64,000 nucleotides of DNA, from NCBI RefSeq assembly GCF_003173715.1, contig NZ_CP029550.1, forward strand, positions 1,550,001 to 1,614,000, given 5' to 3'. The DNA is from Methylobacterium durans. Lineage in GTDB: Bacteria > Pseudomonadota > Alphaproteobacteria > Rhizobiales > Beijerinckiaceae. This document shows positions 1 through 64,000 of the stretch, in pieces (position 1 is the stretch's first letter; the number at the start of each line of letters is the position of its first letter). The notes under the pieces were generated by a model, which was given only the letters and a program-made list of their open reading frames with translations, was not told the origin of the DNA and did no database searches. The translations under genes and the position numbers were made by a program.

Positions 1-1157
1 GTCTGCAGCGCGCCGATCTCCAGAAAATAATCCTCGATCAGCCGGCCGGAGGTGCCCGCCATCGCCACGCCGAACAGGGACAGGCCCTGCGGCGCGGTCG
101 GGTCCGGCCGCCAGACCATCTGGTCGAAGCGGGCGTAGACGCCCGAGCGCCCGAACCGGGTCGCCGAGGGCAAGCCGGTCAGGACGGAGACGCCGCCCCG
201 CCCGTCCCGCACCGGGTCGGGATAGTCCGACGCATCGTACCAGCCGCCGATGCCGTAGTTGCGCGGCAGGCGGTCGGTGGCGAAGGTCGTCGAGTAGCCG
301 AGCTCGAACGGAATGATCGCGCCGGTGGCGCCCTTCGTCGAGAAGTCGAGCCCGTTGTCGCCGGGCTGCTGGTGCAGCGGGTTCACCTCGTAGGCGCCGG
401 CATGGAAGAATACCGTGTCGGTGAGCCACGCCTTCGCGTGGGCGCCCCAGCTCGCCACCGGCCAGAAGGTGAAGTTCGAGGTCTTGAAGACGAAGGTCGG
501 GTTGCCGCAGGCGGAATTCGTCTGGAAATTGCAGTAGATCGGCGAGTTCAGGAAGGCGATGTTGGCGACCAAGCGGCCGACCTCGATATCCAACCGGTTA
601 TCGAACAACTTCTGCTGGTAGCTGAACAGGGTCAGGCGGGTGGTCTGGCCGCCGCCGAAGATCTCCTGCACGCTGGTGTTGTTGCCGATGTAGTCGTTGG
701 CGAGACTGCGCCCGTGGCGGTTCGTGACCGCGATGTGGAGCGAGCCGCCGTCGATGCCCGCGAGCCGGTTGAGGTCAGCGTCGAGGCCGAAGAAGAGCTG
801 GCCCGCCCAGGCCGAGCCCTGGCGGATGCCACCGACCGGGTTGATGGCACCCTGGCCGGTGTAGTTGAGCAGGACGCTGAGGCCGTTGCCGAGGTTGTAA
901 GTACCGGGCGGCAAGGTCGGCGGCGTCGCTGTCTGCCCGAGCGTGTCGGCCGCCCCGGCAGCGGAATCCGCCCCGTCGAAGCCCTGGCCATCCTGTCGCG
1001 GCGGAGGTCCCCGACGCAGGCGATTCGCCGGTCGCTGCGCGGTCGCAGGGACCGCGATGCCGGCAGTGCCGTCCTGTGGCATCGGCTGCGCCTGCGCCGC
1101 GAATCCTCCGGCCGTGCATAGGCCCAGCGCGGCGAGCCAGCTCCGACATCCCTTCAT
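1..1157 (-). CDS. OprB-family carbohydrate-selective outer-membrane porin (partial, 3' end outside window)
   Basis: This is the N-terminal 385 codons of a secreted outer-membrane protein; the C-terminus runs off the left edge. Reading from ATG at 1157, preceded by a run of Gs as ribosome site, gives a signal peptide (MKGCRSW..., ending near AAQAQP), a Pro/Gly/Ala-rich linker, and then aromatic, Asn- and Gly-rich segments typical of a beta-barrel. Short stretches such as SLHIAVTNRHGRSL, LDIEVGRL, ELGYS and LFGVAMAG match the OprB porin pattern. Such porins let sugars cross the outer membrane, which would suit the fructose transport operon next door, but that link is inference. The two genes read in the same direction and are separated by 159 bases with a likely promoter for the porin. 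Confidence 0.8.
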   Translation of the reverse strand, partial: MKGCRSWLAALGLCTAGGFAAQAQPMPQDGTAGIAVPATAQRPANRLRRGPPPRQDGQGFDGADSAAGAADTLGQTATPPTLPPGTYNLGNGLSVLLNYTGQGAINPVGGIRQGSAWAGQLFFGLDADLNRLAGIDGGSLHIAVTNRHGRSLANDYIGNNTSVQEIFGGGQTTRLTLFSYQQKLFDNRLDIEVGRLVANIAFLNSPIYCNFQTNSACGNPTFVFKTSNFTFWPVASWGAHAKAWLTDTVFFHAGAYEVNPLHQQPGDNGLDFSTKGATGAIIPFELGYSTTFATDRLPRNYGIGGWYDASDYPDPVRDGRGGVSVLTGLPSATRFGRSGVYARFDQMVWRPDPTAPQGLSLFGVAMAGTSGRLIEDYFLEIGALQ

Positions 1158-1216
1158 GATCCCCCCGACGTGACCTCTGATGGCTTGTTGTCCCGATCTT
1201 CGCCGGGTTGAAACGT

Positions 1217-1245
1217 ATATTGTATTTTTAACTATTACTGCTCAA
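1217..1245 (-). promoter_or_regulatory. Putative promoter of the OprB-type porin gene
   Basis: This lies in an AT-rich island (about 1205-1285) that stands out in very GC-rich DNA. On the minus strand it reads TTGAGC (1245-1240), a 17-base spacer, then CAATAT (1222-1217). The start codon of the porin lies 60 bases downstream. It is a motif match by eye only. Confidence 0.35.
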
Positions 1246-1316
1246 ACACCGCGAATCTATCCTGATTTCATCAAGGCTAAATCAGTGCCGCGGTTCGCGT
1301 CCGTGTCCTCACGGCC

Positions 1317-3047
<1,731 letters not shown>

Positions 3048-3172
3048 GGTTTCCTCCTGGTGGTCTCGTTCGTGGGTCGCCGCGCGCCTCGGCCGCGGCG
3101 TGATCTCCTAGGGCGCGCGAGCCCTGTCCCGTTCGGGAGCGGGGCCCGCCGCGTGGCGGCCGGACGCCACAG

Positions 3173-4126
3173 TCACGGCCGAACCGCCTCGACCGCGATC
3201 GTGCGGGCGATCGCCTCGACCTCGGCGCGGCCCGGCAGGTTCGCACCGGGCTTCGTGAGCTTGCCGGCGGCGAAGGCCAGCGCGAGGCGGGCGGTGCCCG
3301 CGAGGTCGAAGCCGATGTGGAGGGCTGCCGCGAGACCGGCGACCAGCGCGTCGCCGGCTCCGACCGTGCTCGCCACTCGCATCGCCGGCGGCCGGGCGTG
3401 GAGCGTCTCATCCTGCGACGCGAGGATGGCGCCGTCGGCGCCGAGCGAGACCACGACGAGGGGGATGCCGCGGGCCACGAGCGTGCGCGCCGCATCGGCG
3501 ACCTCGCCGAGCGCGGTGAGCGGGCGCCCCGCCCATTCCTCCAGTTCGTGCCGGTTCGGCTTGACGAGATGCGGCAGGCCCGCCGGCTCGGACGCGAGCG
3601 CGGCTGCGAGCGCCGGGCCCGACGCGTCGAGCAGGACCCTGGCACCGCGCGCCTTCAGGTCCCGGGTCAGGTGCGCATAGGTCTCGGGCGGCAGGCTGCC
3701 GGGCAGGCTGCCGGCGAGCACCACGAGCGTGTCCGGCCTCACCATGTCGACGAGAACGGCGCGCACCGCGTCGAGGGTGCCGGGCGTCACCGCGAGGCCC
3801 GGCAGGTTCACGTCCGTGGTGTCGCCGGTGGCGAGGTCGAGGAGCTTCAGGTTCGTGCGGGTCTCGCCGGAAATCCAGCAGAAGCGGTCGTCGATGCCCT
3901 TCTCCGCGAGGCACTGCTCGAAGGGCGCTGCGTTATCCTGCCCGAGGATGCCGGTGGCGGCGACCGGGATCCCCCAATCCGCGAGGCAGCGGGCGACGTT
4001 GACGCCCTTGCCGCCCGCGTCCGAGCGCACGTCCCGCGCCCGGTGAACGGCGCCGGGCACCAGGCGGTCCAGCGTGACGGTCTGGTCGATCGCCGGGTTG
4101 AGGGTGAGGGTGACGACGGCGCTCAC
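3173..4126 (-). CDS. fruK: 1-phosphofructokinase
   Basis: Cytoplasmic PfkB-family kinase that converts fructose 1-phosphate, the product of the FruA transporter, to fructose 1,6-bisphosphate using ATP. The 317 residues carry the PfkB signature AGGKGVNVAR (37-46) and the C-terminal nucleotide/catalytic motif GAGDALVAGL near residue 255 with the catalytic Asp. Its ATG overlaps the end of fruB by four bases, so translation is probably coupled. Position between fruB and fruA supports 1-phosphofructokinase rather than another PfkB sugar kinase. Confidence 0.95.
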   Translation of the reverse strand: MSAVVTLTLNPAIDQTVTLDRLVPGAVHRARDVRSDAGGKGVNVARCLADWGIPVAATGILGQDNAAPFEQCLAEKGIDDRFCWISGETRTNLKLLDLATGDTTDVNLPGLAVTPGTLDAVRAVLVDMVRPDTLVVLAGSLPGSLPPETYAHLTRDLKARGARVLLDASGPALAAALASEPAGLPHLVKPNRHELEEWAGRPLTALGEVADAARTLVARGIPLVVVSLGADGAILASQDETLHARPPAMRVASTVGAGDALVAGLAAALHIGFDLAGTARLALAFAAGKLTKPGANLPGRAEVEAIARTIAVEAVRP

Positions 4127-6675
4127 GCCGCTCCCCCGATCTCGGCCGTGTCGAGGGCGCGGACGGCGGCCGCGTCCTCCTGCGCGCAGGCCCGGGCGGC
4201 GAGCGCCCGCAATTCACCCATCTCGACGGCGCGCAGACGCGCCTTCACGCCGGGCAGATCCCGGGGCGTCATCGAGAGTTCGTGAACACCGAGGCCGGCC
4301 AGCAGGCAGGCCCCGAACGGATCGCCCGCGATGCCGCCGCAGACGCCGACGAAGCGCCTGTGCCGGGCCGCGCCCTCGCAGGTCATGTGGATGAGGCGCA
4401 GAACCGCCGGATGCAGCGAATCCGCCTCGGGCGCGAGGTCCGTGTTCTGCCGGTCGATGGCCAGCGCGTATTGTGTGAGGTCGTTGGTGCCGATCGAGAA
4501 GAAGTCGCAGTATTGCGCCAGCGCGTCGGCCTGGATCGCGGCGGCCGGCACCTCGATCATGATGCCGAGCGGCACCTCCGGAGCGCCGATCTCGACGCGG
4601 ATCCGGTCGCAGACCTCGCGCAGGCGCAGCACCTCGGGCACCGAGGTGATCATCGGCATCATGATCGAGAGCGGCGCGTCCTTGCCCGTGGGGGCGCCCG
4701 GCGCCACGCATTCCCTGGCGGCCCGGTAGAGCGCGCGCAGCTGCGGCTCCATCAGGTCCGGGCGACGCAGCAGCAGGCGGGCGCCGCGCACGCCGAGGAA
4801 GGGGTTCTCCTCCCGCGGCAGGTGGAGATGGGCGACCTGCTTGTCTCCGCCGATGTCGAGCGTGCGCACGATGAGCGGGCGCCCGTCGAGCGCCCGCAAC
4901 ATCGCGCGATAGGTCTCGAATTGGTCGTCCTCGCCGGGCGTGTCGCCGCGCTCGAGGAACAGGAACTCGGTGCGCATCAGGCCGACGCCCTCAGCGCCCT
5001 GGTCGAGGGCGAAGGGGACCTGCTCCGGATTGTTGACGTTGGCGCCGATGGCCACGACGTGCCCGTCGCGGGTGCGGGCCGGGAGCGCCCGCTCGCGGGC
5101 CTCTTCATCCGCCTTCTCGCGCTGGCGTTCGCGCCATGCTGCAGCCGAGGCAACGTCGCCCGCGCTGGGATCCAGGTAGAGGCGGCCGGTGGCGCCGTCG
5201 AGGATGGCGTTCGTTCCGTTCGCGAGCCCGAGGAGCGCGGCGCCCCCCGCCACCATGGCGGGGATGCCGAGGGTGCGTGCCAGGATCGCCGTGTGGGAGG
5301 TCGGACCGCCCTGAGCGGTGGCGAGCCCGATGACGCGTGCCGGGTCGAGGCCGGCCGTGTCGGACGGCGCGAGGTCGGGCGCGATCAGTATGCAGGGCTC
5401 GTCCGGCAGGTCGTGCCCGCTCTTGAGCGCCGGGTCGATCTGAGCGAGCACGCGGCGGCCGACGTCACGGAGATCCGCGGCGCGACCCGCGAGAACGGGG
5501 TTGCCCAGCGCCGAGAGCTGGCCGGCGAGGCGCTCCACCGCCCGGTCCCAGGCAAAGGCGACGCCGTGGCCCTCGACCATGAGCTGGCAGGCGAGCGTGA
5601 TGAGGTCGGTGTCGGCGATGAGCTCGGCCTGGGCCTTGAAGATGCCGGCATCCGCCTTGCCGAGGCGGCGCTCGGTGTCGTCGGCGAGCGCCTTGAGCTG
5701 ATCGGCGGTCGCGGCGAGCGCGGCGTGCAGCCGGTCGCCCCCGCTCGTCAGGGGCTCCGGTTCGTCCGGCACCGTGATCTCGGTCGCGGCGAGAACGTGG
5801 ACCGGGCCGATCGCGATCCCGGGGCTCGCGCCGATGCCGGGATGGACGCGCGGGGCGTCCGCCGGGTTCCAACCCGCGACCGGACCAGCGGCCCTGGCGG
5901 CAGCCTCGGCCGCGCGCTGGGCCGCGGCCTTCTCGCCGGCGCTGAGGCCCGTCACGGCCGCGCACATCTTCGCGAGCGCGCCGGCCTCGTCGTCGCCCTC
6001 GGCGGAGATCACCACCTCGTCGCCGCAGCGGAGGCCGAGCTGCAGCAGGGCGATCAGGTTCTTGGCGTCGGCCGCCTGCGAACCGTGCCGCACCTGGATC
6101 CGCGCCGCGCAGGCGCGGGCCGTCTCCACCCAGTGGGAGGCGGGACGCGCGTGCAGGCCGGTCGGGTAATCGACCGTCCAGTCAAAGCGCTGGCTCAAGT
6201 CGGCGGCGGACCCGGACGCGGCGGGGGCCGCCGAGTCCTCGGTCAGCGCCTCGGCGATGTCCTCCTGGCGCCTCGTTCCGCGCAGGCGCTCCAGCCGGGC
6301 CTCGTCCTGGATCAGGCGGGTCAGGCGGCGCAGGACAGTGATGTGGGTGTCGGACTGCGCGGCGATGGCGACGATGAGATGGGCCGTCTGCCCATCGTGC
6401 CATTCGAGGCCGCCGGGAACCTGGAGCACGGCGAGTCCGCTCTGCCGGACGAGGTGCCGGTCGTCGACCATGCCGTGCGGGATGACGACACCGTGACCCA
6501 GGTAGGTATTGGCGACCTCCTCTCGCCGCAGCATGCTCTCGCCGTAGGCCGGGTCGATGCAGCCGGCCGCGCTCAGGAGCTGGGCCGCCTCGCGGATGGC
6601 GGCCACCTTGTCCTTCGGCGCGGTGCCCATGCGGATGAGCAGGCGAGGCGTGAGGTTGGGCGTCGGTGCGAGCAT
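4123..6675 (-). CDS. fruB: Fused PTS protein: EIIA(Fru)-HPr-enzyme I (multiphosphoryl transfer protein)
   Basis: A single 850-residue protein carrying the whole soluble phosphorelay of the fructose PTS. Domains in order: EIIA with active His67 in VVIPHG, HPr with His175 in PTGLHARPAS, and enzyme I with the phosphohistidine His461 in GGPTSHTAILAR, followed by the PEP-binding TIM-barrel domain (about 520-840) with VGLMRTEFLF and FSIGTNDLTQY. Because enzyme I is fused in, the operon supplies the entire route from PEP to fructose. ATG at 6675 has GGGAGGAG just upstream. First gene of the operon; a FruR-type operator lies 46-61 bases before the start. Confidence 0.96.
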   Translation of the reverse strand: MLAPTPNLTPRLLIRMGTAPKDKVAAIREAAQLLSAAGCIDPAYGESMLRREEVANTYLGHGVVIPHGMVDDRHLVRQSGLAVLQVPGGLEWHDGQTAHLIVAIAAQSDTHITVLRRLTRLIQDEARLERLRGTRRQEDIAEALTEDSAAPAASGSAADLSQRFDWTVDYPTGLHARPASHWVETARACAARIQVRHGSQAADAKNLIALLQLGLRCGDEVVISAEGDDEAGALAKMCAAVTGLSAGEKAAAQRAAEAAARAAGPVAGWNPADAPRVHPGIGASPGIAIGPVHVLAATEITVPDEPEPLTSGGDRLHAALAATADQLKALADDTERRLGKADAGIFKAQAELIADTDLITLACQLMVEGHGVAFAWDRAVERLAGQLSALGNPVLAGRAADLRDVGRRVLAQIDPALKSGHDLPDEPCILIAPDLAPSDTAGLDPARVIGLATAQGGPTSHTAILARTLGIPAMVAGGAALLGLANGTNAILDGATGRLYLDPSAGDVASAAAWRERQREKADEEARERALPARTRDGHVVAIGANVNNPEQVPFALDQGAEGVGLMRTEFLFLERGDTPGEDDQFETYRAMLRALDGRPLIVRTLDIGGDKQVAHLHLPREENPFLGVRGARLLLRRPDLMEPQLRALYRAARECVAPGAPTGKDAPLSIMMPMITSVPEVLRLREVCDRIRVEIGAPEVPLGIMIEVPAAAIQADALAQYCDFFSIGTNDLTQYALAIDRQNTDLAPEADSLHPAVLRLIHMTCEGAARHRRFVGVCGGIAGDPFGACLLAGLGVHELSMTPRDLPGVKARLRAVEMGELRALAARACAQEDAAAVRALDTAEIGGAA

Positions 6676-6720
6676 GGCGTGCTCCTCCCGGATCGTTGTC
6701 TGATTTCGTTCCTGAGTTAA

Positions 6721-6748
6721 CTGAAAACGTTTTCAGTGATTGTGTCAA
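6721..6748 (-). promoter_or_regulatory. fruBKA promoter with FruR/LacI-type operator
   Basis: A perfect 16-bp palindrome, CTGAAAACGTTTTCAG (6721-6736), has the central CG and symmetry typical of LacI-family operators and closely resembles FruR/Cra sites. On the minus strand a consensus -35 box TTGACA (6748-6743) precedes it, so the operator fills the spacer and likely -10 region of the fruB promoter. A bound repressor would block RNA polymerase. The neighbouring LacI-type gene is the obvious regulator (inference). Confidence 0.8.
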
Positions 6749-6819
6749 CCGATACAGGGGATCACGCATCCGTGAGCCCTTGCTGCAAGTTGCAGCCCGT
6801 GGCAGAACGCGGGTATGGC

Positions 6820-6834
6820 GCTGCAAACGTTTCC
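6820..6834 (+). promoter_or_regulatory. Second FruR-type operator at the regulator's own start
   Basis: The sequence around 6823-6834 (GCAAACGTTTCC) contains the same central AAACGTTT core as the fruB operator, but with imperfect flanks. It ends six bases before the regulator's start codon, so it could mediate autoregulation. Weaker than the 6721-6736 site. Confidence 0.5.
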
Positions 6835-6840
6835 CGTTCG

Positions 6841-7824
6841 ATGAGTGTCGGCATCCGCGACGTGGCCCGCGCGGCGGGGGTCTCGACGGCGACGGTGTCG
6901 CGCGCGCTCGGCCGCGGCCCGGTCAGCGACGCGCTCCGCGAGCAGGTCGAGGCCGCAGTGCGCGCCACCGGCTACCGGCCTAACCTCTCGGCGCGGCGCC
7001 TGCGCTCGCAGGCGACACAGACGATCGGCCTGATCGTCGCCGACATCCGCAACCCGTTCTTCACCGCGGTCAGCCGGGCGGTGGAGGATGCGGCCTATCA
7101 GGCGGGCATGCGGGTCATCCTCTGCAACACCGACGAGGATGCGGAGCGCGAGGCCCTATACCTGCGCCTGATGCAGGAGGAGCGGGTTACGGGGGTAATC
7201 TTCGCGCCGACGCGGACGACCGCGCAGGCGATGCGCGCGGGCGACCTCGACTTCCCCGTCGTGCTCATCGACCGTTCGGGGCCGCCCGGCGCGCACGACA
7301 GCGTCGTTCTCGACAACACGGCCGCCTCCGCCGCCCTCGTCGACCATCTCGTCGCGCAAGGGTACGCGCGGATCGGCGGCCTGTTCGGTTCGACGAGTTC
7401 GACCGCCCAGGAACGGCGCGCCGGCTACGAGGCGGCGATGGCCCGCCACGGGCTCGAGCCAGCGACGCGAGCCTGCGCGCCGAACGCCGCCGCCGCGGAG
7501 GCGGAAAGCGTGCGCTGGCTCGCGGAGGGCGACCGGCCAGAGGCGCTGATCGTGTCGAACGGGCTGATGCTGATGGGTGCGGTGCGGGCGGCCCGCGCGC
7601 TCGCCCTGGCGGTTCCGGGCGCGCTGGCGCTGGCAGGCTTCGACAACGAGCCCTGGACCGAACTCCTCGACCCCGGCCTCACCGTCATCGAGCAGCCTGT
7701 GGCCGAGATTGGCGCGCAGGCGATGAATCTGCTGTTCGATCGGCTGAAAAGCCCGGACCAGCCGGTGCGCAAGGTGGTGCTCAGTGGACGGCCGGTGCTG
7801 CGCGGCTCGACGGGCAGGCGCTGA
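6841..7824 (+). CDS. LacI-family transcriptional regulator, probable fructose repressor (FruR-like)
   Basis: DNA-binding repressor of 327 residues. The N-terminus is a LacI helix-turn-helix (GIRDVARAAGVSTATVSRAL, residues 4-23) with the hinge-helix region PNLSARRLRSQ, followed by a periplasmic-binding-protein-like ligand domain (TIGLIVADIRNPFF onward). I chose ATG 6841 rather than the upstream ATG at 6736 because the protein then begins exactly at the HTH and the upstream part would overlap the operator. It is divergent from fruBKA with two AAACGTTT-core sites between them, which points to control by fructose 1-phosphate or a similar ligand (inferred). Its stop codon directly abuts that of the converging permease gene. 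Confidence 0.9.
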   Translation: MSVGIRDVARAAGVSTATVSRALGRGPVSDALREQVEAAVRATGYRPNLSARRLRSQATQTIGLIVADIRNPFFTAVSRAVEDAAYQAGMRVILCNTDEDAEREALYLRLMQEERVTGVIFAPTRTTAQAMRAGDLDFPVVLIDRSGPPGAHDSVVLDNTAASAALVDHLVAQGYARIGGLFGSTSSTAQERRAGYEAAMARHGLEPATRACAPNAAAAEAESVRWLAEGDRPEALIVSNGLMLMGAVRAARALALAVPGALALAGFDNEPWTELLDPGLTVIEQPVAEIGAQAMNLLFDRLKSPDQPVRKVVLSGRPVLRGSTGRR

Positions 7825-9492
7825 TCAGCGCATGGCCTGCTGGCTGCGCGACCCGAGGCGCAGGAGGATCGCCACCGGGATCAGCCCGACCAGCACGATG
7901 AGCAGGGCGGCCACGGCGCCGTCTTCGTAGGTGCCGCGCGCGGCCTCGCCGTAGAGATGGGTGGCCAGCGTCTCGACGTTGAGCGGGCGCAACAGGAGGG
8001 TCGCCGGCAACTCCTTCACGCAATCGACGAAGACGAGGAGGCCGCCGCTGACGAGCGCCGGCCAGGTGAGCGGCAATTGCACGTGGGCGAGCGTCGCGAC
8101 GGGCCCGCGCCCCAGCATGCGCGCCGCGTCGGGCAAGGAGCCCGGCACCCGCGACAGGCCCGCCTCGCAGGTGCCGATCGCCACCGCGAGGAAGCGCACG
8201 AGGTAGGCGGTGATGAGCGCTCCGCCCGTACCGAGGCCGATCAGTGCCGGCGCCGCACCGAAGACGGCGCTCGAGGCGGCGGCGAGTGCCGAATCGGCGA
8301 GAGCCAGGGGCCCGAGGAGGCCAATGGCGAGGATCGTGCCCGGCAGCGCGTAGCCGAGGCTCGCCACGCGGATCAGGGCCGTGCCAGCCCGCTTGGCGAT
8401 CAACCGCGGGCTCGCCGCCACGAGAAAGCCGACCATGCCCGCGATCAGCGTGGCGGCACCGGCATACAGGACGGTGCTGAGGATCTCGGCCGGCAGCGTC
8501 TCGGGCAGGCCGGCGCGCGCGATCCGGCCCGCGGCGGAATGGGCGAGGTATCCGGCCGGGATCAGGAAGCCGAGGGCGACAGGAGTGAGGCCGAGGAGGA
8601 AGGCCGCGGCGGCACGGGACCCTGTCAGGTGTGTTCGGGTAAGGGTCCGCGGGCGCTGAGCGGTGCCGGCGAAGCCGCGCCCGCGCCGGGCCCAGCGCTC
8701 CGCGACCACGAGGCCGATCACCACGAGGAGCATCACGAGGGCGATCTGTGCCGCGCCCGGCAGGTCCGAGCGGTTGATCCAAGTGGCGTAGACCTGAACC
8801 GTCAGCGTGCGAACGCCGAGGAACTCGGCCGCGCCGATGTCGTTCAACGCCTCCATGAGGGCGAGGCTCGCGCCGAGCACCACGGCCGGCCGGGCCATCG
8901 GCAGCGCCACCCGGGCGAAGACGGCGCGAGGGCTGTGGCCGAGGGTGCGGGCCGCCTCCAGGAGATTGGCCGCCTGCATCAGGAAGAGCGCCCGCGTCGG
9001 TAGGTAGACGTAGGGGTAGAGCACGAAGCCGAGGAGCAGGATGCAGCCGGGCAGCGAGCGCAGCTCAGGCAACCGCAGGTCGCGCGGGCTGGCGAGGCCG
9101 AGAGCGTCGCGGAGGCCCGACTGTACCGGGCCGAGCGGGTGCAGCAGATCGAGATAGGCGAAGGCGACGATGTAGGTCGGGACCGCGAGCGGCAGCAGCA
9201 GCCCGATCTCCAGCAGGCGCCGGCCGGGGAAGTCGTAGGCCGCGACCAGCCACGCCGCTCCGGTGCCGATCAGCGTGACCGTGAGCCCGACGCCCGCGAG
9301 CAGCCCCGCCGTCTGCAGGATCGCCTGCGGCAGCACGTATTCGAGGAGGTGCGGCCAGAGTTCCCCGGAGCCCTGCAGCGCGGCGTGCGCCAGCGAGACG
9401 AGCGGGCTCAGTACGAGCCCGGTCAACGCCAGGGCGCCGAGCGCCCAGGCGAGAGGCGGAGAGCGAAAGGTCTGTGCGAGCGGAAAGCTCAT
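7825..9492 (-). CDS. Ferric iron ABC transporter permease (fused double permease, FbpB/SfuB type)
   Basis: Inner-membrane protein of 555 residues with about 12 hydrophobic segments arranged as two homologous binding-protein-dependent permease halves. Each half carries an EAA-type loop (EAARTLGHSPRAVFARVALP near 180-200; DAARMLGRGPVATLAHVQLP near 450-470) that docks onto the ATPase. This two-in-one layout is characteristic of Fe3+ importers of the FbpABC/SfuABC family. Last gene of an ATPase - binding protein - permease cluster, 74 bases after the binding-protein gene. Some family members carry other cargo, but the neighbouring binding protein favours iron. Confidence 0.9.
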   Translation of the reverse strand: MSFPLAQTFRSPPLAWALGALALTGLVLSPLVSLAHAALQGSGELWPHLLEYVLPQAILQTAGLLAGVGLTVTLIGTGAAWLVAAYDFPGRRLLEIGLLLPLAVPTYIVAFAYLDLLHPLGPVQSGLRDALGLASPRDLRLPELRSLPGCILLLGFVLYPYVYLPTRALFLMQAANLLEAARTLGHSPRAVFARVALPMARPAVVLGASLALMEALNDIGAAEFLGVRTLTVQVYATWINRSDLPGAAQIALVMLLVVIGLVVAERWARRGRGFAGTAQRPRTLTRTHLTGSRAAAAFLLGLTPVALGFLIPAGYLAHSAAGRIARAGLPETLPAEILSTVLYAGAATLIAGMVGFLVAASPRLIAKRAGTALIRVASLGYALPGTILAIGLLGPLALADSALAAASSAVFGAAPALIGLGTGGALITAYLVRFLAVAIGTCEAGLSRVPGSLPDAARMLGRGPVATLAHVQLPLTWPALVSGGLLVFVDCVKELPATLLLRPLNVETLATHLYGEAARGTYEDGAVAALLIVLVGLIPVAILLRLGSRSQQAMR

Positions 9493-9566
9493 GGAACGGC
9501 CCGGATTTCCGGAGGCAGCGGACCCATCGCGGTGGCCGAAAACGAAGAGATCTCGGCTCTATCCCT

Positions 9567-10589
9567 TCAGTTGTCGAAGCCGACCTTGTCGACGAGGAGG
9601 CTCGCGGCCTTCCGGTTGCGGGCGATCTCGGCGAGCGGCGTCTGGTCGATCTGGAGGGTGCCGAGCTCTACGAGGAGCGGGTCGACCGGGGCTCCGGGCT
9701 TCACCGGGTACTCATAATCGGTCTTGGCGTAGATGCCCTGCGCCTCGTCCGAGACGAGGTATTCGAGGAGCTTGACCGCCTCGTCGCGGTTCGGCGCGCT
9801 CTTCGCCACCGCGGCGCCGGAGACGTTCACGTGGGTGCCGCCGTTCTCGAAGCTCGGCAGCACGACTCGGATCGCCTCGCCCCACTTCTTCTGCTCCGGG
9901 CCGCCGCGGCCCGAACGCATCAGACCGACATAATAGGAATTGCCGAGGCCGATCTCGCAGGTCTCGGCCAGGATGTCGCGGGCCACGTCCCGATCGCCGC
10001 CCGCGGGCTTCTTGGCGAGGTTCGCCTTGACGCCGCGCAGCCACGCTTCCGTCTTCTCCGGCCCGTGCTTGACGAGGTAATGGGCGATCAGCGCCGTGTT
10101 GTAGGGATGCTGACCCGAGCGCAGGCAGATCTTCCCCTTCCACTTCGGATCGGCGAGATCCTCGTAGGCCAGCGTCTTGAGGTCGGCGAAGTCCTTGGCG
10201 TCGGTGTAGGCGACGCGGGCGCGCGTGGAGAGCGCGAACCAGCGTCCTTCGGCGTCGCGCAGGCCGGCCGGCACCGCGGCCTCCAGGGTTGGCGACTTCA
10301 CCGGCTGCGCGAGGCCGCGATCCACGATCTCGATCAGGTTGCCGATATCGACCGTCATCAGGACGTCGGCGTTGGCGCGCTCGCCTTCGGCCGCCACGCG
10401 CTCGGCGAGGCCCTTCTCGACGAAGACGGTGTTGACCTTCACACCCGACTTCGCCGTGTAGGCGTCGAGCAGGGGGCGGATCAGTCCGGGCTCGCGCGTC
10501 GTATAGAGGTTGACTTCCGCCGCCTGCACCGCTCCCGCGGCCAGCAGGCCACCGCACGCCACGGCAATTCTCGCGACCGAGCCCAACAT
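9567..10589 (-). CDS. Periplasmic iron(III)-binding protein of ABC transporter (FbpA/FutA-like)
   Basis: 340-residue secreted solute-binding protein. A signal peptide (MLGSVARIAVACGGLLAAGAV, cleaved near VQA/AEV) is followed by the typical start of the family, NLYTTREPGLIRPLLDAY. A paired tyrosine, GNSYYVGL (near residue 210), matches the di-tyrosine iron ligands of FbpA/FutA. It delivers ferric iron to the permease encoded downstream. An AT-rich segment just upstream is the likely promoter. Confidence 0.9.
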   Translation of the reverse strand: MLGSVARIAVACGGLLAAGAVQAAEVNLYTTREPGLIRPLLDAYTAKSGVKVNTVFVEKGLAERVAAEGERANADVLMTVDIGNLIEIVDRGLAQPVKSPTLEAAVPAGLRDAEGRWFALSTRARVAYTDAKDFADLKTLAYEDLADPKWKGKICLRSGQHPYNTALIAHYLVKHGPEKTEAWLRGVKANLAKKPAGGDRDVARDILAETCEIGLGNSYYVGLMRSGRGGPEQKKWGEAIRVVLPSFENGGTHVNVSGAAVAKSAPNRDEAVKLLEYLVSDEAQGIYAKTDYEYPVKPGAPVDPLLVELGTLQIDQTPLAEIARNRKAASLLVDKVGFDN

Positions 10590-10639
10590 GATGCGTTCCC
10601 CAACTCCGTGGCAGGAGCTTGGGACGCATCACGCAAGAA

Positions 10640-10695
10640 AAATCAAGCACGAAGTCTTTGAATTAAAACGATTAAAAACTATACTGCCCCATTCA
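10640..10695 (-). promoter_or_regulatory. AT-rich upstream region of the iron-binding-protein gene
   Basis: Between fbpC-like and fbpA-like genes the sequence turns sharply AT-rich. It contains a direct repeat ATTAAAA (10662-10668 and 10671-10677) spaced by two bases. This is where a promoter and an iron-responsive operator (Irr or RirA type) would be expected. I could not match a consensus box with confidence. Confidence 0.3.
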
Positions 10696-10730
10696 ACGTA
10701 GAATTGGCACCGCTCGATTCAGCGGGCAAT

Positions 10731-11837
10731 TTAATCCCGATCCACTTCGAAAATCAGCGGCGAGCCGTGTAACGCGAGAGCGACCGTGTCTCCCGGGCGC
10801 GCCGGCTCGTCGGGACGGACCGCGAGGCTGAACGGGGCGGAGACACCGTCGACCGTGATCTCGAGCGCGGCGCGCGCGCCGAGGTAACTGCGCCGCAGGA
10901 CGCGCCCGGGCGTCCCGCTTCCCGGCTCGGCGAGCCGGATCGCCTCGGGGCGCAGGCAGGCGAGGCGATCCGCACCCTCGGGGGACGCGCCCGCGGCGAG
11001 GAGACCGAACGGGGTGTCCAGGCGCCCGCCCCGGCAACGGGCCGGCATCTCTATGAGATCGCCGAAGAAGCGGGCCGCGAAGCGTGAACGCGGCCGCTCG
11101 TAGAGATCCTCGCCGGTGCCGACCTGCACGATGCTGCCCGCCCGCATCAGCGCGATCCGGTCGCAGAAGGCGAGCGCCTCCTCGGGATCGTGCGTGACGA
11201 GAAGCGTCGTCGTGCCGGTCTCGCGCAGGAGCCCGAACGTGTCGGCCCGCACCCGGTCGCGGGTGCGCCGGTCGAGGTTCGAGAAGGGCTCGTCGAGGAG
11301 GAGGATGCGGGGGCCCGGTGCCAACGCCCGGGCGAGCGCTACCCGCTGACCCTCGCCGCCGGAGAGCGTCGCCGGATAGCTCTCGGCGCGGTGTGCGAGC
11401 CCGACCTGCTCCAACCGGCCCGCAGCGATCGCGCGCGCCTCGGACCGCGGCCGGCCACCGAGGCCGAAGCGCACGTTCTCGCCCACCGTCAGGTGCGGGA
11501 ACAGGGCGTAGTCCTGGAACATCAATCCGATGCCGCGGGCCTCCGGCGGCACGCCGGCGTCGACCGGCCGGCCGTCGAGGCGGACCGTGCCCGCATCCGC
11601 CGATTCGAGGCCCGCCACGACGCGCAGCAAGGTGCTCTTGCCGCAGCCGGAATCGCCAAGCAGCGCGACGATTTCCCCTGCTCGAACCACGAGGGAGACC
11701 TGATCGAGCGCTTGGACCGCGCCGAATCGGCGGCCGATGCCGGCAAGTTCCAGGCGGGGCGGCTCGGGCCGGGCATCGGCGGCGTCTGGAAGGGTCATCG
11801 GCGGGTCCGGTGGCTCGGTCCGGGCTCCATAACGCAT
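10731..11837 (-). CDS. Ferric iron ABC transporter ATP-binding protein (FbpC-like)
   Basis: 368-residue ABC ATPase powering the iron importer. Visible motifs: Walker A GDSGCGKST, Q-loop MFQDYALFPHLTVGENV, signature LSGGEGQRVALARAL, Walker B RILLLDEPF and the H-loop LLVTHDPEEAL. The C-terminal third is a TOBE-type domain, as in FbpC and PotA-like ATPases. The start is uncertain: ATG 11837 or ATG 11798 (MTLPDAADA). First gene of the C-A-B iron cluster and divergent from the MFS gene at 11902. Confidence 0.9.
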   Translation of the reverse strand: MRYGARTEPPDPPMTLPDAADARPEPPRLELAGIGRRFGAVQALDQVSLVVRAGEIVALLGDSGCGKSTLLRVVAGLESADAGTVRLDGRPVDAGVPPEARGIGLMFQDYALFPHLTVGENVRFGLGGRPRSEARAIAAGRLEQVGLAHRAESYPATLSGGEGQRVALARALAPGPRILLLDEPFSNLDRRTRDRVRADTFGLLRETGTTTLLVTHDPEEALAFCDRIALMRAGSIVQVGTGEDLYERPRSRFAARFFGDLIEMPARCRGGRLDTPFGLLAAGASPEGADRLACLRPEAIRLAEPGSGTPGRVLRRSYLGARAALEITVDGVSAPFSLAVRPDEPARPGDTVALALHGSPLIFEVDRD

Positions 11838-11901
11838 GAGTGGCCGGGAGCAACGCGCGCGACGGGGCGACGCGTGCTAGCGTGGCCGCAAGGGGTATCG
11901 G

Positions 11902-13119
11902 ATGGGGCGGTGGCACGAAGGGCCGGTAGCGGAGACGGGAGGCGTGCTCCCGCGCTTCCTCCTGCTCTACGGGCTCCTCTACGCGGCCTATGGCTGCCTG
12001 TCGCCGATCCTGCCGAACTTCCTCGCTGCCCGCGGACTCTCGGCGCGGGAGATCTCGGTCGTGCTCGCGGGCGCGCTGCTCGTGCGCCTCGCCGCCGGCC
12101 CGCTCGCGGGGCGCATCGCCGACCAGCGCGGGACCGGGCGAGGCATCCTCGCCGCGGCGGCTGCGCTGGCAGGCTTCGCCGCCCTCGCGCACCTGCCCGG
12201 TCAGGGCTTCTCCGTCCTCCTCGCCGTTGGGCTTGTCTACGCGCTCGCCACCGCGCCCCTGGCGCCGCTCGCCGACGCCCTCGCGCTCGTCGCCGCCGAG
12301 GACGGCCGCGCGTTCCAGTATGGCTGGGTCCGCGGCGCGGGGGCTGCAGCCTTCATCGGCGCGGCGAGCCTCGCCGGCTGGCTCGTCGCCGGCCACGGCC
12401 TCAGCGCCGCGGTCGCAGCCGGAGGCGCCCTGTTCGGGGCCACCGCCTTCGCGACGCGCCTCGTCCCCGCAGGCGCGCCTGCCGAGGTGGATGCCGGCGC
12501 CTCTGAAGGTCTCTGGCAGGGCTTCTCCACCCTGTTTCGAAATGCTGCCTACCGGCGCATCCTCCTTGTCGCTGCCCTCGTCGTGGGCGCGCACGCCATG
12601 CACGACGCCTTCACGATGATCCTGTGGCGGGAGGCAGGGATCGGCGCGGGGCTCGCCGGCCTGCTCTGGTCCGAGGCGGTGGCGGCCGAGGTTCTGGTGT
12701 TCCTCGTCGCCGGGCCGTGGCTGATCGAGCGGCTGGGGCCCGGCCCCTGCCTCGCCCTCGCCGCCGGGGCCGGGGCCCTGCGCTGGGCCGTCACCGCGCA
12801 GACCGTGGCGCTACCCGCGATCGTCGCGATCCAACTCCTGCACGGGCTCACTTTCGCGCTCCTGCACCTCGCCTGCCTCGATCTGATCGCGGCCAACGTC
12901 GCACCGGGGCTTCGCGCGACGGCGCTGACCCTCTACGGAAGCCTCGGTGTCGGCCTCGCGACCGCGCTGCTGACGCTCGCCTCGGGCAGCCTTTACGCGA
13001 CGTTCGGAGCGCGCGCCTTCTGGGTGATGGCGGTCCTGAGCCTTGCGGCTTTGCCCGTCAGCCTGAGCTTGCGCGCGCAACGAAGCGCGCAAGCGCGCGG
13101 TTCTACGGAACGAAGGTAG
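11902..13119 (+). CDS. MFS transporter (MFS_1-like / 3-phenylpropionate permease type)
   Basis: 405-residue integral membrane protein with about 12 hydrophobic helices. The N-terminal half begins RFLLLYGLLYAAYGCLSPIL and carries a loop 2-3 motif GPLAGRIADQRGTGRG, typical of major facilitator proteins. The pattern most resembles the HcaT/LacY-like MFS_1 group, which exports or imports small organic acids or nucleosides. The substrate cannot be read from sequence. It stands alone between the iron cluster and priA. Confidence 0.8.
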   Translation: MGRWHEGPVAETGGVLPRFLLLYGLLYAAYGCLSPILPNFLAARGLSAREISVVLAGALLVRLAAGPLAGRIADQRGTGRGILAAAAALAGFAALAHLPGQGFSVLLAVGLVYALATAPLAPLADALALVAAEDGRAFQYGWVRGAGAAAFIGAASLAGWLVAGHGLSAAVAAGGALFGATAFATRLVPAGAPAEVDAGASEGLWQGFSTLFRNAAYRRILLVAALVVGAHAMHDAFTMILWREAGIGAGLAGLLWSEAVAAEVLVFLVAGPWLIERLGPGPCLALAAGAGALRWAVTAQTVALPAIVAIQLLHGLTFALLHLACLDLIAANVAPGLRATALTLYGSLGVGLATALLTLASGSLYATFGARAFWVMAVLSLAALPVSLSLRAQRSAQARGSTERR

Positions 13120-13158
13120 GACATATATAGAACATATGGCTGACATGCAGCGGACCCG

Positions 13159-15318
13159 ATGCCCCAGACCGCCGAGATCCTGATCCCGCTCGCCCTCGAC
13201 ACGGCCTACAGCTACGCCGTGCCCGCGGGCCTGAGCCTCACCGAGGGCGACGTCGTGCAGGTGCCACTCGGCCCTCGCGAGACGATCGGCGTGGTCTGGG
13301 GCGTCGCCGAGAGCGCCTCCGGCTCGAACCTGCGGCCGGTGACGGGACGGCTCGACGTGCCGCCCCTGTCCGAGCCCCTGCGCCGCCTCGTCGACTGGCT
13401 CGCCCGCTATACGCTCGCGCCGAAGGGCTCGGCTCTGGCGATGGCACTCCGCCTTCCCGACGAGGCGGCCGCCCGCGAGAGCCTGCGCGTCGGCGTGCGG
13501 GCCTCCGGCCGCCCTCCCGCCCGCGCGACCGCCGCCCGCACGAAGGTGATGGCGGTGGCCCACGACAACGCGTTGCGGGGCAAGACCGCATTGGCGAAGG
13601 AGGCCGGCGTCTCGGTGAGCGTCGTCGACGGGCTCATCGACGACGGCGCCCTGGAGACGGTGGCGCTGGAGCCCGAGCCCGTGGCCCTGCCGCCCGATCC
13701 CGACCACCCTCGGGTGCCGCTCTCGGAGGCGCAAGCGTCCGCCGCTCTGGAATTGCTGCCCCCCGAGGGTGATCCCGGCGCGACGCTCCTCGAAGGCGTC
13801 ACCGGCTCGGGCAAGACGGAAGTCTATTTCGAGGGCGTCGCTGCCTGCGTCCGAGACGGGCGGCAGGCGCTCATCCTGATGCCCGAGATCGCGCTCACCG
13901 CGCAGTTCCTCGATCGCTTCGCCGCCCGCTTCGGCGTGCGCCCGGCGGCGTGGCACTCCGGCATCGGCGGCAAGCGGCGCGAGCGCATCCGCGCGGGCGT
14001 CGCCGCGGGCGAGATCGCGGTCGTGGTCGGCGCTCGGTCCGCCCTGTTCCTGCCGTTCGCGAGGCTCGGCCTCATCGTCGTCGATGAGGAGCATGAGTCC
14101 GCCTACAAGCAGGAGGACGGCGTCCACTACCACGCCCGTGACATGGCCGTGGTGCGCGGCAAGCTCGAGGGCTGCCCGGTGGTGCTCGCCTCCGCGACGC
14201 CCTCCATCGAGACGCGGGTGAATGCGGAGAAGGGCCGCTACCGCCACGTTATCCTGCCCGAACGCTTCGGCGGGCGCCGGCTGCCCGACATCCGGGCGAT
14301 CGATATGCGCCTCGACAAGCCCGAGCGCGGCCGCTTCCTGGCGCCGCCGATGATCGACGCGGTCAAGCACAACCTCGCGGCCGGTGAGCAGACGCTGCTG
14401 TTCCTCAACCGCCGGGGCTACGCGCCCCTCACCCTCTGCCGGGCCTGCGGCCATCGCTACCAGTGCCGCAACTGCTCGACCTGGCTCGTGGAGCATCGCT
14501 TCCGCCGGGCGCTCGTCTGCCATCAGTGCGGCTACGCCGAGCGCAAGCCCGAGGCCTGCTCGGAATGCGGCGCCTTCGATCACCTCACCCCCTGCGGGCC
14601 GGGCGTCGAGCGGATCGCCGAGGAGGTGGCGGAGCTGTTTCCGCAGCAGCGGATCGTCGTCCTGTCGAGCGACTTCCCCGGCGGGGCCGAGCGCCTGCGC
14701 GCCGAATTGCAGACCGTCGCGGACGGCGGCTGCGACATCGTCATCGGCACGCAGCTCGTGGCCAAGGGCCACAATTTCCCGCACCTGACCCTCGTCGGTG
14801 TCCTCGACGCCGATATCGGCCTCACTACCGGTGACCCGCGGGCGGCCGAACGGACCTTCCAGCTGCTGCAGCAGGTCACGGGCCGCGCCGGGCGCGGCGA
14901 GAAGCCGGGCCGGGCGCTGGTCCAGACCTACCAGCCGGACCATCCGGTGATCGCGGCTCTTCTCTCGGGCGATGCGGAGCGCTTCTACGCGGAGGAGATC
15001 GCCGCCCGCGAGGCGGCCGGCCTGCCGCCCTTCGGGCGGCTCGCGGCGCTGATCGTCTCGGCGAACGACCGCGAGGCGGCGGAGGCTCACGGACAGGCGC
15101 TCGCCCGCGCCGCCGATCCGCCCGCAGGCGTCATGGTCCTCGGACCGGCCGAGGCCCCGCTCGCCCTGATCCGCGGCCGCTGGCGCTTCCGCCTGCTCGT
15201 CAAGACCGAGCGCGGGATCGACCTCCAAGTCTACCTGCGGGACTGGCTCGCCCGCGGCCCGAAGGTGCGCGGCAATGTGAAGGTCGCGATCGACGTCGAC
15301 CCGCAGAGCTTTTTGTAG
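13159..15318 (+). CDS. priA: Primosomal protein N' (replication restart helicase)
   Basis: 719-residue superfamily 2 DNA helicase that recognises stalled forks and reloads the replisome. Visible: N-terminal 3'-DNA-binding domain, Walker A GVTGSGKT (213-220), DEEH box (309-312) and paired zinc-binding cysteines in CRACGHRYQCRNC...CHQCG...CSECG (about 425-475). Helicase motifs V/VI appear near GTQLVAKGHNFPHLTLVG and QQVTGRAGRG. Length is usual for alphaproteobacterial PriA. The opposite strand is open over the whole gene, but that is a shadow caused by high GC. Confidence 0.97.
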   Translation: MPQTAEILIPLALDTAYSYAVPAGLSLTEGDVVQVPLGPRETIGVVWGVAESASGSNLRPVTGRLDVPPLSEPLRRLVDWLARYTLAPKGSALAMALRLPDEAAARESLRVGVRASGRPPARATAARTKVMAVAHDNALRGKTALAKEAGVSVSVVDGLIDDGALETVALEPEPVALPPDPDHPRVPLSEAQASAALELLPPEGDPGATLLEGVTGSGKTEVYFEGVAACVRDGRQALILMPEIALTAQFLDRFAARFGVRPAAWHSGIGGKRRERIRAGVAAGEIAVVVGARSALFLPFARLGLIVVDEEHESAYKQEDGVHYHARDMAVVRGKLEGCPVVLASATPSIETRVNAEKGRYRHVILPERFGGRRLPDIRAIDMRLDKPERGRFLAPPMIDAVKHNLAAGEQTLLFLNRRGYAPLTLCRACGHRYQCRNCSTWLVEHRFRRALVCHQCGYAERKPEACSECGAFDHLTPCGPGVERIAEEVAELFPQQRIVVLSSDFPGGAERLRAELQTVADGGCDIVIGTQLVAKGHNFPHLTLVGVLDADIGLTTGDPRAAERTFQLLQQVTGRAGRGEKPGRALVQTYQPDHPVIAALLSGDAERFYAEEIAAREAAGLPPFGRLAALIVSANDREAAEAHGQALARAADPPAGVMVLGPAEAPLALIRGRWRFRLLVKTERGIDLQVYLRDWLARGPKVRGNVKVAIDVDPQSFL

Positions 15319-15370
15319 GAACCTACAGGCTCCGGTCGTCGTCGTCCGACGGCCCAAGAGGAGCGTGCAC

Positions 15371-15733
15371 GTGCTGAGCTACGAGAAGAAGGCGGGATCG
15401 AACGTCGCCGAGATCGTCGTCGACGGAAAGATCAGCGACGAGGAGATGAACGCCGTGATGACGGCGATGAAGGCCGATCTGGAAGGGGGCGGGAAGATAA
15501 AGCTTCTGGAGGATATCCGCAGCTTCCAGGGCATGGAGCCGGCGGCCTTCTTCAAGGATCCGCGCATCGGCCTGTCGATGATGAAAGGCGTGAGCCACGT
15601 CGCCCTGGTGACGGACGCGACGTGGCTGAAGGCGCTCGCGGAGACGTTCAGCTTCGTCTCTCCGGCGCAGATCAAGGTGTTCGAGCGCGCCCGTCTCGAC
15701 GAGGCGCGTTCCTGGCTCGCCGGCGCGGCCTGA
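15371..15733 (+). CDS. SpoIIAA-like / STAS-fold protein
   Basis: A 120-residue soluble protein (MLSYEKKAGSNVAEIVVDGK...) matching the SpoIIAA-like family (PF11964) of lipid- or protein-binding STAS/SEC14-like folds. The family's exact role is unknown. The conserved feel lies in the early EIVVDGKIS strand, LLEDIRSFQGME and the C-terminal FERARLDEARSWL helix. Two GTG codons could start it (15365 and 15371). I prefer 15371 because AAGAGGAG at 15356-15363 is then seven bases away. It follows priA by about 50 bases and may be co-transcribed. Confidence 0.8.
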   Translation: MLSYEKKAGSNVAEIVVDGKISDEEMNAVMTAMKADLEGGGKIKLLEDIRSFQGMEPAAFFKDPRIGLSMMKGVSHVALVTDATWLKALAETFSFVSPAQIKVFERARLDEARSWLAGAA

Positions 15734-15745
15734 GCCGCTCCCGAC

Positions 15746-16138
15746 TCACTCGGCCTGGGCGACCTGCGAGCTGTGGCGGCGGGCCGTCCAGCGGCCCGAA
15801 CAGAGGGCCGAGACCTTCCAGGTGCCGCCGCCCGAGCGGGCCTGGAGACGGCCCGAGATGGCCCCGCTCGCGGTGCCGTTCGAGACGCTGAGGCCGACGG
15901 TGCCGTCCGGCCCGACGCGCCCGCTCATCCGGGCCGCACCGCCGCTGGAGACCAGACGCACCTGCCCCTCCTGAACCGCGACCGCGTAGCTGTAGCGGCT
16001 GTCGCACAGGCCGCTCTCGGTGACGAGCTCGACCGACCAAGTGCCGTTGAAGTTGCCCCCGTCCGCAGCGCGCGGCGACGTGATGGCCGGCGCGCAGAGG
16101 CCGGCGCCGAGCGCAACGATCGTGGCAAGCTTCATCAT
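15746..16138 (-). CDS. Small secreted hypothetical protein
   Basis: 130-residue protein with a clear signal peptide (MMKLATIVALGAGLCAPAI, cleavage near SPRA/ADG) and a mature part rich in Gly, Ser and short beta-strands (NFNGTWSVELVTESGLC, GTVGLSVSNGTASGAISGRL, GGGTWKVSALCSGRW). The cysteines could form disulfides. The GTW...G repeats suggest a small beta-barrel. I do not recognise a named family. Start ATG 16138 has GAAGGGGG upstream; a longer frame from 16288 lacks this and would hide the signal peptide. It converges on the SpoIIAA-like gene. Confidence 0.7.
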   Translation of the reverse strand: MMKLATIVALGAGLCAPAITSPRAADGGNFNGTWSVELVTESGLCDSRYSYAVAVQEGQVRLVSSGGAARMSGRVGPDGTVGLSVSNGTASGAISGRLQARSGGGTWKVSALCSGRWTARRHSSQVAQAE

Positions 16139-16505
16139 GGAACCCCCTTCGGACAGGATCGGGACATGGCCGGACCCGCCGGAGCGGATCGCCTGATCGG
16201 TTTTGGGCCTGTTGCCCGACGCGATGTGAATGAAACCCGAATATTGATCGGAAGCGGCGAGAATATGACCGGCGACGCACCTCGGCACGCGAAGATCTGA
16301 TGGGGATCAGAGCGTAGCTGTACGCGAGATCTCATCGGCCTGCATTTGCGCCTGCTCCGCGCTGCGATGCGGCCTCGCCCGGGAACTGCTACGCTTGCCC
16401 CGTCGTTGCTTAGACCGAATGGACCCCTCTGCGCCGGATATCGGCGCTCCGCGTCGGCCTTGCCGCGCTACGGGCCTCGTCGCCTGAGATCTGGAGAGAG
16501 AAGAT

Positions 16506-16748
16506 ATGCGCCTGATCCTCACCGCCGCCACGCTGCTCGCCGGTCTCTCGGCCGGCACGGCCTCGGCCCAGACCACGATCATCGAGCGCGAGGCGCCGCC
16601 GCGGGCGGTGGTGATCGAACGCGACCCCGTCGTCGTGGAGCGCCGCGTCGTGCCGGTCGAGCGCGAGGGCGGCTGCGAGACGCGCACCGTGACGCGCACC
16701 GAGGAGGACGGCTCGTCCACCACCGTCCGCCGGGAGCGCTGCGAATGA
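16506..16748 (+). CDS. Small secreted protein with repeated VxER motifs
   Basis: 80 residues: signal peptide MRLILTAATLLAGLSAGTAS cleaved near ASA/QTT, then a short charged tail with repeated units (IIERE, VVIERD, VVVERR, VPVERE) and two cysteines near the C-terminus (GGCETR and ERCE). Ribosome site GGAGAGAG lies just upstream of ATG 16506. No recognised family. Such small periplasmic or surface proteins are common in this group and their role is unknown. It converges on the Trm112 gene. Confidence 0.65.
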   Translation: MRLILTAATLLAGLSAGTASAQTTIIEREAPPRAVVIERDPVVVERRVVPVEREGGCETRTVTRTEEDGSSTTVRRERCE

Positions 16749-16793
16749 AGGCGCCCGCAAAGCCGCTCCGAGCGACGCAGCCGGGTCCGCCCG

Positions 16794-17000
16794 TCAATCC
16801 GTCAGCGGACGGGCCTCCTCCGGCAGCATGATCGGGATGCCGTCGCGGATCGGGTAGGCGAGCTTGGCCGAGCGGCTGATCAGTTCCTGGCGGGCGCTGT
16901 CATATTCCAGCGAGCCCTTGGTCAGCGGGCACACCAGGATCTCGAGGAGCTTCGGATCCACCCGGGTCGCCTCGACGGGAGGTGAGAAATCATCGTCCAT
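16794..17000 (-). CDS. Trm112 family protein
   Basis: 68-residue zinc-ribbon-like protein (YcaR/Trm112, PF03966). The pattern [20 protein letters not shown] followed by [18 protein letters not shown] is diagnostic. Bacterial versions often keep only one Cys, as here. Trm112 proteins activate methyltransferases in eukaryotes and archaea; the bacterial role is unclear. I use ATG 17000; a TTG at 17018 would add six residues. It directly follows the LON-domain gene, 21 bases after its stop, and is probably in one operon with it. Confidence 0.88.
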
Positions 17001-17021
17001 GGTCGCGTGTCTCGCCAAAGG

Positions 17022-17690
17022 TCACTGCAGGGTCGGTTCGGTCCCTGAACCGCGCACCAACTCCATTTCGGTCACCGCGATCAAGACCTCTGCCCGCGTC
17101 TTGAGGTCGGACGCCTCCAGCATGGCCTGCTTCTCGCGAACGCCGAAGGGGCTCATCATGCAGAGCGCGTTGACGAGGGCCTCGTTCGGCGCCTCCTCGA
17201 TCCCGGCCCAATCGACCTTGAGGTCGTTCGATTCCACGAAGTCGCGCAGCGCCTTCAGCACGCCCTCGCGGTCGACCGCCTCCTCGCCGGCCCGTGCCTC
17301 GAAGTCCGCGGCAAAATCGTCGTAGGAGACTTGGCAGCGACGGTAAGTGTTGGTCGTGGCGAGCTCGCTCTCGACCCGGAAGCGGCTGATCCCCGTGAGC
17401 GAGATCAGGTAGCGTCCGTCGCCGGTCTCGGCGAACTGGGTCACGCGGCCCGCGCAGCCGACCCGATAGAGCCGCGGCGCCATCGGCGAGCCGCCCCCTT
17501 CCGCATCCGGCTGGATCATGCCGATGATCCGGTCGGTGCGCAGCGCGTCGTCCACCATGGCGAGATAGCGCGGCTCGAAGATGTTGAGGGGCATCTGGCC
17601 CCGGGGCAGCAGCAGCGCGCCGGGGAGAGGAAAGATCGGGATCACGGCGGGACAATCCGCCGGGCCCTTGTAGCCCGCATGCGCGCTCAT
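17022..17690 (-). CDS. LON peptidase substrate-binding domain protein
   Basis: 222-residue protein consisting of a stand-alone Lon N-terminal domain (PF02190): VIPIFPLPGALLLPRGQMPLNIFEPRY near residues 16-42 is the classic start. There is no AAA+ or protease domain, so it is not Lon itself. Its function is not established; a protein-quality-control role is an inference from the domain. GGGGGAG precedes ATG 17690. It lies between a thioredoxin-TPR gene and Trm112 on the same strand. Confidence 0.93.
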   Translation of the reverse strand: MSAHAGYKGPADCPAVIPIFPLPGALLLPRGQMPLNIFEPRYLAMVDDALRTDRIIGMIQPDAEGGGSPMAPRLYRVGCAGRVTQFAETGDGRYLISLTGISRFRVESELATTNTYRRCQVSYDDFAADFEARAGEEAVDREGVLKALRDFVESNDLKVDWAGIEEAPNEALVNALCMMSPFGVREKQAMLEASDLKTRAEVLIAVTEMELVRGSGTEPTLQ

Positions 17691-17715
17691 GGCATCTCCC
17701 CCGCCCCGCCGGGCC

Positions 17716-18633
17716 TCAGGCGAACAGCAATGTCGAGAGCTTGCGCCGTCCGCGGATCGTGTCGGCGTCCATCAGTCCCCAGGCCTCGAAGAACTGGAGG
17801 AGCTGCTTGCGCGCGCCACCCTCGTTCCACTCCCGATCGCGCCGGTGGATCTCGATCAGATGGTCGACCGCCTGCGCCCGCTCGCCCCGGGCATTGAGGC
17901 CGAGGGCGAGGTCGAAGCGAGCCTGATGGTCGTCCGGGTTCGCCTCGACCTGACGTTGCAGGCCGGCGAGATCGCCGAGGGACGCGGCCTGCTCGGCAAG
18001 CTCAACCGCGGCGCGGATGCCCGCGAGCGCGAGATCGTTCGCCTTCGCCTCCGGCACCATGGCGAGGACCTGCTTGGCGTTCTCCAACTCGCCCGCGTCC
18101 AGCTGGATCTTGGCCAGGCCCGCGAGCGCCACGACGTTGTCGGGCTCCTGGCCGAGCACGGCCGCGTAGAGCTCGGAGGCGCCCGCGAGGTCTCCCTCGG
18201 CCAAAGCCGTCTCGGCCTCCGTCATCAGCTCCTCGATCTGGGTCGGGCCGGAGGGACCGACGAGGCGCTCGATGAAGGTCTTGATCTGGCTGTCCGGCAC
18301 CGCGCCCATGAAGCCGTCCACGGGCTGGCCGCGCTGGAAGGCGATGACGGCCGGGATCGACTGGATGCCGAGCTGGCCCGCGATCGAGGGGTGCTCGTCG
18401 ATGTTCATCTTGGCGAGCACCACCTTGCCGCCCGCGGCCTTCACGGCCTTCTCGAGGACGGGCGTGAGCTGCTTGCAGGGGCCGCACCAGGGCGCCCAGA
18501 AATCCACGAGAACGGGCCGGTTCATCGACTCGGCGATGACGTCCTGGCGGAAGCTCGCGGTCGTCGTGTCCCTGATCAGGTCGGCGGATCCGTCGCCCGC
18601 GGGGGCGCCGGTCAGGGGGGCGTCGTTCAACAT
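17716..18633 (-). CDS. Thioredoxin-TPR protein (CnoX/YbbN-like chaperedoxin)
   Basis: 305 residues: N-terminal thioredoxin domain with intact WCGPC (Cys50, Cys53; FWAPWCGPCKQLTPVLEKAV), then a C-terminal TPR-like helical region (from about 130) with LAEGDLAGASELYAAVLGQEP and the family's LQRQVEANPDDHQARFDLAL. This is the CnoX/YbbN architecture, a holdase that also protects cysteines of client proteins in the cytoplasm. E. coli CnoX lacks the active CXXC, whereas this one keeps it. Start ATG 18633 has GAGGA five bases upstream; a longer frame from 19092 has no support. Confidence 0.93.
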   Translation of the reverse strand: MLNDAPLTGAPAGDGSADLIRDTTTASFRQDVIAESMNRPVLVDFWAPWCGPCKQLTPVLEKAVKAAGGKVVLAKMNIDEHPSIAGQLGIQSIPAVIAFQRGQPVDGFMGAVPDSQIKTFIERLVGPSGPTQIEELMTEAETALAEGDLAGASELYAAVLGQEPDNVVALAGLAKIQLDAGELENAKQVLAMVPEAKANDLALAGIRAAVELAEQAASLGDLAGLQRQVEANPDDHQARFDLALGLNARGERAQAVDHLIEIHRRDREWNEGGARKQLLQFFEAWGLMDADTIRGRRKLSTLLFA

Positions 18634-18850
18634 CTTGTCCTCGCGGCAACGGCCGATGGTGGAGGCGGGCTGTCCGCGCGACCCGGGTTCGATCGCGGCC
18701 GCTGGGATTCGGCGTCGTGAGATTGCTCTGACGTGACGCGGATCGCGGGCATCCCGCTTCGACACATCCTCTAGGAGAGATCGCGAGGGTTTACATGGGG
18801 CCTGCCCGCTTCCCTGACCACCCCGTCCCGCTTGGTCCGCGCGCTCGTCT

Positions 18851-19336
18851 TCAGGGCTTGCCCGCATCCCCGGCAGATTTGGCGTCCGTGACGAAAGTGC
18901 CCGCGTAATCCTTGCCGCCCGCATGGGCCTCACAGGTGATCGCCGTCTTGCCCGGGCTCGGCGTCGAGAAGCGGCACGAACCGACCGCGGGCGTCGGGGT
19001 CTGGACCACGCCTTCGGGGCCCGACTTGCCGGGGCTGACGAGGTTGATCGGCTGCAGCGGATCGGTCTCCTCCGTGCGATCCTGCTGGGCACCGGTGCCG
19101 CTGAAGGTCAGGTTCTGCCCCTCGCTCGACGCGAAGCCGAAACTCGTTCGGCTTCGCGCCACGTTGTTCAACAGGGTGCCTCGGCAGGTAGCGGTGAGGT
19201 CTTGGCCCGCGATGACGAGCCGTTCGCAGGTGCCCGTCAGGTTCAGCGCGGCCTGGGCACCCGCGGCGGCGACCCAGCCGGCGGACAGGGCCGCCGCGGT
19301 GAGGAGAAGGGGCAGGAGAGGCGTGCGGGTCGTCAT
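18851..19336 (-). CDS. Secreted hypothetical protein
   Basis: 161-residue protein with a signal peptide (MTTRTPLLPLLLTAAALSAG, cleavage near GAQA/ALN). The mature part contains four cysteines (TGTCERL, TATCRGT, GSCRFST, ITCEAHA), probably two disulfides, and alternating short beta-strands. I recognise no named family. ATG 19336 is preferred over GTG 19345. It is divergent from the antiporter gene at 19494 and about 220 bases upstream of the thioredoxin gene. Confidence 0.7.
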   Translation of the reverse strand: MTTRTPLLPLLLTAAALSAGWVAAAGAQAALNLTGTCERLVIAGQDLTATCRGTLLNNVARSRTSFGFASSEGQNLTFSGTGAQQDRTEETDPLQPINLVSPGKSGPEGVVQTPTPAVGSCRFSTPSPGKTAITCEAHAGGKDYAGTFVTDAKSAGDAGKP

Positions 19337-19493
19337 GGTCCGCACATCTATGGCCTGCCCAGGCCGGCGTCGAGGGCTCGCAGCACGGACAGGGCCGTGA
19401 GGAAACTCACGCGGGCAAGCTCGCTCCCGCCGCCGGCCCGGTCTAAGAACGGGTCGCGCTGACGCCTCTCACCAAGGACGACCGACCGGCCCC

Positions 19494-21391
19494 ATGGCGA
19501 GCCCGACGGAACATGCGAGCTTCCTGCCGCCGGTCCTGACTTTCCTGTCGGCCGCGGTGATCGGCGTTCCGGTCTTCCGCCTCATCGGCCAGAGCGCCGT
19601 GCTCGGCTACCTCGTGGCGGGCGTGCTGATCGGCCCGTTCGGCTTCTCGCTGATCGCCGAACCCGAGACCGCCGCGAGCGTCGCCGAGATCGGCGTGGTG
19701 CTCCTCCTCTTCATCGTCGGTCTGGAGCTGCACCTGTCGCAGCTCGTCTCGATGCGGCGGGACATCTTCGGCCTCGGCACGGCGCAGCTCCTCGTCTGCG
19801 CGGCGGCGCTCGGGGGCCCGCGCTCCTGTTCGGCCTGACACCCTCGGCGGCGACGGTCGTCGGGATCGCGCTGGCGCTCTCGGCGACCGCCGTAGCGCTG
19901 CAGCTTCTCGAAGAGCGCGGAGACCTCGGCACGCCTTATGGCGGGCGCGCCTTCGCGGTGCTGCTGTTCCAGGATCTCTCCGTCGTCGCGATCCTCGCCC
20001 TGATGCCGCTCCTCGCCTCGGCCGGCGGCGGGGGTGGCGGGGATTTCTGGTTCGGCGAGGCTGTGCAATCGACCGGCAAGGCGCTCGCCGCGATCCTCGC
20101 CGTCGTTCTCGTCGGGCGCTACGGCCTCAACCCGTTCTTCCGGCTGCTCGCCGCGAGCGGCGCCCGCGAGGTGATGACCGCTGCGGCCCTCCTCGTCGTG
20201 CTCGGCACCGCGCTGCTGATGCAGGAGGTCGGCCTGTCGATGGCGATGGGCGCCTTCCTCGCCGGCATCCTGCTGGCCGAATCGAATTTCCGGCACCAGC
20301 TCGAGGCCGATATCGAGCCCTTCCGGGGCATGCTGCTCGGACTGTTCTTCATGAGCGTGGGCATGTCGATCGACGGCGGCCTCGTGAAGAGCCTGTGGCC
20401 GATCCTGTTCGGGGCGACGGCGGGGGCCATCCTGCTCAAGGTCGCCCTGGTGGTCGGCCTCTTCCGGCTGTTCGGCTCGCCGTGGCTCGACGCCGTGCGG
20501 GGGGCGGCCATCCTGGCGCCGGCCGGCGAGTTCGCCTTCGTGTTGTTGCCCGTCGCCGGCGGACTCGGGCTGATCGACGCCAACGCGACGCGCTTCACCG
20601 TGGCACTCGCCGCGCTCACCATGCTGATCGGCCCCGTGGCGGCCAAGAGCCTCGACGCGGTGCTCGCCCGCCGGCCGCGCGCGACCGAAGAGCAGGCCCT
20701 CGACGTCGTCGAGAGCACCGAGGCGCGGGTCCTGCTCATCGGATTCGGCCGCTTCGGGCAGATCCTGACTCAGGTTCTCCTGGCGGAGGGGATCAGTGTC
20801 ACCGTCATCGACAAGGACGTGGAGCAGATCCGCTCCGCCTCACGCTTCGGCTTCCGGATCTACTACGGCGACGGCACGCGCCTCGACGTGCTGCGGGCGG
20901 CGGGGATCGGCCGCGTCGAGCTGGTCTGCATCTGCATCGACGACGTCGAGGCCGCGTTGAAGATCGTCGACATCGTGCACGAGGAGTTCGAGAGCGTGCG
21001 CACCTACGTGCGGGCCTACGACCGGACCCATGCTGTCGAGCTGATGAATCGCGACGTCGATTTCCAGCTTCGCGAGACCTCCGAATCGGCCTTGGCCTTC
21101 GGCCGCGCGACGCTGGAGGCGCTGGGCCTCTCGGCGGAGGCGGCCGCACGCCGCACGGAGGACGTGCGCAAGCGCGACGTCGCCCGCCTCGTCCTGCAGC
21201 AGGCCGGGGCCCTTCCGGACGGCTCCGGGTGGCTGCGCGGCCTGCCAGGCGAGTTGAAGCCCGAGCCGCTCACCGCGCCGCAGCGCCCGGCCCGCGCGCT
21301 CAACGCCGAGACCCGCGACATCATCGGCCATGAGCGCCGCGAGGCGGCCAACCGCGCGCTGGAGACCCAGGACGGGCGGCCGGATGCCTGA
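19494..21391 (+). CDS. CPA2 cation:proton antiporter with RCK domain (KefB/KefC-like); frame broken near 19812-19816
   Basis: Potassium/proton antiporter-type membrane protein. Residues 1-105 (VLTFLSAAVIGVPVFRLIGQ, VLGYLVAGVLIGPFGFSLI) are read in one frame, which stops at 19838. The rest (ALLFGLTPSAATVVGIALAL, the second half of the membrane domain, then an RCK-N domain VLLIGFGRFGQILTQVL) lies in the -1 frame to 21391. Adding one G to the GGGGG run at 19812-19816 joins them into a 632-residue protein of normal Kef length. Either a one-base assembly deletion or a real mutation; the domains are otherwise intact. The stop overlaps the MATE gene. Confidence 0.88.
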
Positions 21392-22856
21392 GGGACCGGT
21401 CCGTCGCGGCGAGGAGGCTCCGGCACCGCCCCGCGAGGCCGCGCGCTTCGTCGAAGGCTCGATCCTGCGCCACGTCGTCGTGATGAGCGGGACCGGCTCG
21501 ATCGGACTGATGGCGATCTTCGTCGTCGACCTGCTCTCGCTCCTCTACGTCTCGAAGCTCGGCGACCCGCGCCTGACCGCCGCGGTCGGGTTCGCCACGA
21601 TCGTCCAGTTCTTCGCGATCTCGATCAATATCGGCCTGATGATCGCGGCGGGCGCTCTCGTCTCACGGGCGATCGGGGCGGGCGATGACGCCCTGGCCCG
21701 CCGGCTCGCCACCTCGGCGACCCTGCACGGGCTCGTCGTCTCGGTCGTCCTCGTCGTCGTCATGCTGCCGCTGCTGGGGCCGCTGCTGCGCCTGATCGGG
21801 GCCGATGCCGAAACCCTGCCGGTCGCCGAGCGCTTCCTCTGGATCGCACTGCCCTCGAACGTCCTGATGGCGCCCGGCATGATGTTTTCCGGGCTTCTGC
21901 GCGCGGTCGGCGCCGCGCGCCAGGCCATGTACGTGACCCTCGGCGGCGGCCTCGTCACGGCCGGCCTCGACCCGCTCCTGATCTTCGGGGCCGGGCTCGG
22001 CGTCGACGGAGCCGCCCTCGCGACCTGCGCGGCGCGTGCCACCTTCGCTCTGATCGGCTGGCAGGGCGTGCAGGATCACCGCATGCTGACCCGGCCGCAC
22101 CTCTCCGACGTTCTCTCCGACGCGCCGGTAATGCTGAAGATCGCTCTTCCGGCGGTCCTCACGAACCTCGCTCCCTCCGTCGCCAGCGCCTTCGTCGCCC
22201 ACGCGCTCGCCCGGTTCGGGCCCGAGGCTGTGGCGGGCAACGCCGTGATCGACCGCCTGACCCCCGTCGCCTTCGGCGGCCTGTTCGCGATGTCGGGCTC
22301 GATCGGCCCGATCCTCGGCCAGAACTGGGGAGCGGGCCGGTTCGACCGGATGCGCGGCGTATTGCGGACCGGCGCCTACGTCACGGCGACCTACGTGATC
22401 GTGGTCTGGGCAGCGCTCCTCGCCGCCTGCGCACCGCTGTCCGCCCTCTTCGAGCTGCACGGCAGCGCGCGCGACCTCTTCGCCTTCTTCTGCCATGTCA
22501 GCGGCGCGATCTGGTTCTTCAACGGGCTGCTGTTCCTGTCGAACGCCTCCTTCAACAACCTCGGCTTTCCCTTCCTCTCGACGGGCCTCAACTGGGGACG
22601 GGCGACGCTTGGCACGATGCCGCCGGCGCTGGCCGGCGCCGCGCTCTACGGACCCCAGGGCGTCATCGCGGGCGTCGGGGTCGGCTCGCTGCTGTTCGGC
22701 GGGCTCGCGATCGGGCTCGCCTTCCGCACCGTGACCCGGCTGGAGCGCCGCGCCCTCGCGCTGCGCGCCGCGAACCCGCCCTCGCCCCCCGAAGCGCAGG
22801 CTCACACCGAGGCCTCGCTCGCCGCCGGGCCGGCGCAGAGCGGCGCGCTCGTCTGA
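21384..22856 (+). CDS. MATE family efflux transporter
   Basis: 490-residue, about 12-helix multidrug/organic-cation exporter of the MATE family. Visible: GSILRHVVVMSGTGSIGLMAIFVVDL, FAISINIGLMIAAGALVSRAIGAGD, and the second-half repeat AVLTNLAPSVASAFVAHAL ... GGLFAMSGSIGPILGQNWGAGR, the characteristic GQN(W)GA motif. ATG 21384 overlaps the antiporter stop by eight bases, suggesting coupled translation. Both neighbours are exchangers driven by ion gradients. The substrate cannot be inferred. Confidence 0.92.
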   Translation: MPEGPVRRGEEAPAPPREAARFVEGSILRHVVVMSGTGSIGLMAIFVVDLLSLLYVSKLGDPRLTAAVGFATIVQFFAISINIGLMIAAGALVSRAIGAGDDALARRLATSATLHGLVVSVVLVVVMLPLLGPLLRLIGADAETLPVAERFLWIALPSNVLMAPGMMFSGLLRAVGAARQAMYVTLGGGLVTAGLDPLLIFGAGLGVDGAALATCAARATFALIGWQGVQDHRMLTRPHLSDVLSDAPVMLKIALPAVLTNLAPSVASAFVAHALARFGPEAVAGNAVIDRLTPVAFGGLFAMSGSIGPILGQNWGAGRFDRMRGVLRTGAYVTATYVIVVWAALLAACAPLSALFELHGSARDLFAFFCHVSGAIWFFNGLLFLSNASFNNLGFPFLSTGLNWGRATLGTMPPALAGAALYGPQGVIAGVGVGSLLFGGLAIGLAFRTVTRLERRALALRAANPPSPPEAQAHTEASLAAGPAQSGALV

Positions 22857-23011
22857 GGTTCCGGCCACCCATCCACGGCCGAATGCCGGCGCTGCGCCGG
22901 CAAAAGGCCGCTGGCGCTGGTCAGTTGGCGGCGGATGGGACACACTTCACCATGGGATATGTACGTGCGCGCGGGGTTTCTCCGCCGTGCCCGATGATGA
23001 GGCCACAGGCC

Positions 23012-23934
23012 ATGTTCAACCCGATCGACATGCTCCAGGGCCAGAGCGCCGGGATGCAGGGGCTCGCCCAGCAATTCGGCCTCACGACAGATCAGACGCG
23101 TCGTGCCATGGAGGCGCTCCTGCCCGCCTTCACGATCGGCCTGCAGCGCAACACCCCGAGCGACCCGATCGGCTTCGGCCAGCTCTTCGGGTTGCCGGGC
23201 GCCTCGGCCGGAAACCCGACCGCGCAGACGCCGGAGGTAATGCTCGGGCAGCTTTTCGGCTCGCCGATGCTCGCGCAGGCGGTCGTGCAGCAGGCGGCTG
23301 CGGCGAGCGGCGTCGGTTCTCAGGTGGTGCGCCAGATGCTGCCGCTGATGGCGGGCATGGTGGTGGCGAGCATCGTGCACATGATCCTCAACCAGAGCCC
23401 GGCGCCCCAGCAGCCGGCTCCGAAACCCGCGCCGGCAAACCCCTACGTCGCCGCCAACACGTTCTGGGCCGACATGCTGAGGGCTTTCGCCCCGCCTCAG
23501 CCGCCGCAGGCCACCCCCTCGCGCCCCAGCCGCCGAGCCCGCCGCCCGTCGAGGCACCCAGAAGCAGCCCCAAGGACCCGGCCAAGAGCCTGGACAAGAG
23601 TGCGGACAAGGGGGCGGCCGAGCAACCGTTGGATATGTTCAACAAGATGCTCCAGACCGGCGCCGAGGTTCAGACACAGAACGTGAAGGCGATGCAGGAC
23701 ATCTTCGACGCATTCTGGGCAGACCCGAAGGAGAAGGCGGTTGGGAAGGAGACGGAGCAGCACAAAGTGCCGCCTGTTCGAGCCGCCTCGCGCGCCGCGC
23801 CGAGATCCGCGGCAGCGAAGTCCGCGACGCCTGCGTCCGGCGCGCCTAATAAATCCGCTTCCCCGAAGCCCGAAGCGTCGAGGGGCAGCAGCCCCAAGCC
23901 GGCACGCAAGCCCACGGTTTCGAAGCCCCGCTGA
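23012..23934 (+). CDS. DUF937 domain protein with Pro/Ala/Lys-rich tail; frame broken near 23514-23518
   Basis: The N-terminal part (MFNPIDMLQGQSAGMQGLAQQ..., about 1-130) is a DUF937 domain: GLTTDQTRRAMEALLPAFTIGL, VMLGQLFGSP, VGSQVVRQMLPLMAGMV. The frame changes at the CCCCC run 23514-23518. Adding one C continues into a Pro/Ser-rich linker, a helix PLDMFNKMLQTGAEVQTQNV..., and a basic Lys/Ala/Ser tail ending at 23934 (307 residues when repaired). The role of DUF937 is unknown. GAGG at 22999-23002 supports ATG 23012, though an in-frame ATG at 22994 is possible. Confidence 0.75.
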
Positions 23935-23940
23935 GATCGC

Positions 23941-24174
23941 TCAGTTCAGGTTCGAGCCGATCGTGGTGCCGATCTTGTCGTAGACGGTGTTGAGCTTCGC
24001 TCCGTAGAGCCGGATCGCGCCCGCCGAGACGGCGAAGATCAGGCCACCGATCATCGCGTACTCGATGGCGGTGGCGCCGCGGCGATCCCGCCCGAGACCG
24101 TTGATCAGCGCCCGGAGGCGCGAGACGCGCCCGGGGATGGCGGGGCATCCCTCCTGCGCTGCTGGTTTCGCCAT
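23941..24174 (-). CDS. Flp/Fap-type pilin
   Basis: 77-residue type IVb prepilin. The Flp signature GATAIEYAMIGGLIFAVSAGAI provides the hydrophobic helix, with the conserved Glu five residues after the Gly processing site (RRG/ATAIEY). It should be cut by a TadV/CpaA-type peptidase and polymerised by a Tad machine, but no tad/cpa genes are in this window. Compared with typical Flp it has a longer basic leader (RVSRLRALINGLGRDRRG). ATG 24174 follows GGGAGCGAG. Confidence 0.9.
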   Translation of the reverse strand: MAKPAAQEGCPAIPGRVSRLRALINGLGRDRRGATAIEYAMIGGLIFAVSAGAIRLYGAKLNTVYDKIGTTIGSNLN

Positions 24175-24508
24175 GGATCTCGCTCCCGCCCGCACCCCGC
24201 GGCGTGAGAGAGCTTACGGCTCGTCCGTTGCGGATGATTTAAGGTGATCTCCGGAACAGGCCGATGCACGACACGCATTGTCCAATCACGCGCATCCTGC
24301 GCCATTTCGGAAAACTGGCCGGAAAACTGAGACGCGGGGGCTCAAACTTCTCACTTGCACCGCGGTCGTCACGGCAAAGGGCCACTCTCGCGCCGCGGCC
24401 GAGCGTGATGGTCGATCGCGTCCGATGTCTCTCTCTGCCGTCCGATGAGCGGCGCGCCCGATCCGACATGCGGACTTGCAGAGCCGGAATGCGGCGCAAG
24501 CGCCGCAC
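24175..24508. other. Intergenic region, no gene seen
   Basis: About 330 bases between the pilin start and the DUF3072 end. Frames open here (both strands) show no initiation signal or recognisable protein. It should hold the pilin promoter, but I see no clear -35/-10 pair. Confidence 0.4.
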
Positions 24509-24757
24509 CTACCGATCCCGGCCCGCTTCCTTGCGCAGGGCATCGATCCGCTTCGACGCCTCCGCCTTGTCGAGGTCGGGATCGAACGCCTTCGGTTCCT
24601 TCGCTTCCTCGGAGAGGGTCTTCAGGTAGGACGCTTGCGCGCCGGTCATCGGCTCGCCACCAGTTGTCCACTGATCTGGATCCTTGATCTGGTTGGAGAC
24701 GTCCTTCGGGTCGGTCTTCGGGTTGGTCGGGCCGGCCTTCGCCTCAGGCTTGCTCAT
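24509..24757 (-). CDS. DUF3072 domain protein
   Basis: 82-residue hydrophilic, highly charged protein (MSKPEAKAGPTNPKTDPKDV...). The core KDPDQWTTGGEPMTGAQASYLKTLSEEA matches DUF3072, in which a helix-turn motif with TGxQxxYL is conserved. The C-terminus is a Lys/Asp/Glu-rich helix. Function unknown; related proteins are found next to stress genes in soil alphaproteobacteria. An ideal AGGAGG lies eight bases before ATG 24757. Confidence 0.85.
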   Translation of the reverse strand: MSKPEAKAGPTNPKTDPKDVSNQIKDPDQWTTGGEPMTGAQASYLKTLSEEAKEPKAFDPDLDKAEASKRIDALRKEAGRDR

Positions 24758-24808
24758 CACAGAACCTCCTGTTCTCGAAATGTTCTGTTAAACGCGAAGC
24801 CGTCCGCG

Positions 24809-24841
24809 CGGTTCCGGCGGCCCGTGCGGCCGCCGGAACCG
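24809..24841 (-). terminator. Strong hairpin after ilvE
   Basis: Perfect 13-bp stem, CGGTTCCGGCGGC (24809-24821) with its complement (24829-24841) and a 7-base loop, located eight bases past the ilvE stop on the minus strand. There is no U-tract, so it may slow or end transcription with help, or protect the mRNA end. Confidence 0.6.
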
Positions 24842-24849
24842 ATGCGGCC

Positions 24850-25737
24850 TCAGGCCGCGTTGGCCTTCGGCTGCACCTCGGCGAGGTAATCGTCCATCAG
24901 GGTCTTGGTCATCGCACCGGGCGTGAACCGGTAAGGGCCGATCTCGGCGACCGGCGTGACCTCGGCGGCCGAGCCGGTGATGAAGCACTCGGCGAAGCCC
25001 TCCATCTCCTCGGGCCGGATGCGGCGCTCCACGACCTCGAAACCGCGGCGGCGGGCGAGGTCGATCACGGTCTGGCGGGTGAGGCCGTTCAGGAAGCGGT
25101 CGGCGTTCGGGGTGTGGATCACTCCGTCCCGGATGAAGAAGACATTGGCGCCGGTGCACTCGGCGACGTTGTCCTCCCAATCGAGCATCAGGGCGTCGGC
25201 GTAGCCCTTGTTCTCGGCCCGGTGCTTCGAGATCGTGCAGATCATGTAGAGACCGGCCGCCTTCGAGGTGGAGGGCGCCGTGCGCGGGTCCGGCCGCCGA
25301 TAATCCGCGATGTCGAGCCGAATGCCCTTCATCTTGGTGGCCGGATCGAAGTAGCTCGGCCATTCCCAGGCGGCGATGGCGAGATGGATCGTGTTCTGTT
25401 GGGCGGCCACGCCCATCATCTCGGAACCACGCCACGCCACCGGCCGCAGATAGGCTTCGGTCAGGCCGCTCGTCTTCAGGACGAGTTCCTTCGCGGCCTC
25501 GATCTCGGCGACGCTGTAAGGGATCTCGAAGTCGAGGAGCTGGGCCGAGCGGCGCAGGCGCTCCGAGTGCTCCAGGCTCTTGAATATGCGCCCGCCATAG
25601 GCCCGCTCGCCCTCGAACACGGCCGATCCGTAGTGGAGACCGTGGGTGAGTACGTGGATCTTGGCCTCCCGCCACGGCACCATGGCGCCATCGAACCAGA
25701 TGGTGCCCTCGCGCTCGTCGAACGGGATCACGGACAT
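24850..25737 (-). CDS. ilvE: Branched-chain amino acid aminotransferase
   Basis: 295-residue class IV PLP enzyme that interconverts leucine, isoleucine and valine with their 2-keto acids. Fold-type IV motifs: HGLHYGSAVFEGERAY (32-47), PLP-binding Lys159 in TAPSTSKAAGLY, and the C-terminal ECFITGSAAEVTPVAEIG. Length is standard. ATG 25737 (MSVIPFDERE). A D-amino-acid aminotransferase is less likely because of these motifs. It is divergent from a MarR-family gene with about 190 bases between starts, so the MarR regulator may influence it (inference). ilvD lies 23 kb away in the same window. Confidence 0.93.
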   Translation of the reverse strand: MSVIPFDEREGTIWFDGAMVPWREAKIHVLTHGLHYGSAVFEGERAYGGRIFKSLEHSERLRRSAQLLDFEIPYSVAEIEAAKELVLKTSGLTEAYLRPVAWRGSEMMGVAAQQNTIHLAIAAWEWPSYFDPATKMKGIRLDIADYRRPDPRTAPSTSKAAGLYMICTISKHRAENKGYADALMLDWEDNVAECTGANVFFIRDGVIHTPNADRFLNGLTRQTVIDLARRRGFEVVERRIRPEEMEGFAECFITGSAAEVTPVAEIGPYRFTPGAMTKTLMDDYLAEVQPKANAA

Positions 25738-25853
25738 GGCGGGTACTTCCTTCTCGCGCGGCCGAATCCGCTTCGCGCCGCGGGATCGATCGGGTCAGGC
25801 TTGAACGCCGGCAGTCGGGCGGGCGCCCGAGCGCGCCCGTATTGCCGGAAGGC

Positions 25854-25886
25854 TTGACGGGTATCAACCGGGCTGAGATATGTCAA
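25854..25886 (+). promoter_or_regulatory. Divergent promoter region between ilvE and marR-type gene
   Basis: On the plus strand TTGACG (25854-25859), a 17-base spacer and GATATG (25877-25882) form a plausible promoter for the MarR gene. On the minus strand TTGACA (25886-25881) points toward ilvE. The two -35-like boxes form an inverted repeat (TTGAC...GTCAA), an arrangement that a dimeric MarR protein could bind. Visual match only. Confidence 0.4.
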
Positions 25887-25930
25887 CAACACTGACTTAT
25901 ATCGGGATCGATCGCGACGTGACACGCCCC

Positions 25931-26488
25931 ATGACGAGGCAAGAGGCCGATGTGGCGGGGAATGCCGAGCCTCCGGCGGCCGGGCGCGCGGACCGTCCCG
26001 GCAGCGCCAGCGACGACCTGATCGAGCTGCTGTTCTTCGCCTACCGGGACTTCGTCGGCGATCCCGACCGGATTCTCGCCGAGTACGGCTTCGGGCGCGC
26101 GCACCACCGCGTTCTGCACTTCGTCGACCGCTACCCTGGTCTCACGATCGCCGAACTCCTCGATATCCTGCGCATCACCAAGCAGAGCCTCAACCGGGTG
26201 CTCAAGGATTTGATCGAGCAGGGCTACATCGAGCAGAAGACCGGCACGAGCGACCGGCGTCAGCGGCTCCTCTTCTGCAGCCGCGCCGGCGCCGAACTCG
26301 CCGCCGATCTCACCCGCGTCCAAGCCAGGCGGCTCGCCCGTGCCCTCGCGGACCCCGTCGAGGTGGGCGAGGCGCTGCCCTCGGGCGCCTCGAGCTCGGC
26401 TCACAGCTTCCTCCTCTCCATGATCGAGCCCGACGAGCGCGCCGCCGTGCGCCGCCTGATGGCCCGGCGCACGAAGGGGGCGGCCTGA
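25931..26488 (+). CDS. MarR-family transcriptional regulator
   Basis: 185-residue winged-helix regulator. The HTH is visible in PGLTIAELLDILRITKQSLNRVLKDLIEQGYIEQ, followed by the wing KTGTSDRRQRLLFCSRAG, which contains the conserved DRR. I start at ATG 25931 because the earlier ATG 25880 lies inside the proposed -10 box. The stop overlaps the start of the response regulator (TGATG), so these form an operon with the downstream sensor kinase. Having a MarR gene at the head of a two-component operon is uncommon but recurs in alphaproteobacteria. Confidence 0.9.
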   Translation: MTRQEADVAGNAEPPAAGRADRPGSASDDLIELLFFAYRDFVGDPDRILAEYGFGRAHHRVLHFVDRYPGLTIAELLDILRITKQSLNRVLKDLIEQGYIEQKTGTSDRRQRLLFCSRAGAELAADLTRVQARRLARALADPVEVGEALPSGASSSAHSFLLSMIEPDERAAVRRLMARRTKGAA

Positions 26489-27207
26489 TGAGCGCAACGG
26501 CCCCCGGCTCGCGCTGCGAGCTATCGGATCAGGCGCCGCACGTCCTCGTGGTCGACGACGACCGGCGGGTGCGCGAACTCCTGTCGCGCTACCTTTTCGA
26601 GCAGGGCTTCCGCGTCACCGCTGCGGCGAATGCCGCCGAGGCGCGGGCCAAGGCCCAGAGCCTAGTCTTCGACGCGATGGTCCTCGACGTAATGATGCCG
26701 GGCGAGAGCGGCTTCGACTACGCGCGCAAGGTCCGCGAGACCTCGCGGGTGCCAATCCTGATGCTCACCGCCCGCTCGAACACCAACGACCGGGTGACGG
26801 GTCTCGAGATCGGCGCCGACGATTACCTGCCGAAGCCCTTCGAGCCCCGCGAGCTGATCCTGCGGCTCAACAACATCATCAACCGCAACGCCGGTCCGCG
26901 CCGGGACACGGGCGGCGAGACCGTGACGTTCGGGCCGTTCTCTTACCGGCTCGACCGGGGTGAGCTGCGCCGGGAGGACGAGATGATCCGCATAACCGAG
27001 CGCGAGCGCGAGATCCTGACGATCCTCGCCGCCGCGGGGGGGGCCAACGTCGAGCGCGAGGCGCTCGCGGGCAACGGGGGCGCCGCGGCCGAGCGCACCA
27101 TCGACGTCCAGATCAATCGGCTCCGCCGCAAGACGGAGGTCGATCCGGCCAACCCCCTCTTCCTGCAGACGGTCCGCGGCGTCGGCTACCGCCTGGCCGT
27201 CGACTGA
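26488..27207 (+). CDS. OmpR-family response regulator
   Basis: 239 residues: receiver domain with acidic pocket VVDDD (21-25), phosphoacceptor Asp67 in MVLDVMMPGESG and Lys in YLPKPFEP, then an OmpR/PhoB winged-helix DNA-binding domain (RITEREREILTILAA ... RTIDVQINRLRRKTEVDP ... VRGVGYRLA). Begins at ATG 26488, one base overlapping the MarR stop. The partner kinase begins nine bases downstream. The targets cannot be deduced; the overall resemblance is to OmpR-EnvZ pairs. Confidence 0.95.
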   Translation: MSATAPGSRCELSDQAPHVLVVDDDRRVRELLSRYLFEQGFRVTAAANAAEARAKAQSLVFDAMVLDVMMPGESGFDYARKVRETSRVPILMLTARSNTNDRVTGLEIGADDYLPKPFEPRELILRLNNIINRNAGPRRDTGGETVTFGPFSYRLDRGELRREDEMIRITEREREILTILAAAGGANVEREALAGNGGAAAERTIDVQINRLRRKTEVDPANPLFLQTVRGVGYRLAVD

Positions 27208-27215
27208 CAGGCGCG

Positions 27216-28625
27216 ATGAACGCGCAGGATCCCGACCTCGCGCGGCAGGCGGACCTCGCCCGGCAGGACCGGCCGACCGCCGCACCGAGGCCGCGCACCC
27301 TCTTGAAGCGCCTCTCCCGCGCCATCGGCGATGCCCTGCCGAAGGGCCTCTACGCCCGCTCACTGATCATCATCATCGCGCCGGTGGTGCTGCTCCAGTC
27401 GGTGATCGCCTACACCTTCATGGAGCGGCACTGGCAGCTCGTGACGAAGCGCCTGTCCTCGGCGGTAACGGCCGACATCGCCGCCCTGATCGACATCTAC
27501 GAGAGCTATCCCCAGACCAAGGACGCGGAGATCCTGACCCGGATCGCCAGCGAGCGCCTGAGCCTCGACCTCGACATCCTGAAGGGCGCCAAGCTCCCGG
27601 TGCCGGGGCCGCGCCCCTTCTTCTCGATCCTCGACGAGGCGCTCTCCGACGAGATCAAGCGCCAGATCGGACGCCCCTTCTGGATCGACACCGTGGGGCG
27701 CTCGAACCTCATCGAGATCCGGGTCGCGATCCCCGACGGAGTGATGCGGATCACGGCGCGCCGGAGCCAGGCCTACGCCTCGAACTCGCACATCTTCCTC
27801 GTCTGGATGATCGGCTCGTCGATGGTTCTCCTCGGCGTCGCGATCCTGTTCCTGCGCAACCAGATCAAGCCGATCCTGCGGCTCGCCGCCGTGGCGGAGG
27901 GATTCGGCAAGGGCCGCGACATCGAGTTCCGACCCCGCGGCGCCCGCGAGGTGCGGGCCGCGGGGCACGCCTTCATCGAGATGCGCCGGCGCATCGAGCG
28001 GGCGATGGAGCAGCGGACGACGATGCTGAACGGAGTCAGCCACGACCTGCGCACCATTATCACGCGCTTCAAGCTGTCGCTGGCGCTGGTCGAGCAGACG
28101 CCGGAGGTCGAGGATCTGTCGCGCGACGTCGACGAGATGAGCCGGATGCTGGAAGGCTATCTCGCCTTCGCCCGCGGCGATTCCGCCGAGCCCGCGGCTC
28201 CCACCGACATGCGGGCGTTACTCGAAGATCTGCGCACGGATGTCGAGCGCCTCGGCGCGCACGTGGCCGCGGTGGAACTCGCCGGTTCCCCCATCCTCAC
28301 CGTGCGGCCGGATTCCCTGCGGCGCTGTCTGTTCAACCTCGCGGCCAACGCCGCCCGCTACGGCGAGACGGTGACGATCTCGGCCCGCGAGGAAAACCGC
28401 GCCTTCCTAGTCTCGATCGACGACGATGGGCCGGGCATTCCCCCTGAGAGCCGCGAGGAGGTGTTCAAACCGTTCGTGCGCCTCGACGACGCCCGCCAGG
28501 ATGCGGGCGGCTCGGGCCTCGGCCTCGCCATCGCCCGCGACATCGCCCGGGCGCATGGCGGCGACGTCTCGCTCCAAGACAGCCCCCTCGGCGGCCTGCG
28601 CGCCACCGTCCGCATCCCGGCCTGA
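27216..28625 (+). CDS. Sensor histidine kinase (EnvZ-like)
   Basis: 469 residues: proline-rich cytoplasmic N-terminus, first transmembrane helix (SLIIIIAPVVLLQSVIAYTF, about 49-68), a periplasmic sensor loop, second helix (IFLVWMIGSSMVLLGVAILF), HAMP linker, dimerisation domain with His276 in NGVSHDLRTIITR, and a HATPase domain with N-box NLAANAARYG, DDDGPGIP and GSGLGLAIA. The usual Pro after HDLRT is replaced by Ile, which is unusual for this class. It pairs with the response regulator just upstream. Confidence 0.94.
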   Translation: MNAQDPDLARQADLARQDRPTAAPRPRTLLKRLSRAIGDALPKGLYARSLIIIIAPVVLLQSVIAYTFMERHWQLVTKRLSSAVTADIAALIDIYESYPQTKDAEILTRIASERLSLDLDILKGAKLPVPGPRPFFSILDEALSDEIKRQIGRPFWIDTVGRSNLIEIRVAIPDGVMRITARRSQAYASNSHIFLVWMIGSSMVLLGVAILFLRNQIKPILRLAAVAEGFGKGRDIEFRPRGAREVRAAGHAFIEMRRRIERAMEQRTTMLNGVSHDLRTIITRFKLSLALVEQTPEVEDLSRDVDEMSRMLEGYLAFARGDSAEPAAPTDMRALLEDLRTDVERLGAHVAAVELAGSPILTVRPDSLRRCLFNLAANAARYGETVTISAREENRAFLVSIDDDGPGIPPESREEVFKPFVRLDDARQDAGGSGLGLAIARDIARAHGGDVSLQDSPLGGLRATVRIPA

Positions 28626-28834
28626 ACGGAGATCCGGGACTGAGGCCCGGACCGCACGGACAGGCATCGTCCCGCTGCCGTACCGCTCCTTGGGAAAACC
28701 GGATTTCCCTTTCCGCCTTCATGCACTAACACCAACCCGCCCGCCGACCGAGACGAGGGTCGCGGATCGGGGCCGATCAGAGCCCTTATTGACGCAGGTT
28801 TACCGACGCACCCTCGTCCCTGCGCGGAACGGAA

Positions 28835-30672
28835 ATGTTGTCGGACGTGCTGCCGAGCCAGAATATCGACTTCGCGCTGATCTTCGCGCACTCGCCCAAT
28901 CCTTACGTCCTGCTCGATCCGAACTTCGTCCTCGTCGACATGAACGAGGCGTATCTCCGCGTCACCATGCGCGACCGCGCCGCACTCGTCGGCCGGACGA
29001 TGTTCGAGGCCTTCCCGAACGACAGCGGCGCGAGCGAGCTTCGCACGTCCCTGGAACGGGTCCTGACCACCCGGGAGGTCGATCACCTGCCGCTGATCCG
29101 CTACGACATCGCGCGACCGGACGGCGGCATCGAGGAGCGCTACTGGAGCGCCACGCACACACCCCTCCTCGACGGCTCGGGGGCCATCGCCCTGATCCTT
29201 CAACACACCGTGGACGTCACGGAACTGCACCGACTGCGCAGCCACGCCCGGCTCGGTGCGCCGGGCTCCGCCGTCGCGCAGATCGAGACCGACGTGCTGC
29301 ACCGCGCGGAGGCCGTCTCCCACACCAACCGCCTCCTCGACGCCGAGCGCCTGCGCCTGCGCGCCCTGTTCGAGCAGACGCCGGGCTTCATGGCCGTCCT
29401 GACCGGGCCCGCTCACGTCTTCGAGCTGTTCAACGCGGCCTATCTCGATCTCGTCGGCCCGCGCGATCTCTTCGGCCGCAATGTCCGGGAGGCTCTGCCG
29501 GAACTCGAGGACCAGACCTTCTTCGGCCTGCTCGACGAGGTCTACGCGACCGGCCGCCCCTTCATCGGCCACGCCGTGCCGGTCCTGCTGCGCCGGGGCG
29601 CCACCGGGGAAGCGTCGCTCCTCCACCTCGATTTCATCTATCAGCCGATCACCGACGCGTCCGGCGCCGTCACCGGCATCTTCGTGCAGGGCCACGACGT
29701 CAGCGAGCGCCTGCGGGCCGAAGAGGCGCTCGCCGCGTCCCACGCGCAGATGAGCGAGATCTTGGAGAGCATCTCGGACGCGTTCTACGCGATCGATGCG
29801 CAGGATCGCTTCACCTACGTCAACCGCAAGGCCGAGACGCTCTGGGGCCGCCCGCGCGATGGGCTGATCGGGCAGATCATCTGGGACGTGTTCGACCGCT
29901 CGCCCGACAGCGAGATCCGGCGGGCGCACGTGCGTGCCGCGCTGCTCGGAAGTGCGCAACGTCTCGAGTACTTCTCGGAGGCCCTCGGGGCTGGGTCGAG
30001 ACCAGCATCTACCCGGGCCCTGCCGGTCTCTCGGTCTTCTTCCGCGACATCACCGAACGGCACCGCAACGAGGAGCGGCGCCAGCTGATGGTCAACGAGC
30101 TGAATCACCGGGTGAAGAACTCGCTCGCCGTCGTTCAGGGCATTGCCAGCCAGACTTTACGCACCGCCCGCGACCTCGATCAGGCCAGGGGCGACCTGAC
30201 CGCCCGCCTTGTGGCGCTCGCCCGCGCCCACGATCTCCTGACCAGCGAGAGCTGGGAGGGAGCCGACCTGTCCGAGGTGGTGCACGCCACACTCGAGGGT
30301 GGCCTCGGCGTGCCGGGGCGGCAGGTCGAAGTCGTGGGCCCGGCCCTGCGCCTCACGCCGAACGCCGCACTCTCCCTCGCGCTCGCTCTGCACGAGCTCG
30401 GCACCAACGCCATCAAGTACGGCGCCCTCTCGGTGGAGCAGGGCTGCGTCACGGTCTCGTGGACGATCGAGCCCGCAGGCGGCGCCGCATCGGCGGACCG
30501 CCGCCTCGACCTGTCCTGGACGGAGCGCGGCGGTCCGCCCGTGACCGCACCGACCCGCCGCGGCTTCGGCTCGCGTCTCCTCGAACGCGGTCTCGCGGCC
30601 GAGCTGCACGGTCGCGTCGATCTCAGTTTCGGGGCCGACGGTGTCGCCTGCCGAATCGAGGCGCTGGTGTGA
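28835..30672 (+). CDS. PAS-domain HWE-family sensor histidine kinase; frame broken near 29987-29990
   Basis: Soluble sensor kinase of 612 residues when repaired. It holds three PAS-type domains (about 8-130, ALIFAHSPNPYVLLDPNFVLVDMN; 175-300, RALFEQTPGFMAVL; 305-410, SDAFYAIDAQDRFTYVN) and an HWE kinase core, ELNHRVKNSLAVVQGIASQT, with phospho-His in NHRVKN and ATPase motifs HELGTNAIKYGALS and GFGSRLLE. The frame breaks at GGGG 29987-29990; one extra G joins LEYFSEALG to GWVETSIYPG. No membrane helix and no adjacent receiver gene, so its partner is encoded elsewhere. HWE kinases often sense light, oxygen or general stress in alphaproteobacteria. Confidence 0.88.
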
Positions 30673-30847
30673 GCCGCGCCGGGTTCCGACCCGACACCGG
30701 GACCGCCCTCAGGCCTCCTGCATCGCACTTCGCGCGGGAGCGTTGCATTTCGTATGCCTCTCCGGCTCCCCAGCGGCGTAAATTGGGCTAAACAGCCCCG
30801 CGACCGTCGGCGCCCGCGCGCGGCGGAAACAACACCGAGAACAGGCG

Positions 30848-32011
30848 ATGACCGGCTTCGACACCCTGCCCCTCACACGGCCCACCTCGCAGCTCGTCAC
30901 GATCTTCGGCGGGTCCGGTTTCCTCGGGCGTCATGTGGTGCGGGCGCTCGCCAAGCGCGGGTACCGGATCCGCGTCGCGGTTCGCCGGCCCGATCTCGCC
31001 CTGTTCCTGCAGCCCCTCGGCAAGGTCGGGCAGATCGTGGCCGTGCAGGCGAACCTGCGCTACCCGGACTCGATCGCCCGCGCCGTCGAGGGCTCCAACG
31101 TCGTGATCAACCTCGTCGGCATCCTGCAGGAGGCCGGCGCCCAGAGTTTCTCCCGCCTCCAGGCGGACGGCGCGGGCGAGATCGCGCGGCAGGCCGCCCG
31201 GGTCGGCGCCGCGATGATCCAGGTCTCCGCGATCGGCGCCGACCCGGCCTCGCCGTCGGCCTACGCCCGCACCAAGGCGGAGGGCGAGGCCCAGGTCGTC
31301 GCCGCCTGCCCGGACGCGATCGTGTTCCGTCCTTCCCTCATCTTCGGGACCGGCGACAGCTTCTTCAACCGGTTCGCGAGCCTCGCCCGCGCGCTTCCCG
31401 TGCTGCCGCTCACGGGCGCCGACACCCGCTTCCAGCCCGTCTTCGTCGGCGACGTCGCCGAAGCGATCGCCCGGGCCGTGGAGGGTCACGTGCCGGCGGG
31501 GAAGGTCTACGAGCTCGGCGGCCCCGAGGTCGCGACGCTCGAGCACCTCGTCCGCTACATGCTGGAGACGACGCAGCGCCGTCGTCCGGTCGTCGCCCTG
31601 CCGCTGCCGGTCGCCAAGATCCAGGCGCGGGTCATGGAGATCGCCAACACGCTGACCCTCGGCCTACTGCCGGACGAGCTGAAGCTGACCCGCGATCAGG
31701 TGATCCTGCTGCAGACCGACAACGTGGTCTCGGACGGTGCGAAGGCTGAAGGGCGGACGCTCGAAGCGCTCGGCATCACGCCGACCGCCGCCGAGGCCGT
31801 GGTGCCGGGCTACCTCTGGCGCTTCCGCAAGGCCGGCCAGTTCGCCACAGGACGCGGCTCGGAATCCGAGGCCGAAGTACCGGACACCCTGAGCCCGGAG
31901 CCGATGGGAGAGGGCTCGCAGCACCGCCCGAACCGCGCGAGCGGCCCCTCTGTCGGCCCGAATGCTGCCAATCCCAGCCGCATGGGCACGCGCTGGGGCT
32001 CGCGGCGCTAA
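30848..32011 (+). CDS. Complex I NDUFA9-subunit family / NAD(P)-binding epimerase-like protein
   Basis: 387-residue atypical short-chain dehydrogenase. The N-terminus carries a Rossmann motif, VTIFGGSGFLGRHVVRALAKRGYRIRVAVRRP (17-48), followed by NVVINLVGIL and SAIGADPASPSAYARTKAEGE, where the Tyr-X3-Lys pair is seen. This is the pattern of bacterial homologues of the mitochondrial complex I accessory subunit NDUFA9, which bind NADPH. The C-terminal tail (from about 345) is low-complexity and probably disordered. In alphaproteobacteria it may be a complex I assembly or accessory factor; this is not proven here. Confidence 0.88.
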   Translation: MTGFDTLPLTRPTSQLVTIFGGSGFLGRHVVRALAKRGYRIRVAVRRPDLALFLQPLGKVGQIVAVQANLRYPDSIARAVEGSNVVINLVGILQEAGAQSFSRLQADGAGEIARQAARVGAAMIQVSAIGADPASPSAYARTKAEGEAQVVAACPDAIVFRPSLIFGTGDSFFNRFASLARALPVLPLTGADTRFQPVFVGDVAEAIARAVEGHVPAGKVYELGGPEVATLEHLVRYMLETTQRRRPVVALPLPVAKIQARVMEIANTLTLGLLPDELKLTRDQVILLQTDNVVSDGAKAEGRTLEALGITPTAAEAVVPGYLWRFRKAGQFATGRGSESEAEVPDTLSPEPMGEGSQHRPNRASGPSVGPNAANPSRMGTRWGSRR

Positions 32012-32021
32012 GCGGGCCGCC

Positions 32022-32741
32022 TCAGCGGATCCGCTCGGGCGCGACGGGTGTCGCGAGGGCCGGTCCACGCCGGCTCAGCGCCTTGTGGACATGGACCATG
32101 AGGGCGATGCCGAAGAGAGGCGTCAGCAGGTTCACCACCGGCACCACCATCATCCCGGCCAGAAGGCAGCCCGCCGCCAGAGTGGTGCCGCCGAAGTGCC
32201 GGCGCATGGCGGCGGCCTCGTCGAGGGATCGGAAGCGCGCCGCGGCGGTCTCGAAATACTCGCGGCTGAGGAGGTAGGCGTTCGCCGCGAAGAAGGCCAC
32301 GAGCCCGACGACGGGCACGAAGAACAGGATCAGCGCCGCGAGGTTCACGAGGAGCGCGAGGCCCGCGAAGCGCAGAGCGTAGAGGAGCGCGGTGCCGGTC
32401 GGCAGCGCCCGGCCGGGCGGCTCGCCGGGAAAGTCCGTCCGCTCGACGATCTCGGCCGCGTCGTCGAGGAAGAACCCCGCCACCAGGATCGAGACCGCCG
32501 GCATGATGTAGGCGAGCGCCACGAACAGGCCCGCGCCCGCCAGGAAATAGGCCAGCGTATCGAGGACGGGGTAGTCGGCGGAGATGTGGTGGCTCGCCTG
32601 GAACCACTGGATCAGCCGCGTCAGCCCGAACCAGATCAGCAGGAGGAGCCCCACCGTGAGCGCGAGGGATTTCCACAGGATCGCGCGGAGCGGGGCTGAG
32701 AAGACCTGACGCAAGGCGCCGTAGGCGGCTTGGATGAGCAT
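32022..32741 (-). CDS. EI24 domain (CysZ-like) membrane protein
   Basis: 239-residue inner-membrane protein of the EI24/CysZ family (PF07264), with about five hydrophobic helices (SLALTVGLLLLIWFGLTRLI, YFLAGAGLFVALAYIMPAVSILVAGFFLD, FAGLALLVNLAALILFFVPVVGLVAFF, LAAGCLLAGMMVVPVVNLL). The final helix and basic tail are typical. CysZ proteins take up sulfate in E. coli, but most alphaproteobacterial members are uncharacterised and no cys genes are nearby. I chose ATG 32741 (MLIQAAYGALRQ), where the family normally begins, over 32789. It converges on the NDUFA9-like gene. Confidence 0.88.
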   Translation of the reverse strand: MLIQAAYGALRQVFSAPLRAILWKSLALTVGLLLLIWFGLTRLIQWFQASHHISADYPVLDTLAYFLAGAGLFVALAYIMPAVSILVAGFFLDDAAEIVERTDFPGEPPGRALPTGTALLYALRFAGLALLVNLAALILFFVPVVGLVAFFAANAYLLSREYFETAAARFRSLDEAAAMRRHFGGTTLAAGCLLAGMMVVPVVNLLTPLFGIALMVHVHKALSRRGPALATPVAPERIR

Positions 32742-32872
32742 GCCGAGGGGATCCTCTCCGATGTGGGCCGAGCGCTTAAAGAGGAGCACGGGGCCCTAAG
32801 CGCAAGCCCGCACTTTCGCCGCCCTGCCGCGTTCTCGTGCCGTCCGCCCCGCTTCACCGGAGGATTTGCCCG

Positions 32873-33793
32873 ATGCGCCTGTCGGCTCCGCTCGCCCTTC
32901 TCCTCACCCTCGCCGCACCGGCCAACGCCCACGAGATCGGCGCCTGGGCCGGCGGCAGCGCCGCACCGGCGGAGCGCTCGGAGGTCGCCGTCGCGGCGAT
33001 CGACGACAAGGCCTACGTCATCGGCGACTACAACGGCGCCACGGAGCTCCTGATCTTCGATCTCGCCGCCGAAACCTGGAGCAAGGGCGCGTCCTTCCCG
33101 TACCCTGTCCACCACGCGATGGCGGCCGGATTCGAGGGCAGGATCTACGTCTTCGGCGGCTACACGAACGGCTGGAACGCGGTCGGCAACAGCTTCGCCT
33201 ACGATCCGAAGACCGATGCGTGGTCGCCGCGGGCAAGCCTGCCGACCGCGAGGGCGGCGGGCGGCGCGGCTCTCGTCGGCGATCGCATCCACGTCGTCGG
33301 CGGCAGCGTGACGGGACGGGGCAACACGCCCGCCCACGAGATCTATGATCCGGCGACCGACAGCTGGACCAAGGCCGCACCGCTGCCGACGCCTCGCGAC
33401 CACCTCGCGGTGCAGGCGGTTGACGGCAGGATCGTCGCCGCCGGCGGGCGCGTCGACGGCGATCCGGGCCGGAACCTCGACGCCACGCAGATCTACGATC
33501 CGAAGACCGGGGCCTGGACGGAGGCGGCGCCCCTTCCCACGGCCCGCAGCGGGTCGGCCTCCGCGGTCCTCGATCGAGAGGTCTACGTGATCGGCGGCGA
33601 ATCCCGGGAGAAGGCCTTCGGCACGGTCGAGGCCTTCGACCTGCCACGGAACCTCTGGCGCGCTCTCGCCTCTCTGCCGACGCCCCGCCACGGGTTTGGT
33701 GCGGTGAGCTACAACGGCCGGATATACACGCTCGTCGGCAGCCCGCAGCCGGGCGGCGACAAGTCGGGCACGGTCGAGGTGTTCAAGCCGTGA
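32873..33793 (+). CDS. Secreted kelch-repeat beta-propeller protein
   Basis: 306 residues: signal peptide (MRLSAPLALLLTLAAPANAHE, cleavage near ANA/HEI), then five or six kelch repeats, each with paired Gly, a Tyr about six residues later and a Trp (GRIYVFGGYTNGWN..., DRIHVVGGSVTG..., GRIVAAGGRVDG..., REVYVIGGESREK..., GRIYTLVGSPQ). It should fold as a periplasmic beta-propeller. Kelch proteins bind partners or sugars; some (NanM) are sialate mutarotases, but nothing here suggests that. GGAGGA lies ahead of ATG 32873. Confidence 0.88.
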   Translation: MRLSAPLALLLTLAAPANAHEIGAWAGGSAAPAERSEVAVAAIDDKAYVIGDYNGATELLIFDLAAETWSKGASFPYPVHHAMAAGFEGRIYVFGGYTNGWNAVGNSFAYDPKTDAWSPRASLPTARAAGGAALVGDRIHVVGGSVTGRGNTPAHEIYDPATDSWTKAAPLPTPRDHLAVQAVDGRIVAAGGRVDGDPGRNLDATQIYDPKTGAWTEAAPLPTARSGSASAVLDREVYVIGGESREKAFGTVEAFDLPRNLWRALASLPTPRHGFGAVSYNGRIYTLVGSPQPGGDKSGTVEVFKP

Positions 33794-33843
33794 GAGCGCT
33801 CGCTGCGCGCTGACCGACCGCGACAGGACCAGAGGATCACAGG

Positions 33844-35160
33844 ATGCTAGGACGAGAGATCGGGCACGCGCATTTCCGGTCGAGCGTCACTCCCCGGCAC
33901 GCGACGCTCCCGGCCGCTCCCGATGTGGTCGTGATCGGCGCGGGCGCGGCGGGGATCGCATCGGCGCGGCGGCTCCTCGAGCGAAACGTCTCCGTGGCCG
34001 TGCTCGAGGCCCGCGACAGGGTCGGTGGCAGGGCGCTCACCACGATGCTGCGCGGGCACGCGGTCGATCTCGGCGCGCATTGGCTGCATGCGGGACCGAT
34101 CAACCCGCTCGTCAGGCTGGGCCACGCGCGGGGCGAGCCGCTGCGGCGGGCGCCGCAGGACAGCCACGTCTGGGTCGGGCGCCGGCCCGGGCGCCCCGAG
34201 GAGGCGGCGGCCTCCGGACGGGCCTTCGCCGTCGCCGACCGCGCGATGACGGCCGGCGCCTCCGAGGGCGGCCCTGACCGACCGGCAGCCACCGCCCTGC
34301 CGCCGGGCCTCGGCCCCTGGGCCGAGCGAGTGGCACGGGTGCACGGGCTCGTCTCGGGTCGGCCCCTCGCCGAGGTTTCGCTGCACGATTTCCCGAGCAT
34401 GGAGTACGGCGACAATTTCTTCCTGGCCGGCGGGTACGGTGCCTATCTGGCGCGGCTGGCTCAAGGGCTGCCGATCGCGCTCGGCAGCGCCGTCACCCGC
34501 ATCGACTGGGGTGGTCCCGGCGTGCGCGTCGAGACGGCGGACGGGCGCAACCTCTCGGCGCGGGCCGTCATCATCACGGTGCCCGTGATGGTGCTGCGGG
34601 AGAGCATCACCTTCGCACCCGCGCTGCCGGCATCGGTTCGGGGCTTGATCGACGGATTCGTCTCCGGAATCTACGAGCACGCCGTGCTGCACTGGCCATC
34701 GAGCCCGTTCCGCGGTGCTGACCGGCTCGCCAGCATCGTGGGCGGCCGCCACAAACCGCCGGGATTGCTCGCGCGCATCGACGGCACGCCGTTTCACTAT
34801 TTCGAGCTCGATGCCCCGTCAGCCGAGGCACTCGACGCGCGCGGCGCCGGTGCGGACGGCGTCCGGCATTTCGTGCGCGCGGTGCTCGCCGAACATTTCG
34901 GACCCGCGCGTCTGCGCGACCTTGCGATCCCAGCCATCAGCGCGTGGCGGCACGATCCGTGGTCGCGCGGCTCCTGGGCCGTGGTGCCACCGGGTCACGC
35001 CCCCGCACGAGCCATGCTGCGTGGGCCGGTGGGCGGAAGGCTGTGGTTCGCGGGGGAGGCCCTGTCCCGCCTGCAATGGGGAACGGTGGGTGGCGCCTAC
35101 GAGGAGGGGACGCGCGCCGCCGACGCCATCGCGGGCGGAATCCGGGCCGAAGCAGCCTGA
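33844..35160 (+). CDS. FAD-dependent amine oxidase family protein
   Basis: 438-residue flavoprotein. The FAD-binding Rossmann motif is VVVIGAGAAGIASARRLLERNVSVAVLEARDRVGGRA (28-64). The C-terminal FAD motif is WFAGEALSRLQWGTVGGAYEEGTRAADAI near 400-430, which is the amine-oxidase/monoamine-oxidase pattern. It oxidises an amine (polyamine, amino acid or related) to an imine with O2; the substrate is unknown. There is no signal peptide at the N-terminus but a 25-residue extension before the FAD motif. AGAGGA precedes ATG 33844. Confidence 0.88.
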   Translation: MLGREIGHAHFRSSVTPRHATLPAAPDVVVIGAGAAGIASARRLLERNVSVAVLEARDRVGGRALTTMLRGHAVDLGAHWLHAGPINPLVRLGHARGEPLRRAPQDSHVWVGRRPGRPEEAAASGRAFAVADRAMTAGASEGGPDRPAATALPPGLGPWAERVARVHGLVSGRPLAEVSLHDFPSMEYGDNFFLAGGYGAYLARLAQGLPIALGSAVTRIDWGGPGVRVETADGRNLSARAVIITVPVMVLRESITFAPALPASVRGLIDGFVSGIYEHAVLHWPSSPFRGADRLASIVGGRHKPPGLLARIDGTPFHYFELDAPSAEALDARGAGADGVRHFVRAVLAEHFGPARLRDLAIPAISAWRHDPWSRGSWAVVPPGHAPARAMLRGPVGGRLWFAGEALSRLQWGTVGGAYEEGTRAADAIAGGIRAEAA

Positions 35161-35247
35161 GGAATGGGAAATCGGCGGCGCACGCATTGCCTTGCGGGCC
35201 TCGGACGGGGATGAACCCCCTCAACCGTCGCCGCGAGGGAGCGCCGC

Positions 35248-35883
35248 ATGAACTGGGTCGAAGCGATCGGCTATCTCGGCACGGCGTTGACGATCGCGGC
35301 CTCGGCGATGAGCACGATGATCCCGCTGCGGATCGTGGCGCTGCTGGCGAGCTGCGCCGTCATCACCTACGGCTTCCTGATCGGCAGCATGCCGGTGGTG
35401 CTGACGGAGCTGATCCAGATCCCGTTCAACGCCATCCGGCTCTACCAGATGATTCGCCTCATTCGTGACGCGGAGCGGGCGGCGACCGGCGACCTCTCCT
35501 TTGACTGGCTGAAGCCCTTCGGCGAGGCGCGGCGCTTCACTGCCGGCGCCGTCGTGTTCCGCCAGGGCGAGCCGGCGGCCGAGATGCTCTATGTCGAGAG
35601 CGGCCTCTTCCGAATCCCGGAGCAGGACATCACGGTGCGCCCCGGCGCCATCGTCGGCGAGCTCGGCATGCTCTCGCCCGGCAATCTGCGCACCGGTTCC
35701 CTCGTCTGCGTGGAGGCGGGTCAGGCCCGCTGCATCTCCTATTTGGAGGTGAAGCAGCTCTACTACCAGAACCCGGAATTCGGCTTCTATCTGCTGAAGC
35801 TCACGAGCGAGCGGCTGTTCCAGGCGACGCAGCATACGGGCCGGCGCGCATCATCGGTGCCGGCCGGCTCGGAGGTGATGTGA
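35248..35883 (+). CDS. Membrane-anchored cyclic nucleotide-binding (cNMP) domain protein
   Basis: 211 residues with an unusual layout: an N-terminal membrane region with two or three hydrophobic stretches (AIGYLGTALTIAASAMS, LRIVALLASCAVITYGFLIG, VVLTELIQIPFNAIRLY), then a cytoplasmic cNMP-binding (CRP/Popeye-like) beta-roll (FTAGAVVFRQGEPAAEMLYVESG ... GAIVGELGMLSPGNLRTGSLVC). There is no DNA-binding or enzyme domain. The phosphate-binding cassette (GELGMLSPGNLRTGS) is recognisable but lacks the usual Arg-Ala pair, so nucleotide binding is unproven. The layout recalls eukaryotic Popeye proteins. Function unknown. Confidence 0.82.
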   Translation: MNWVEAIGYLGTALTIAASAMSTMIPLRIVALLASCAVITYGFLIGSMPVVLTELIQIPFNAIRLYQMIRLIRDAERAATGDLSFDWLKPFGEARRFTAGAVVFRQGEPAAEMLYVESGLFRIPEQDITVRPGAIVGELGMLSPGNLRTGSLVCVEAGQARCISYLEVKQLYYQNPEFGFYLLKLTSERLFQATQHTGRRASSVPAGSEVM

Positions 35884-35889
35884 GTCGCC

Positions 35890-36327
35890 TCAATCCGTCT
35901 GGCGCATGAAGGTGTCGGGCGTACCCGTCCCATCCGTCACGAATCGGATGTCGCGGGGCTCGCGCCGGGGCGTGTCGACCGAGAGGAAGACCATCGGCTC
36001 CTCCAGGATCTCCGGCACCGAGTGCACGACGCCGCGCTTGAAGACGACGAGCTTGCCCGGCCCCACCTCGACGGGCTCCTCGTCGCCGAACTTCATCCGG
36101 CAGCGGCCGGTCAGGACGTAGAGGTACTCGTCGCAGCTCGCATGGGAATGGGGCGGTGTCGGCTTGTAGACGCGAAAGACGCGGGCACTCGCCGCCGGGT
36201 CTTCCGTGAAACGGTGGTCGGCCACCATGGTCGCGGAGGTCTCCGGCAGCCCCGACGCCGCGGCCGCCACGTCGAAGACCGCGTGCGAGAGCTTGCCCGA
36301 AGCGGGTCCGGCAGCCGTCGTGCTCAT
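35890..36327 (-). CDS. Cupin domain protein
   Basis: 145-residue single cupin. Cupin motif 1 is PHSHASCDEYLYVLTGRCRMKFG (metal ligands His, His, Glu) and motif 2 appears as FKRGVVHSVPE. It probably binds a metal and a small carboxylate or sugar. It lies 36 bases upstream (same strand, minus) of a 2-hydroxyacid dehydrogenase and follows it in transcription order, so the two may form an operon acting on the same compound (inference). GGGAGGGG precedes ATG 36327. Confidence 0.9.
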   Translation of the reverse strand: MSTTAAGPASGKLSHAVFDVAAAASGLPETSATMVADHRFTEDPAASARVFRVYKPTPPHSHASCDEYLYVLTGRCRMKFGDEEPVEVGPGKLVVFKRGVVHSVPEILEEPMVFLSVDTPRREPRDIRFVTDGTGTPDTFMRQTD

Positions 36328-36363
36328 CTCGGGTCCCCTCCCTGGCGTTCCTCGCGATGCCCC

Positions 36364-37368
36364 TCAGAGCATGCTCGGCAGGATGCGATCCGGCGGCCGG
36401 TGGCCGTCCATGAAGGTCTTGATGTTGATGATGACCTTCTCGCCCATGTCGACGCGGCTCTCGAAGGTGGCCGAGCCCATGTGCGGCAGGAGCACGACCT
36501 TGCCGCCGCGGGCGAGCTTGACGAGGCGCGGGCTGACCGCGGGCTCCTGCTCGAACACGTCGAGGCCGGCCGCCGAGATCTCACCGGCCTCGATCAGGCG
36601 AGCGAGCGCATTCTCGTCGATCACCTCGCCGCGCGCCGTGTTCACGACGATCGCCTCGGGCTTCAGGAGCTTGAGGCGGCGGGCCGAGAGCAGGTGGTAG
36701 GTCGCGGGCGTGTGCGGGCAGTTGATCGACACGATGTCGACCCGCGCCAGCATCTGGTCGAGGGATTCCCAGTAGGTCGCGTCGAGGCTCGTCTCGATCG
36801 GCGACGGAACCCGGCGGCGGTTGTGATAGTGGATCTGAAGGCCGAAGGCGCGGGCGCGGCGGGCGAGGGCCTGGCCGATCCGCCCCATCCCGACGATGCC
36901 GAGGCGCTTGCCGGTGATGCGGCGCCCGAGCATCCAGGTCGGCGACCAGCCCGCGTCCCAGGCATCGTCCGGGATGATGCGTGCGCCCTCGGTGACGCGG
37001 CGCGCTACGGCGAGGATCAGCGCCATCGTCATGTCGGCGGTGTCCTCGGTCAGCACGCCCGGCGTGTTGGTGACCGTGATGCCGCGCTCCAGCGCCCCGC
37101 TGACGTCGATGTGATCGACGCCGTTGCCGAAATTCGCGATGAGCCGCAGGTTCGGACCGGCCTGCGCGAGGAGACCGGAATCGATCTCGTCCGTGACGGT
37201 GGGCACGAGCACATCAGCCTCGCGCATCGCCGCCGCCATCGCCTCCTGCGAGAGCGGCTTGTCCTCGTGGTTGAGGCGTGTGTCGAACAATTCGCGCATG
37301 CGCGTCTCGACCACGTCAGGCAGGCGCCGCGTCACCACGACGAGCGGCTTGCGCTTCAACGACGACAT
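36364..37368 (-). CDS. D-2-hydroxyacid dehydrogenase (glyoxylate/hydroxypyruvate reductase type)
   Basis: 334-residue NAD(P)-dependent oxidoreductase, most like glyoxylate reductase / D-glycerate dehydrogenase. Visible: GVDHIDV substrate loop, Rossmann motif LGIVGMGRIGQALARRARAFG (153-173), catalytic Arg in VNTARGEVID, Glu in DVFEQEP, and His in LLPHMGSAT. The basic residues after the Rossmann strand (HNRRR) suggest NADPH preference. This enzyme would reduce glyoxylate or hydroxypyruvate; in methylotrophs that step belongs to the serine cycle, but a different gene (hprA) usually serves there. GGAGGAG precedes ATG 37368. Confidence 0.9.
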   Translation of the reverse strand: MSSLKRKPLVVVTRRLPDVVETRMRELFDTRLNHEDKPLSQEAMAAAMREADVLVPTVTDEIDSGLLAQAGPNLRLIANFGNGVDHIDVSGALERGITVTNTPGVLTEDTADMTMALILAVARRVTEGARIIPDDAWDAGWSPTWMLGRRITGKRLGIVGMGRIGQALARRARAFGLQIHYHNRRRVPSPIETSLDATYWESLDQMLARVDIVSINCPHTPATYHLLSARRLKLLKPEAIVVNTARGEVIDENALARLIEAGEISAAGLDVFEQEPAVSPRLVKLARGGKVVLLPHMGSATFESRVDMGEKVIINIKTFMDGHRPPDRILPSML

Positions 37369-37659
37369 GTCTCCTCCCCCGCCGATGACCGCCCTGCCCC
37401 AGCATCGACGCGTCTCGGGCTCCGCCGGTTCCGCCAGCCGCCTTCGGCAGGTGGCGACGCGGCTTCAAGCTCCGTTAACCACTTTTCCGTCAGACAGGAC
37501 CCAACGGCGCCCCGGGGCCGCCCTGGATGACCCCTGCGGCCTCTCTATCAGAGAGGGGCCGGAACACAATGCGGGTCCGCGGCCCAGCGCTCGACCAGCG
37601 CGGACCGGGCCGGGATTTCGACAGCCTTTCGGGCGCCCGCGCGGAACAGGAGACGGACG

Positions 37660-38214
37660 ATGCGCTCCCATGCCCTTCTGGCCGCAGGCCTGACGCTCCT
37701 TGCCGGCTCGGCCCTGGCAGCGCCTGCCGGAGGCGCCCCGGAGCCCGGCGTCGGCCCGGTCACGAAGCTGCCGCTGCCGCGCTACGCCAGCCTGAAGACA
37801 GACCGGGTGAACCTGCGCGAAGGTCCCTCCAAGGACCACCGCACGCTCTGGGTCTTCCAGCGCGCGGGCCTGCCCGTCGAGATCGTGGCCGAATTCGAGA
37901 CGTGGCGCCGCATCCGCGACTCGGAGGGAACCGAGGGCTGGGTTCTGCACTCGCTCCTGTCGGGCCGGCGCACCGCGATCGTGACGGCGCCGAAGGGCGG
38001 TGACCGTAGCGCGCCGGTGCCGCTGCGCTCGCGCGCGGACGAGGGCGCCTCCGACGAGGCGCGGCTGCAGGCCGGCGTGATCGGGAGCGTGAAGACCTGC
38101 ACGGGCACGTGGTGCCGCCTGATCGTGGCGCTGCCCGAGAAGCGCGGCGACGTCGACGGCTACATCCGGCAGGATCGACTCTGGGGCGTCTACCCGAACG
38201 AGAAGGTGGAATGA
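37660..38214 (+). CDS. Secreted SH3-domain protein
   Basis: 184 residues: signal peptide (MRSHALLAAGLTLLAGSALA, cleavage near ALA/APA), then a bacterial SH3-like domain YASLKTDRVNLREGPSKDHRTLWVFQRAGLPVEIV..., and probably a second SH3 fold around VIGSVKTCTGTWCRLIVALPEKRGDVDGYIRQDRLWGVYP. This is the pattern of periplasmic DUF1058/SH3 proteins, which may contact peptidoglycan. The pair of cysteines around the GTW could form a disulfide. It ends at a strong bidirectional terminator shared with irr. Confidence 0.88.
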   Translation: MRSHALLAAGLTLLAGSALAAPAGGAPEPGVGPVTKLPLPRYASLKTDRVNLREGPSKDHRTLWVFQRAGLPVEIVAEFETWRRIRDSEGTEGWVLHSLLSGRRTAIVTAPKGGDRSAPVPLRSRADEGASDEARLQAGVIGSVKTCTGTWCRLIVALPEKRGDVDGYIRQDRLWGVYPNEKVE

Positions 38215-38216
38215 GA

Positions 38217-38244
38217 AAGGCCCGGTCGCTCAGGACCGGGCCTT
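38217..38244. terminator. Bidirectional terminator hairpin between the SH3 gene and irr
   Basis: AAGGCCCGGTC (38217-38227), loop GCTCAG, and the exact complement GACCGGGCCTT (38234-38244). It starts two bases past the SH3-protein stop and lies 28 bases past the irr stop on the other strand, so it can serve both converging genes. Confidence 0.75.
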
Positions 38245-38271
38245 CTCGTAAAACCTCGTTGCGCCGTGAGC

Positions 38272-38781
38272 TCAGCTCTGGCGGCTGCCCGGGCGGCGTC
38301 GGAGACGCACGATCACCTCGACCCCGGCGATCTCCATGCCCTCCGGAGCGTCGGGAAGCGAATCGACCGTGATGCCGCAATCGGGCATGTCCAGCACCTG
38401 CCCCTCGTCCTCGAGGTAGAAGTGATGATGCTCGCTCGGGTTAGTGTCGAAATAGGCTTTCGACCCGTCCAGGGCGAGCTGACGCAGAAGGCCCGCCTCC
38501 GTGAACTGGTGCAGAGTGTTGTAGACGGTGGCAAGCGAGACCGGCACCTTGGCGCGCATGGCCTCGTCGTAGAGCATTTCCGCGGTCAGATGGCGGTCGC
38601 CGCGGCCGAAGAGCAGCCAGCCGAGGGAGAGGCGCTGCCGGGTCGGGCGCAGGCCCGCACGGCGCAGCCGGTCGCGCAGGTCCGATAGGGGGCAGCCACG
38701 ACGGCCCGCACCGGCGGCCTCGCCCGGGAAGGAGGAGGTCCGGGCGTTGAGCACGGCCTGAAGGGGCACCAGATCGGACAT
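38272..38781 (-). CDS. irr: Irr iron response regulator (Fur family)
   Basis: 169-residue Fur-superfamily transcription factor that controls iron and heme genes in Rhizobiales. Type-1 Irr features are visible: a heme regulatory motif Cys30-Pro31 in GRRGCPLSDL, then the winged-helix LRPTRQRLSLGWLLFGRGDRHLTAEMLYDEA, and the triple His (HHH, 118-120) that binds ferrous heme. Heme binding leads to Irr degradation in Bradyrhizobium. The DNA-recognition helix is VPVSLATVYNTLHQF. ATG 38781 gives the family's normal N-terminus; the frame stays open up to 38853. It adjoins fatty-acid genes, a conserved alphaproteobacterial order. Confidence 0.95.
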   Translation of the reverse strand: MSDLVPLQAVLNARTSSFPGEAAGAGRRGCPLSDLRDRLRRAGLRPTRQRLSLGWLLFGRGDRHLTAEMLYDEAMRAKVPVSLATVYNTLHQFTEAGLLRQLALDGSKAYFDTNPSEHHHFYLEDEGQVLDMPDCGITVDSLPDAPEGMEIAGVEVIVRLRRRPGSRQS

Positions 38782-38824
38782 CGGCGGGACTGATCGCTCG
38801 CGAACGGATGGAATTTTGCCACAC

Positions 38825-38853
38825 AGTATATGGGAGGGGTCGCGCGCCCGCAA
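38825..38853 (-). promoter_or_regulatory. Putative irr promoter
   Basis: On the minus strand TATACT (38830-38825) matches the -10 consensus in five of six bases. TTGCGG (38853-38848), 17 bases upstream, is a weak -35 box. Transcription would start about 35-40 bases before the irr ATG. Confidence 0.4.
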
Positions 38854-39105
38854 CCCAAGCCGTTGCCGGGAGGCACCGGCACGTGATTCGGGGCGCCCCG
38901 AACCCCGCGTTCCGGGAGACCCGGCCTAGCGACGCCCCCGCTCTCCCCCGCCACTCGCGCCAGAGGGCGGCCGCCACGCCCGCGACCGCGGCGACCCGGC
39001 CGACGCAAATCCCGATCCGAAGGAGGGCAAGGCGCTCACCCTGTGGAAACATGCCCGGGACGAGCCCGGCGACGAGAGCAACGCTGCCCCGTGATGGGCG
39101 CCCGG
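38854..39105. other. Intergenic region between irr and the DUF1275 gene, no gene seen
   Basis: About 250 bases of GC-rich sequence upstream of irr. A frame on the minus strand is open through it without a start signal or recognisable protein. Short inverted repeats such as GGGGCGCCCC (38893-38902) are present, but nothing clearly regulatory. Confidence 0.35.
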
Positions 39106-39909
39106 TCACTCGCGGCCGACCACCGGGATGAGGATTGCGAGCACCAGAATCGGCAGGGCGAGGCAGGCGAAGGACAGATGGGCCACACCGAAGGCCCCCG
39201 CGATCGCTCCGATCGCGAAGGCGAGGATCGCGGGCAGCATCCGGCCGATCCGCCCGCGCGCCGCGCCGGCGCCTCCTGTGCCGAGCCGCAGAAGGTCGAC
39301 GGCATCGATCACGGCTTGCGTCACGTTCACCGTCATCACCGTGGTGGCGGCGAGATGTGCCAGCGCCAAGCGCGCGATCGCGTTCTGGACGCCCATCGCG
39401 GCGACGCCGAGCATGCCCACGAGGATGGCGTCCGGCCCGTCGGCCGCGTGCAGCGGCGAGAGGGCGAGGCCGATCGCGCCGAACAGGGCGAGCATCACGG
39501 CCTCCAGCAGGAGGAGCCAGCGCAGGGTTGCTGCGCCGCGCCGATCCAGTGCCAGGGTCAGGAGCCGGGTGGCCGCGACCGCGAAGATGAAGGCCGGCAA
39601 TGCGAGAAGCTTGGCGATGACGCCGCTCGAGCTGGCGACGAGCTCGGCTCCGATCAGCACGAAATTCCCGGTGACGTGCGACGTGAACAGGCCGAACAGG
39701 GCAACGAAGCCCGCCGCGTCGACGAAGCCCGCGACGAAACCGAGGCCGGTGCCGATGAGGAGATCTCTCCGCGCCCGCCGGTCGGGAGCCGCGGCGGCGG
39801 CGAGGGGCGGCTGGGCGGAGGCCTGCGAACTCAAGGCATCGTCTCTCAGGAACGGGCCGCGGACGGGTCCCTCCGGCTCCGTGTAGCGCAAGGCTCGGCC
39901 CTGGAACAA
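39106..39909 (-). CDS. YoaK-family (DUF1275) membrane protein
   Basis: 267-residue integral membrane protein with about six helices, matching DUF1275 (YoaK). The diagnostic start is GFVAGFVDAAGFVALFGLFTSHVTGNFVLIGAELV (about 57-91), and AVMGVQNA-like GVAAMGVQNAIARLAL follows. Function unknown; some members are suspected to transport small molecules. The N-terminal 45 residues are Ala/Pro-rich and probably not structured. It sits between irr and fabA but on the strand opposite to fabA, with divergent starts. Confidence 0.9.
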   Translation of the reverse strand: MFQGRALRYTEPEGPVRGPFLRDDALSSQASAQPPLAAAAAPDRRARRDLLIGTGLGFVAGFVDAAGFVALFGLFTSHVTGNFVLIGAELVASSSGVIAKLLALPAFIFAVAATRLLTLALDRRGAATLRWLLLLEAVMLALFGAIGLALSPLHAADGPDAILVGMLGVAAMGVQNAIARLALAHLAATTVMTVNVTQAVIDAVDLLRLGTGGAGAARGRIGRMLPAILAFAIGAIAGAFGVAHLSFACLALPILVLAILIPVVGRE

Positions 39910-40059
39910 TGAATGCCACGCCGGAGCACCCGCGATGGCGCTCTTTGATGGCGCTTGCCCCCTGTGCTAACGAGGCCGCGATTTCCGCCGCGTCACGGGA
40001 CCGGGCCCCGCGCGGACGCATCCGACGAGCACCCGCGAGCCGAGGACCGTACCGCCTTC

Positions 40060-40593
40060 ATGTCTTCCGACCAGACCGCCCCGTCGGCCCCTGCACGGGC
40101 GTCGAGCTACAGCTACGAGGATCTGCTTGCCTGCGGCCGCGGCGAGCTGTTCGGCGCCGGCAACGCGCAGCTGCCGCTGCCGCCGATGCTGATGTTCGAC
40201 CGCATCACCTCGATCGGCACCGAGGGCGGCGCCTACGGCAAGGGCCATGTCCGGGCCGAGTTCGACATCCGGCCCGATCTCTGGTTCTTCGGCTGCCATT
40301 TCCAGGGCGATCCCGTGATGCCGGGCTGCCTCGGCCTCGACGCCCTCTGGCAGCTGGTCGGCTTCCATCTCGGCTGGCTCGGCGCGGCCGGGCGCGGCCG
40401 GGCTCTCGGCGTCGGCGAGGTGAAGTTCACCGACCAAGTGCTGCCCAGCGTCCGCCAGGTGGTCTATAATGTCGACCTGAAGCGCGTCCGCCAGGGCAAG
40501 CTGGTCCTCGGCATCGCCGACGGGACCGTCGAGGCCGACGGCAAGCGCATCTACGAGGCCCAGGACCTGCGCGTGGCGCTGTTCCAGTCCTGA
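40060..40593 (+). CDS. fabA: 3-hydroxydecanoyl-[ACP] dehydratase/isomerase
   Basis: 177-residue hot-dog-fold enzyme that dehydrates 3-hydroxydecanoyl-ACP and isomerises the product to cis-3-decenoyl-ACP, the entry point of unsaturated fatty acids. Catalytic His80 and Asp94 are seen in [21 protein letters not shown] (E. coli His70/Asp84). Length is typical. I start at ATG 40060 ([10 protein letters not shown]) instead of the longer frame from 39955, which adds a low-complexity extension. First gene of a fabA-fabB-fabI group. Confidence 0.96.
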
Positions 40594-40703
40594 CGCGGGA
40601 CGGCGTGCGCTACGCACCGGTTGAGATCGGGCCCGCGTCGTCCTAGGTGACCCGGATGAGCGCGGCGCGCGGGCAAGCGCCGCGGCGGAGAAGAACGACT
40701 TTC

Positions 40704-41930
40704 ATGCGCCGTGTCGTGATCACCGGGATGGGCATCGTCTCGTCCATCGGCAACAACACCCAGGAAGTGCTCGCCTCGCTGCGCGAGGCGCGGTCGGGCA
40801 TCGTCCGCGCCGAGGCTTACGCGGAGCACGGCTTCCGCAGCCAGGTGGAGGGCGCCCCCAGCCTCGATCCCGAGGGCGTGGTGGATCGGCGCGCGATGCG
40901 CTTCCACGGCGGCGGCACCGCCTGGAACCACGTCGCGATGGATCAGGCGATCCGCGACGCCGGGCTCGACGAGGGCGACATCTCGAACGACCGCACCGGC
41001 ATCATCATGGGGTCGGGCGGCCCCTCGACCCGGACCATCGTGGAATCGGCCGCGATCGCCCGCGACAAGGGTCCGAAGCGGGTCGGCCCCTTCGCGGTGC
41101 CGAAGGCGATGTCCTCGACGGCCTCCGCGACGCTCGCGACCTGGTTCAAGATCAAGGGCGTGAACTACTCGATCTCGTCGGCCTGCGCGACGTCGAACCA
41201 CTGCATCGGCAACGCCGCCGAGATCATCCAGGCCGGCCGGCAGGACATCATCTTCGCGGGCGGCTGCGAGGAACTCGACTGGACGCTCTCCGTCCTGTTC
41301 GACGCAATGGGCGCCATGTCCTCGAAGTACAACGACACGCCGGCCCGTGCCTCCCGCGCCTACGACGTGAACCGCGACGGCTTCGTGATCGCGGGCGGGG
41401 CGGGCGTGCTGGTGCTGGAGGAGTACGAGCACGCCAAAGCCCGCGGCGCCCGCATCTACGGCGAGGTGGCCGGCTACGGCGCGACCTCGGACGGGCACGA
41501 CATGGTGGCTCCGTCCGGCGAGGGTGCGGTGCGCTGCATGCGGCAGGCGATGAGCGGCCTCAAGGGTGCGCAGATCGACTACATCAACCCGCACGCTACC
41601 TCGACGCCGGTCGGCGACGAGAAGGAGATCGAGGCGATTCGCGAGGTGTTCGGCACCGGCGATGCCTGCCCGCCGATCTCGGCGACGAAGTCGCTGACCG
41701 GCCACTCGCTCGGCGCCACCGGCGTGCAGGAGGCGATCTACTCGCTCCTGATGATGAACAACGGCTTCATCTGCGAGAGCGCCCATATCGACGAGCTCGA
41801 CCCGGCCTTCGCCGACATGCCGATCCTGCGCGAGCGCCGGGACGACGCGAAGCTCGGCCACGTCCTGTCCAATTCCTTCGGCTTCGGCGGCACCAACGCC
41901 ACCCTGGTGCTGAAGCACGTGGACGCCTGA
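40704..41930 (+). CDS. fabB: 3-oxoacyl-[ACP] synthase I
   Basis: 408-residue thiolase-fold condensing enzyme that elongates acyl-ACP, needed for unsaturated fatty acids. The catalytic triad is intact: Cys161 in SSACATSNH, His297 in NPHATSTP and His334 in [10 protein letters not shown]. It starts [16 protein letters not shown] at ATG 40704; an earlier ATG at 40647 would add a basic, unlikely extension. The C-terminal [12 protein letters not shown] is conserved. The FabA/FabB pairing supports FabB over FabF. Confidence 0.96.
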
Positions 41931-41999
41931 CCTGGCCCGGTGCCGGAACGGAAACCCGAGCGCCCGCGTTTTTCCTGCCACAGGCAGGGATTCTCGCAG

Positions 42000-42110
42000 A
42001 TGCTCTGGATCGCCCTCGTGGCCATCGTCGGCAGCGCCCTCGTCGGCGTCGCCTACGCGAAGCAGACACTGATCGACGACGCACGCGCCGAGACGCGCGG
42101 CTACTTCTGA
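42000..42110 (+). CDS. Possible 36-residue single-helix membrane protein
   Basis: Short reading frame after fabB: an N-terminal hydrophobic helix (MLWIALVAIVGSALVGVAYA) then a polar tail KQTLIDDARAETRGYF. Almost every codon ends in G or C, like the surrounding real genes, and AGGG lies about nine bases ahead. It is followed 27 bases later by an intrinsic terminator, so it would be the last gene of the fabAB transcript. No known family; could still be chance. Confidence 0.5.
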   Translation: MLWIALVAIVGSALVGVAYAKQTLIDDARAETRGYF

Positions 42111-42136
42111 CACGCCCTCGTCCGATAGACCGTGCA

Positions 42137-42163
42137 AAGCCCTGCCCTCCGGCGGGGCTTTTT
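42137..42163 (+). terminator. Rho-independent terminator after fabB and the small ORF
   Basis: A 10-bp stem (AAGCCCTGCC at 42137-42146 with GGCGGGGCTT at 42151-42160, one G-T pair), CTCC loop, then a T-run to 42163. This is the clearest intrinsic terminator in the window. It implies that fabI downstream has its own promoter. Confidence 0.85.
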
Positions 42164-42281
42164 GCTGGGCGGCGTCCCCTTCGCCCAGGCCCGGATTGGA
42201 CAGGCGCGCGAGCACCGGGCTAAGCCTCTCCCCGGCCCGCCGCGCGCGGGCGGCAGGTGTTTCAGCGAGGCGGATGGGCGC

Positions 42282-43112
42282 ATGACGGGATTGATGGCGG
42301 GCAAGCGCGGCCTGATCATGGGCGTGGCGAACGATCACTCGATCGCCTGGGGCATCGCCAAGACCCTGCACGAGCACGGCGCGGAGCTCGCCTTCACCTA
42401 CCAGGGCGAGGCGCTGGGCCGCCGCGTCGGCCCGCTCGCCGCCCGCCTCGGCTCCGACAGCGTGTTTCCCTGCGACGTGGAGAACCTCGCCTCCGTCGAC
42501 GCGCTGTTCGCGGGTCTCGACGAGCGCTTCGGGGGCGAGCTCGACTTCGTGGTCCACGCGATCGGCTTCTCCGACAAGGCACAGCTGAAGGGCCGCTACG
42601 TCGACGTGACCACCCGCGAGAATTTCTCGCGGACCCTGACGATCTCGTGCTTCTCCTTCACGGAGATCGCGCAGCGGGCGGCCAAGCGGATGGTGAATGG
42701 CGGCTCGCTCCTCACACTCACCTACGGTGGCTCGACCCGGGTGATGCCCAACTACAACGTGATGGGTGTCGCCAAGGCCGCCCTCGAAGCCTCGGTGCGC
42801 TACCTCGCTGCCGATCTCGGGCCGGCCGGCATCCGGGTCAACGCCCTCTCGGCGGGGCCGATGCGGACGCTGGCGGGGGCCGGAATCGCCGATGCCCGGC
42901 TGATGTTCAACCACCAGAAGGCGCATGCGCCGCTGCGGCGCACGGTGACGTTGGAGGACGTCGGCGGCTCGGCGTTGTACCTGCTGTCGAGCCTGTCGGG
43001 TGGGGTGACCGGTGAGATCCACTTCGTGGATTCGGGCTACAACATCATCTCGATGCCGCGCCCCGACGTGCTGCAGGCCCAGGATGCGGCCGGCGTGGTC
43101 GGCGACGAGTGA
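42282..43112 (+). CDS. fabI: Enoyl-[ACP] reductase (NADH)
   Basis: 276-residue atypical short-chain dehydrogenase that catalyses the last reduction in each fatty-acid elongation cycle. NADH-binding GLIMGVANDHSIAWGIAKTL (10-29) and the active site Tyr148, Tyr158 and Lys165 (LTLTYGGSTRVMPNYNVMGVAKAALEAS) match FabI, the target of triclosan and isoniazid-like drugs. I start at ATG 42282 (MTGLMAGKRG); the frame open from 42132 passes through the terminator. Fits the fabA-fabB-fabI group. Confidence 0.95.
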   Translation: MTGLMAGKRGLIMGVANDHSIAWGIAKTLHEHGAELAFTYQGEALGRRVGPLAARLGSDSVFPCDVENLASVDALFAGLDERFGGELDFVVHAIGFSDKAQLKGRYVDVTTRENFSRTLTISCFSFTEIAQRAAKRMVNGGSLLTLTYGGSTRVMPNYNVMGVAKAALEASVRYLAADLGPAGIRVNALSAGPMRTLAGAGIADARLMFNHQKAHAPLRRTVTLEDVGGSALYLLSSLSGGVTGEIHFVDSGYNIISMPRPDVLQAQDAAGVVGDE

Positions 43113-43154
43113 TCACGAACGCGACCGGCCCGCGTTGATCGCGATCATCGCATC

Positions 43155-45319
43155 TCAAGGCCGCTCGCCCAGTGCCGCGCTGCGCGGGGCGCCGGCCGGA
43201 ACCACGCTTTCGAGGGCCGTGAGAACCGTGCCCTTCGTCAGGATCTGCGGCAGCACCACCGGATCGCCCGCGCCCGTGTAGAGCAGGTAGAGCGGCACGC
43301 CGCTGCGGCCGTGCCGCTCCAGGAGCTGCGTGATCTCCGGGTTCTGGTTCGTCCAGTCGCCCTTCAGGTAGGTGATGCCGCGGGCCTTGAGGGCGGCCTG
43401 GACGGCGTCGGTGGCGAGCGCCGTGCGCTCGTTGACCTGGCAGGTGATGCACCACGCCGCCGTCAGGTTCACGAAGACCGGCCGGCCCTCGCCGAGGAGC
43501 GCGGCGAGGCGCGCCTGCGTGAAGGGCTCGGCCCCCTCCCCTGCCGCGCTGGCGACGATTGCCCGGTCCCGGTCGAGGCCGAGGGCGAGCGCGCCGGCGC
43601 CGAGGAGCGCGGCGAGGGCGAGACCCTGCGCGAGGCGGGCAGCCACGGGCCGGGCGTGCCGGCCCTGCTCCCAGGCCCAGGCCGCGAAGGCCACGAGGAC
43701 GAGGCCGAGGAGCGCCGCAAGCAGTCCCGTAGGGCCGACCTGCTGCGCCAGCACCCAGACGAGCCAGGCCGCCGTCGCGTAGACGGGGAAGGCGAGCGCG
43801 CCCTTCAGGGTCTCCATCCAGGCGCCCGGCCGCGGCAGCCGCGCCAGCGCCCCCGGCCACGCGGTCAGGGCCAGGAAGGGCAGCGCCAGCCCGAGGCCGA
43901 GGCTCGCGAAGATGGCGAGCCCCGTCAGCGCCGGCTGGGTGAGCGCGAAGCCGATTGCGGCGCCCATGAAGGGCGCGGTGCAGGGGGTCGCCACCACGGT
44001 GGCGAGCACGCCGGTGAAGAACGAGCCTTCGAGGCCGCCGCGCCGGGCGAGCCCGTCGCCGATCCCGGCGAGGCCGCCGCCGAGATGCACGACGCCGGAC
44101 AGGCTCAGGCCCATCGCGAGGAGCAGATAGGCGAGACCCGCCACCACGAGGGGCGATTGCAGCTGGAAGCCCCAGCCGATCGTCGCCCCCCCGCTCTTCA
44201 GCGCGATCAGCAGCCCGGCCAGCGCCAGGAAGGCGGCGAGCACGCCCGCAGTGTAGGCGAGCCCGTGGAGGCGCACCCGGGCCGGCGCCGCGCCCGAATG
44301 GCGCACGAGGCTCAGCACCTTGATCGACAGGACCGGGAAGACGCAGGGCATCAGGTTGAGGAGGAGGCCGCCGAGGAAGGCGAGGCCCGCCGCACTAAGA
44401 AGCGTGAGCGCCTCGTCGCCGGAGGCGGGCGCGGCCGGCGCCAGCGAGGCGCCGTCGGGGATCTGGCCCGCCGCGGGTGCGGGCGCCGGCTCCTCGCCGA
44501 TCGCGAAGGCGTGGCGGAGCGTCGCCCCGCCGCTCTCCGTCTCGACCGCGAGCACCCCGGCAGCGTCGCGGGCGGCGGCTCGGAGGGCGTGGCGCGGGCG
44601 AGCGTGAGCCGGAACCCCGCGGCATCGGCCTTGAGATCCTGCGCGGCGGCATTGTCGATCGCCGTCTCGGAATAGGGGAAGAACACGGCGGAGCGGACGC
44701 TGTCCGGGTCGAGGCCGAGCGGGCCCGTCGCGAGGACGAGGTGGTCGCCCTCCGCGGAGAGATGCGCGGCCCCGGGCGCCGGCTTCGGCAGCGCGGCGCG
44801 GGCCCGGGCGAACAGGGCGGCGCTGCCCGGATCGACGCGCGCCGGACCCGACGTGACGGGCAGCGTCAGGCTCAAGCTGGCCGAGCCCGGCACGCATTCC
44901 ATCTCGCAGACGAGGTAGCTCAGCTTGCCCGAGAGCCGCACCGGGATCGCCGGGTCGAGGCTCGGCGGCGGCGTCACCGTGACGAGGAGCGCCGTCTCGC
45001 CCTCGTAGCCGTAGTTCATCAGGTGGGCGACGGGGATGCGGTGGGGCGCGGGCCACTGGATCGGGCCGGCCGAGACGCCCGCGGGCAGCGTCCACACCAT
45101 CTCGGGCGGCAGGCCGGAATCGCCGGGATTGCGCCAGTAGACGTGCCAGCCCGGCTTCATCACCATCCGCAGGGCGACGGTGAAGGGCTCGCCCGCGCGC
45201 AATGCGGCGGGCTCGGCGACGAGGCTCGCCCGGACGAGGTCGGTCGGCGCCTTGAATCCCTGTGCCGCGGCCCCGTTGAGGCCGAGGAGCAGGACGAGGA
45301 GGGGGAGAAGCCGGATCAT
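43155..45319 (-). CDS. dsbD: Protein-disulfide reductase DsbD family; frame broken near 44585-44587
   Basis: Membrane protein that passes electrons from cytoplasmic thioredoxin to periplasmic disulfides. N-terminal signal peptide and DsbD-alpha-like domain (to about residue 240, with LVCEMECVPGSASL), central eight-helix domain with NLMPCVFPVLSIKVL, and C-terminal thioredoxin domain with WCITC (NLTAAWCITCQVNE). The N-terminal part is in one frame and the rest in the next; adding one C at 44585-44587 restores 721 residues. Start ATG 45319 (MIRLLPLLVLLLG). The break is most likely a sequence error. Confidence 0.9.
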
Positions 45320-45425
45320 CGCGCCCTTGCGTGCCGCGCTCCGGCACGTGTCTGACGGCGCGACCATACGGGTTTTCGGGCCCGGCCGGAACCGAGGCCG
45401 CGCGCGGAACGCCGTCGCAGGCCGC

Positions 45426-47278
45426 TCAGGCGCCCGGCACGAGGGGCGCCGTCGCCCGCTCCAGCCACGCCGCCGTCTCTCCGTCGAGATCGGCCGAGAG
45501 GGTCTCGCGGACCCGCGCGTGATAGGCGTCGATCCAGGCGATCTCGGCGGGCGAGAGGAGGGCAATCTCGATCAGGCGGCGGTCGTAGGGCGCGAGCGTC
45601 AGGGTCTCGAAGCCGAGCATCGGGCGCTCGGCCCCCGCGATCTCGGCCTCCCGCACGAGGACGAGGTTCTCGGTGCGGATGCCGTAGGCGCCGGCCCGGT
45701 AATAGCCCGGCTCGTTCGAGAGGATCATGCCGGGCTGGAGCACCACGGTCCCGGTCTTGGCGATGCGCTGCGGCCCCTCGTGGACGGAGAGGAAGCTGCC
45801 GACGCCGTGGCCGGTGCCGTGGTCGAAGTCGAGCCCCGCCTCCCACAGGCTGAGGCGGGCGAGCGCGTCGATCTGCGCGCCCGTCGTCCCCTTCGGGAAG
45901 ACGGCTCGGGAGATCGCGACGTGACCCTTGAGGACGCGGGTGAAGCGGTCGCGCATCTCGGCGTCCGGCTCGCCGACCGCCACGGTGCGGGTGATGTCGG
46001 TGGTGCCGTCCCGGTACTGCGCGCCGGAATCGACGAGGAACAGCTCGCCCGGCCGGACGCGCCGGTCGGTCGCGCGGGTCACCCGGTAGTGGACGATGGC
46101 GCCGTTGGACCCCGAGCCCGAGATCGTCGGGAAGGAGACGTCGCGCAATTCGCCCCCGGCCGCGCGAAAATCCTCCAGCGCCTCGACGGCCTCGATCTCG
46201 CCGGCTTCGCCCGAGGCGGCGCGGGCGTCGAGCCAGGCGAGGAAGCGGGTCACCGCGAGCCCGTCGCGGCGATGGGCGGCGCGGGTCCCCGCGATCTCGG
46301 CCGCGTTCTTCACCGCCTTCATGGCGGTGATCGGGTCCGGCCCGACATCGGCGACGCCGCCTCCCGCCTCGACCAGATTTTTCAGGGCGGCGGCCCCCGT
46401 CGCCGCGTCGAGGCGGATGCGGCCGCCCCTGAGGTCGGCGAGCGCGTCCGCGAAGGCGCCGCGGGGCGCGAGGTCGGCGAGCCCGTCGAGGGCGCTCCGC
46501 ACCTCCGGCGCGATCGCGGAGGAGGCGAGGAAGAGGCGCGCCCGCCCCTCGCGGGGCACGAGGGCGTAGCCGAGCGCCAGCGGCGTGTGCGTGACGTCCC
46601 CGCCGCGCAGGTTGAAGGCCCAGGCGAGGTTGTGCGGATCGGAGATCACGAGCGCGTCGCAGCCGGCCTCGGCGAGAGCTTCGCGGATACGGGCGAGCTT
46701 GTCGGAGGCCCCTCCCCCGCCAGCGCCTCGGGCTGGAGGACGACCGGGCCGGCGGGCGGGCGCGGCCGGCCCGCCCAGACGGCGTCGACGAGGTTTTCCT
46801 CCAGCGGGCGCAAGCTGGCGCCGGCCTTGGCGGCGGCCCGCTCCAGCCGGGCGACCCCGTCCGGCGTGTGCAGCCAGGAATCGTAGCCGAGGACCGCCCC
46901 CTCCGGCAGGGTCTCGCCGAGCCACGCCTCGGGCGTCTTCTCGGCGAGCGCCACCGGCGTGATGACGCCCGTGTCGACCTGCTCCGGCGCCTGCAGCGTG
47001 TAGCGGCCGTCGACGAAGAGCGCGGCCGCGTCGGCCAGGACGATCGCCGTGCCGGCCGAGCCCGTGAAGCCGGTGAGCCAGGCGAGGCGCTCGGCATTGG
47101 CCGGCACGTACTCGGACTGGTGCTCGTCCGCCCGCGGCACCACGAACCCGTCGACCCGGGCCTCGCGCATCGCCGCGCGCAGGGCCGCGATCCGCTCCGG
47201 CCCCTTGCGGTGGCTCGGGTCGTCGAAGGTCTGAAAGCGGCGGCGCGGCTCGGCGGAGGTCGTGCGCGGAGGAGTCAT
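45426..47278 (-). CDS. Xaa-Pro aminopeptidase (M24B); frame broken near 46709-46712
   Basis: Metallopeptidase releasing N-terminal residues before proline. The N-terminal part is read from ATG 47278 ([11 protein letters not shown]) and contains [17 protein letters not shown]. The C-terminal pita-bread domain is in the next frame, with metal ligands in [17 protein letters not shown] (two Asp), [10 protein letters not shown] (His), SNEPGYY (Glu) and RTENLVLV (Glu). One added base in the CCCC run gives a 617-residue protein, the usual size of the two-extra-domain eukaryote-like P-type enzymes. Break probably artefactual. Confidence 0.9.
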
Positions 47279-47320
47279 GGGCGAAGGGTTACGTCGCCGG
47301 CCCGCGCCGGGCAACCGGCT

Positions 47321-48238
47321 CTAGCGCGGACGTGGGGCCGCCCCGCCACGGCGCAGCACGAGCGTCGCCCAGCCCTCGATGACGCCCTTCTCGGCGAGGT
47401 GGAAGCCCCTGTGCCGATAGGTCGAGAGCACGCCCGGCACGTCGCGCTCGATCAGCCCGGACAGGATCAGCACGCCGCCCTCCGCCACGACGGCCGTCAG
47501 GGAGGGGGCGAGGCGCTTCAGCGGCCGGGCCAGGATGTTGGCGAAGACCACGTCGAACCGGCGCGGGCGGTTGGCCAGCGCGTGCTGCACGCCGGGCCCC
47601 TGGTAGAGGCGGAGCCAGGGCGTCAGCCCGTTGAGCCGCGCGTTGGCGCGCGCCGTGAGGACCGCCTCCGGGTCGAGGTCGCCCGCGACCACCGTGGAGC
47701 GCAGCGCCCGGGCCGCCGCGAAGGCGAGGATGCCGGTGCCGGTCCCGACATCGAGCACCCGGGCCGGGCGGCCGCGCTTCATTGCGGCGACGAGGGCGCG
47801 CAGGCACCCGAGGGTGGTGCCGTGATGGCCCGTGCCGAAGGCGAGGGCCGCCTCGATCTCGATCGGCAGGTCGTTGGCGCGCACATGCGCCCGGTCATGC
47901 GCGCCGTGCACGAGGATGCGGCCGGCCCGCACCGGCTTCAGGCCCTCCAGGGAGGCGCGCACCCAATCCTGCTGGTCGATGGTCTGGAAATCCGCGACGT
48001 CGGCCTGATCGCCGACGATCGGGCGGATCAGCTCGCGCACCATCTCCTCGTCCGGCGCCTCGGCGAAGTAGGCTTCGAGCCGCCACGTCACGCCGTCCTC
48101 CGCCTCGAAGGCGGCCACCGCCGTCTCAGTCGGGTCGAACATCTCCCCGAGGATGTCGGTCATGGCGCGGGCCGATCGCTCGTCCGTGAGGAGGCGCAGG
48201 ACGTGGGTCGGGCGGTGGGGCGGCAAGCCTTCGAGCAT
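47321..48238 (-). CDS. prmA: Ribosomal protein L11 methyltransferase
   Basis: 305-residue SAM-dependent enzyme that trimethylates ribosomal protein L11. Motif I is [16 protein letters not shown], preceded by the substrate-side signature [31 protein letters not shown] supplies the conserved N-P-like catalytic loop, here NIL. The N-terminal L11-recognition domain is present (from ATG 48238, [10 protein letters not shown]). A longer frame to 48379 has no supporting signal. It starts 106 bases from the divergent DUF2798 gene. Confidence 0.92.
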
Positions 48239-48344
48239 GGGCCCGGCTCTAAGCGCCAAAGGCCCGCCTGTCACATGGTTTCCGCCCTGGCACGGGGCAT
48301 GAATCCGCTCCCGGCAACCGCCCCCCACAGGAGACGCTCGCGGA

Positions 48345-48581
48345 ATGCTCGGATTGTCGCGCAGGCACAGCCACTTCATCTACGGTGTGATCCAGTCGGG
48401 CCTCACCTGCGCCGTCGCCTCGGGCATCGCGAGCCTGCCCCTCGCCTCCGAGGGTGCGTTCCTCGCGGGCTGGCTCCGGTCGTGGCTGATCGCCTGGGGG
48501 GCGATGCTGCCCGTCGTCCTGCTGGCCGCTCCCCTGATTCGTCGGCTCGCCGACGCGCTCACGCTGGAGAAGCAGGGCTGA
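48345..48581 (+). CDS. DUF2798 two-helix membrane protein
   Basis: 78-residue protein with two transmembrane helices ([22 protein letters not shown] and [22 protein letters not shown]). The pattern HFIYGVIQS...SGIAS...[12 protein letters not shown]...AP.IRRL matches DUF2798. Function unknown. ATG 48345 lies between prmA (divergent) and ilvD (same strand). Confidence 0.85.
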
Positions 48582-48688
48582 CCGGAAGCGTGGCCGGGCC
48601 GCCCCGCGTTGAATTCCCGGCCGCATTCGTGAGAGAGGGTGCCGGGTTAGGGCCAAGGCCCGAAAGATCCCGGATCCCGCGCACCCCC

Positions 48689-50527
48689 ATGCCCGCCTAT
48701 CGCTCCCGCACAACCACCCACGGCCGCAACATGGCCGGCGCCCGCGGCCTCTGGCGCGCCACCGGCATGAAGGATTCCGATTTCGGCAAGCCGATCATCG
48801 CGGTGGTGAACTCGTTCACGCAGTTCGTGCCCGGCCACGTCCACCTGAAGGATCTCGGCCAGCTCGTGGCGCGCGAGATCGAGCAGGCCGGCGGCGTCGC
48901 CAAGGAGTTCAACACGATCGCGGTCGATGACGGCATCGCCATGGGCCACGACGGGATGCTCTACTCCCTGCCCTCGCGGGAGCTCATCGCCGATTCCGTC
49001 GAGTACATGGTCAACGCGCATTGCGCCGACGCCATGGTCTGCATCTCGAACTGCGACAAGATCACCCCCGGCATGCTGATGGCGGCGCTGCGCCTCAACA
49101 TCCCGGCCGTGTTCGTCTCCGGCGGGCCGATGGAGGCCGGCAAGGTCGTGATGAAGGGCGTGACCCGCAAGTTCGACCTCGTCGACGCGATGGTCGCGGC
49201 GGCCGACGACCGGGTCTCCGACGAGGACGTCGCGGTGATCGAGCGCTCGGCCTGCCCGACCTGCGGCTCGTGCTCGGGCATGTTCACGGCCAATTCCATG
49301 AACTGCCTCACCGAGGCGCTGGGCCTGGCGCTGCCGGGCAACGGCTCGGTCCTCGCCACCCACGCCGACCGGCGCCGCCTGTTCGTGGAGGCCGGCCACC
49401 TCATCGTCGACCTCGCCCGCCGCCATTACGAGCAGGACGACGCGAGCGTGCTGCCCCGCGCCGTCGCGAGCTTCGCGGCCTTCGAGAACGCGATGACGCT
49501 CGACATCGCCATGGGCGGCTCGACGAACACGGTGCTGCATCTCCTGGCCGCCGCGCACGAGGGGCAGGTGCCCTTCACCATGGCCGACATCGACCGGCTG
49601 TCCCGGCGCGTGCCGGTGCTCTGCAAGGTCGCCCCGGCGGTGGCCGACATCCACATGGAGGACGTGCACCGGGCCGGCGGCATCATGGGCATCCTCGGCG
49701 AGCTCGACCGGGCGGGCCTCCTCGACACAGACGTCGGCAACGTCAGCGCCGGGACCTTGAGCGCCGCCCTCGAGCGCTGGGACGTGCGCCGCTCGGGCAG
49801 CGCCGCGGTCCAGACCTTCTACCGGGCGGCGCCCGGCGGGGTGCCGACCCAGGTCGCCTTCAGCCAGGAATCCCGCTTCGACGAGCTCGACCTCGACCGG
49901 GAGGCCGGCGTCATCCGCGACGCGGCGCACGCCTACTCGCAGGACGGGGGGCTCGCGGTGCTCTACGGAAACCTCGCCGTGGACGGCTGCATCGTGAAGA
50001 CGGCGGGCGTCGACGCCGCGATCCTCACCTTCACGGGCACCGCCCACGTCTTCGAGAGCCAGGACGCGGCGGTGGACGGCATCCTCAACGGCCGGGTCAA
50101 GGCCGGCGAGGTGGTGCTGATCCGCTACGAGGGCCCCCGCGGCGGCCCCGGCATGCAGGAGATGCTCTACCCGACGAGCTACCTGAAATCGAAGGGCCTC
50201 GGCAAAGCCTGCGCCCTCGTGACCGACGGGCGCTTCTCGGGCGGCTCCTCGGGCCTCTCGATCGGCCACGTCTCGCCGGAGGCGGCCGAGGGCGGGCTGA
50301 TCGGCCTCGTGGAGCAGGGCGACCCGATCGAGATCGACATCCCGAACCGGCGCATCCACCTCGCCGTGGACGAGGCCGAGCTGACCCGCCGCCGGGCCGC
50401 GCGCGACGCGGCGGGCTGGCGCCCGGCCGCCCCCCGCAAGCGCAAGGTCAGCACGGCGCTGCGCGCCTACGCGATGCTGGCGACGAGCGCCGCAAAGGGC
50501 GCGGTGCGCAGCCTCCCGGAGGCGTGA
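48689..50527 (+). CDS. ilvD: Dihydroxy-acid dehydratase
   Basis: 612-residue iron-sulfur enzyme of valine, isoleucine and leucine synthesis; it dehydrates 2,3-dihydroxy-3-methylbutanoate or -pentanoate to the 2-keto acids that IlvE then aminates. Cluster-binding cysteines appear in [12 protein letters not shown] and [33 protein letters not shown] is the conserved C-terminal signature. Length is that of the E. coli-type enzyme. Start ATG 48689 ([15 protein letters not shown]); the same frame runs open far upstream, but only this part is conserved. Confidence 0.97.
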
Positions 50528-50691
50528 TCCGCGGATCTCGGTGGTCCTCCGCACGGCCGAGCTGGAACCGCCCAAGGATGCGGCAGTTTGTTCATCCTGT
50601 GGGCGTAAGCTCGGCCGGAACGGAGAGCGCGGATGCGCGTTCTAGCTGGCTTTCCGCCGAGTCGGAAAGGCTTCTGAGGCTGCGTTCGCGT

Positions 50692-50892
50692 ATGAACAAG
50701 AAACGGTCCGGCCGCCGCGAGCCGGTGATCCTCACCACCGAACCCCGCCCCCGACCCGGCCGCCGCCGCAGCCGGTCGCTGGGCGGCGACGGGCTCGACA
50801 CGCCGATGCCGGGCCAGCTCCTCGTCCTGCTGAGCCGGCTGCACCGGTCGGAGACGGTCGTCGCCCGGACGGACGACGAGGCACGGGGCTGA
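50692..50892 (+). CDS. Possible 66-residue basic protein
   Basis: Short frame starting MNKKRSGRREPVILTTEPR, Arg/Pro-rich at first, then a helix MPGQLLVLLSRLHRSETVVAR. High G/C third positions resemble real genes and CTGAGG lies upstream, though 15 bases away. No recognised family. It lies between ilvD and modB. Confidence 0.35.
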   Translation: MNKKRSGRREPVILTTEPRPRPGRRRSRSLGGDGLDTPMPGQLLVLLSRLHRSETVVARTDDEARG

Positions 50893-51110
50893 TTCTCGCC
50901 CCGCGCAGGGCCCGCGTGTGCGGGACGGCGCTTGTGTGCGCGGCGTCCGCCCCTATCATCCCCGCGACCCGCCGTCCGGACGCGGCGTCGCAGTGACAGG
51001 GGCGCCCCCATCGAACCCTCACGACGGCATCGACGCGGCGGACCCGGTCCGCGCTCGTCGGCCGCCCGCCGGCGCGGGCGGGCGGGCGCACACGACACCG
51101 GGATCGCGCC

Positions 51111-51803
51111 ATGCTCGGCCTGACGCCCGAGGAATGGGTCGCCCTCACCCTCAGCCTCAAGGTGGCGAGCGTGGCGACGCTGGCGAGCCTCGTTCCCGGC
51201 CTCGCGGTCGCCTGGCTCCTCGCCCGTCGCGACTTCCACGGCCGCACCCTCCTCGACGGGCTCGTCCACCTGCCCCTGATCCTGCCGCCCGTGGTGACGG
51301 GCTACCTGCTGCTTCTCGCCTTCGGACGGAAGGGCCCGGCGGGGGCGTTCCTCGCCGAGTTCGGCATCGTCTTCGCCTTCCGCTGGACCGGGGCGGCGCT
51401 CGCCTGCGCGGTGATGGGCTTCCCCCTGATGGTGCGGGCGATGCGCCTGTCGCTCGAGGCCGTCGACCGGCGCCTGGAGCAGGCGGCCTCGACGCTGGGC
51501 GCCAACCCGCTCGCCGTCTTCCTCACCGTGACCCTGCCGCTCAGCCTGCCGGGCATCCTGGCCGGCGCGGTGCTGGCCTTCGCCAAGGCGATGGGCGAGT
51601 TCGGCGCCACCATCACCTTCGTCTCCAACATTCCGGGTGAGACCCAGACCCTGCCCTCCGCGATCTACACCCTGACCCAGGTGCCGGGGGGCGAGGGCGG
51701 CGCGCTGCGGCTGACCCTCGTCTCGATCGCCGTCTCGATGGGCGCGCTCCTCGCGTCCGAGTGGCTCGCCCGGCGGGTCTCCCGCCGGCTCGGGAGCGCC
51801 TGA
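51111..51803 (+). CDS. modB: Molybdate ABC transporter permease
   Basis: 230-residue inner-membrane protein with five to six helices. ModB features: LSLKVASVATLASLVPGLAVAWLLARRDF, LPLILPPVVTGYLLL, EQAASTLGANPLAVFLTVTLPLSLPGILAG (the EAA loop), and FAKAMGEFGATITFVSNIPGETQTL. It carries molybdate (or tungstate) into the cytoplasm. The modC gene begins five bases after the stop. No modA-like binding protein gene is present upstream, which is unusual. Confidence 0.95.
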   Translation: MLGLTPEEWVALTLSLKVASVATLASLVPGLAVAWLLARRDFHGRTLLDGLVHLPLILPPVVTGYLLLLAFGRKGPAGAFLAEFGIVFAFRWTGAALACAVMGFPLMVRAMRLSLEAVDRRLEQAASTLGANPLAVFLTVTLPLSLPGILAGAVLAFAKAMGEFGATITFVSNIPGETQTLPSAIYTLTQVPGGEGGALRLTLVSIAVSMGALLASEWLARRVSRRLGSA

Positions 51804-51807
51804 TCCG

Positions 51808-52914
51808 ATGACGCTCGCGGTCGACGTGGCGCTGAAGCGCGGCGCCTTCTCGCTCGAGGCCGCCTTCGCGAGCGGGCCGGGGCTCACCGCCCTGTTCGGC
51901 CGCTCGGGCTCCGGCAAGAGCACCCTGATCCACCTGATCGCGGGCCTCGCCCGGCCGGACCGGGGCCACATCGCGGTCGGCGGCGAGACGCTCCTCGACA
52001 CGGAGACACGGTTCAGCGTGCCGGTGCACCGCCGCCGGATCGCCTGCGTGTTCCAGGAGGCGCGGCTGCTGCCGCATCTCAGCGTGCGGGGCAATCTCAG
52101 CTACGGGCGCTTCTTCGCCGGGCGGCGGGCGGGCTTGGGCGCGGACCTGCCGTCCGTGGTGGAGATGCTCGGCATCGGTCACCTGCTCGACCGGCGCCCG
52201 GCCGGCCTCTCGGGCGGGGAAACGCAGCGGGTCGCGATCGGTCGGGCGCTGCTGGCCAAGCCCCGCCTGCTCCTGATGGACGAGCCGCTCGCCGCCCTCG
52301 ACGAGGCCCGCAAGGCCGAGATCCTGCCCTATATCGAGCGGCTGCGGGACGAGGCCGGCATCCCGATCGTCTACGTCAGCCACGCGGTGGCCGAGGTGGC
52401 GCGGCTCGCCAACACCGTGGTGGTGCTGGAGGAGGGGCGCGTCGCCGCCGCCGGGCCCGCCGACACGATCCTGCGCCGGGCCGAACTCCTACCCGCCCAC
52501 GAGGCGGAGGCCGGCGCCCTCCTCGACATGGTGGTGGAGGACCACGACCCGGCGGGTGGCATCACGCGGCTCACGGGCGACGCCGGGCACCTCGTGGTGC
52601 CGCATCTCGGGCGGCCGCTCGGCAGCCCGGTGCGGGTGCGCCTGCCCGCCCGGGACGTGCTCCTGGCGACGCAGAGGCCGGTGGGGCTCAGTGCCCGCAA
52701 CATGCTGCCCGGCCGCATCGCCGCGTTGACGCCGATGGGGGACGCCGTGATGGTCGAGATCGCGTGCGGCGGCGTCGCGATCGCCGCGCACCTGACCCGC
52801 GCCTCGGCGCAGGACCTCGGGCTGGTCCCGGGTCTTGCCGTCTACGCCATCGTCAAGAGCGTCGCCCTCGACCCGGCCGGCGTCGGCACGGGCCGGCGCC
52901 CGATCGAGATCTGA
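51808..52914 (+). CDS. modC: Molybdate ABC transporter ATP-binding protein
   Basis: 368-residue ATPase of the molybdate importer: Walker A GRSGSGKST (31-39), Q-loop CVFQEARLLPHLSV, signature LSGGETQRVAIGRAL, Walker B RLLLMDEPLAALD and H-loop YVSHAVAEV. The C-terminal Mop/TOBE domain (about 295-365, LSARNMLPGRIAALTPMG...) binds molybdate and regulates transport. Directly follows modB. No modE regulator is nearby. Confidence 0.95.
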   Translation: MTLAVDVALKRGAFSLEAAFASGPGLTALFGRSGSGKSTLIHLIAGLARPDRGHIAVGGETLLDTETRFSVPVHRRRIACVFQEARLLPHLSVRGNLSYGRFFAGRRAGLGADLPSVVEMLGIGHLLDRRPAGLSGGETQRVAIGRALLAKPRLLLMDEPLAALDEARKAEILPYIERLRDEAGIPIVYVSHAVAEVARLANTVVVLEEGRVAAAGPADTILRRAELLPAHEAEAGALLDMVVEDHDPAGGITRLTGDAGHLVVPHLGRPLGSPVRVRLPARDVLLATQRPVGLSARNMLPGRIAALTPMGDAVMVEIACGGVAIAAHLTRASAQDLGLVPGLAVYAIVKSVALDPAGVGTGRRPIEI

Positions 52915-52941
52915 CGCCGTCGCGCGCCGATCGAGGACCGG

Positions 52942-53874
52942 TCACGCCGCCCCGTCGACGAAGGCGCGCATCAGGAGATGCGCGATCGCCATGGGCGGCG
53001 GCACGCTCAAGCCCTCGGGATGCGCGCCCGCGATCATCTGCGCCACCGCCGCGCGCGGGAACCAGCGGGCGTCCGCGAGCTCCGTCGGGTCGATCGTGAT
53101 CGCGTCGTCGAGCGCCTCCCCGACGCAGCCGAGCATCAGCGAGGCCGGGAAGGGCCAGGGCTGGGAGGCGAGGTAGCGCACCGCGCCGACCCGGATGCCG
53201 GCCTCCTCCCGCGTCTCGCGCCGCACCGCGTCCTCCACGGTCTCGCCGGGCTCCAGGAAGCCGGCGAGGCAGGAATACATCCCCTCCTTGAAGCGGGGCG
53301 CGCGGCCGAGCAGGCAGGTGTCGCCCCGGCGCACCAGCATGATGACCACCGGGTCGGTGCGCGGGAAATGGTGCGTGCCGCAGGCCGGGCAATCGCGCCG
53401 GAAGCCGCCCGCCGCGGGCAGGCTCGGCGAGCCGCAATGCGCGCAGAAGCCGTTGCGGGCGTGCCAGGCGAGGAGCGACTTCGCCGTGGCGAGGAGGCCG
53501 AGTTCGTCCGCCGCCACGGCACCCTCGGCGGCGAGGCTGCGCAGGTCGAGGCTGTGGTGCGCGGGCCCGCCCGCGAGGTCGTCGGCGGCCGCCGGCTCGA
53601 TCGCGGCGGCGAAGACCGGACGCCCGTCGAGGCGCCCCCCGTCGAGGCGTCCGAGGAAGACCGGCACGGCGAGCGCGGGCACCCGCGCCGCGACGTCCGG
53701 ATTCAGCAATGCGCTGGCGGGCTCGCGCGTGAGCACCACTCGGTCGCCGGCGAACAGCACCCAGGCGGCGTCCGGAGCGTCGAGGGGCGGCACCGCGCCC
53801 TCCCCGGCCTCGGCCGAGTGGCGGCGGAGCCGGCTCCGGGCGTAGCCGAGCCGGGCGAGGGAGGCGTCCAGCAC
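52942..53874 (-). CDS. nudC: NAD+ pyrophosphatase / NADH-decapping Nudix hydrolase
   Basis: 310-residue Nudix enzyme that splits NAD(H) to NMN(H) and AMP and removes NAD caps from RNA. The zinc site is C..C (GFCAHCGSP) and C..C (CPACGTHHFPRTDPVVI). The Nudix box is GFLEPGETVEDAVRRETREE, followed by the NudC-specific SQPWPFPASLM. Length is about 50 residues longer than E. coli NudC because of an N-terminal domain found in many proteobacteria. Confidence 0.95.
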   Translation of the reverse strand: MLDASLARLGYARSRLRRHSAEAGEGAVPPLDAPDAAWVLFAGDRVVLTREPASALLNPDVAARVPALAVPVFLGRLDGGRLDGRPVFAAAIEPAAADDLAGGPAHHSLDLRSLAAEGAVAADELGLLATAKSLLAWHARNGFCAHCGSPSLPAAGGFRRDCPACGTHHFPRTDPVVIMLVRRGDTCLLGRAPRFKEGMYSCLAGFLEPGETVEDAVRRETREEAGIRVGAVRYLASQPWPFPASLMLGCVGEALDDAITIDPTELADARWFPRAAVAQMIAGAHPEGLSVPPPMAIAHLLMRAFVDGAA

Positions 53875-53880
53875 GGGCGG

Positions 53881-54297
53881 TCAGGCCGCGGCGAAGAGCG
53901 CGGCGGCGCGCTCGACGAGCTGGGCGCGGGCGTGCGGCGGGTAGGGCTTTCGCTCTCCCTGCCCCCAGACCGGGCCGGGCCAAGCGGGATCCGAGCGGAA
54001 GCGGCCGACGACGTGGACGTGCAGCTGCGCCACCACGTTGCCGAGGGCCGCGACGTTGACCTTGTCCGGACGCGACAGGGCCTGCATCACCCCCATCGCG
54101 AGGCGGATCTCCTCCCAGAGGAGGCTGGAATCGTCCGCGCCGAGATCGGTGATCTCGCTCGCGCCCTCCCGGCGCGGCACGAGGATGAGCCAGGGAAAGC
54201 GCGCGTCGTCCATCAGGAGGACGCTCGACAGGGCGAGGTCGCCGACCGGCACGGTGTCGGCGGCAAGCCGCGGGTCGAGGGTGAATTCCGGGTGCAT
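53881..54297 (-). CDS. HIT-family protein
   Basis: 138-residue nucleotide-binding protein. The histidine-triad motif reads QLHVHVVGRF (91-100), where the last His of the canonical H-x-H-x-H-xx is replaced, as in several bacterial HIT members. The N-terminal part (SVLLMDDARFPWLILVPRR) fits the HIT fold. It likely hydrolyses dinucleotides or AMP conjugates. ATG 54297; six bases before nudC, so probably co-transcribed with it. Confidence 0.9.
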   Translation of the reverse strand: MHPEFTLDPRLAADTVPVGDLALSSVLLMDDARFPWLILVPRREGASEITDLGADDSSLLWEEIRLAMGVMQALSRPDKVNVAALGNVVAQLHVHVVGRFRSDPAWPGPVWGQGERKPYPPHARAQLVERAAALFAAA

Positions 54298-54335
54298 CGC
54301 GCCAGCATCTAGGGCAGCGCCGCCCGATCCGCGAG

Positions 54336-54460
54336 GCCCACCTCTCCCGTCCGGGAGAGGTCGAGTCCGCAGGATGCGGACCGGGTGAGGGATACAGGTC
54401 CTTCCGGAAAGGGCGCACCCCTCGCCCCGACCCCCTCCCGAACGGGAGAGGGGGCGCGGC
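54336..54460. repeat. Intergenic palindromic repeat element (REP-like)
   Basis: Within a gene-free stretch (54298-54554) lie three stem-loops: CCTCTCCCG/CGGGAGAGG (54341-54349, 54352-54360), TCCGCA/TGCGGA (54366-54371, 54375-54380), and CCCCCTCCCG with CGGGAGAGGGGG (54431-54454). The first and last are near copies, giving an outer inverted-repeat feel. The wording (CACCTCTCCC, GGGTGAGGG, CCTCGCCCCGACCCC) resembles dispersed palindromic units common in rhizobial and methylobacterial genomes. I see no transposase. Confidence 0.65.
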
Positions 54461-54554
54461 GCGTCTCCCGCGCCCGCACGTGAGCCTCGGTGCAGACGAT
54501 GGTGCAGACGATGCCTGAATGGAGAGGTGGCCGCCGGGTCCGCGCGCGACGGCC

Positions 54555-55160
54555 TCACAGGCTCGGCACGGCGCCGCGGCGGCCGACCGCGATGATCTCG
54601 GCGACGGGCTTGCCCGCCTCGTCCGGGGCGACGAAGGCCGTCACCTCGGCGCCCGCGGTCAGGAGCGCCTTCTCGCCCCGCGTGATCTGCGTCGCCTTCG
54701 TGTCGGCCGCGACCGTCACGGTCTTGGTGCCGCCCTCGTAATTCAGCACGACCCGGCGCGGATCGTCGCCCGAGAGATCCCCGATCCAGCCGCCGGTCAG
54801 CGCCGCGTCGGGCATCGTGTCCCAGGACCGGTGGCCCGAAAACCAGCCGCGCAGGTCGGGTGCGTGGATCGTCACGGCCTCGGCCCGGCGCGCCGTCCCG
54901 CATTCGGGCAGCGACAGGGCGCTGACGTAGCTCTCCGGCTTGATGTCGCGCACCGTGGCCGGCGCCGCCGTGAGCAGCCGCGTCGTGTCGTTCATCCGGA
55001 TCGCGGCCGTTCCGCCGGCCCGCAGGCGCAGGGTGAGGACGTCCCCCTCCCGCGTCTCCACCGTGCCGCGGTAGCGCGTGCCGAAATCCTCGTCCGGATC
55101 GGCGAGCGCGGGCGCGGCCGACAGGCCGAGGAGGACGAGGGCGGAGAGAATCGATCGCAT
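54555..55160 (-). CDS. Secreted hypothetical protein
   Basis: 201 residues with a signal peptide (MRSILSALVLLGLSAAPALA, cleavage near ALA/DPD). The mature part holds beta-rich stretches with a periodic pattern (GTVETREGDVLTLRLRAGG, TLTL-like, AATVRDIKPESYVSAL, GTKTVTVAADTKATQI, AGAEVTAFVAPDEAGKPVAEI), suggesting an OB-like or DUF5666-like fold. I do not assign a function. ATG 55160 has GGAGAGAA upstream within 15 bases. Confidence 0.7.
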   Translation of the reverse strand: MRSILSALVLLGLSAAPALADPDEDFGTRYRGTVETREGDVLTLRLRAGGTAAIRMNDTTRLLTAAPATVRDIKPESYVSALSLPECGTARRAEAVTIHAPDLRGWFSGHRSWDTMPDAALTGGWIGDLSGDDPRRVVLNYEGGTKTVTVAADTKATQITRGEKALLTAGAEVTAFVAPDEAGKPVAEIIAVGRRGAVPSL

Positions 55161-55311
55161 GCGGGTCGGGCCAAGCCTCCGGCCCGGCCAGACTAGCTTG
55201 GCCGGGATCACCGGCAACGGGGACCCGCCGCCTCGGTTCCGGACCGTACGCTCACGGTTTCGCGCGGGACGGGCCCGTTCTGCTCCCTACAGAGCTTCGC
55301 GCGGGACGCGC

Positions 55312-56177
55312 TCAGTGCGCCAGCAGCACCGGCAGGTCGGCGTGGGCGAGGACGTGGCTCGTCGGGCCGCCGAAGATCATCTGGCGCAGGCGGCTCTGGG
55401 TGTAGGCCCCTTGATCAGGAGGTCGGCCCCGAACTCCTTCGCCTCGGCCAGGAAGGTCTCGCCCGGCGTGCGGCGCCCGGCCGGCAGGGCCCGGTGCGCC
55501 GCGGCGATGCCCTCGCAGGCGAGCGACTGCGCGAGGTCCTCCGCGCTCGGCCCCGGCACGGTCCCGCCCTCGACGCTGAGCACGAGGATGCGCTTGGCCT
55601 GCAGCAGGAAGGGCATCGCGAAGGCGACGGCCCGGGCCGTCTCCGTCGAGCCGTTCCAGGCAATCAGCACCGCCTCGCCGAGGCTCGTCGGCGGGACCGG
55701 AGGTGCTAGCAGGATCGGCCGGCCGCCCTCGAACAGAGCCGTCTCGAAGGTCGCCATCCGGGGCGAGGCATCCTCCGAGCCCGGCCGCCCGACCACCGTC
55801 GCCGAGAACAGGCGCGCGTACTGGCCGAGGAAGGCGTCGCCCGCCGGCACGTCCTGCCGCCAGCGGTAGCGCGGCCCGCAGCCCGCCGCGACGTTCTCGG
55901 GAATGCAGAGGCCGTCACGGGGGTGGCGCGGGATCGCCGAGGCTTCCATCGCCGCGATGAAATGCTCGCCCGCCTCCTCGGCCTCGGCGCGGTCGGCCTC
56001 CTCGTCGCGCAGCCACGTCATGCCCCCGACCATGTCGACGGGGACGTATTCCGCGAGCGCCGGGCGCAGCGACACGCCCTCGATCAGGCTGCCGAAGCGG
56101 CGTGCGGCGAGGGTCGCGGTGGCGAACACGGAGGGCAGCGTGTCGTGCAGGGCGACGGGTACGAGAAGCGTCTTCAT
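55312..56177 (-). CDS. Universal stress protein (UspA family), frame broken near 55407-55410
   Basis: Two UspA-like halves in one protein of 288 residues when repaired. The N-terminal half starts MKTLLVPVALHDTLPSVFAT. The second half includes EAVLIAWNGSTETARAVAFAMPFL, and GADLLIKG near the end. The original frame stops soon after GADLLIKG; adding one base at CCCC 55407-55410 gives the conserved ending AYTQSRLRQMIFGG...HVLAHADLPVL, so the gene ends at 55312. Functions in general stress; nucleotide binding probable. GGAG lies nine bases before ATG 56177. Confidence 0.88.
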
Positions 56178-56552
56178 CACCGTGAACTCCATACCGGCGC
56201 GGGCGGGGTGACGCGGCCGCCCGGGAGTTCGGCCGCATCGCGCGCTCGCGCGCCGATGCTAGAGCGCTTCCTTCCGGCGTGGAACTCATCGATCTCGCGG
56301 ACGCACACGCATTTTCGCAGGGGCGAGACGGCCCGCGCCGACATCTTGCTCAGATCACGGCCAAGCTCAGCGTCGCGAAGGGAAGACAACAGCCAAGTCT
56401 TGGCTGACCGCCTGTGAAAATGGGCCCAGCTTATCTAGGAACAAAGCCCGGAAGTCCCCGTTGACGGCGTGAAGTGCAAGGCGGCAGCCACGATTGGTCA
56501 TCGACCGCCGGGGCCGGCTGCGCACGTCGAATATCGCAGATCGAGGTCCCCT
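56178..56552. other. Intergenic region, no gene seen
   Basis: 375 bases between the divergent UspA and DUF4142 genes. It contains a TTGACG (56461-56466) on the plus strand that might be part of a promoter for DUF4142, but no matching -10 box was found. Several frames are open but none shows a start or protein pattern. Confidence 0.35.
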
Positions 56553-57254
56553 ATGTTCAAGAAGTACGTTGCCATGTCCGCCCTGATGACGGCTCTCGCC
56601 ACCCCGGCGATGGCCCAGGGCGCGGGCGATTTCCGCCTCCAGGCCATGCAGGCCAACGCCTTCGAGATCCAGTCGAGCCAGATCGCGCTGTCGAAGTCGC
56701 GCAACCCGGCTGTCCGTAACTTCGCGCAGCACGCGATCAGAGATCACCGCGCCGCCAACGTGGCGCTGGCGGGCGGCGAGCGGAACTACGTCGCGGGCGG
56801 TGGCCCGGTCGGCGGCCTGATCGAGGCGCCGCTGGCGGTAGCCGGCGGTGCGGTCGGCGCGGCCACGGGTGCAGCGGCCGGCGCGGTCGGCGGCACGCTG
56901 GCAGGCGGCCCGGTCGGCGGCGTCGAGGGGATCGGCGCGGGCGCGGCGCGGGGCGCGGCGGTCGGCAGCCGCGTGGCGACGGGCGACGTCGACGGCACGG
57001 CCGGCACCACGATCGTGCCGCCGAACCCGGAGCAGCAGGCGATGCTCGCGGAACTCTCCGCGACCCCGCCCGGCCCGCGCTTCGACCGCCTCTACGGCCA
57101 GCAGCAGGTCATGGCGCACCAGCAGTCGCTCGCGCTGACGCAGGCCTACGCCTCGTCGGGGCCGAGCCCGGCGCTGCGGAACTACGCCCAGCAGGCCCTG
57201 CCGGTGCTCCAGGAGCATTACGCGATGGCGCAGCGCCTGCCCGGCGCCCGCTGA
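56553..57254 (+). CDS. DUF4142 secreted protein with Gly/Ala-rich insert
   Basis: 233 residues: signal peptide (MFKKYVAMSALMTALATPAMAQ), first DUF4142 half (FRLQAMQANAFEIQSSQIAL, NPAVRNFAQHAIRDHRAAN), then an unusual Gly/Ala-rich segment (about 85-140, AVAGGAVGAATGAAAGAVGG...), then the second half (RLYGQQQVMAHQQSLALTQ, NYAQQALPVLQEHYAMAQRL). DUF4142 is a ferritin-like four-helix domain. The Gly/Ala insert looks like a glycine-zipper that could insert in a membrane. GAGG precedes ATG 56553. Function unknown. Confidence 0.85.
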   Translation: MFKKYVAMSALMTALATPAMAQGAGDFRLQAMQANAFEIQSSQIALSKSRNPAVRNFAQHAIRDHRAANVALAGGERNYVAGGGPVGGLIEAPLAVAGGAVGAATGAAAGAVGGTLAGGPVGGVEGIGAGAARGAAVGSRVATGDVDGTAGTTIVPPNPEQQAMLAELSATPPGPRFDRLYGQQQVMAHQQSLALTQAYASSGPSPALRNYAQQALPVLQEHYAMAQRLPGAR

Positions 57255-57271
57255 TCCGCGGTGATGGATAG

Positions 57272-57329
57272 CCGGTGGCGGGTTCCCGCCACCGGATCGG
57301 GGGGAACGGCGGGCGTGAGCCCGCCGTTC
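57272..57329. terminator. Twin hairpins between converging genes
   Basis: First stem: CCGGTGGCGGG (57272-57282), TT loop, complement 57285-57295. Second stem: GAACGGCGGGC (57304-57314), GTGA tetraloop, complement 57319-57329. Both stems are 11 bp and perfect. They lie just past DUF4142 and about 20 bases past the carbonic anhydrase end on the other strand. Confidence 0.75.
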
Positions 57330-57347
57330 TCGCATGCGGCGGCCCGT

Positions 57348-58011
57348 TCAGGTGCAGCTGATCAGGGACGAGGGGCGCAGGCTCTGGCCGGCCCGGTCGG
57401 TGATCGGGGCGAAATCGCCGGTCTCCGGGTCACGCACGAGGAGTTCGCCGGTCGCGACGCCGAAATGCGCGCCGTGGAGCTGAAGCGTCCCGGCCTCGAC
57501 GCGCTCGCGCACGAAGGGAAGGTGCCGAGATTCTCGATGCTCTGGCTCACCATCGCGTGCTCCATGCGGGTGAGGTAGTCGGGTGCGGAGGAATCGCCCG
57601 CCTTCTCCTCGGCCGGCTTCACCAGCGAGACCCACTTGCCGATGAAGTTGCCGACGAGAGGGGTTTGGCCTTGTTGGCGAACGCCTTGATGCCGCCGCAG
57701 GTGGCGTGGCCGAGCACGACGATGTGCTTCACCTCCAGCGCCTGCACCGCGAACTCGATCGCCGCCGAGGTGCCGTGATACTCGCCGCCGGTCTCGCAGG
57801 GCGGCACGATGTTGGCGACGTTGCGGATCACGAACAACTCGCCCGGGCCGACGTCGAAGATCACCTCCGGCGACACCCGGCTGTCGCAGCAGCCGATGAC
57901 GAGCACGTCGGGGTCCTGCGTCTTGGCGAGCTGGGCATAGCGCCGGCTCTCGTTCGGGAAACGGTTTCCGAGGAAGGAGCGGTAGCCCTCGGTCAGGGAT
58001 TCAGGGAACAT
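57348..58011 (-). CDS. Beta-class carbonic anhydrase; two frame breaks (near 57657-57663 and 57516-57518)
   Basis: Zinc enzyme interconverting CO2 and bicarbonate. The first frame (MFPESLTEGYR..., 130 residues) holds the zinc ligands Cys42 and Asp44 (CCDSRVSPEV), His102 and Cys105 (LGHATCGGIKA), and ELFVIRNVANIVPP. Adding a base near 57660 continues with VGNFIGKWVSLVKPAEEKAG, and another at GGG 57516-57518 with FVRERVEAGTLQLHGAHFGVATGEL and the end at 57348. The repaired protein is 221 residues, normal for the family. No transcriptional partner seen. Confidence 0.9.
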
Positions 58012-58086
58012 CGTGCATCTCTCCGGCCGTCGCGGCGTATCAGAATGGCGGCGATGTAACTGGCATGTCTCGACAGCGTTGCCGAC

Positions 58087-58610
58087 TCAAGCATTACGCC
58101 ACGACAACGTGACCGGAACGGCCGGGATATCCCCGGCGAGGATGCGCCGGACGAGGGCCGCCAGGCCCGCCGGCTCGATGCGCTCTCCGCTCGCCTCCAG
58201 TTCGGCGAGGCTCCACCAGCGGGTGCCGAGGACCGGGTTGTCCTCGGTCTCGGCGAGCCGGCCCGTGTCGATCTCGTCCGAGGGCAGGCGCACCAGGAAG
58301 TAGCGCTCGCGGGCGTCGCGGGGCTTGCGGAACAGGCGGAAAGGGCCGTCGCAGGTGGCGACGAGCGGGCCGATCGGCGCGTCCGCGACGCCGATCTCCT
58401 CGCCGAGCTCGCGCCGGCAGGCCTGCTCGTGGGTCTCGCCAGGCTCCAGGCCGCCCCCGGCATGAACCAGAAGGCGCGCGCGTCGGGCCGCTCGGAATCG
58501 ATCGGCCGCACCGCCTCGTAGGCGATGAGGAGCAGGCGGTCGGCCGGGTCGAAGACCAGGGCGCGGGCGATGTGGCGCAGAGGCAGCGCGTCGGCTTTCG
58601 TGTCGCTCAT
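58087..58610 (-). CDS. NUDIX hydrolase; frame broken near 58454-58458
   Basis: 174-residue (repaired) Nudix protein. The N-terminal part is MSDTKADALPLRHIARALVFDPADRLLLIAYEAV. One base added at CCCCC 58454-58458 restores FWFMPGGGLEPGETHEQACRR, followed by ELGEEIGV, which completes the Nudix box. The C-terminus RWWSLAELEASGERIEP is typical. Likely hydrolyses a nucleoside diphosphate derivative. ATG overlaps the DUF429 stop (ATGA), so translation is coupled. Confidence 0.87.
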
Positions 58611-59386
58611 GCCCTCCGCATAGCAGCTTCGCCCGCTCCCTGTCGCGACGACGGGTCCCCGGGCGCCCAGATCACGACCGGTAGCCCGTAGGCGTCGCGC
58701 CCCGGCGGGTCGGGCAGCGGGACCGCGCGGCCCTCGAGGATGTCGCGGGCGACGACGAGGGCCGCCATCGCGTCGAGGTGGTCGTCGGCGCCGACCCCGC
58801 GGGGCCGCTCCGAGCGGACGAGGGCGGCGGCAGGCCGGCCGCCAGCAGGAGGGCGCGGCGCGCGTCGAGCCCCTGCCGCCGCGCCGGCCCTTCTTGGCGC
58901 CGGCGAGCGGCTGCCCGCGATTGAGGGTGCGGAAGGCCACTTCCGGGTGGACCTCGTGCAGGCGCGCGGCGAGATCCGGCCGCGACCGCAGCAGCCCGTC
59001 CGCCTCCCGCACGTAGCGCAGGATGTTCCAGCACTGGATCGAGGGCGCGAAGGGCGGCTCGCTCGCCGCGCGGGACAGCGCCTTGGCCTCCTCGTAGGTC
59101 TCCGCGTAGACGGCGGAGCGCGGCGGCACCGGGAAGACGCTGGATCGTCCGCCCGGCCCGAGCAGGGCCCGCGCCGCCCGGTCGGCGACGCGCCCGCCCC
59201 CGCGACCCGGTCCGGCAGGCCGATCGGCACGTCGATGCCGGCCGCGAGCGGCACCTCCGGCCCGTCGAGGAGCGCGGCGATGCTGGGAAACAGCGCGACG
59301 CGCCAGGATTCCGGATCGTCGAGATCGAGCAAGGCGCCGGCCCAGGCGCCCCGGCAGCCGTCGAGGCCCGCGATCCAGCGCGCCAT
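58607..59386 (-). CDS. DUF429 domain protein; three frame breaks (near 59197-59201, 58870-58873, 58822-58824)
   Basis: A 260-residue protein when all three breaks are repaired; the three one-base losses restore the original frame. Start MARWIAGLDGCRGAWAGALLD with AAGIDVPIGLPDRV, then (next frame) SSVFPVPPRSAVYAETYEEAKAL, PSIQCWNILRYVREADGLL, HEVHPEVAFRTLNRGQPL, and finally DDHLDAMAALVVARDILEG. This is the DUF429 pattern (RNase H-like fold, predicted nuclease). Role unknown. It overlaps the NUDIX start by four bases. Confidence 0.82.
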   Translation of the reverse strand: MARWIAGLDGCRGAWAGALLDLDDPESWRVALFPSIAALLDGPEVPLAAGIDVPIGLPDRVAGAGASPTGRRGPCSGRADDPASSRCRRAPPSTRRPTRRPRRCPARRASRPSRPRSSAGTSCATCGRRTGCCGRGRISPRACTRSTRKWPSAPSIAGSRSPAPRRAGAAAGARRAPRPPAGGRPAAALVRSERPRGVGADDHLDAMAALVVARDILEGRAVPLPDPPGRDAYGLPVVIWAPGDPSSRQGAGEAAMRRA

Positions 59387-59480
59387 CCTCGCCCCTCCCC
59401 GCCCGATCCTTGAATCGGGTCCCGCGGGACGGTATCCGCGAACCGGCCGGCAGGATACCCGGCGAGGAGGAGGCGCCCCC

Positions 59481-60367
59481 ATGACCGAGATCCGCCCCCG
59501 TCGCAGCGTCCTGTCCCTGCCGGGATCGAGCCCGCGCATGCTGGAGAAGGCGGCCGGCCTTCCCGCCGACGTCGTGATGCTCGACCTCGAGGACGCGGTG
59601 GCGCCGGAGGCCCGGGACGAGGCCCGCGCCCGCGTGGCCGAGGCGGTCGCCGACCGCCGCTTCGGGCGGCGCGAGGTGGTGGTGCGGGTCAACGGGCTCG
59701 AGACGCCCTGGGGCGAAGCGGACCTCGCCGCGATCGCGGCTGCCGGCCCGGACGCCATCGTGGTGCCGAAGGTCCACCGCCCGGACGATCTCGTCGCGGT
59801 GGGCTCGCGCCTGCGCCGGTTCGGGGCGCCCGGCCCCTTGCGGGTCTGGGCGATGATCGAGAGCCCGCTCGCCATCCTGGAGATCGGCGCGATCGCCAGC
59901 GCCGCCCGCGACGTCGACACCCGGCTCGCCTGCCTCGTGCTCGGGCCCAACGACCTCGCCCGGGCGAGCCGCGTGCGACTCGGCGTGCCGGGCCGGCCGG
60001 CGCTGATGCCCTGGCTGATGAGCGCGGTCGCCGCGGCGCGCGCCTACGAGATCGACATCATCGACGGCATCTACAACGCGTTCCGGGACGAGGCCGGCTT
60101 CCGGGCCGAGTGCGAGCAGGGCCGCGATTGCGGCTTCGACGGCAAGATGCTGATTCATCCGAGCCAGATCGAGGCGGCGAACGCCGTGTTCGGGCCGGGC
60201 GAGGCCGAGATCGGGCAAGCGCGCGCGATCCTCGACGCCTTCGCCGCGCCGGAGAACCGGGGGCGCGGCGCGATCCCCTTCGAGGGCGGATGATCGAGCG
60301 CCTGCACGCGGACGAGGCCCGCCGCACCCTCGCGATGGCCGAGGCCATCGACGCGCGCCGGGCATGA
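59481..60367 (+). CDS. HpcH/HpaI-family CoA-ester lyase (CitE/malyl-CoA lyase-like); frame broken near 60284-60286
   Basis: TIM-barrel lyase acting on a CoA ester such as malyl-CoA or citryl/methylmalyl-CoA. Visible: RRSVLSLPGSSPRMLEKAAGLPADVVMLDLEDAV, VVVRVNGLETPWG, VPKVHRPDDL, AMIESPLAILE, LGPNDLAR and FDGKMLIHPSQI. The frame stops at 60293 after FEGG. One added G at 60284-60286 gives the family's usual ending GRMIERLHADEARRTLAMAEAI (295 residues) and overlaps the dut start by ATGA. In methylotrophs malyl-CoA lyase belongs to the serine cycle, but a genuine mcl has a different neighbourhood, so this could be a thioesterase or a CitE-like lyase. Confidence 0.87.
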
Positions 60368-60849
60368 GCGGCGCCCCCCTGGAGGTCGCGATCCGCCTCC
60401 TCGACAAGCGGCTCCCGGATTGGGGATTTCCGCGCTGGGGCTCGCCCGCGGCGGCGGGCCTCGATCTCCACGCCTGCCTCGACGTCCCCCTCGTCCTGGA
60501 GCCCCAGGCCGCGCCTGCCCTGATCCCGGCCGGGATCGTGGTCGCGATCCGCGATCCGGACTGGTGCGGGCTGGTGCTGCCCCGCTCCGGCTTCGGCCAC
60601 CGGGAGGGGCTGATCCTCGGCAACGGCACAGGGGTCATCGACGCGGATTACGAGGGGCCGCTCCTCGTCTCGGCCTGGAACCGCAACCCGGCCCCGGGCC
60701 TGGGTATCCGGATCGAGCCCGGCGACCGGATCGCGCAGCTCGTCTTCACGCGCGTCACGCGCCCGACCCTCGTCATCGTGCCGGACGGCGAGGCGGCGGC
60801 GGGCTCCGCCCGCGGCAGCGGCGGGTTCGGATCGAGCGGCCGGCGCTGA
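60364..60849 (+). CDS. dut: dUTP diphosphatase
   Basis: 161-residue trimeric dUTPase, hydrolysing dUTP to dUMP to keep uracil out of DNA. The five motifs are AAGLDLHA, LPRSGF, NGTGVIDADYEG, GDRIAQLVF and the C-terminal RGSGGFGSSG, in this order. ATG 60364 overlaps the preceding lyase stop. Confidence 0.95.
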   Translation: MSGAPLEVAIRLLDKRLPDWGFPRWGSPAAAGLDLHACLDVPLVLEPQAAPALIPAGIVVAIRDPDWCGLVLPRSGFGHREGLILGNGTGVIDADYEGPLLVSAWNRNPAPGLGIRIEPGDRIAQLVFTRVTRPTLVIVPDGEAAAGSARGSGGFGSSGRR

Positions 60850-60895
60850 CGCGGATGGGCGCATTCCGCGGTCGAACGGCGTACAGGTGAGCCCC

Positions 60896-61366
60896 ATGCG
60901 CTCCGATCCGCCGCCCCCAGCGCCGGCCGGCCCCGCGGCCGCCCGCCTCCGCCTCGCCACGGCGGCCGTGATCGACATCGCCCTCCACGCGCGGCCGCAG
61001 CCGGTCAACGCCCGCGTCCTCTCCGCCCGCCACGGCCTGCCGCCGCGCCACCTGGAGACGGTGCTGCAGGCCCTCGTCCGGCACGGCCTGCTCAAGGGCG
61101 TGCGCGGCCCGCGCGGAGGCTACGAACTTGCCCGCGAGCGGCGCCGGATCAGCGTCGGCGACATCGCCCGCGCCGCGGGCAGCCTCGAGGAGGAGGACGG
61201 GGCGACGTCGAGCCCCATGGGGGCGATCGTCGAGCCGACGATCCGTGCGGCCCAGGCGGCCTTCCTCTCGGCCCTCGATGCCGTGACGGTGGAGGATCTC
61301 TGCCGTCAGGCCGAGGCGCTCGACGCGGTGCGGCCGGAGCGCCAGGAACCTCATTTCGATATCTGA
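60896..61366 (+). CDS. Rrf2-family transcriptional regulator
   Basis: 156-residue winged-helix regulator. The Rrf2 pattern is LRLATAAVIDIALH, then the recognition region VNARVLSARHGLPPRHLETVLQALVRHGLLKGVRGPRGGYELAR, and SVGDIARAAGSLEEED. It lacks the Cys triad that binds an iron-sulfur cluster in IscR and NsrR (only one Cys, in EDLCRQAE), so it should sense something else. AGGTGAG precedes ATG 60896. Stands between dut and the HD-GYP gene on the same strand. Confidence 0.88.
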   Translation: MRSDPPPPAPAGPAAARLRLATAAVIDIALHARPQPVNARVLSARHGLPPRHLETVLQALVRHGLLKGVRGPRGGYELARERRRISVGDIARAAGSLEEEDGATSSPMGAIVEPTIRAAQAAFLSALDAVTVEDLCRQAEALDAVRPERQEPHFDI

Positions 61367-61587
61367 CGCGGCCTCCGGATGATCGGGGCGAAGCCGACGC
61401 TCTCACGCCTTCGCGGCGTCGAGGCGACGGGCACCGGCAGGATTTTGTGCACGCAGCCTAAGCCGTCCGCGCGATCGGTCGATTTTTGTCCGGTTCCGAT
61501 TCGGACCGTTCGGGTTGCGGGCCTCCCGCCTTCAAGCTCGCTTAACGGGCAAGCCGGCATGATCCTGCCGACGGATCGGATGGCGGC

Positions 61588-62694
61588 ATGGGCATGGAGT
61601 TTCAGCGGTCCCGGCAGCACCCGGGCAGATCGGAGGCGGACGAGCGAGGCTCGGCCGCGGACGGTTCCCCCTACGTGCCGATCCTGGCCGCGGCGATGCC
61701 GCTCCAGCTCGTCCTCGCCCTGCGGCCGCTCGGCTGCGAGACGCCGGTCCTGGCGGCAAGCCAGCTTCCCGAACTCGCCCTCGGCGCGGTCGACCTCCTC
61801 ATCGTCGACGGGGACGGGCTCGACGGCCTCGCGCTGGTCCGGGCGTTCCGCGCGCTGCCGGTGCATGCCGCCACGCCGGTTCTGCTCGTCGGGTCCGGCG
61901 AGGCGCGCATGATCCGTCGCGCGGCGATCGAATCCGGGGCGACCGACGTGCTGGTGCGCCCCGTCGACCCGCTCGATCTCCAGATCCGCGCCCGGACGCT
62001 GATCGACCTCTCCCTCGCCCGGAGGGATGCGGCGCGCACCGCGAGCCTGATGGACCGGCACGTGGCCGGGATCCGGGCCGAATCGGAATGGCGCGAGCGG
62101 GAGATCATCCAGCGCCTGATGCTCGCCGCCGAGTTCCGCGACGATCAGGCCGGCGACCACCTGACCCGCGTCGCGGGCTGCGCCATCGCGATCGCCGAGG
62201 GCCTCGGCCTGTCGGAGGACGGAGCGAACGACATCGCGCTCGCCTCCACGATGCACGATATCGGAAAGATCGGCATTCCCGACAGTATCCTCCTGAAGAA
62301 CGGCCCGCTCACGGACGCGGAACGCGAGGAGATGAAGCAGCACGCCGAGCGCGGCTACCGGATGCTGCACGATTCGCCCTCGCGCCTGCTGCAGCTCGCC
62401 TCCGAGATCGCCCTCACCCACCACGAGCGCTGGGACGGCACCGGCTATCCGCGCGGCCTCTCCGGTACCGACATCCCCCTCAGCGGACGTATCATCGCGG
62501 TGGCCGATGTCTTCGACGCTCTGATCTCGGAGCGGGTCTACAAGGCGGCGTGGCCCCCGGAGAAGGCGCGGGCCTACCTCGTGGAGCATCGGGGCAGCCA
62601 TTTCGATCCGGCCTGCGTCGACGCGTTCCTGTCCCGCTGGGACGACATCTGCGGGTTGATGCGCGACCGCCCGGCGGGGGCAGGCGCGACCTGA
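61588..62694 (+). CDS. HD-GYP domain protein with degenerate receiver (probable cyclic-di-GMP phosphodiesterase)
   Basis: 368 residues: receiver-like N-terminus (about 28-140) with a possible phosphoacceptor in LLIVDGDGLDG (Asp74) but no acidic pair at the start (YVPILAAAMPLQ), and Arg instead of the conserved Lys (VLVRPVDP). The C-terminal half is a complete HD-GYP domain with HDIGKIGIPD (223-232), HHERWDGTGYPRG (278-290) and VADVFDALISERVYK. It should degrade cyclic di-GMP, lowering biofilm formation. The receiver probably cannot be phosphorylated in the usual way. Confidence 0.92.
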   Translation: MGMEFQRSRQHPGRSEADERGSAADGSPYVPILAAAMPLQLVLALRPLGCETPVLAASQLPELALGAVDLLIVDGDGLDGLALVRAFRALPVHAATPVLLVGSGEARMIRRAAIESGATDVLVRPVDPLDLQIRARTLIDLSLARRDAARTASLMDRHVAGIRAESEWREREIIQRLMLAAEFRDDQAGDHLTRVAGCAIAIAEGLGLSEDGANDIALASTMHDIGKIGIPDSILLKNGPLTDAEREEMKQHAERGYRMLHDSPSRLLQLASEIALTHHERWDGTGYPRGLSGTDIPLSGRIIAVADVFDALISERVYKAAWPPEKARAYLVEHRGSHFDPACVDAFLSRWDDICGLMRDRPAGAGAT

Positions 62695-62695
62695 G

Positions 62696-64000
62696 CTATT
62701 CCGCCGCCTGCTCGGCCGGCGCCCCGCGCAGGCCGAACCGCTCGATGCAATCCTGCAGGCGGATCGCCGAATTGATCAGCGCCATGTGGGTGAAGCCCTG
62801 GGGCGTGTTGCCCCGCTGCTCACCGCTCGCGGCATCGATCTCCTCGGCGAACAGCCCGACATCGTTGCCGCGCGCGATCAGGCGCTCGAACGCGGCCTTC
62901 GCCTCCGCCGTGCGGCCCGCCAGCGCGAGGCAGCTGACGCGCCAGAAGGCGCACGGGGTGAAGGTGGCCTCCCGCCCCTCCAGCCCGTCCGGCATCCGGT
63001 AGCGGTAGATCAGGTCGCCCGCGCCGAGCTCGCGCTCGATCGCCGCGAGCGTCGAGACCATGCGCGGATCGTCGGGCTCGATCGCCCCGAACAGCACGAC
63101 GCGCAGGACCGCCGCGTCGAGGTCGTCGGTCTCGTAGGTGCCGACATAGGCCTGCTTCTGCGCGTTCCAGGCCCGCGCGAGGTAATCCGCCCGGATCTCA
63201 GCGGCCGCCGCCTCCCAGGCGGCGATCTTCTCCGCCGGGACGCCCTGGATGTTGCGCCCGATCCGCGCCGCGTTGTCGAGGGCGACCCAGATCATCGCCT
63301 TGGTGTGCGTCTGGTGGCGCCGCTCCGTGCGCAACTCCCAGATGCCGTGGTCCGGCGCGTCGCGGCAGGCGAGTGCCCGGGCCGTAAGGTTGTCGAGCAC
63401 CTCGGGAAGGCGATCGTTGACCTTCTCGGGCGGGTCGTAATCGACCGCCTCCAGGAAGCCGCACAGGGCCCGCATCAGCTCGCCGTAGATGTCGTGCTGG
63501 TCTTGGTTCGCAGCGGCGTTCCCGATCAGGACCGGACCGACGTTGCGCCACCCGGAGAGGTGATGCAGCGCCTCCTCCGGCGGCGGCTCGCCGGCGATCC
63601 CGTAGAGAAGGCGCGTGTCGCGCCCGTAGCTGCCGTCGGCCTCGCGCAGGAAGCGCAGGAACTCGGCGGCCTCGCGCACGTAGCCGAGCATCACGAAGGC
63701 GGTGACGGTGAAGCTCGCGTCCCGCATCCAGGTGAAACGGTAATCGTAGTTGCGGTTGCCCGGAATCGCCTCGGGAAGCCCCGCGGTGGCGGCCGCCACG
63801 ATGGCGCCGCTCGGGGCGTAGGTCAGGAGCTTGAGGCAGAGCGCCGAGCGCAGCACGGCCTCCCGGTACGGCCCCCGTAGGTGCAGCGCTCGCTCCAGCG
63901 CCGCCAGTACGCGACGGTCCGGTCGAGGCAGTCCCGCGCACCCGCGAGATCCTCGATCGCGGGCGCCTTCCCGTCCTCGCCGTGGGTGAGGATGAGGTAG
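62696..64000 (-). CDS. GH15-family glycoside hydrolase (glucoamylase/trehalase-like), partial; frame broken near 63870-63876
   Basis: The C-terminal ~430 residues of a GH15 enzyme; the N-terminus lies past the right edge. In one frame the edge segment reads LILTHGEDGKAPAIEDLAGARD ... TVAYWRRWSERCTYGG. Adding one base near 63870-63876 gives GPYREAVLRSALCLKLLTYAPSGAIVAAAT and the barrel AIPGNRNYDYRFTWMRDASFT, with the catalytic region GIWELRTERRHQTHTKAMIWVALDNAARI. These are the marks of the bacterial trehalase/glucoamylase-like GH15 group. It probably hydrolyses an alpha-glucoside such as trehalose. It ends two bases past the HD-GYP gene, converging. Confidence 0.88.
   Translation of the reverse strand, partial: LPHPHPRRGREGARDRGSRGCAGLPRPDRRVLAALERALHLRGPYREAVLRSALCLKLLTYAPSGAIVAAATAGLPEAIPGNRNYDYRFTWMRDASFTVTAFVMLGYVREAAEFLRFLREADGSYGRDTRLLYGIAGEPPPEEALHHLSGWRNVGPVLIGNAAANQDQHDIYGELMRALCGFLEAVDYDPPEKVNDRLPEVLDNLTARALACRDAPDHGIWELRTERRHQTHTKAMIWVALDNAARIGRNIQGVPAEKIAAWEAAAAEIRADYLARAWNAQKQAYVGTYETDDLDAAVLRVVLFGAIEPDDPRMVSTLAAIERELGAGDLIYRYRMPDGLEGREATFTPCAFWRVSCLALAGRTAEAKAAFERLIARGNDVGLFAEEIDAASGEQRGNTPQGFTHMALINSAIRLQDCIERFGLRGAPAEQAAE

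Follow-up and report, generated by a model that had tools for sequence, protein, structure and literature searches.

Mismatch-repair hypermutators carry a broken repair gene and show indels that favour runs of a single base. Small indels are also a familiar product of sequencing itself: long-read errors, as a passage of the Kastor paper describes them, are chiefly short indels at homopolymers, and the deletions of a nanopore assembly are placed there most often after runs of four to five bases, with genes fragmented (PMC12007338). At the level of whole records, one example of problematic sequencing or assembly given in part of a further source is “many frameshifted proteins” (PMC10228379). The 64,000 nucleotides of Methylobacterium durans analysed here, which we call the window, correspond to bases 1,550,001–1,614,000 of the chromosome and contain genes broken by single missing bases. 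Working from the assembled sequence, we conclude, with a probability of roughly 96%, that these breaks arose as errors in the assembly consensus.

The chromosome is represented by a single contig of 6,788,375 bases with a completeness score of 99.93%. M. oxalidis NBRC 107715 was the best named relative for one window gene (88% protein identity), and M. oxalidis is the nearest relative found, at about 86% identity across almost the whole window; in the part of the literature consulted it is grouped with M. soli, M. planium, M. segetis and M. durans (PMC9364378). Its contig aligns to the window at 84.8–90.5% nucleotide identity and falls into two oppositely oriented blocks, positions 1–30,673 being inverted and 30,745–64,000 direct, with a synteny break at about 30,700. 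A scan of the window against Rfam returned no family at or above threshold. The literature searched yielded nothing on this assembly, by which we make no claim of absence from print.

The initial annotation had placed fourteen one-base frameshifts in eleven genes, every one of them to be repaired by adding a base. Alignment to M. oxalidis bears out both the number and the direction, the window being one base short at 14 of 14 sites and one base long at none. Other Methylobacterium relatives, where cleanly aligned, also show the window one base short; a single relative is shown at sites 19820, 23515 and 29988 of the multi-relative alignment, and at the DUF429 sites the alignments of the more distant relatives contain mixed gaps. 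Frameshifts common to relatives, which had been named in advance as evidence against the reading, were looked for, and none was seen in the relatives that aligned. The affected genes, in window coordinates, are the following.

19494..21388, + strand: cation/proton antiporter with TrkA-N domain; one break at about 19815–19824, from alignment and protein frames
23012..23849, + strand: DUF937 gene; break at about 23515, with the DUF937 domain preceding it
28835..30672, + strand: PAS / HWE-type histidine kinase; break at about 29987, from alignment and protein frames
43155..45367, − strand: dsbD-like gene; break at about 44556, with DsbD_TM and thioredoxin-like domains downstream of it
45426..47278, − strand: aminopeptidase P; break at about 46711, from alignment and protein frames
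55312..56192, − strand: universal stress protein; break at about 55408, from alignment to relatives
57348..58011, − strand: carbonic anhydrase; two breaks, at about 57516 and 57651, giving three successive frames
58087..58610, − strand: NUDIX gene; break at about 58456, with NUDIX 36–120 of 134 in the second piece
58631..59386, − strand: DUF429 gene; breaks at about 58823, 58888 and 59202, with DUF429 1–53 of 214 in the first piece
59481..60366, + strand: CoA-ester lyase (HpcH/HpaI, CitE-like); break at about 60287, near the 3' end
62696..64000, − strand: glycoside hydrolase family 15 (GH15); break at about 63875, with the 5' end of the gene outside the window

The Pfam scan of these genes covered 20 pieces, two of which were cut out of frame, so that their lack of a match is uninformative. 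In the antiporter, Na_H_Exchanger 2–90 lies in one frame and 98–372 in the next. The PAS domains of the kinase are in one frame and HWE_HK in the next, and aminopeptidase P is divided in the same way, with Creatinase_N in one frame and Creatinase_N_2, Peptidase_M24 and M24_C in the next. The first piece of the carbonic anhydrase matches Pro_CA 1–74 of 156, the HpcH_HpaI domain of the CoA-ester lyase precedes the break, and the long piece of the GH15 gene matches Glyco_hydro_15. For the stress protein, the short piece gave a Usp match below the family cut-off and the long piece gave no Pfam match.

Matching of proteins makes a change of frame visible in the antiporter, DUF937, HWE kinase, dsbD-like, aminopeptidase P, NUDIX and GH15 genes, and two such changes in the carbonic anhydrase. 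Because shadow frames also match in GC-rich DNA, stop-to-stop protein matching can mislead, and it was used solely alongside nucleotide alignment; in the stress protein, DUF429 and CoA-ester lyase genes the shadow frames prevailed, and it is nucleotide alignment that supports the sites. In the dsbD-like gene, both nucleotide and protein alignments put the break at about 44556, some 30 bases from the position originally given (44585–44587), while the coding model described below, unlike the alignments, places it at 44588. That model merges the DUF429 breaks at 58823 and 58888 into one insertion-type joint at 58843 and treats the CoA-ester lyase break at 60287, a site supported by alignment, as an overlapping restart. 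Least certain of the fourteen is the DUF937 site (23515), which lies in a diverged linker. At 23766, in the alanine/proline-rich part of the same gene, a second and weak deletion-type joint was observed (gain 8.4), and the M. oxalidis alignment contains several gaps in its vicinity.

Counted without filtering, the non-triplet gaps between the window and M. oxalidis are nearly balanced, at 106 deletions and 101 insertions, because most of them lie outside genes or in clusters. When the count is limited to isolated coding gaps, defined as those that fall within coding sequence with no other such gap closer than 100 bases, 10 deletions and no insertions are left over the 143,647 bases of this genome that align. 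Nine of these 10 deletions coincide with sites of the initial annotation; this filter removes the other 5 of the 14, namely those in DUF937, aminopeptidase P and the CoA-ester lyase and the DUF429 sites at 58823 and 58888.

Samples amounting to 24% of the chromosome were analysed with a coding model based on codon usage, in which one-base joints between frames are allowed. Starting from stretches with high protein identity to M. oxalidis, the model was fitted to this genome and trained anew for each relative; an earlier version, which converged on a shadow reading frame (GC3 0.71), was dropped. Three samples (L144, L216 and L242) contain 7,500 bases of N each. At a gain of at least 10, 94 deletion-type and 18 insertion-type joints were called in 1,641,500 bases of this genome, masked bases excluded, or 85 and 17 when the window is left out; five relatives, over 1,061,690 bases, gave 6 deletion-type and 8 insertion-type joints. 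At a gain of 15 the counts are 71 deletion-type and 16 insertion-type joints here versus 4 and 5 in the relatives, insertion-type joints being about twice as dense in this genome (16 in 1.64 Mb versus 5 in 1.06 Mb). The one-base changes are thus mostly, not wholly, one-sided. A deletion call lies within 700 bases of just 5 of the 16 insertion-type joints, so not all of them are paired deletions.

The recall of the model was estimated from simulated single deletions: in M. oxalidis it recovered 67% of 202 at gain 10, and in this genome, at gain 15, it recovered 209 of 478. Extrapolated from 24% of the chromosome, less the background and corrected for recall, the joints would correspond very roughly to 500–600 losses in coding sequence genome-wide. 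Joints are present in samples along the chromosome. The 17 samples that start from 3.1 to less than 4.6 Mb contain 6 of the deletion type, 4 in sample L224, while 88 fall in the remaining 64 samples, of which the window is one; depth, GC or chance may account for the difference.

The initial annotation had also located the frameshifts at or beside short G/C runs, and the genome-wide joints share this context: a run of at least 4 is found at 65% of the 71 strong joints versus 12% of 209 simulated ones, the latter being the random deletions recovered by the model, with a median placement error of 2 bases. Per 1000 coding G/C runs, the number of joints increases from 0.56 at length 3 to 3.6 at length 4 and 14.2 at length 5, followed by 14.6 at length 6 (3 joints) and 118 at length 7 (2 joints), so that about 1.4% of length-5 runs carry a strong joint. 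In 1,183 unmasked 1-kb bins that are mainly coding, joint density is 2.1 per 100 kb in the lowest fifth of GC and 15.7 in the highest, an approximately sevenfold rise, with recall of simulated deletions fairly flat across GC (0.53–0.72). The crowding noted at the outset, with 11 of the 14 sites right of 43 kb, fits this increase with local GC.

43001..64000, no strand: GC-rich part of the window, with 73.5% GC and 8.5 G/C runs of at least 4 per kb

Left of 43 kb, the window has 70.5% GC and 6.4 such runs per kb. Compression of all runs was considered and rejected, the run-length spectra resembling those of two relatives and lying slightly lower at lengths 3 and 7–8; this similarity suggests that loss is sporadic rather than general to every run. 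The samples were also inspected for a replication-linked gradient, and their GC skew is too flat for placing an origin. A search for a modification motif by k-mer enrichment returned top words that contain G/C runs.

Of the mismatches to M. oxalidis, third codon positions hold 66% in the broken genes (9 groups) and 72% in the intact genes (49 groups), at overall mismatch rates of 12.6% and 11.6%, respectively; the groups are those joined by the model, in which NUDIX and DUF429 are merged and the CoA-ester lyase is counted as intact. The third-position bias is weakest in the DUF937 gene. Coding constraint in the broken genes is at most slightly relaxed, and the mixed lesions and relaxed constraint that characterize pseudogenes were not found in them.

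Breaks of the same kind reach genes on which the cell depends. A profile of rpoC matches at one place in the genome, positions 1–681 being read in one frame and those from 682 in a different one, and an E. coli RpoC query without its C-terminal end matches in two frames as well, residues 2–701 and 710–1217 meeting at about 6,603,739 (sample L274). At about 2,916,480 (L217), murD is split into model positions 2–362 and 365–441; no second full match was found in the genome, all other matches falling below the cut-off. The mutL gene is likewise split across two frames, at about 6385029 (L275). A cell with truncated rpoC and murD should be inviable. The splitting of these two single-copy genes, which would be expected to be lethal, therefore points to an artefact rather than to biology.

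Most of the essential genes examined are intact. Both dnaE and mutS are whole, and no internal stop interrupts the open frames that hold the matches to GTP_EFTU, PF00133 and MMR_HSR1. In a core-gene test, 31 of 157 E. coli core proteins were matched in the sample (36.4 kb, some of them probably paralogues), and in this small set one of the 31, murD, has a joint at a gain of at least 8, versus about 2 expected. Outside the window there are 61 strong joints, for 30 of which one piece each was scanned; a family match at 1e-10 was obtained for 22 pieces, which include PutA, glucose-6-phosphate dehydrogenase, formyl-CoA transferase, a CheA-like protein and a GTA baseplate protein. No classic essential gene occurs among these 22.

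The reading offered by the initial annotation, base-calling loss in G/C runs, is supported by the direction of the changes, their run context, the constraint kept by the broken genes, the recurrence of the breaks, and the state of rpoC and murD. On this reading, short runs of G or C, most of them 3–5 bases long as assembled, lost one base sporadically, not at every run, and more commonly in the most GC-rich stretches; the loss would have taken place in sequencing or consensus calling rather than in the cell. Because the fault recurs across the sampled chromosome and splits indispensable genes, we regard it as an artefact, and the organism itself most likely carries these genes in intact form. 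Several observations run against an artefact: insertion-type joints are also raised, most essential genes are intact, the third-position share is 66% versus 72%, and mutL is among the broken genes.

The broken mutL raises the alternative of a mismatch-repair-deficient hypermutator, in which mutL is truly defective and G/C-run losses are so recent that the affected genes have not yet decayed. The split of mutL in the assembly, the preference of joints for longer G/C runs and the barely relaxed coding constraint are all consistent with such a strain. However, single-copy rpoC and murD are split too, against the sparing of essential genes expected of a hypermutator, mutS is intact, losses far outnumber gains, and hundreds of fresh losses would require long relaxed growth. 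We consider this history very improbable; mutL may have been struck by the same assembly error, which is the simpler reading. Even harder to credit is decay, with the eleven genes as pseudogenes of this lineage. The assembled sequence does show them as broken, and no obvious essential gene appears to be among them, but the change is of a single kind, such joints extend across the whole sample, the share of mismatches at third positions differs little (66% in broken genes and 72% in intact ones), and rpoC and murD are broken as well.

The breaks might instead be real in the DNA and bypassed at G/C runs by slippage or recoding during expression, which would agree with the location of the joints at runs and with genes that are still under coding constraint. 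Runs of 3–5 bases are short for slippage, however, and the affected genes are unrelated, just 1.4% or so of length-5 G/C runs carry a strong joint, and the aligned relatives read through without any shortfall; we give this explanation next to no weight. Similarly far-fetched is a living Methylobacterium that lacks mutL, bears hundreds of genuine one-base losses at short G/C runs, and obtains enough full-length RpoC and MurD from slippage during expression.

With consensus errors as the preferred reading, neither the gene calls of this assembly nor counts of pseudogenes nor traits inferred from it are reliable, and the completeness score of 99.93% does not expose the fault. The biological interest of the breaks is low, and their value is that of a warning about this assembly record. 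Other GC-rich single-contig assemblies without reads could be screened by codon-model joints together with control relatives and a simulated-deletion baseline, with essential genes as the decisive check.

Compared with hypermutator strains, the likeness lies in a mutL gene that is broken as assembled and in indels that favour runs, whereas here single-copy essential genes are broken and losses greatly exceed gains. With assemblies flagged for “many frameshifted proteins”, as that example stands in the part of the source cited (PMC10228379), this record has in common many one-base frameshifts that are blamed on sequencing or assembly. The nanopore assembly of the Kastor paper, as far as the cited passage describes it (PMC12007338), resembles it in its deletions at short homopolymers and its fragmented genes; in contrast, the runs here are of G or C and the rate rises with local GC, and the likeness is drawn from the sequence, not from the platform.
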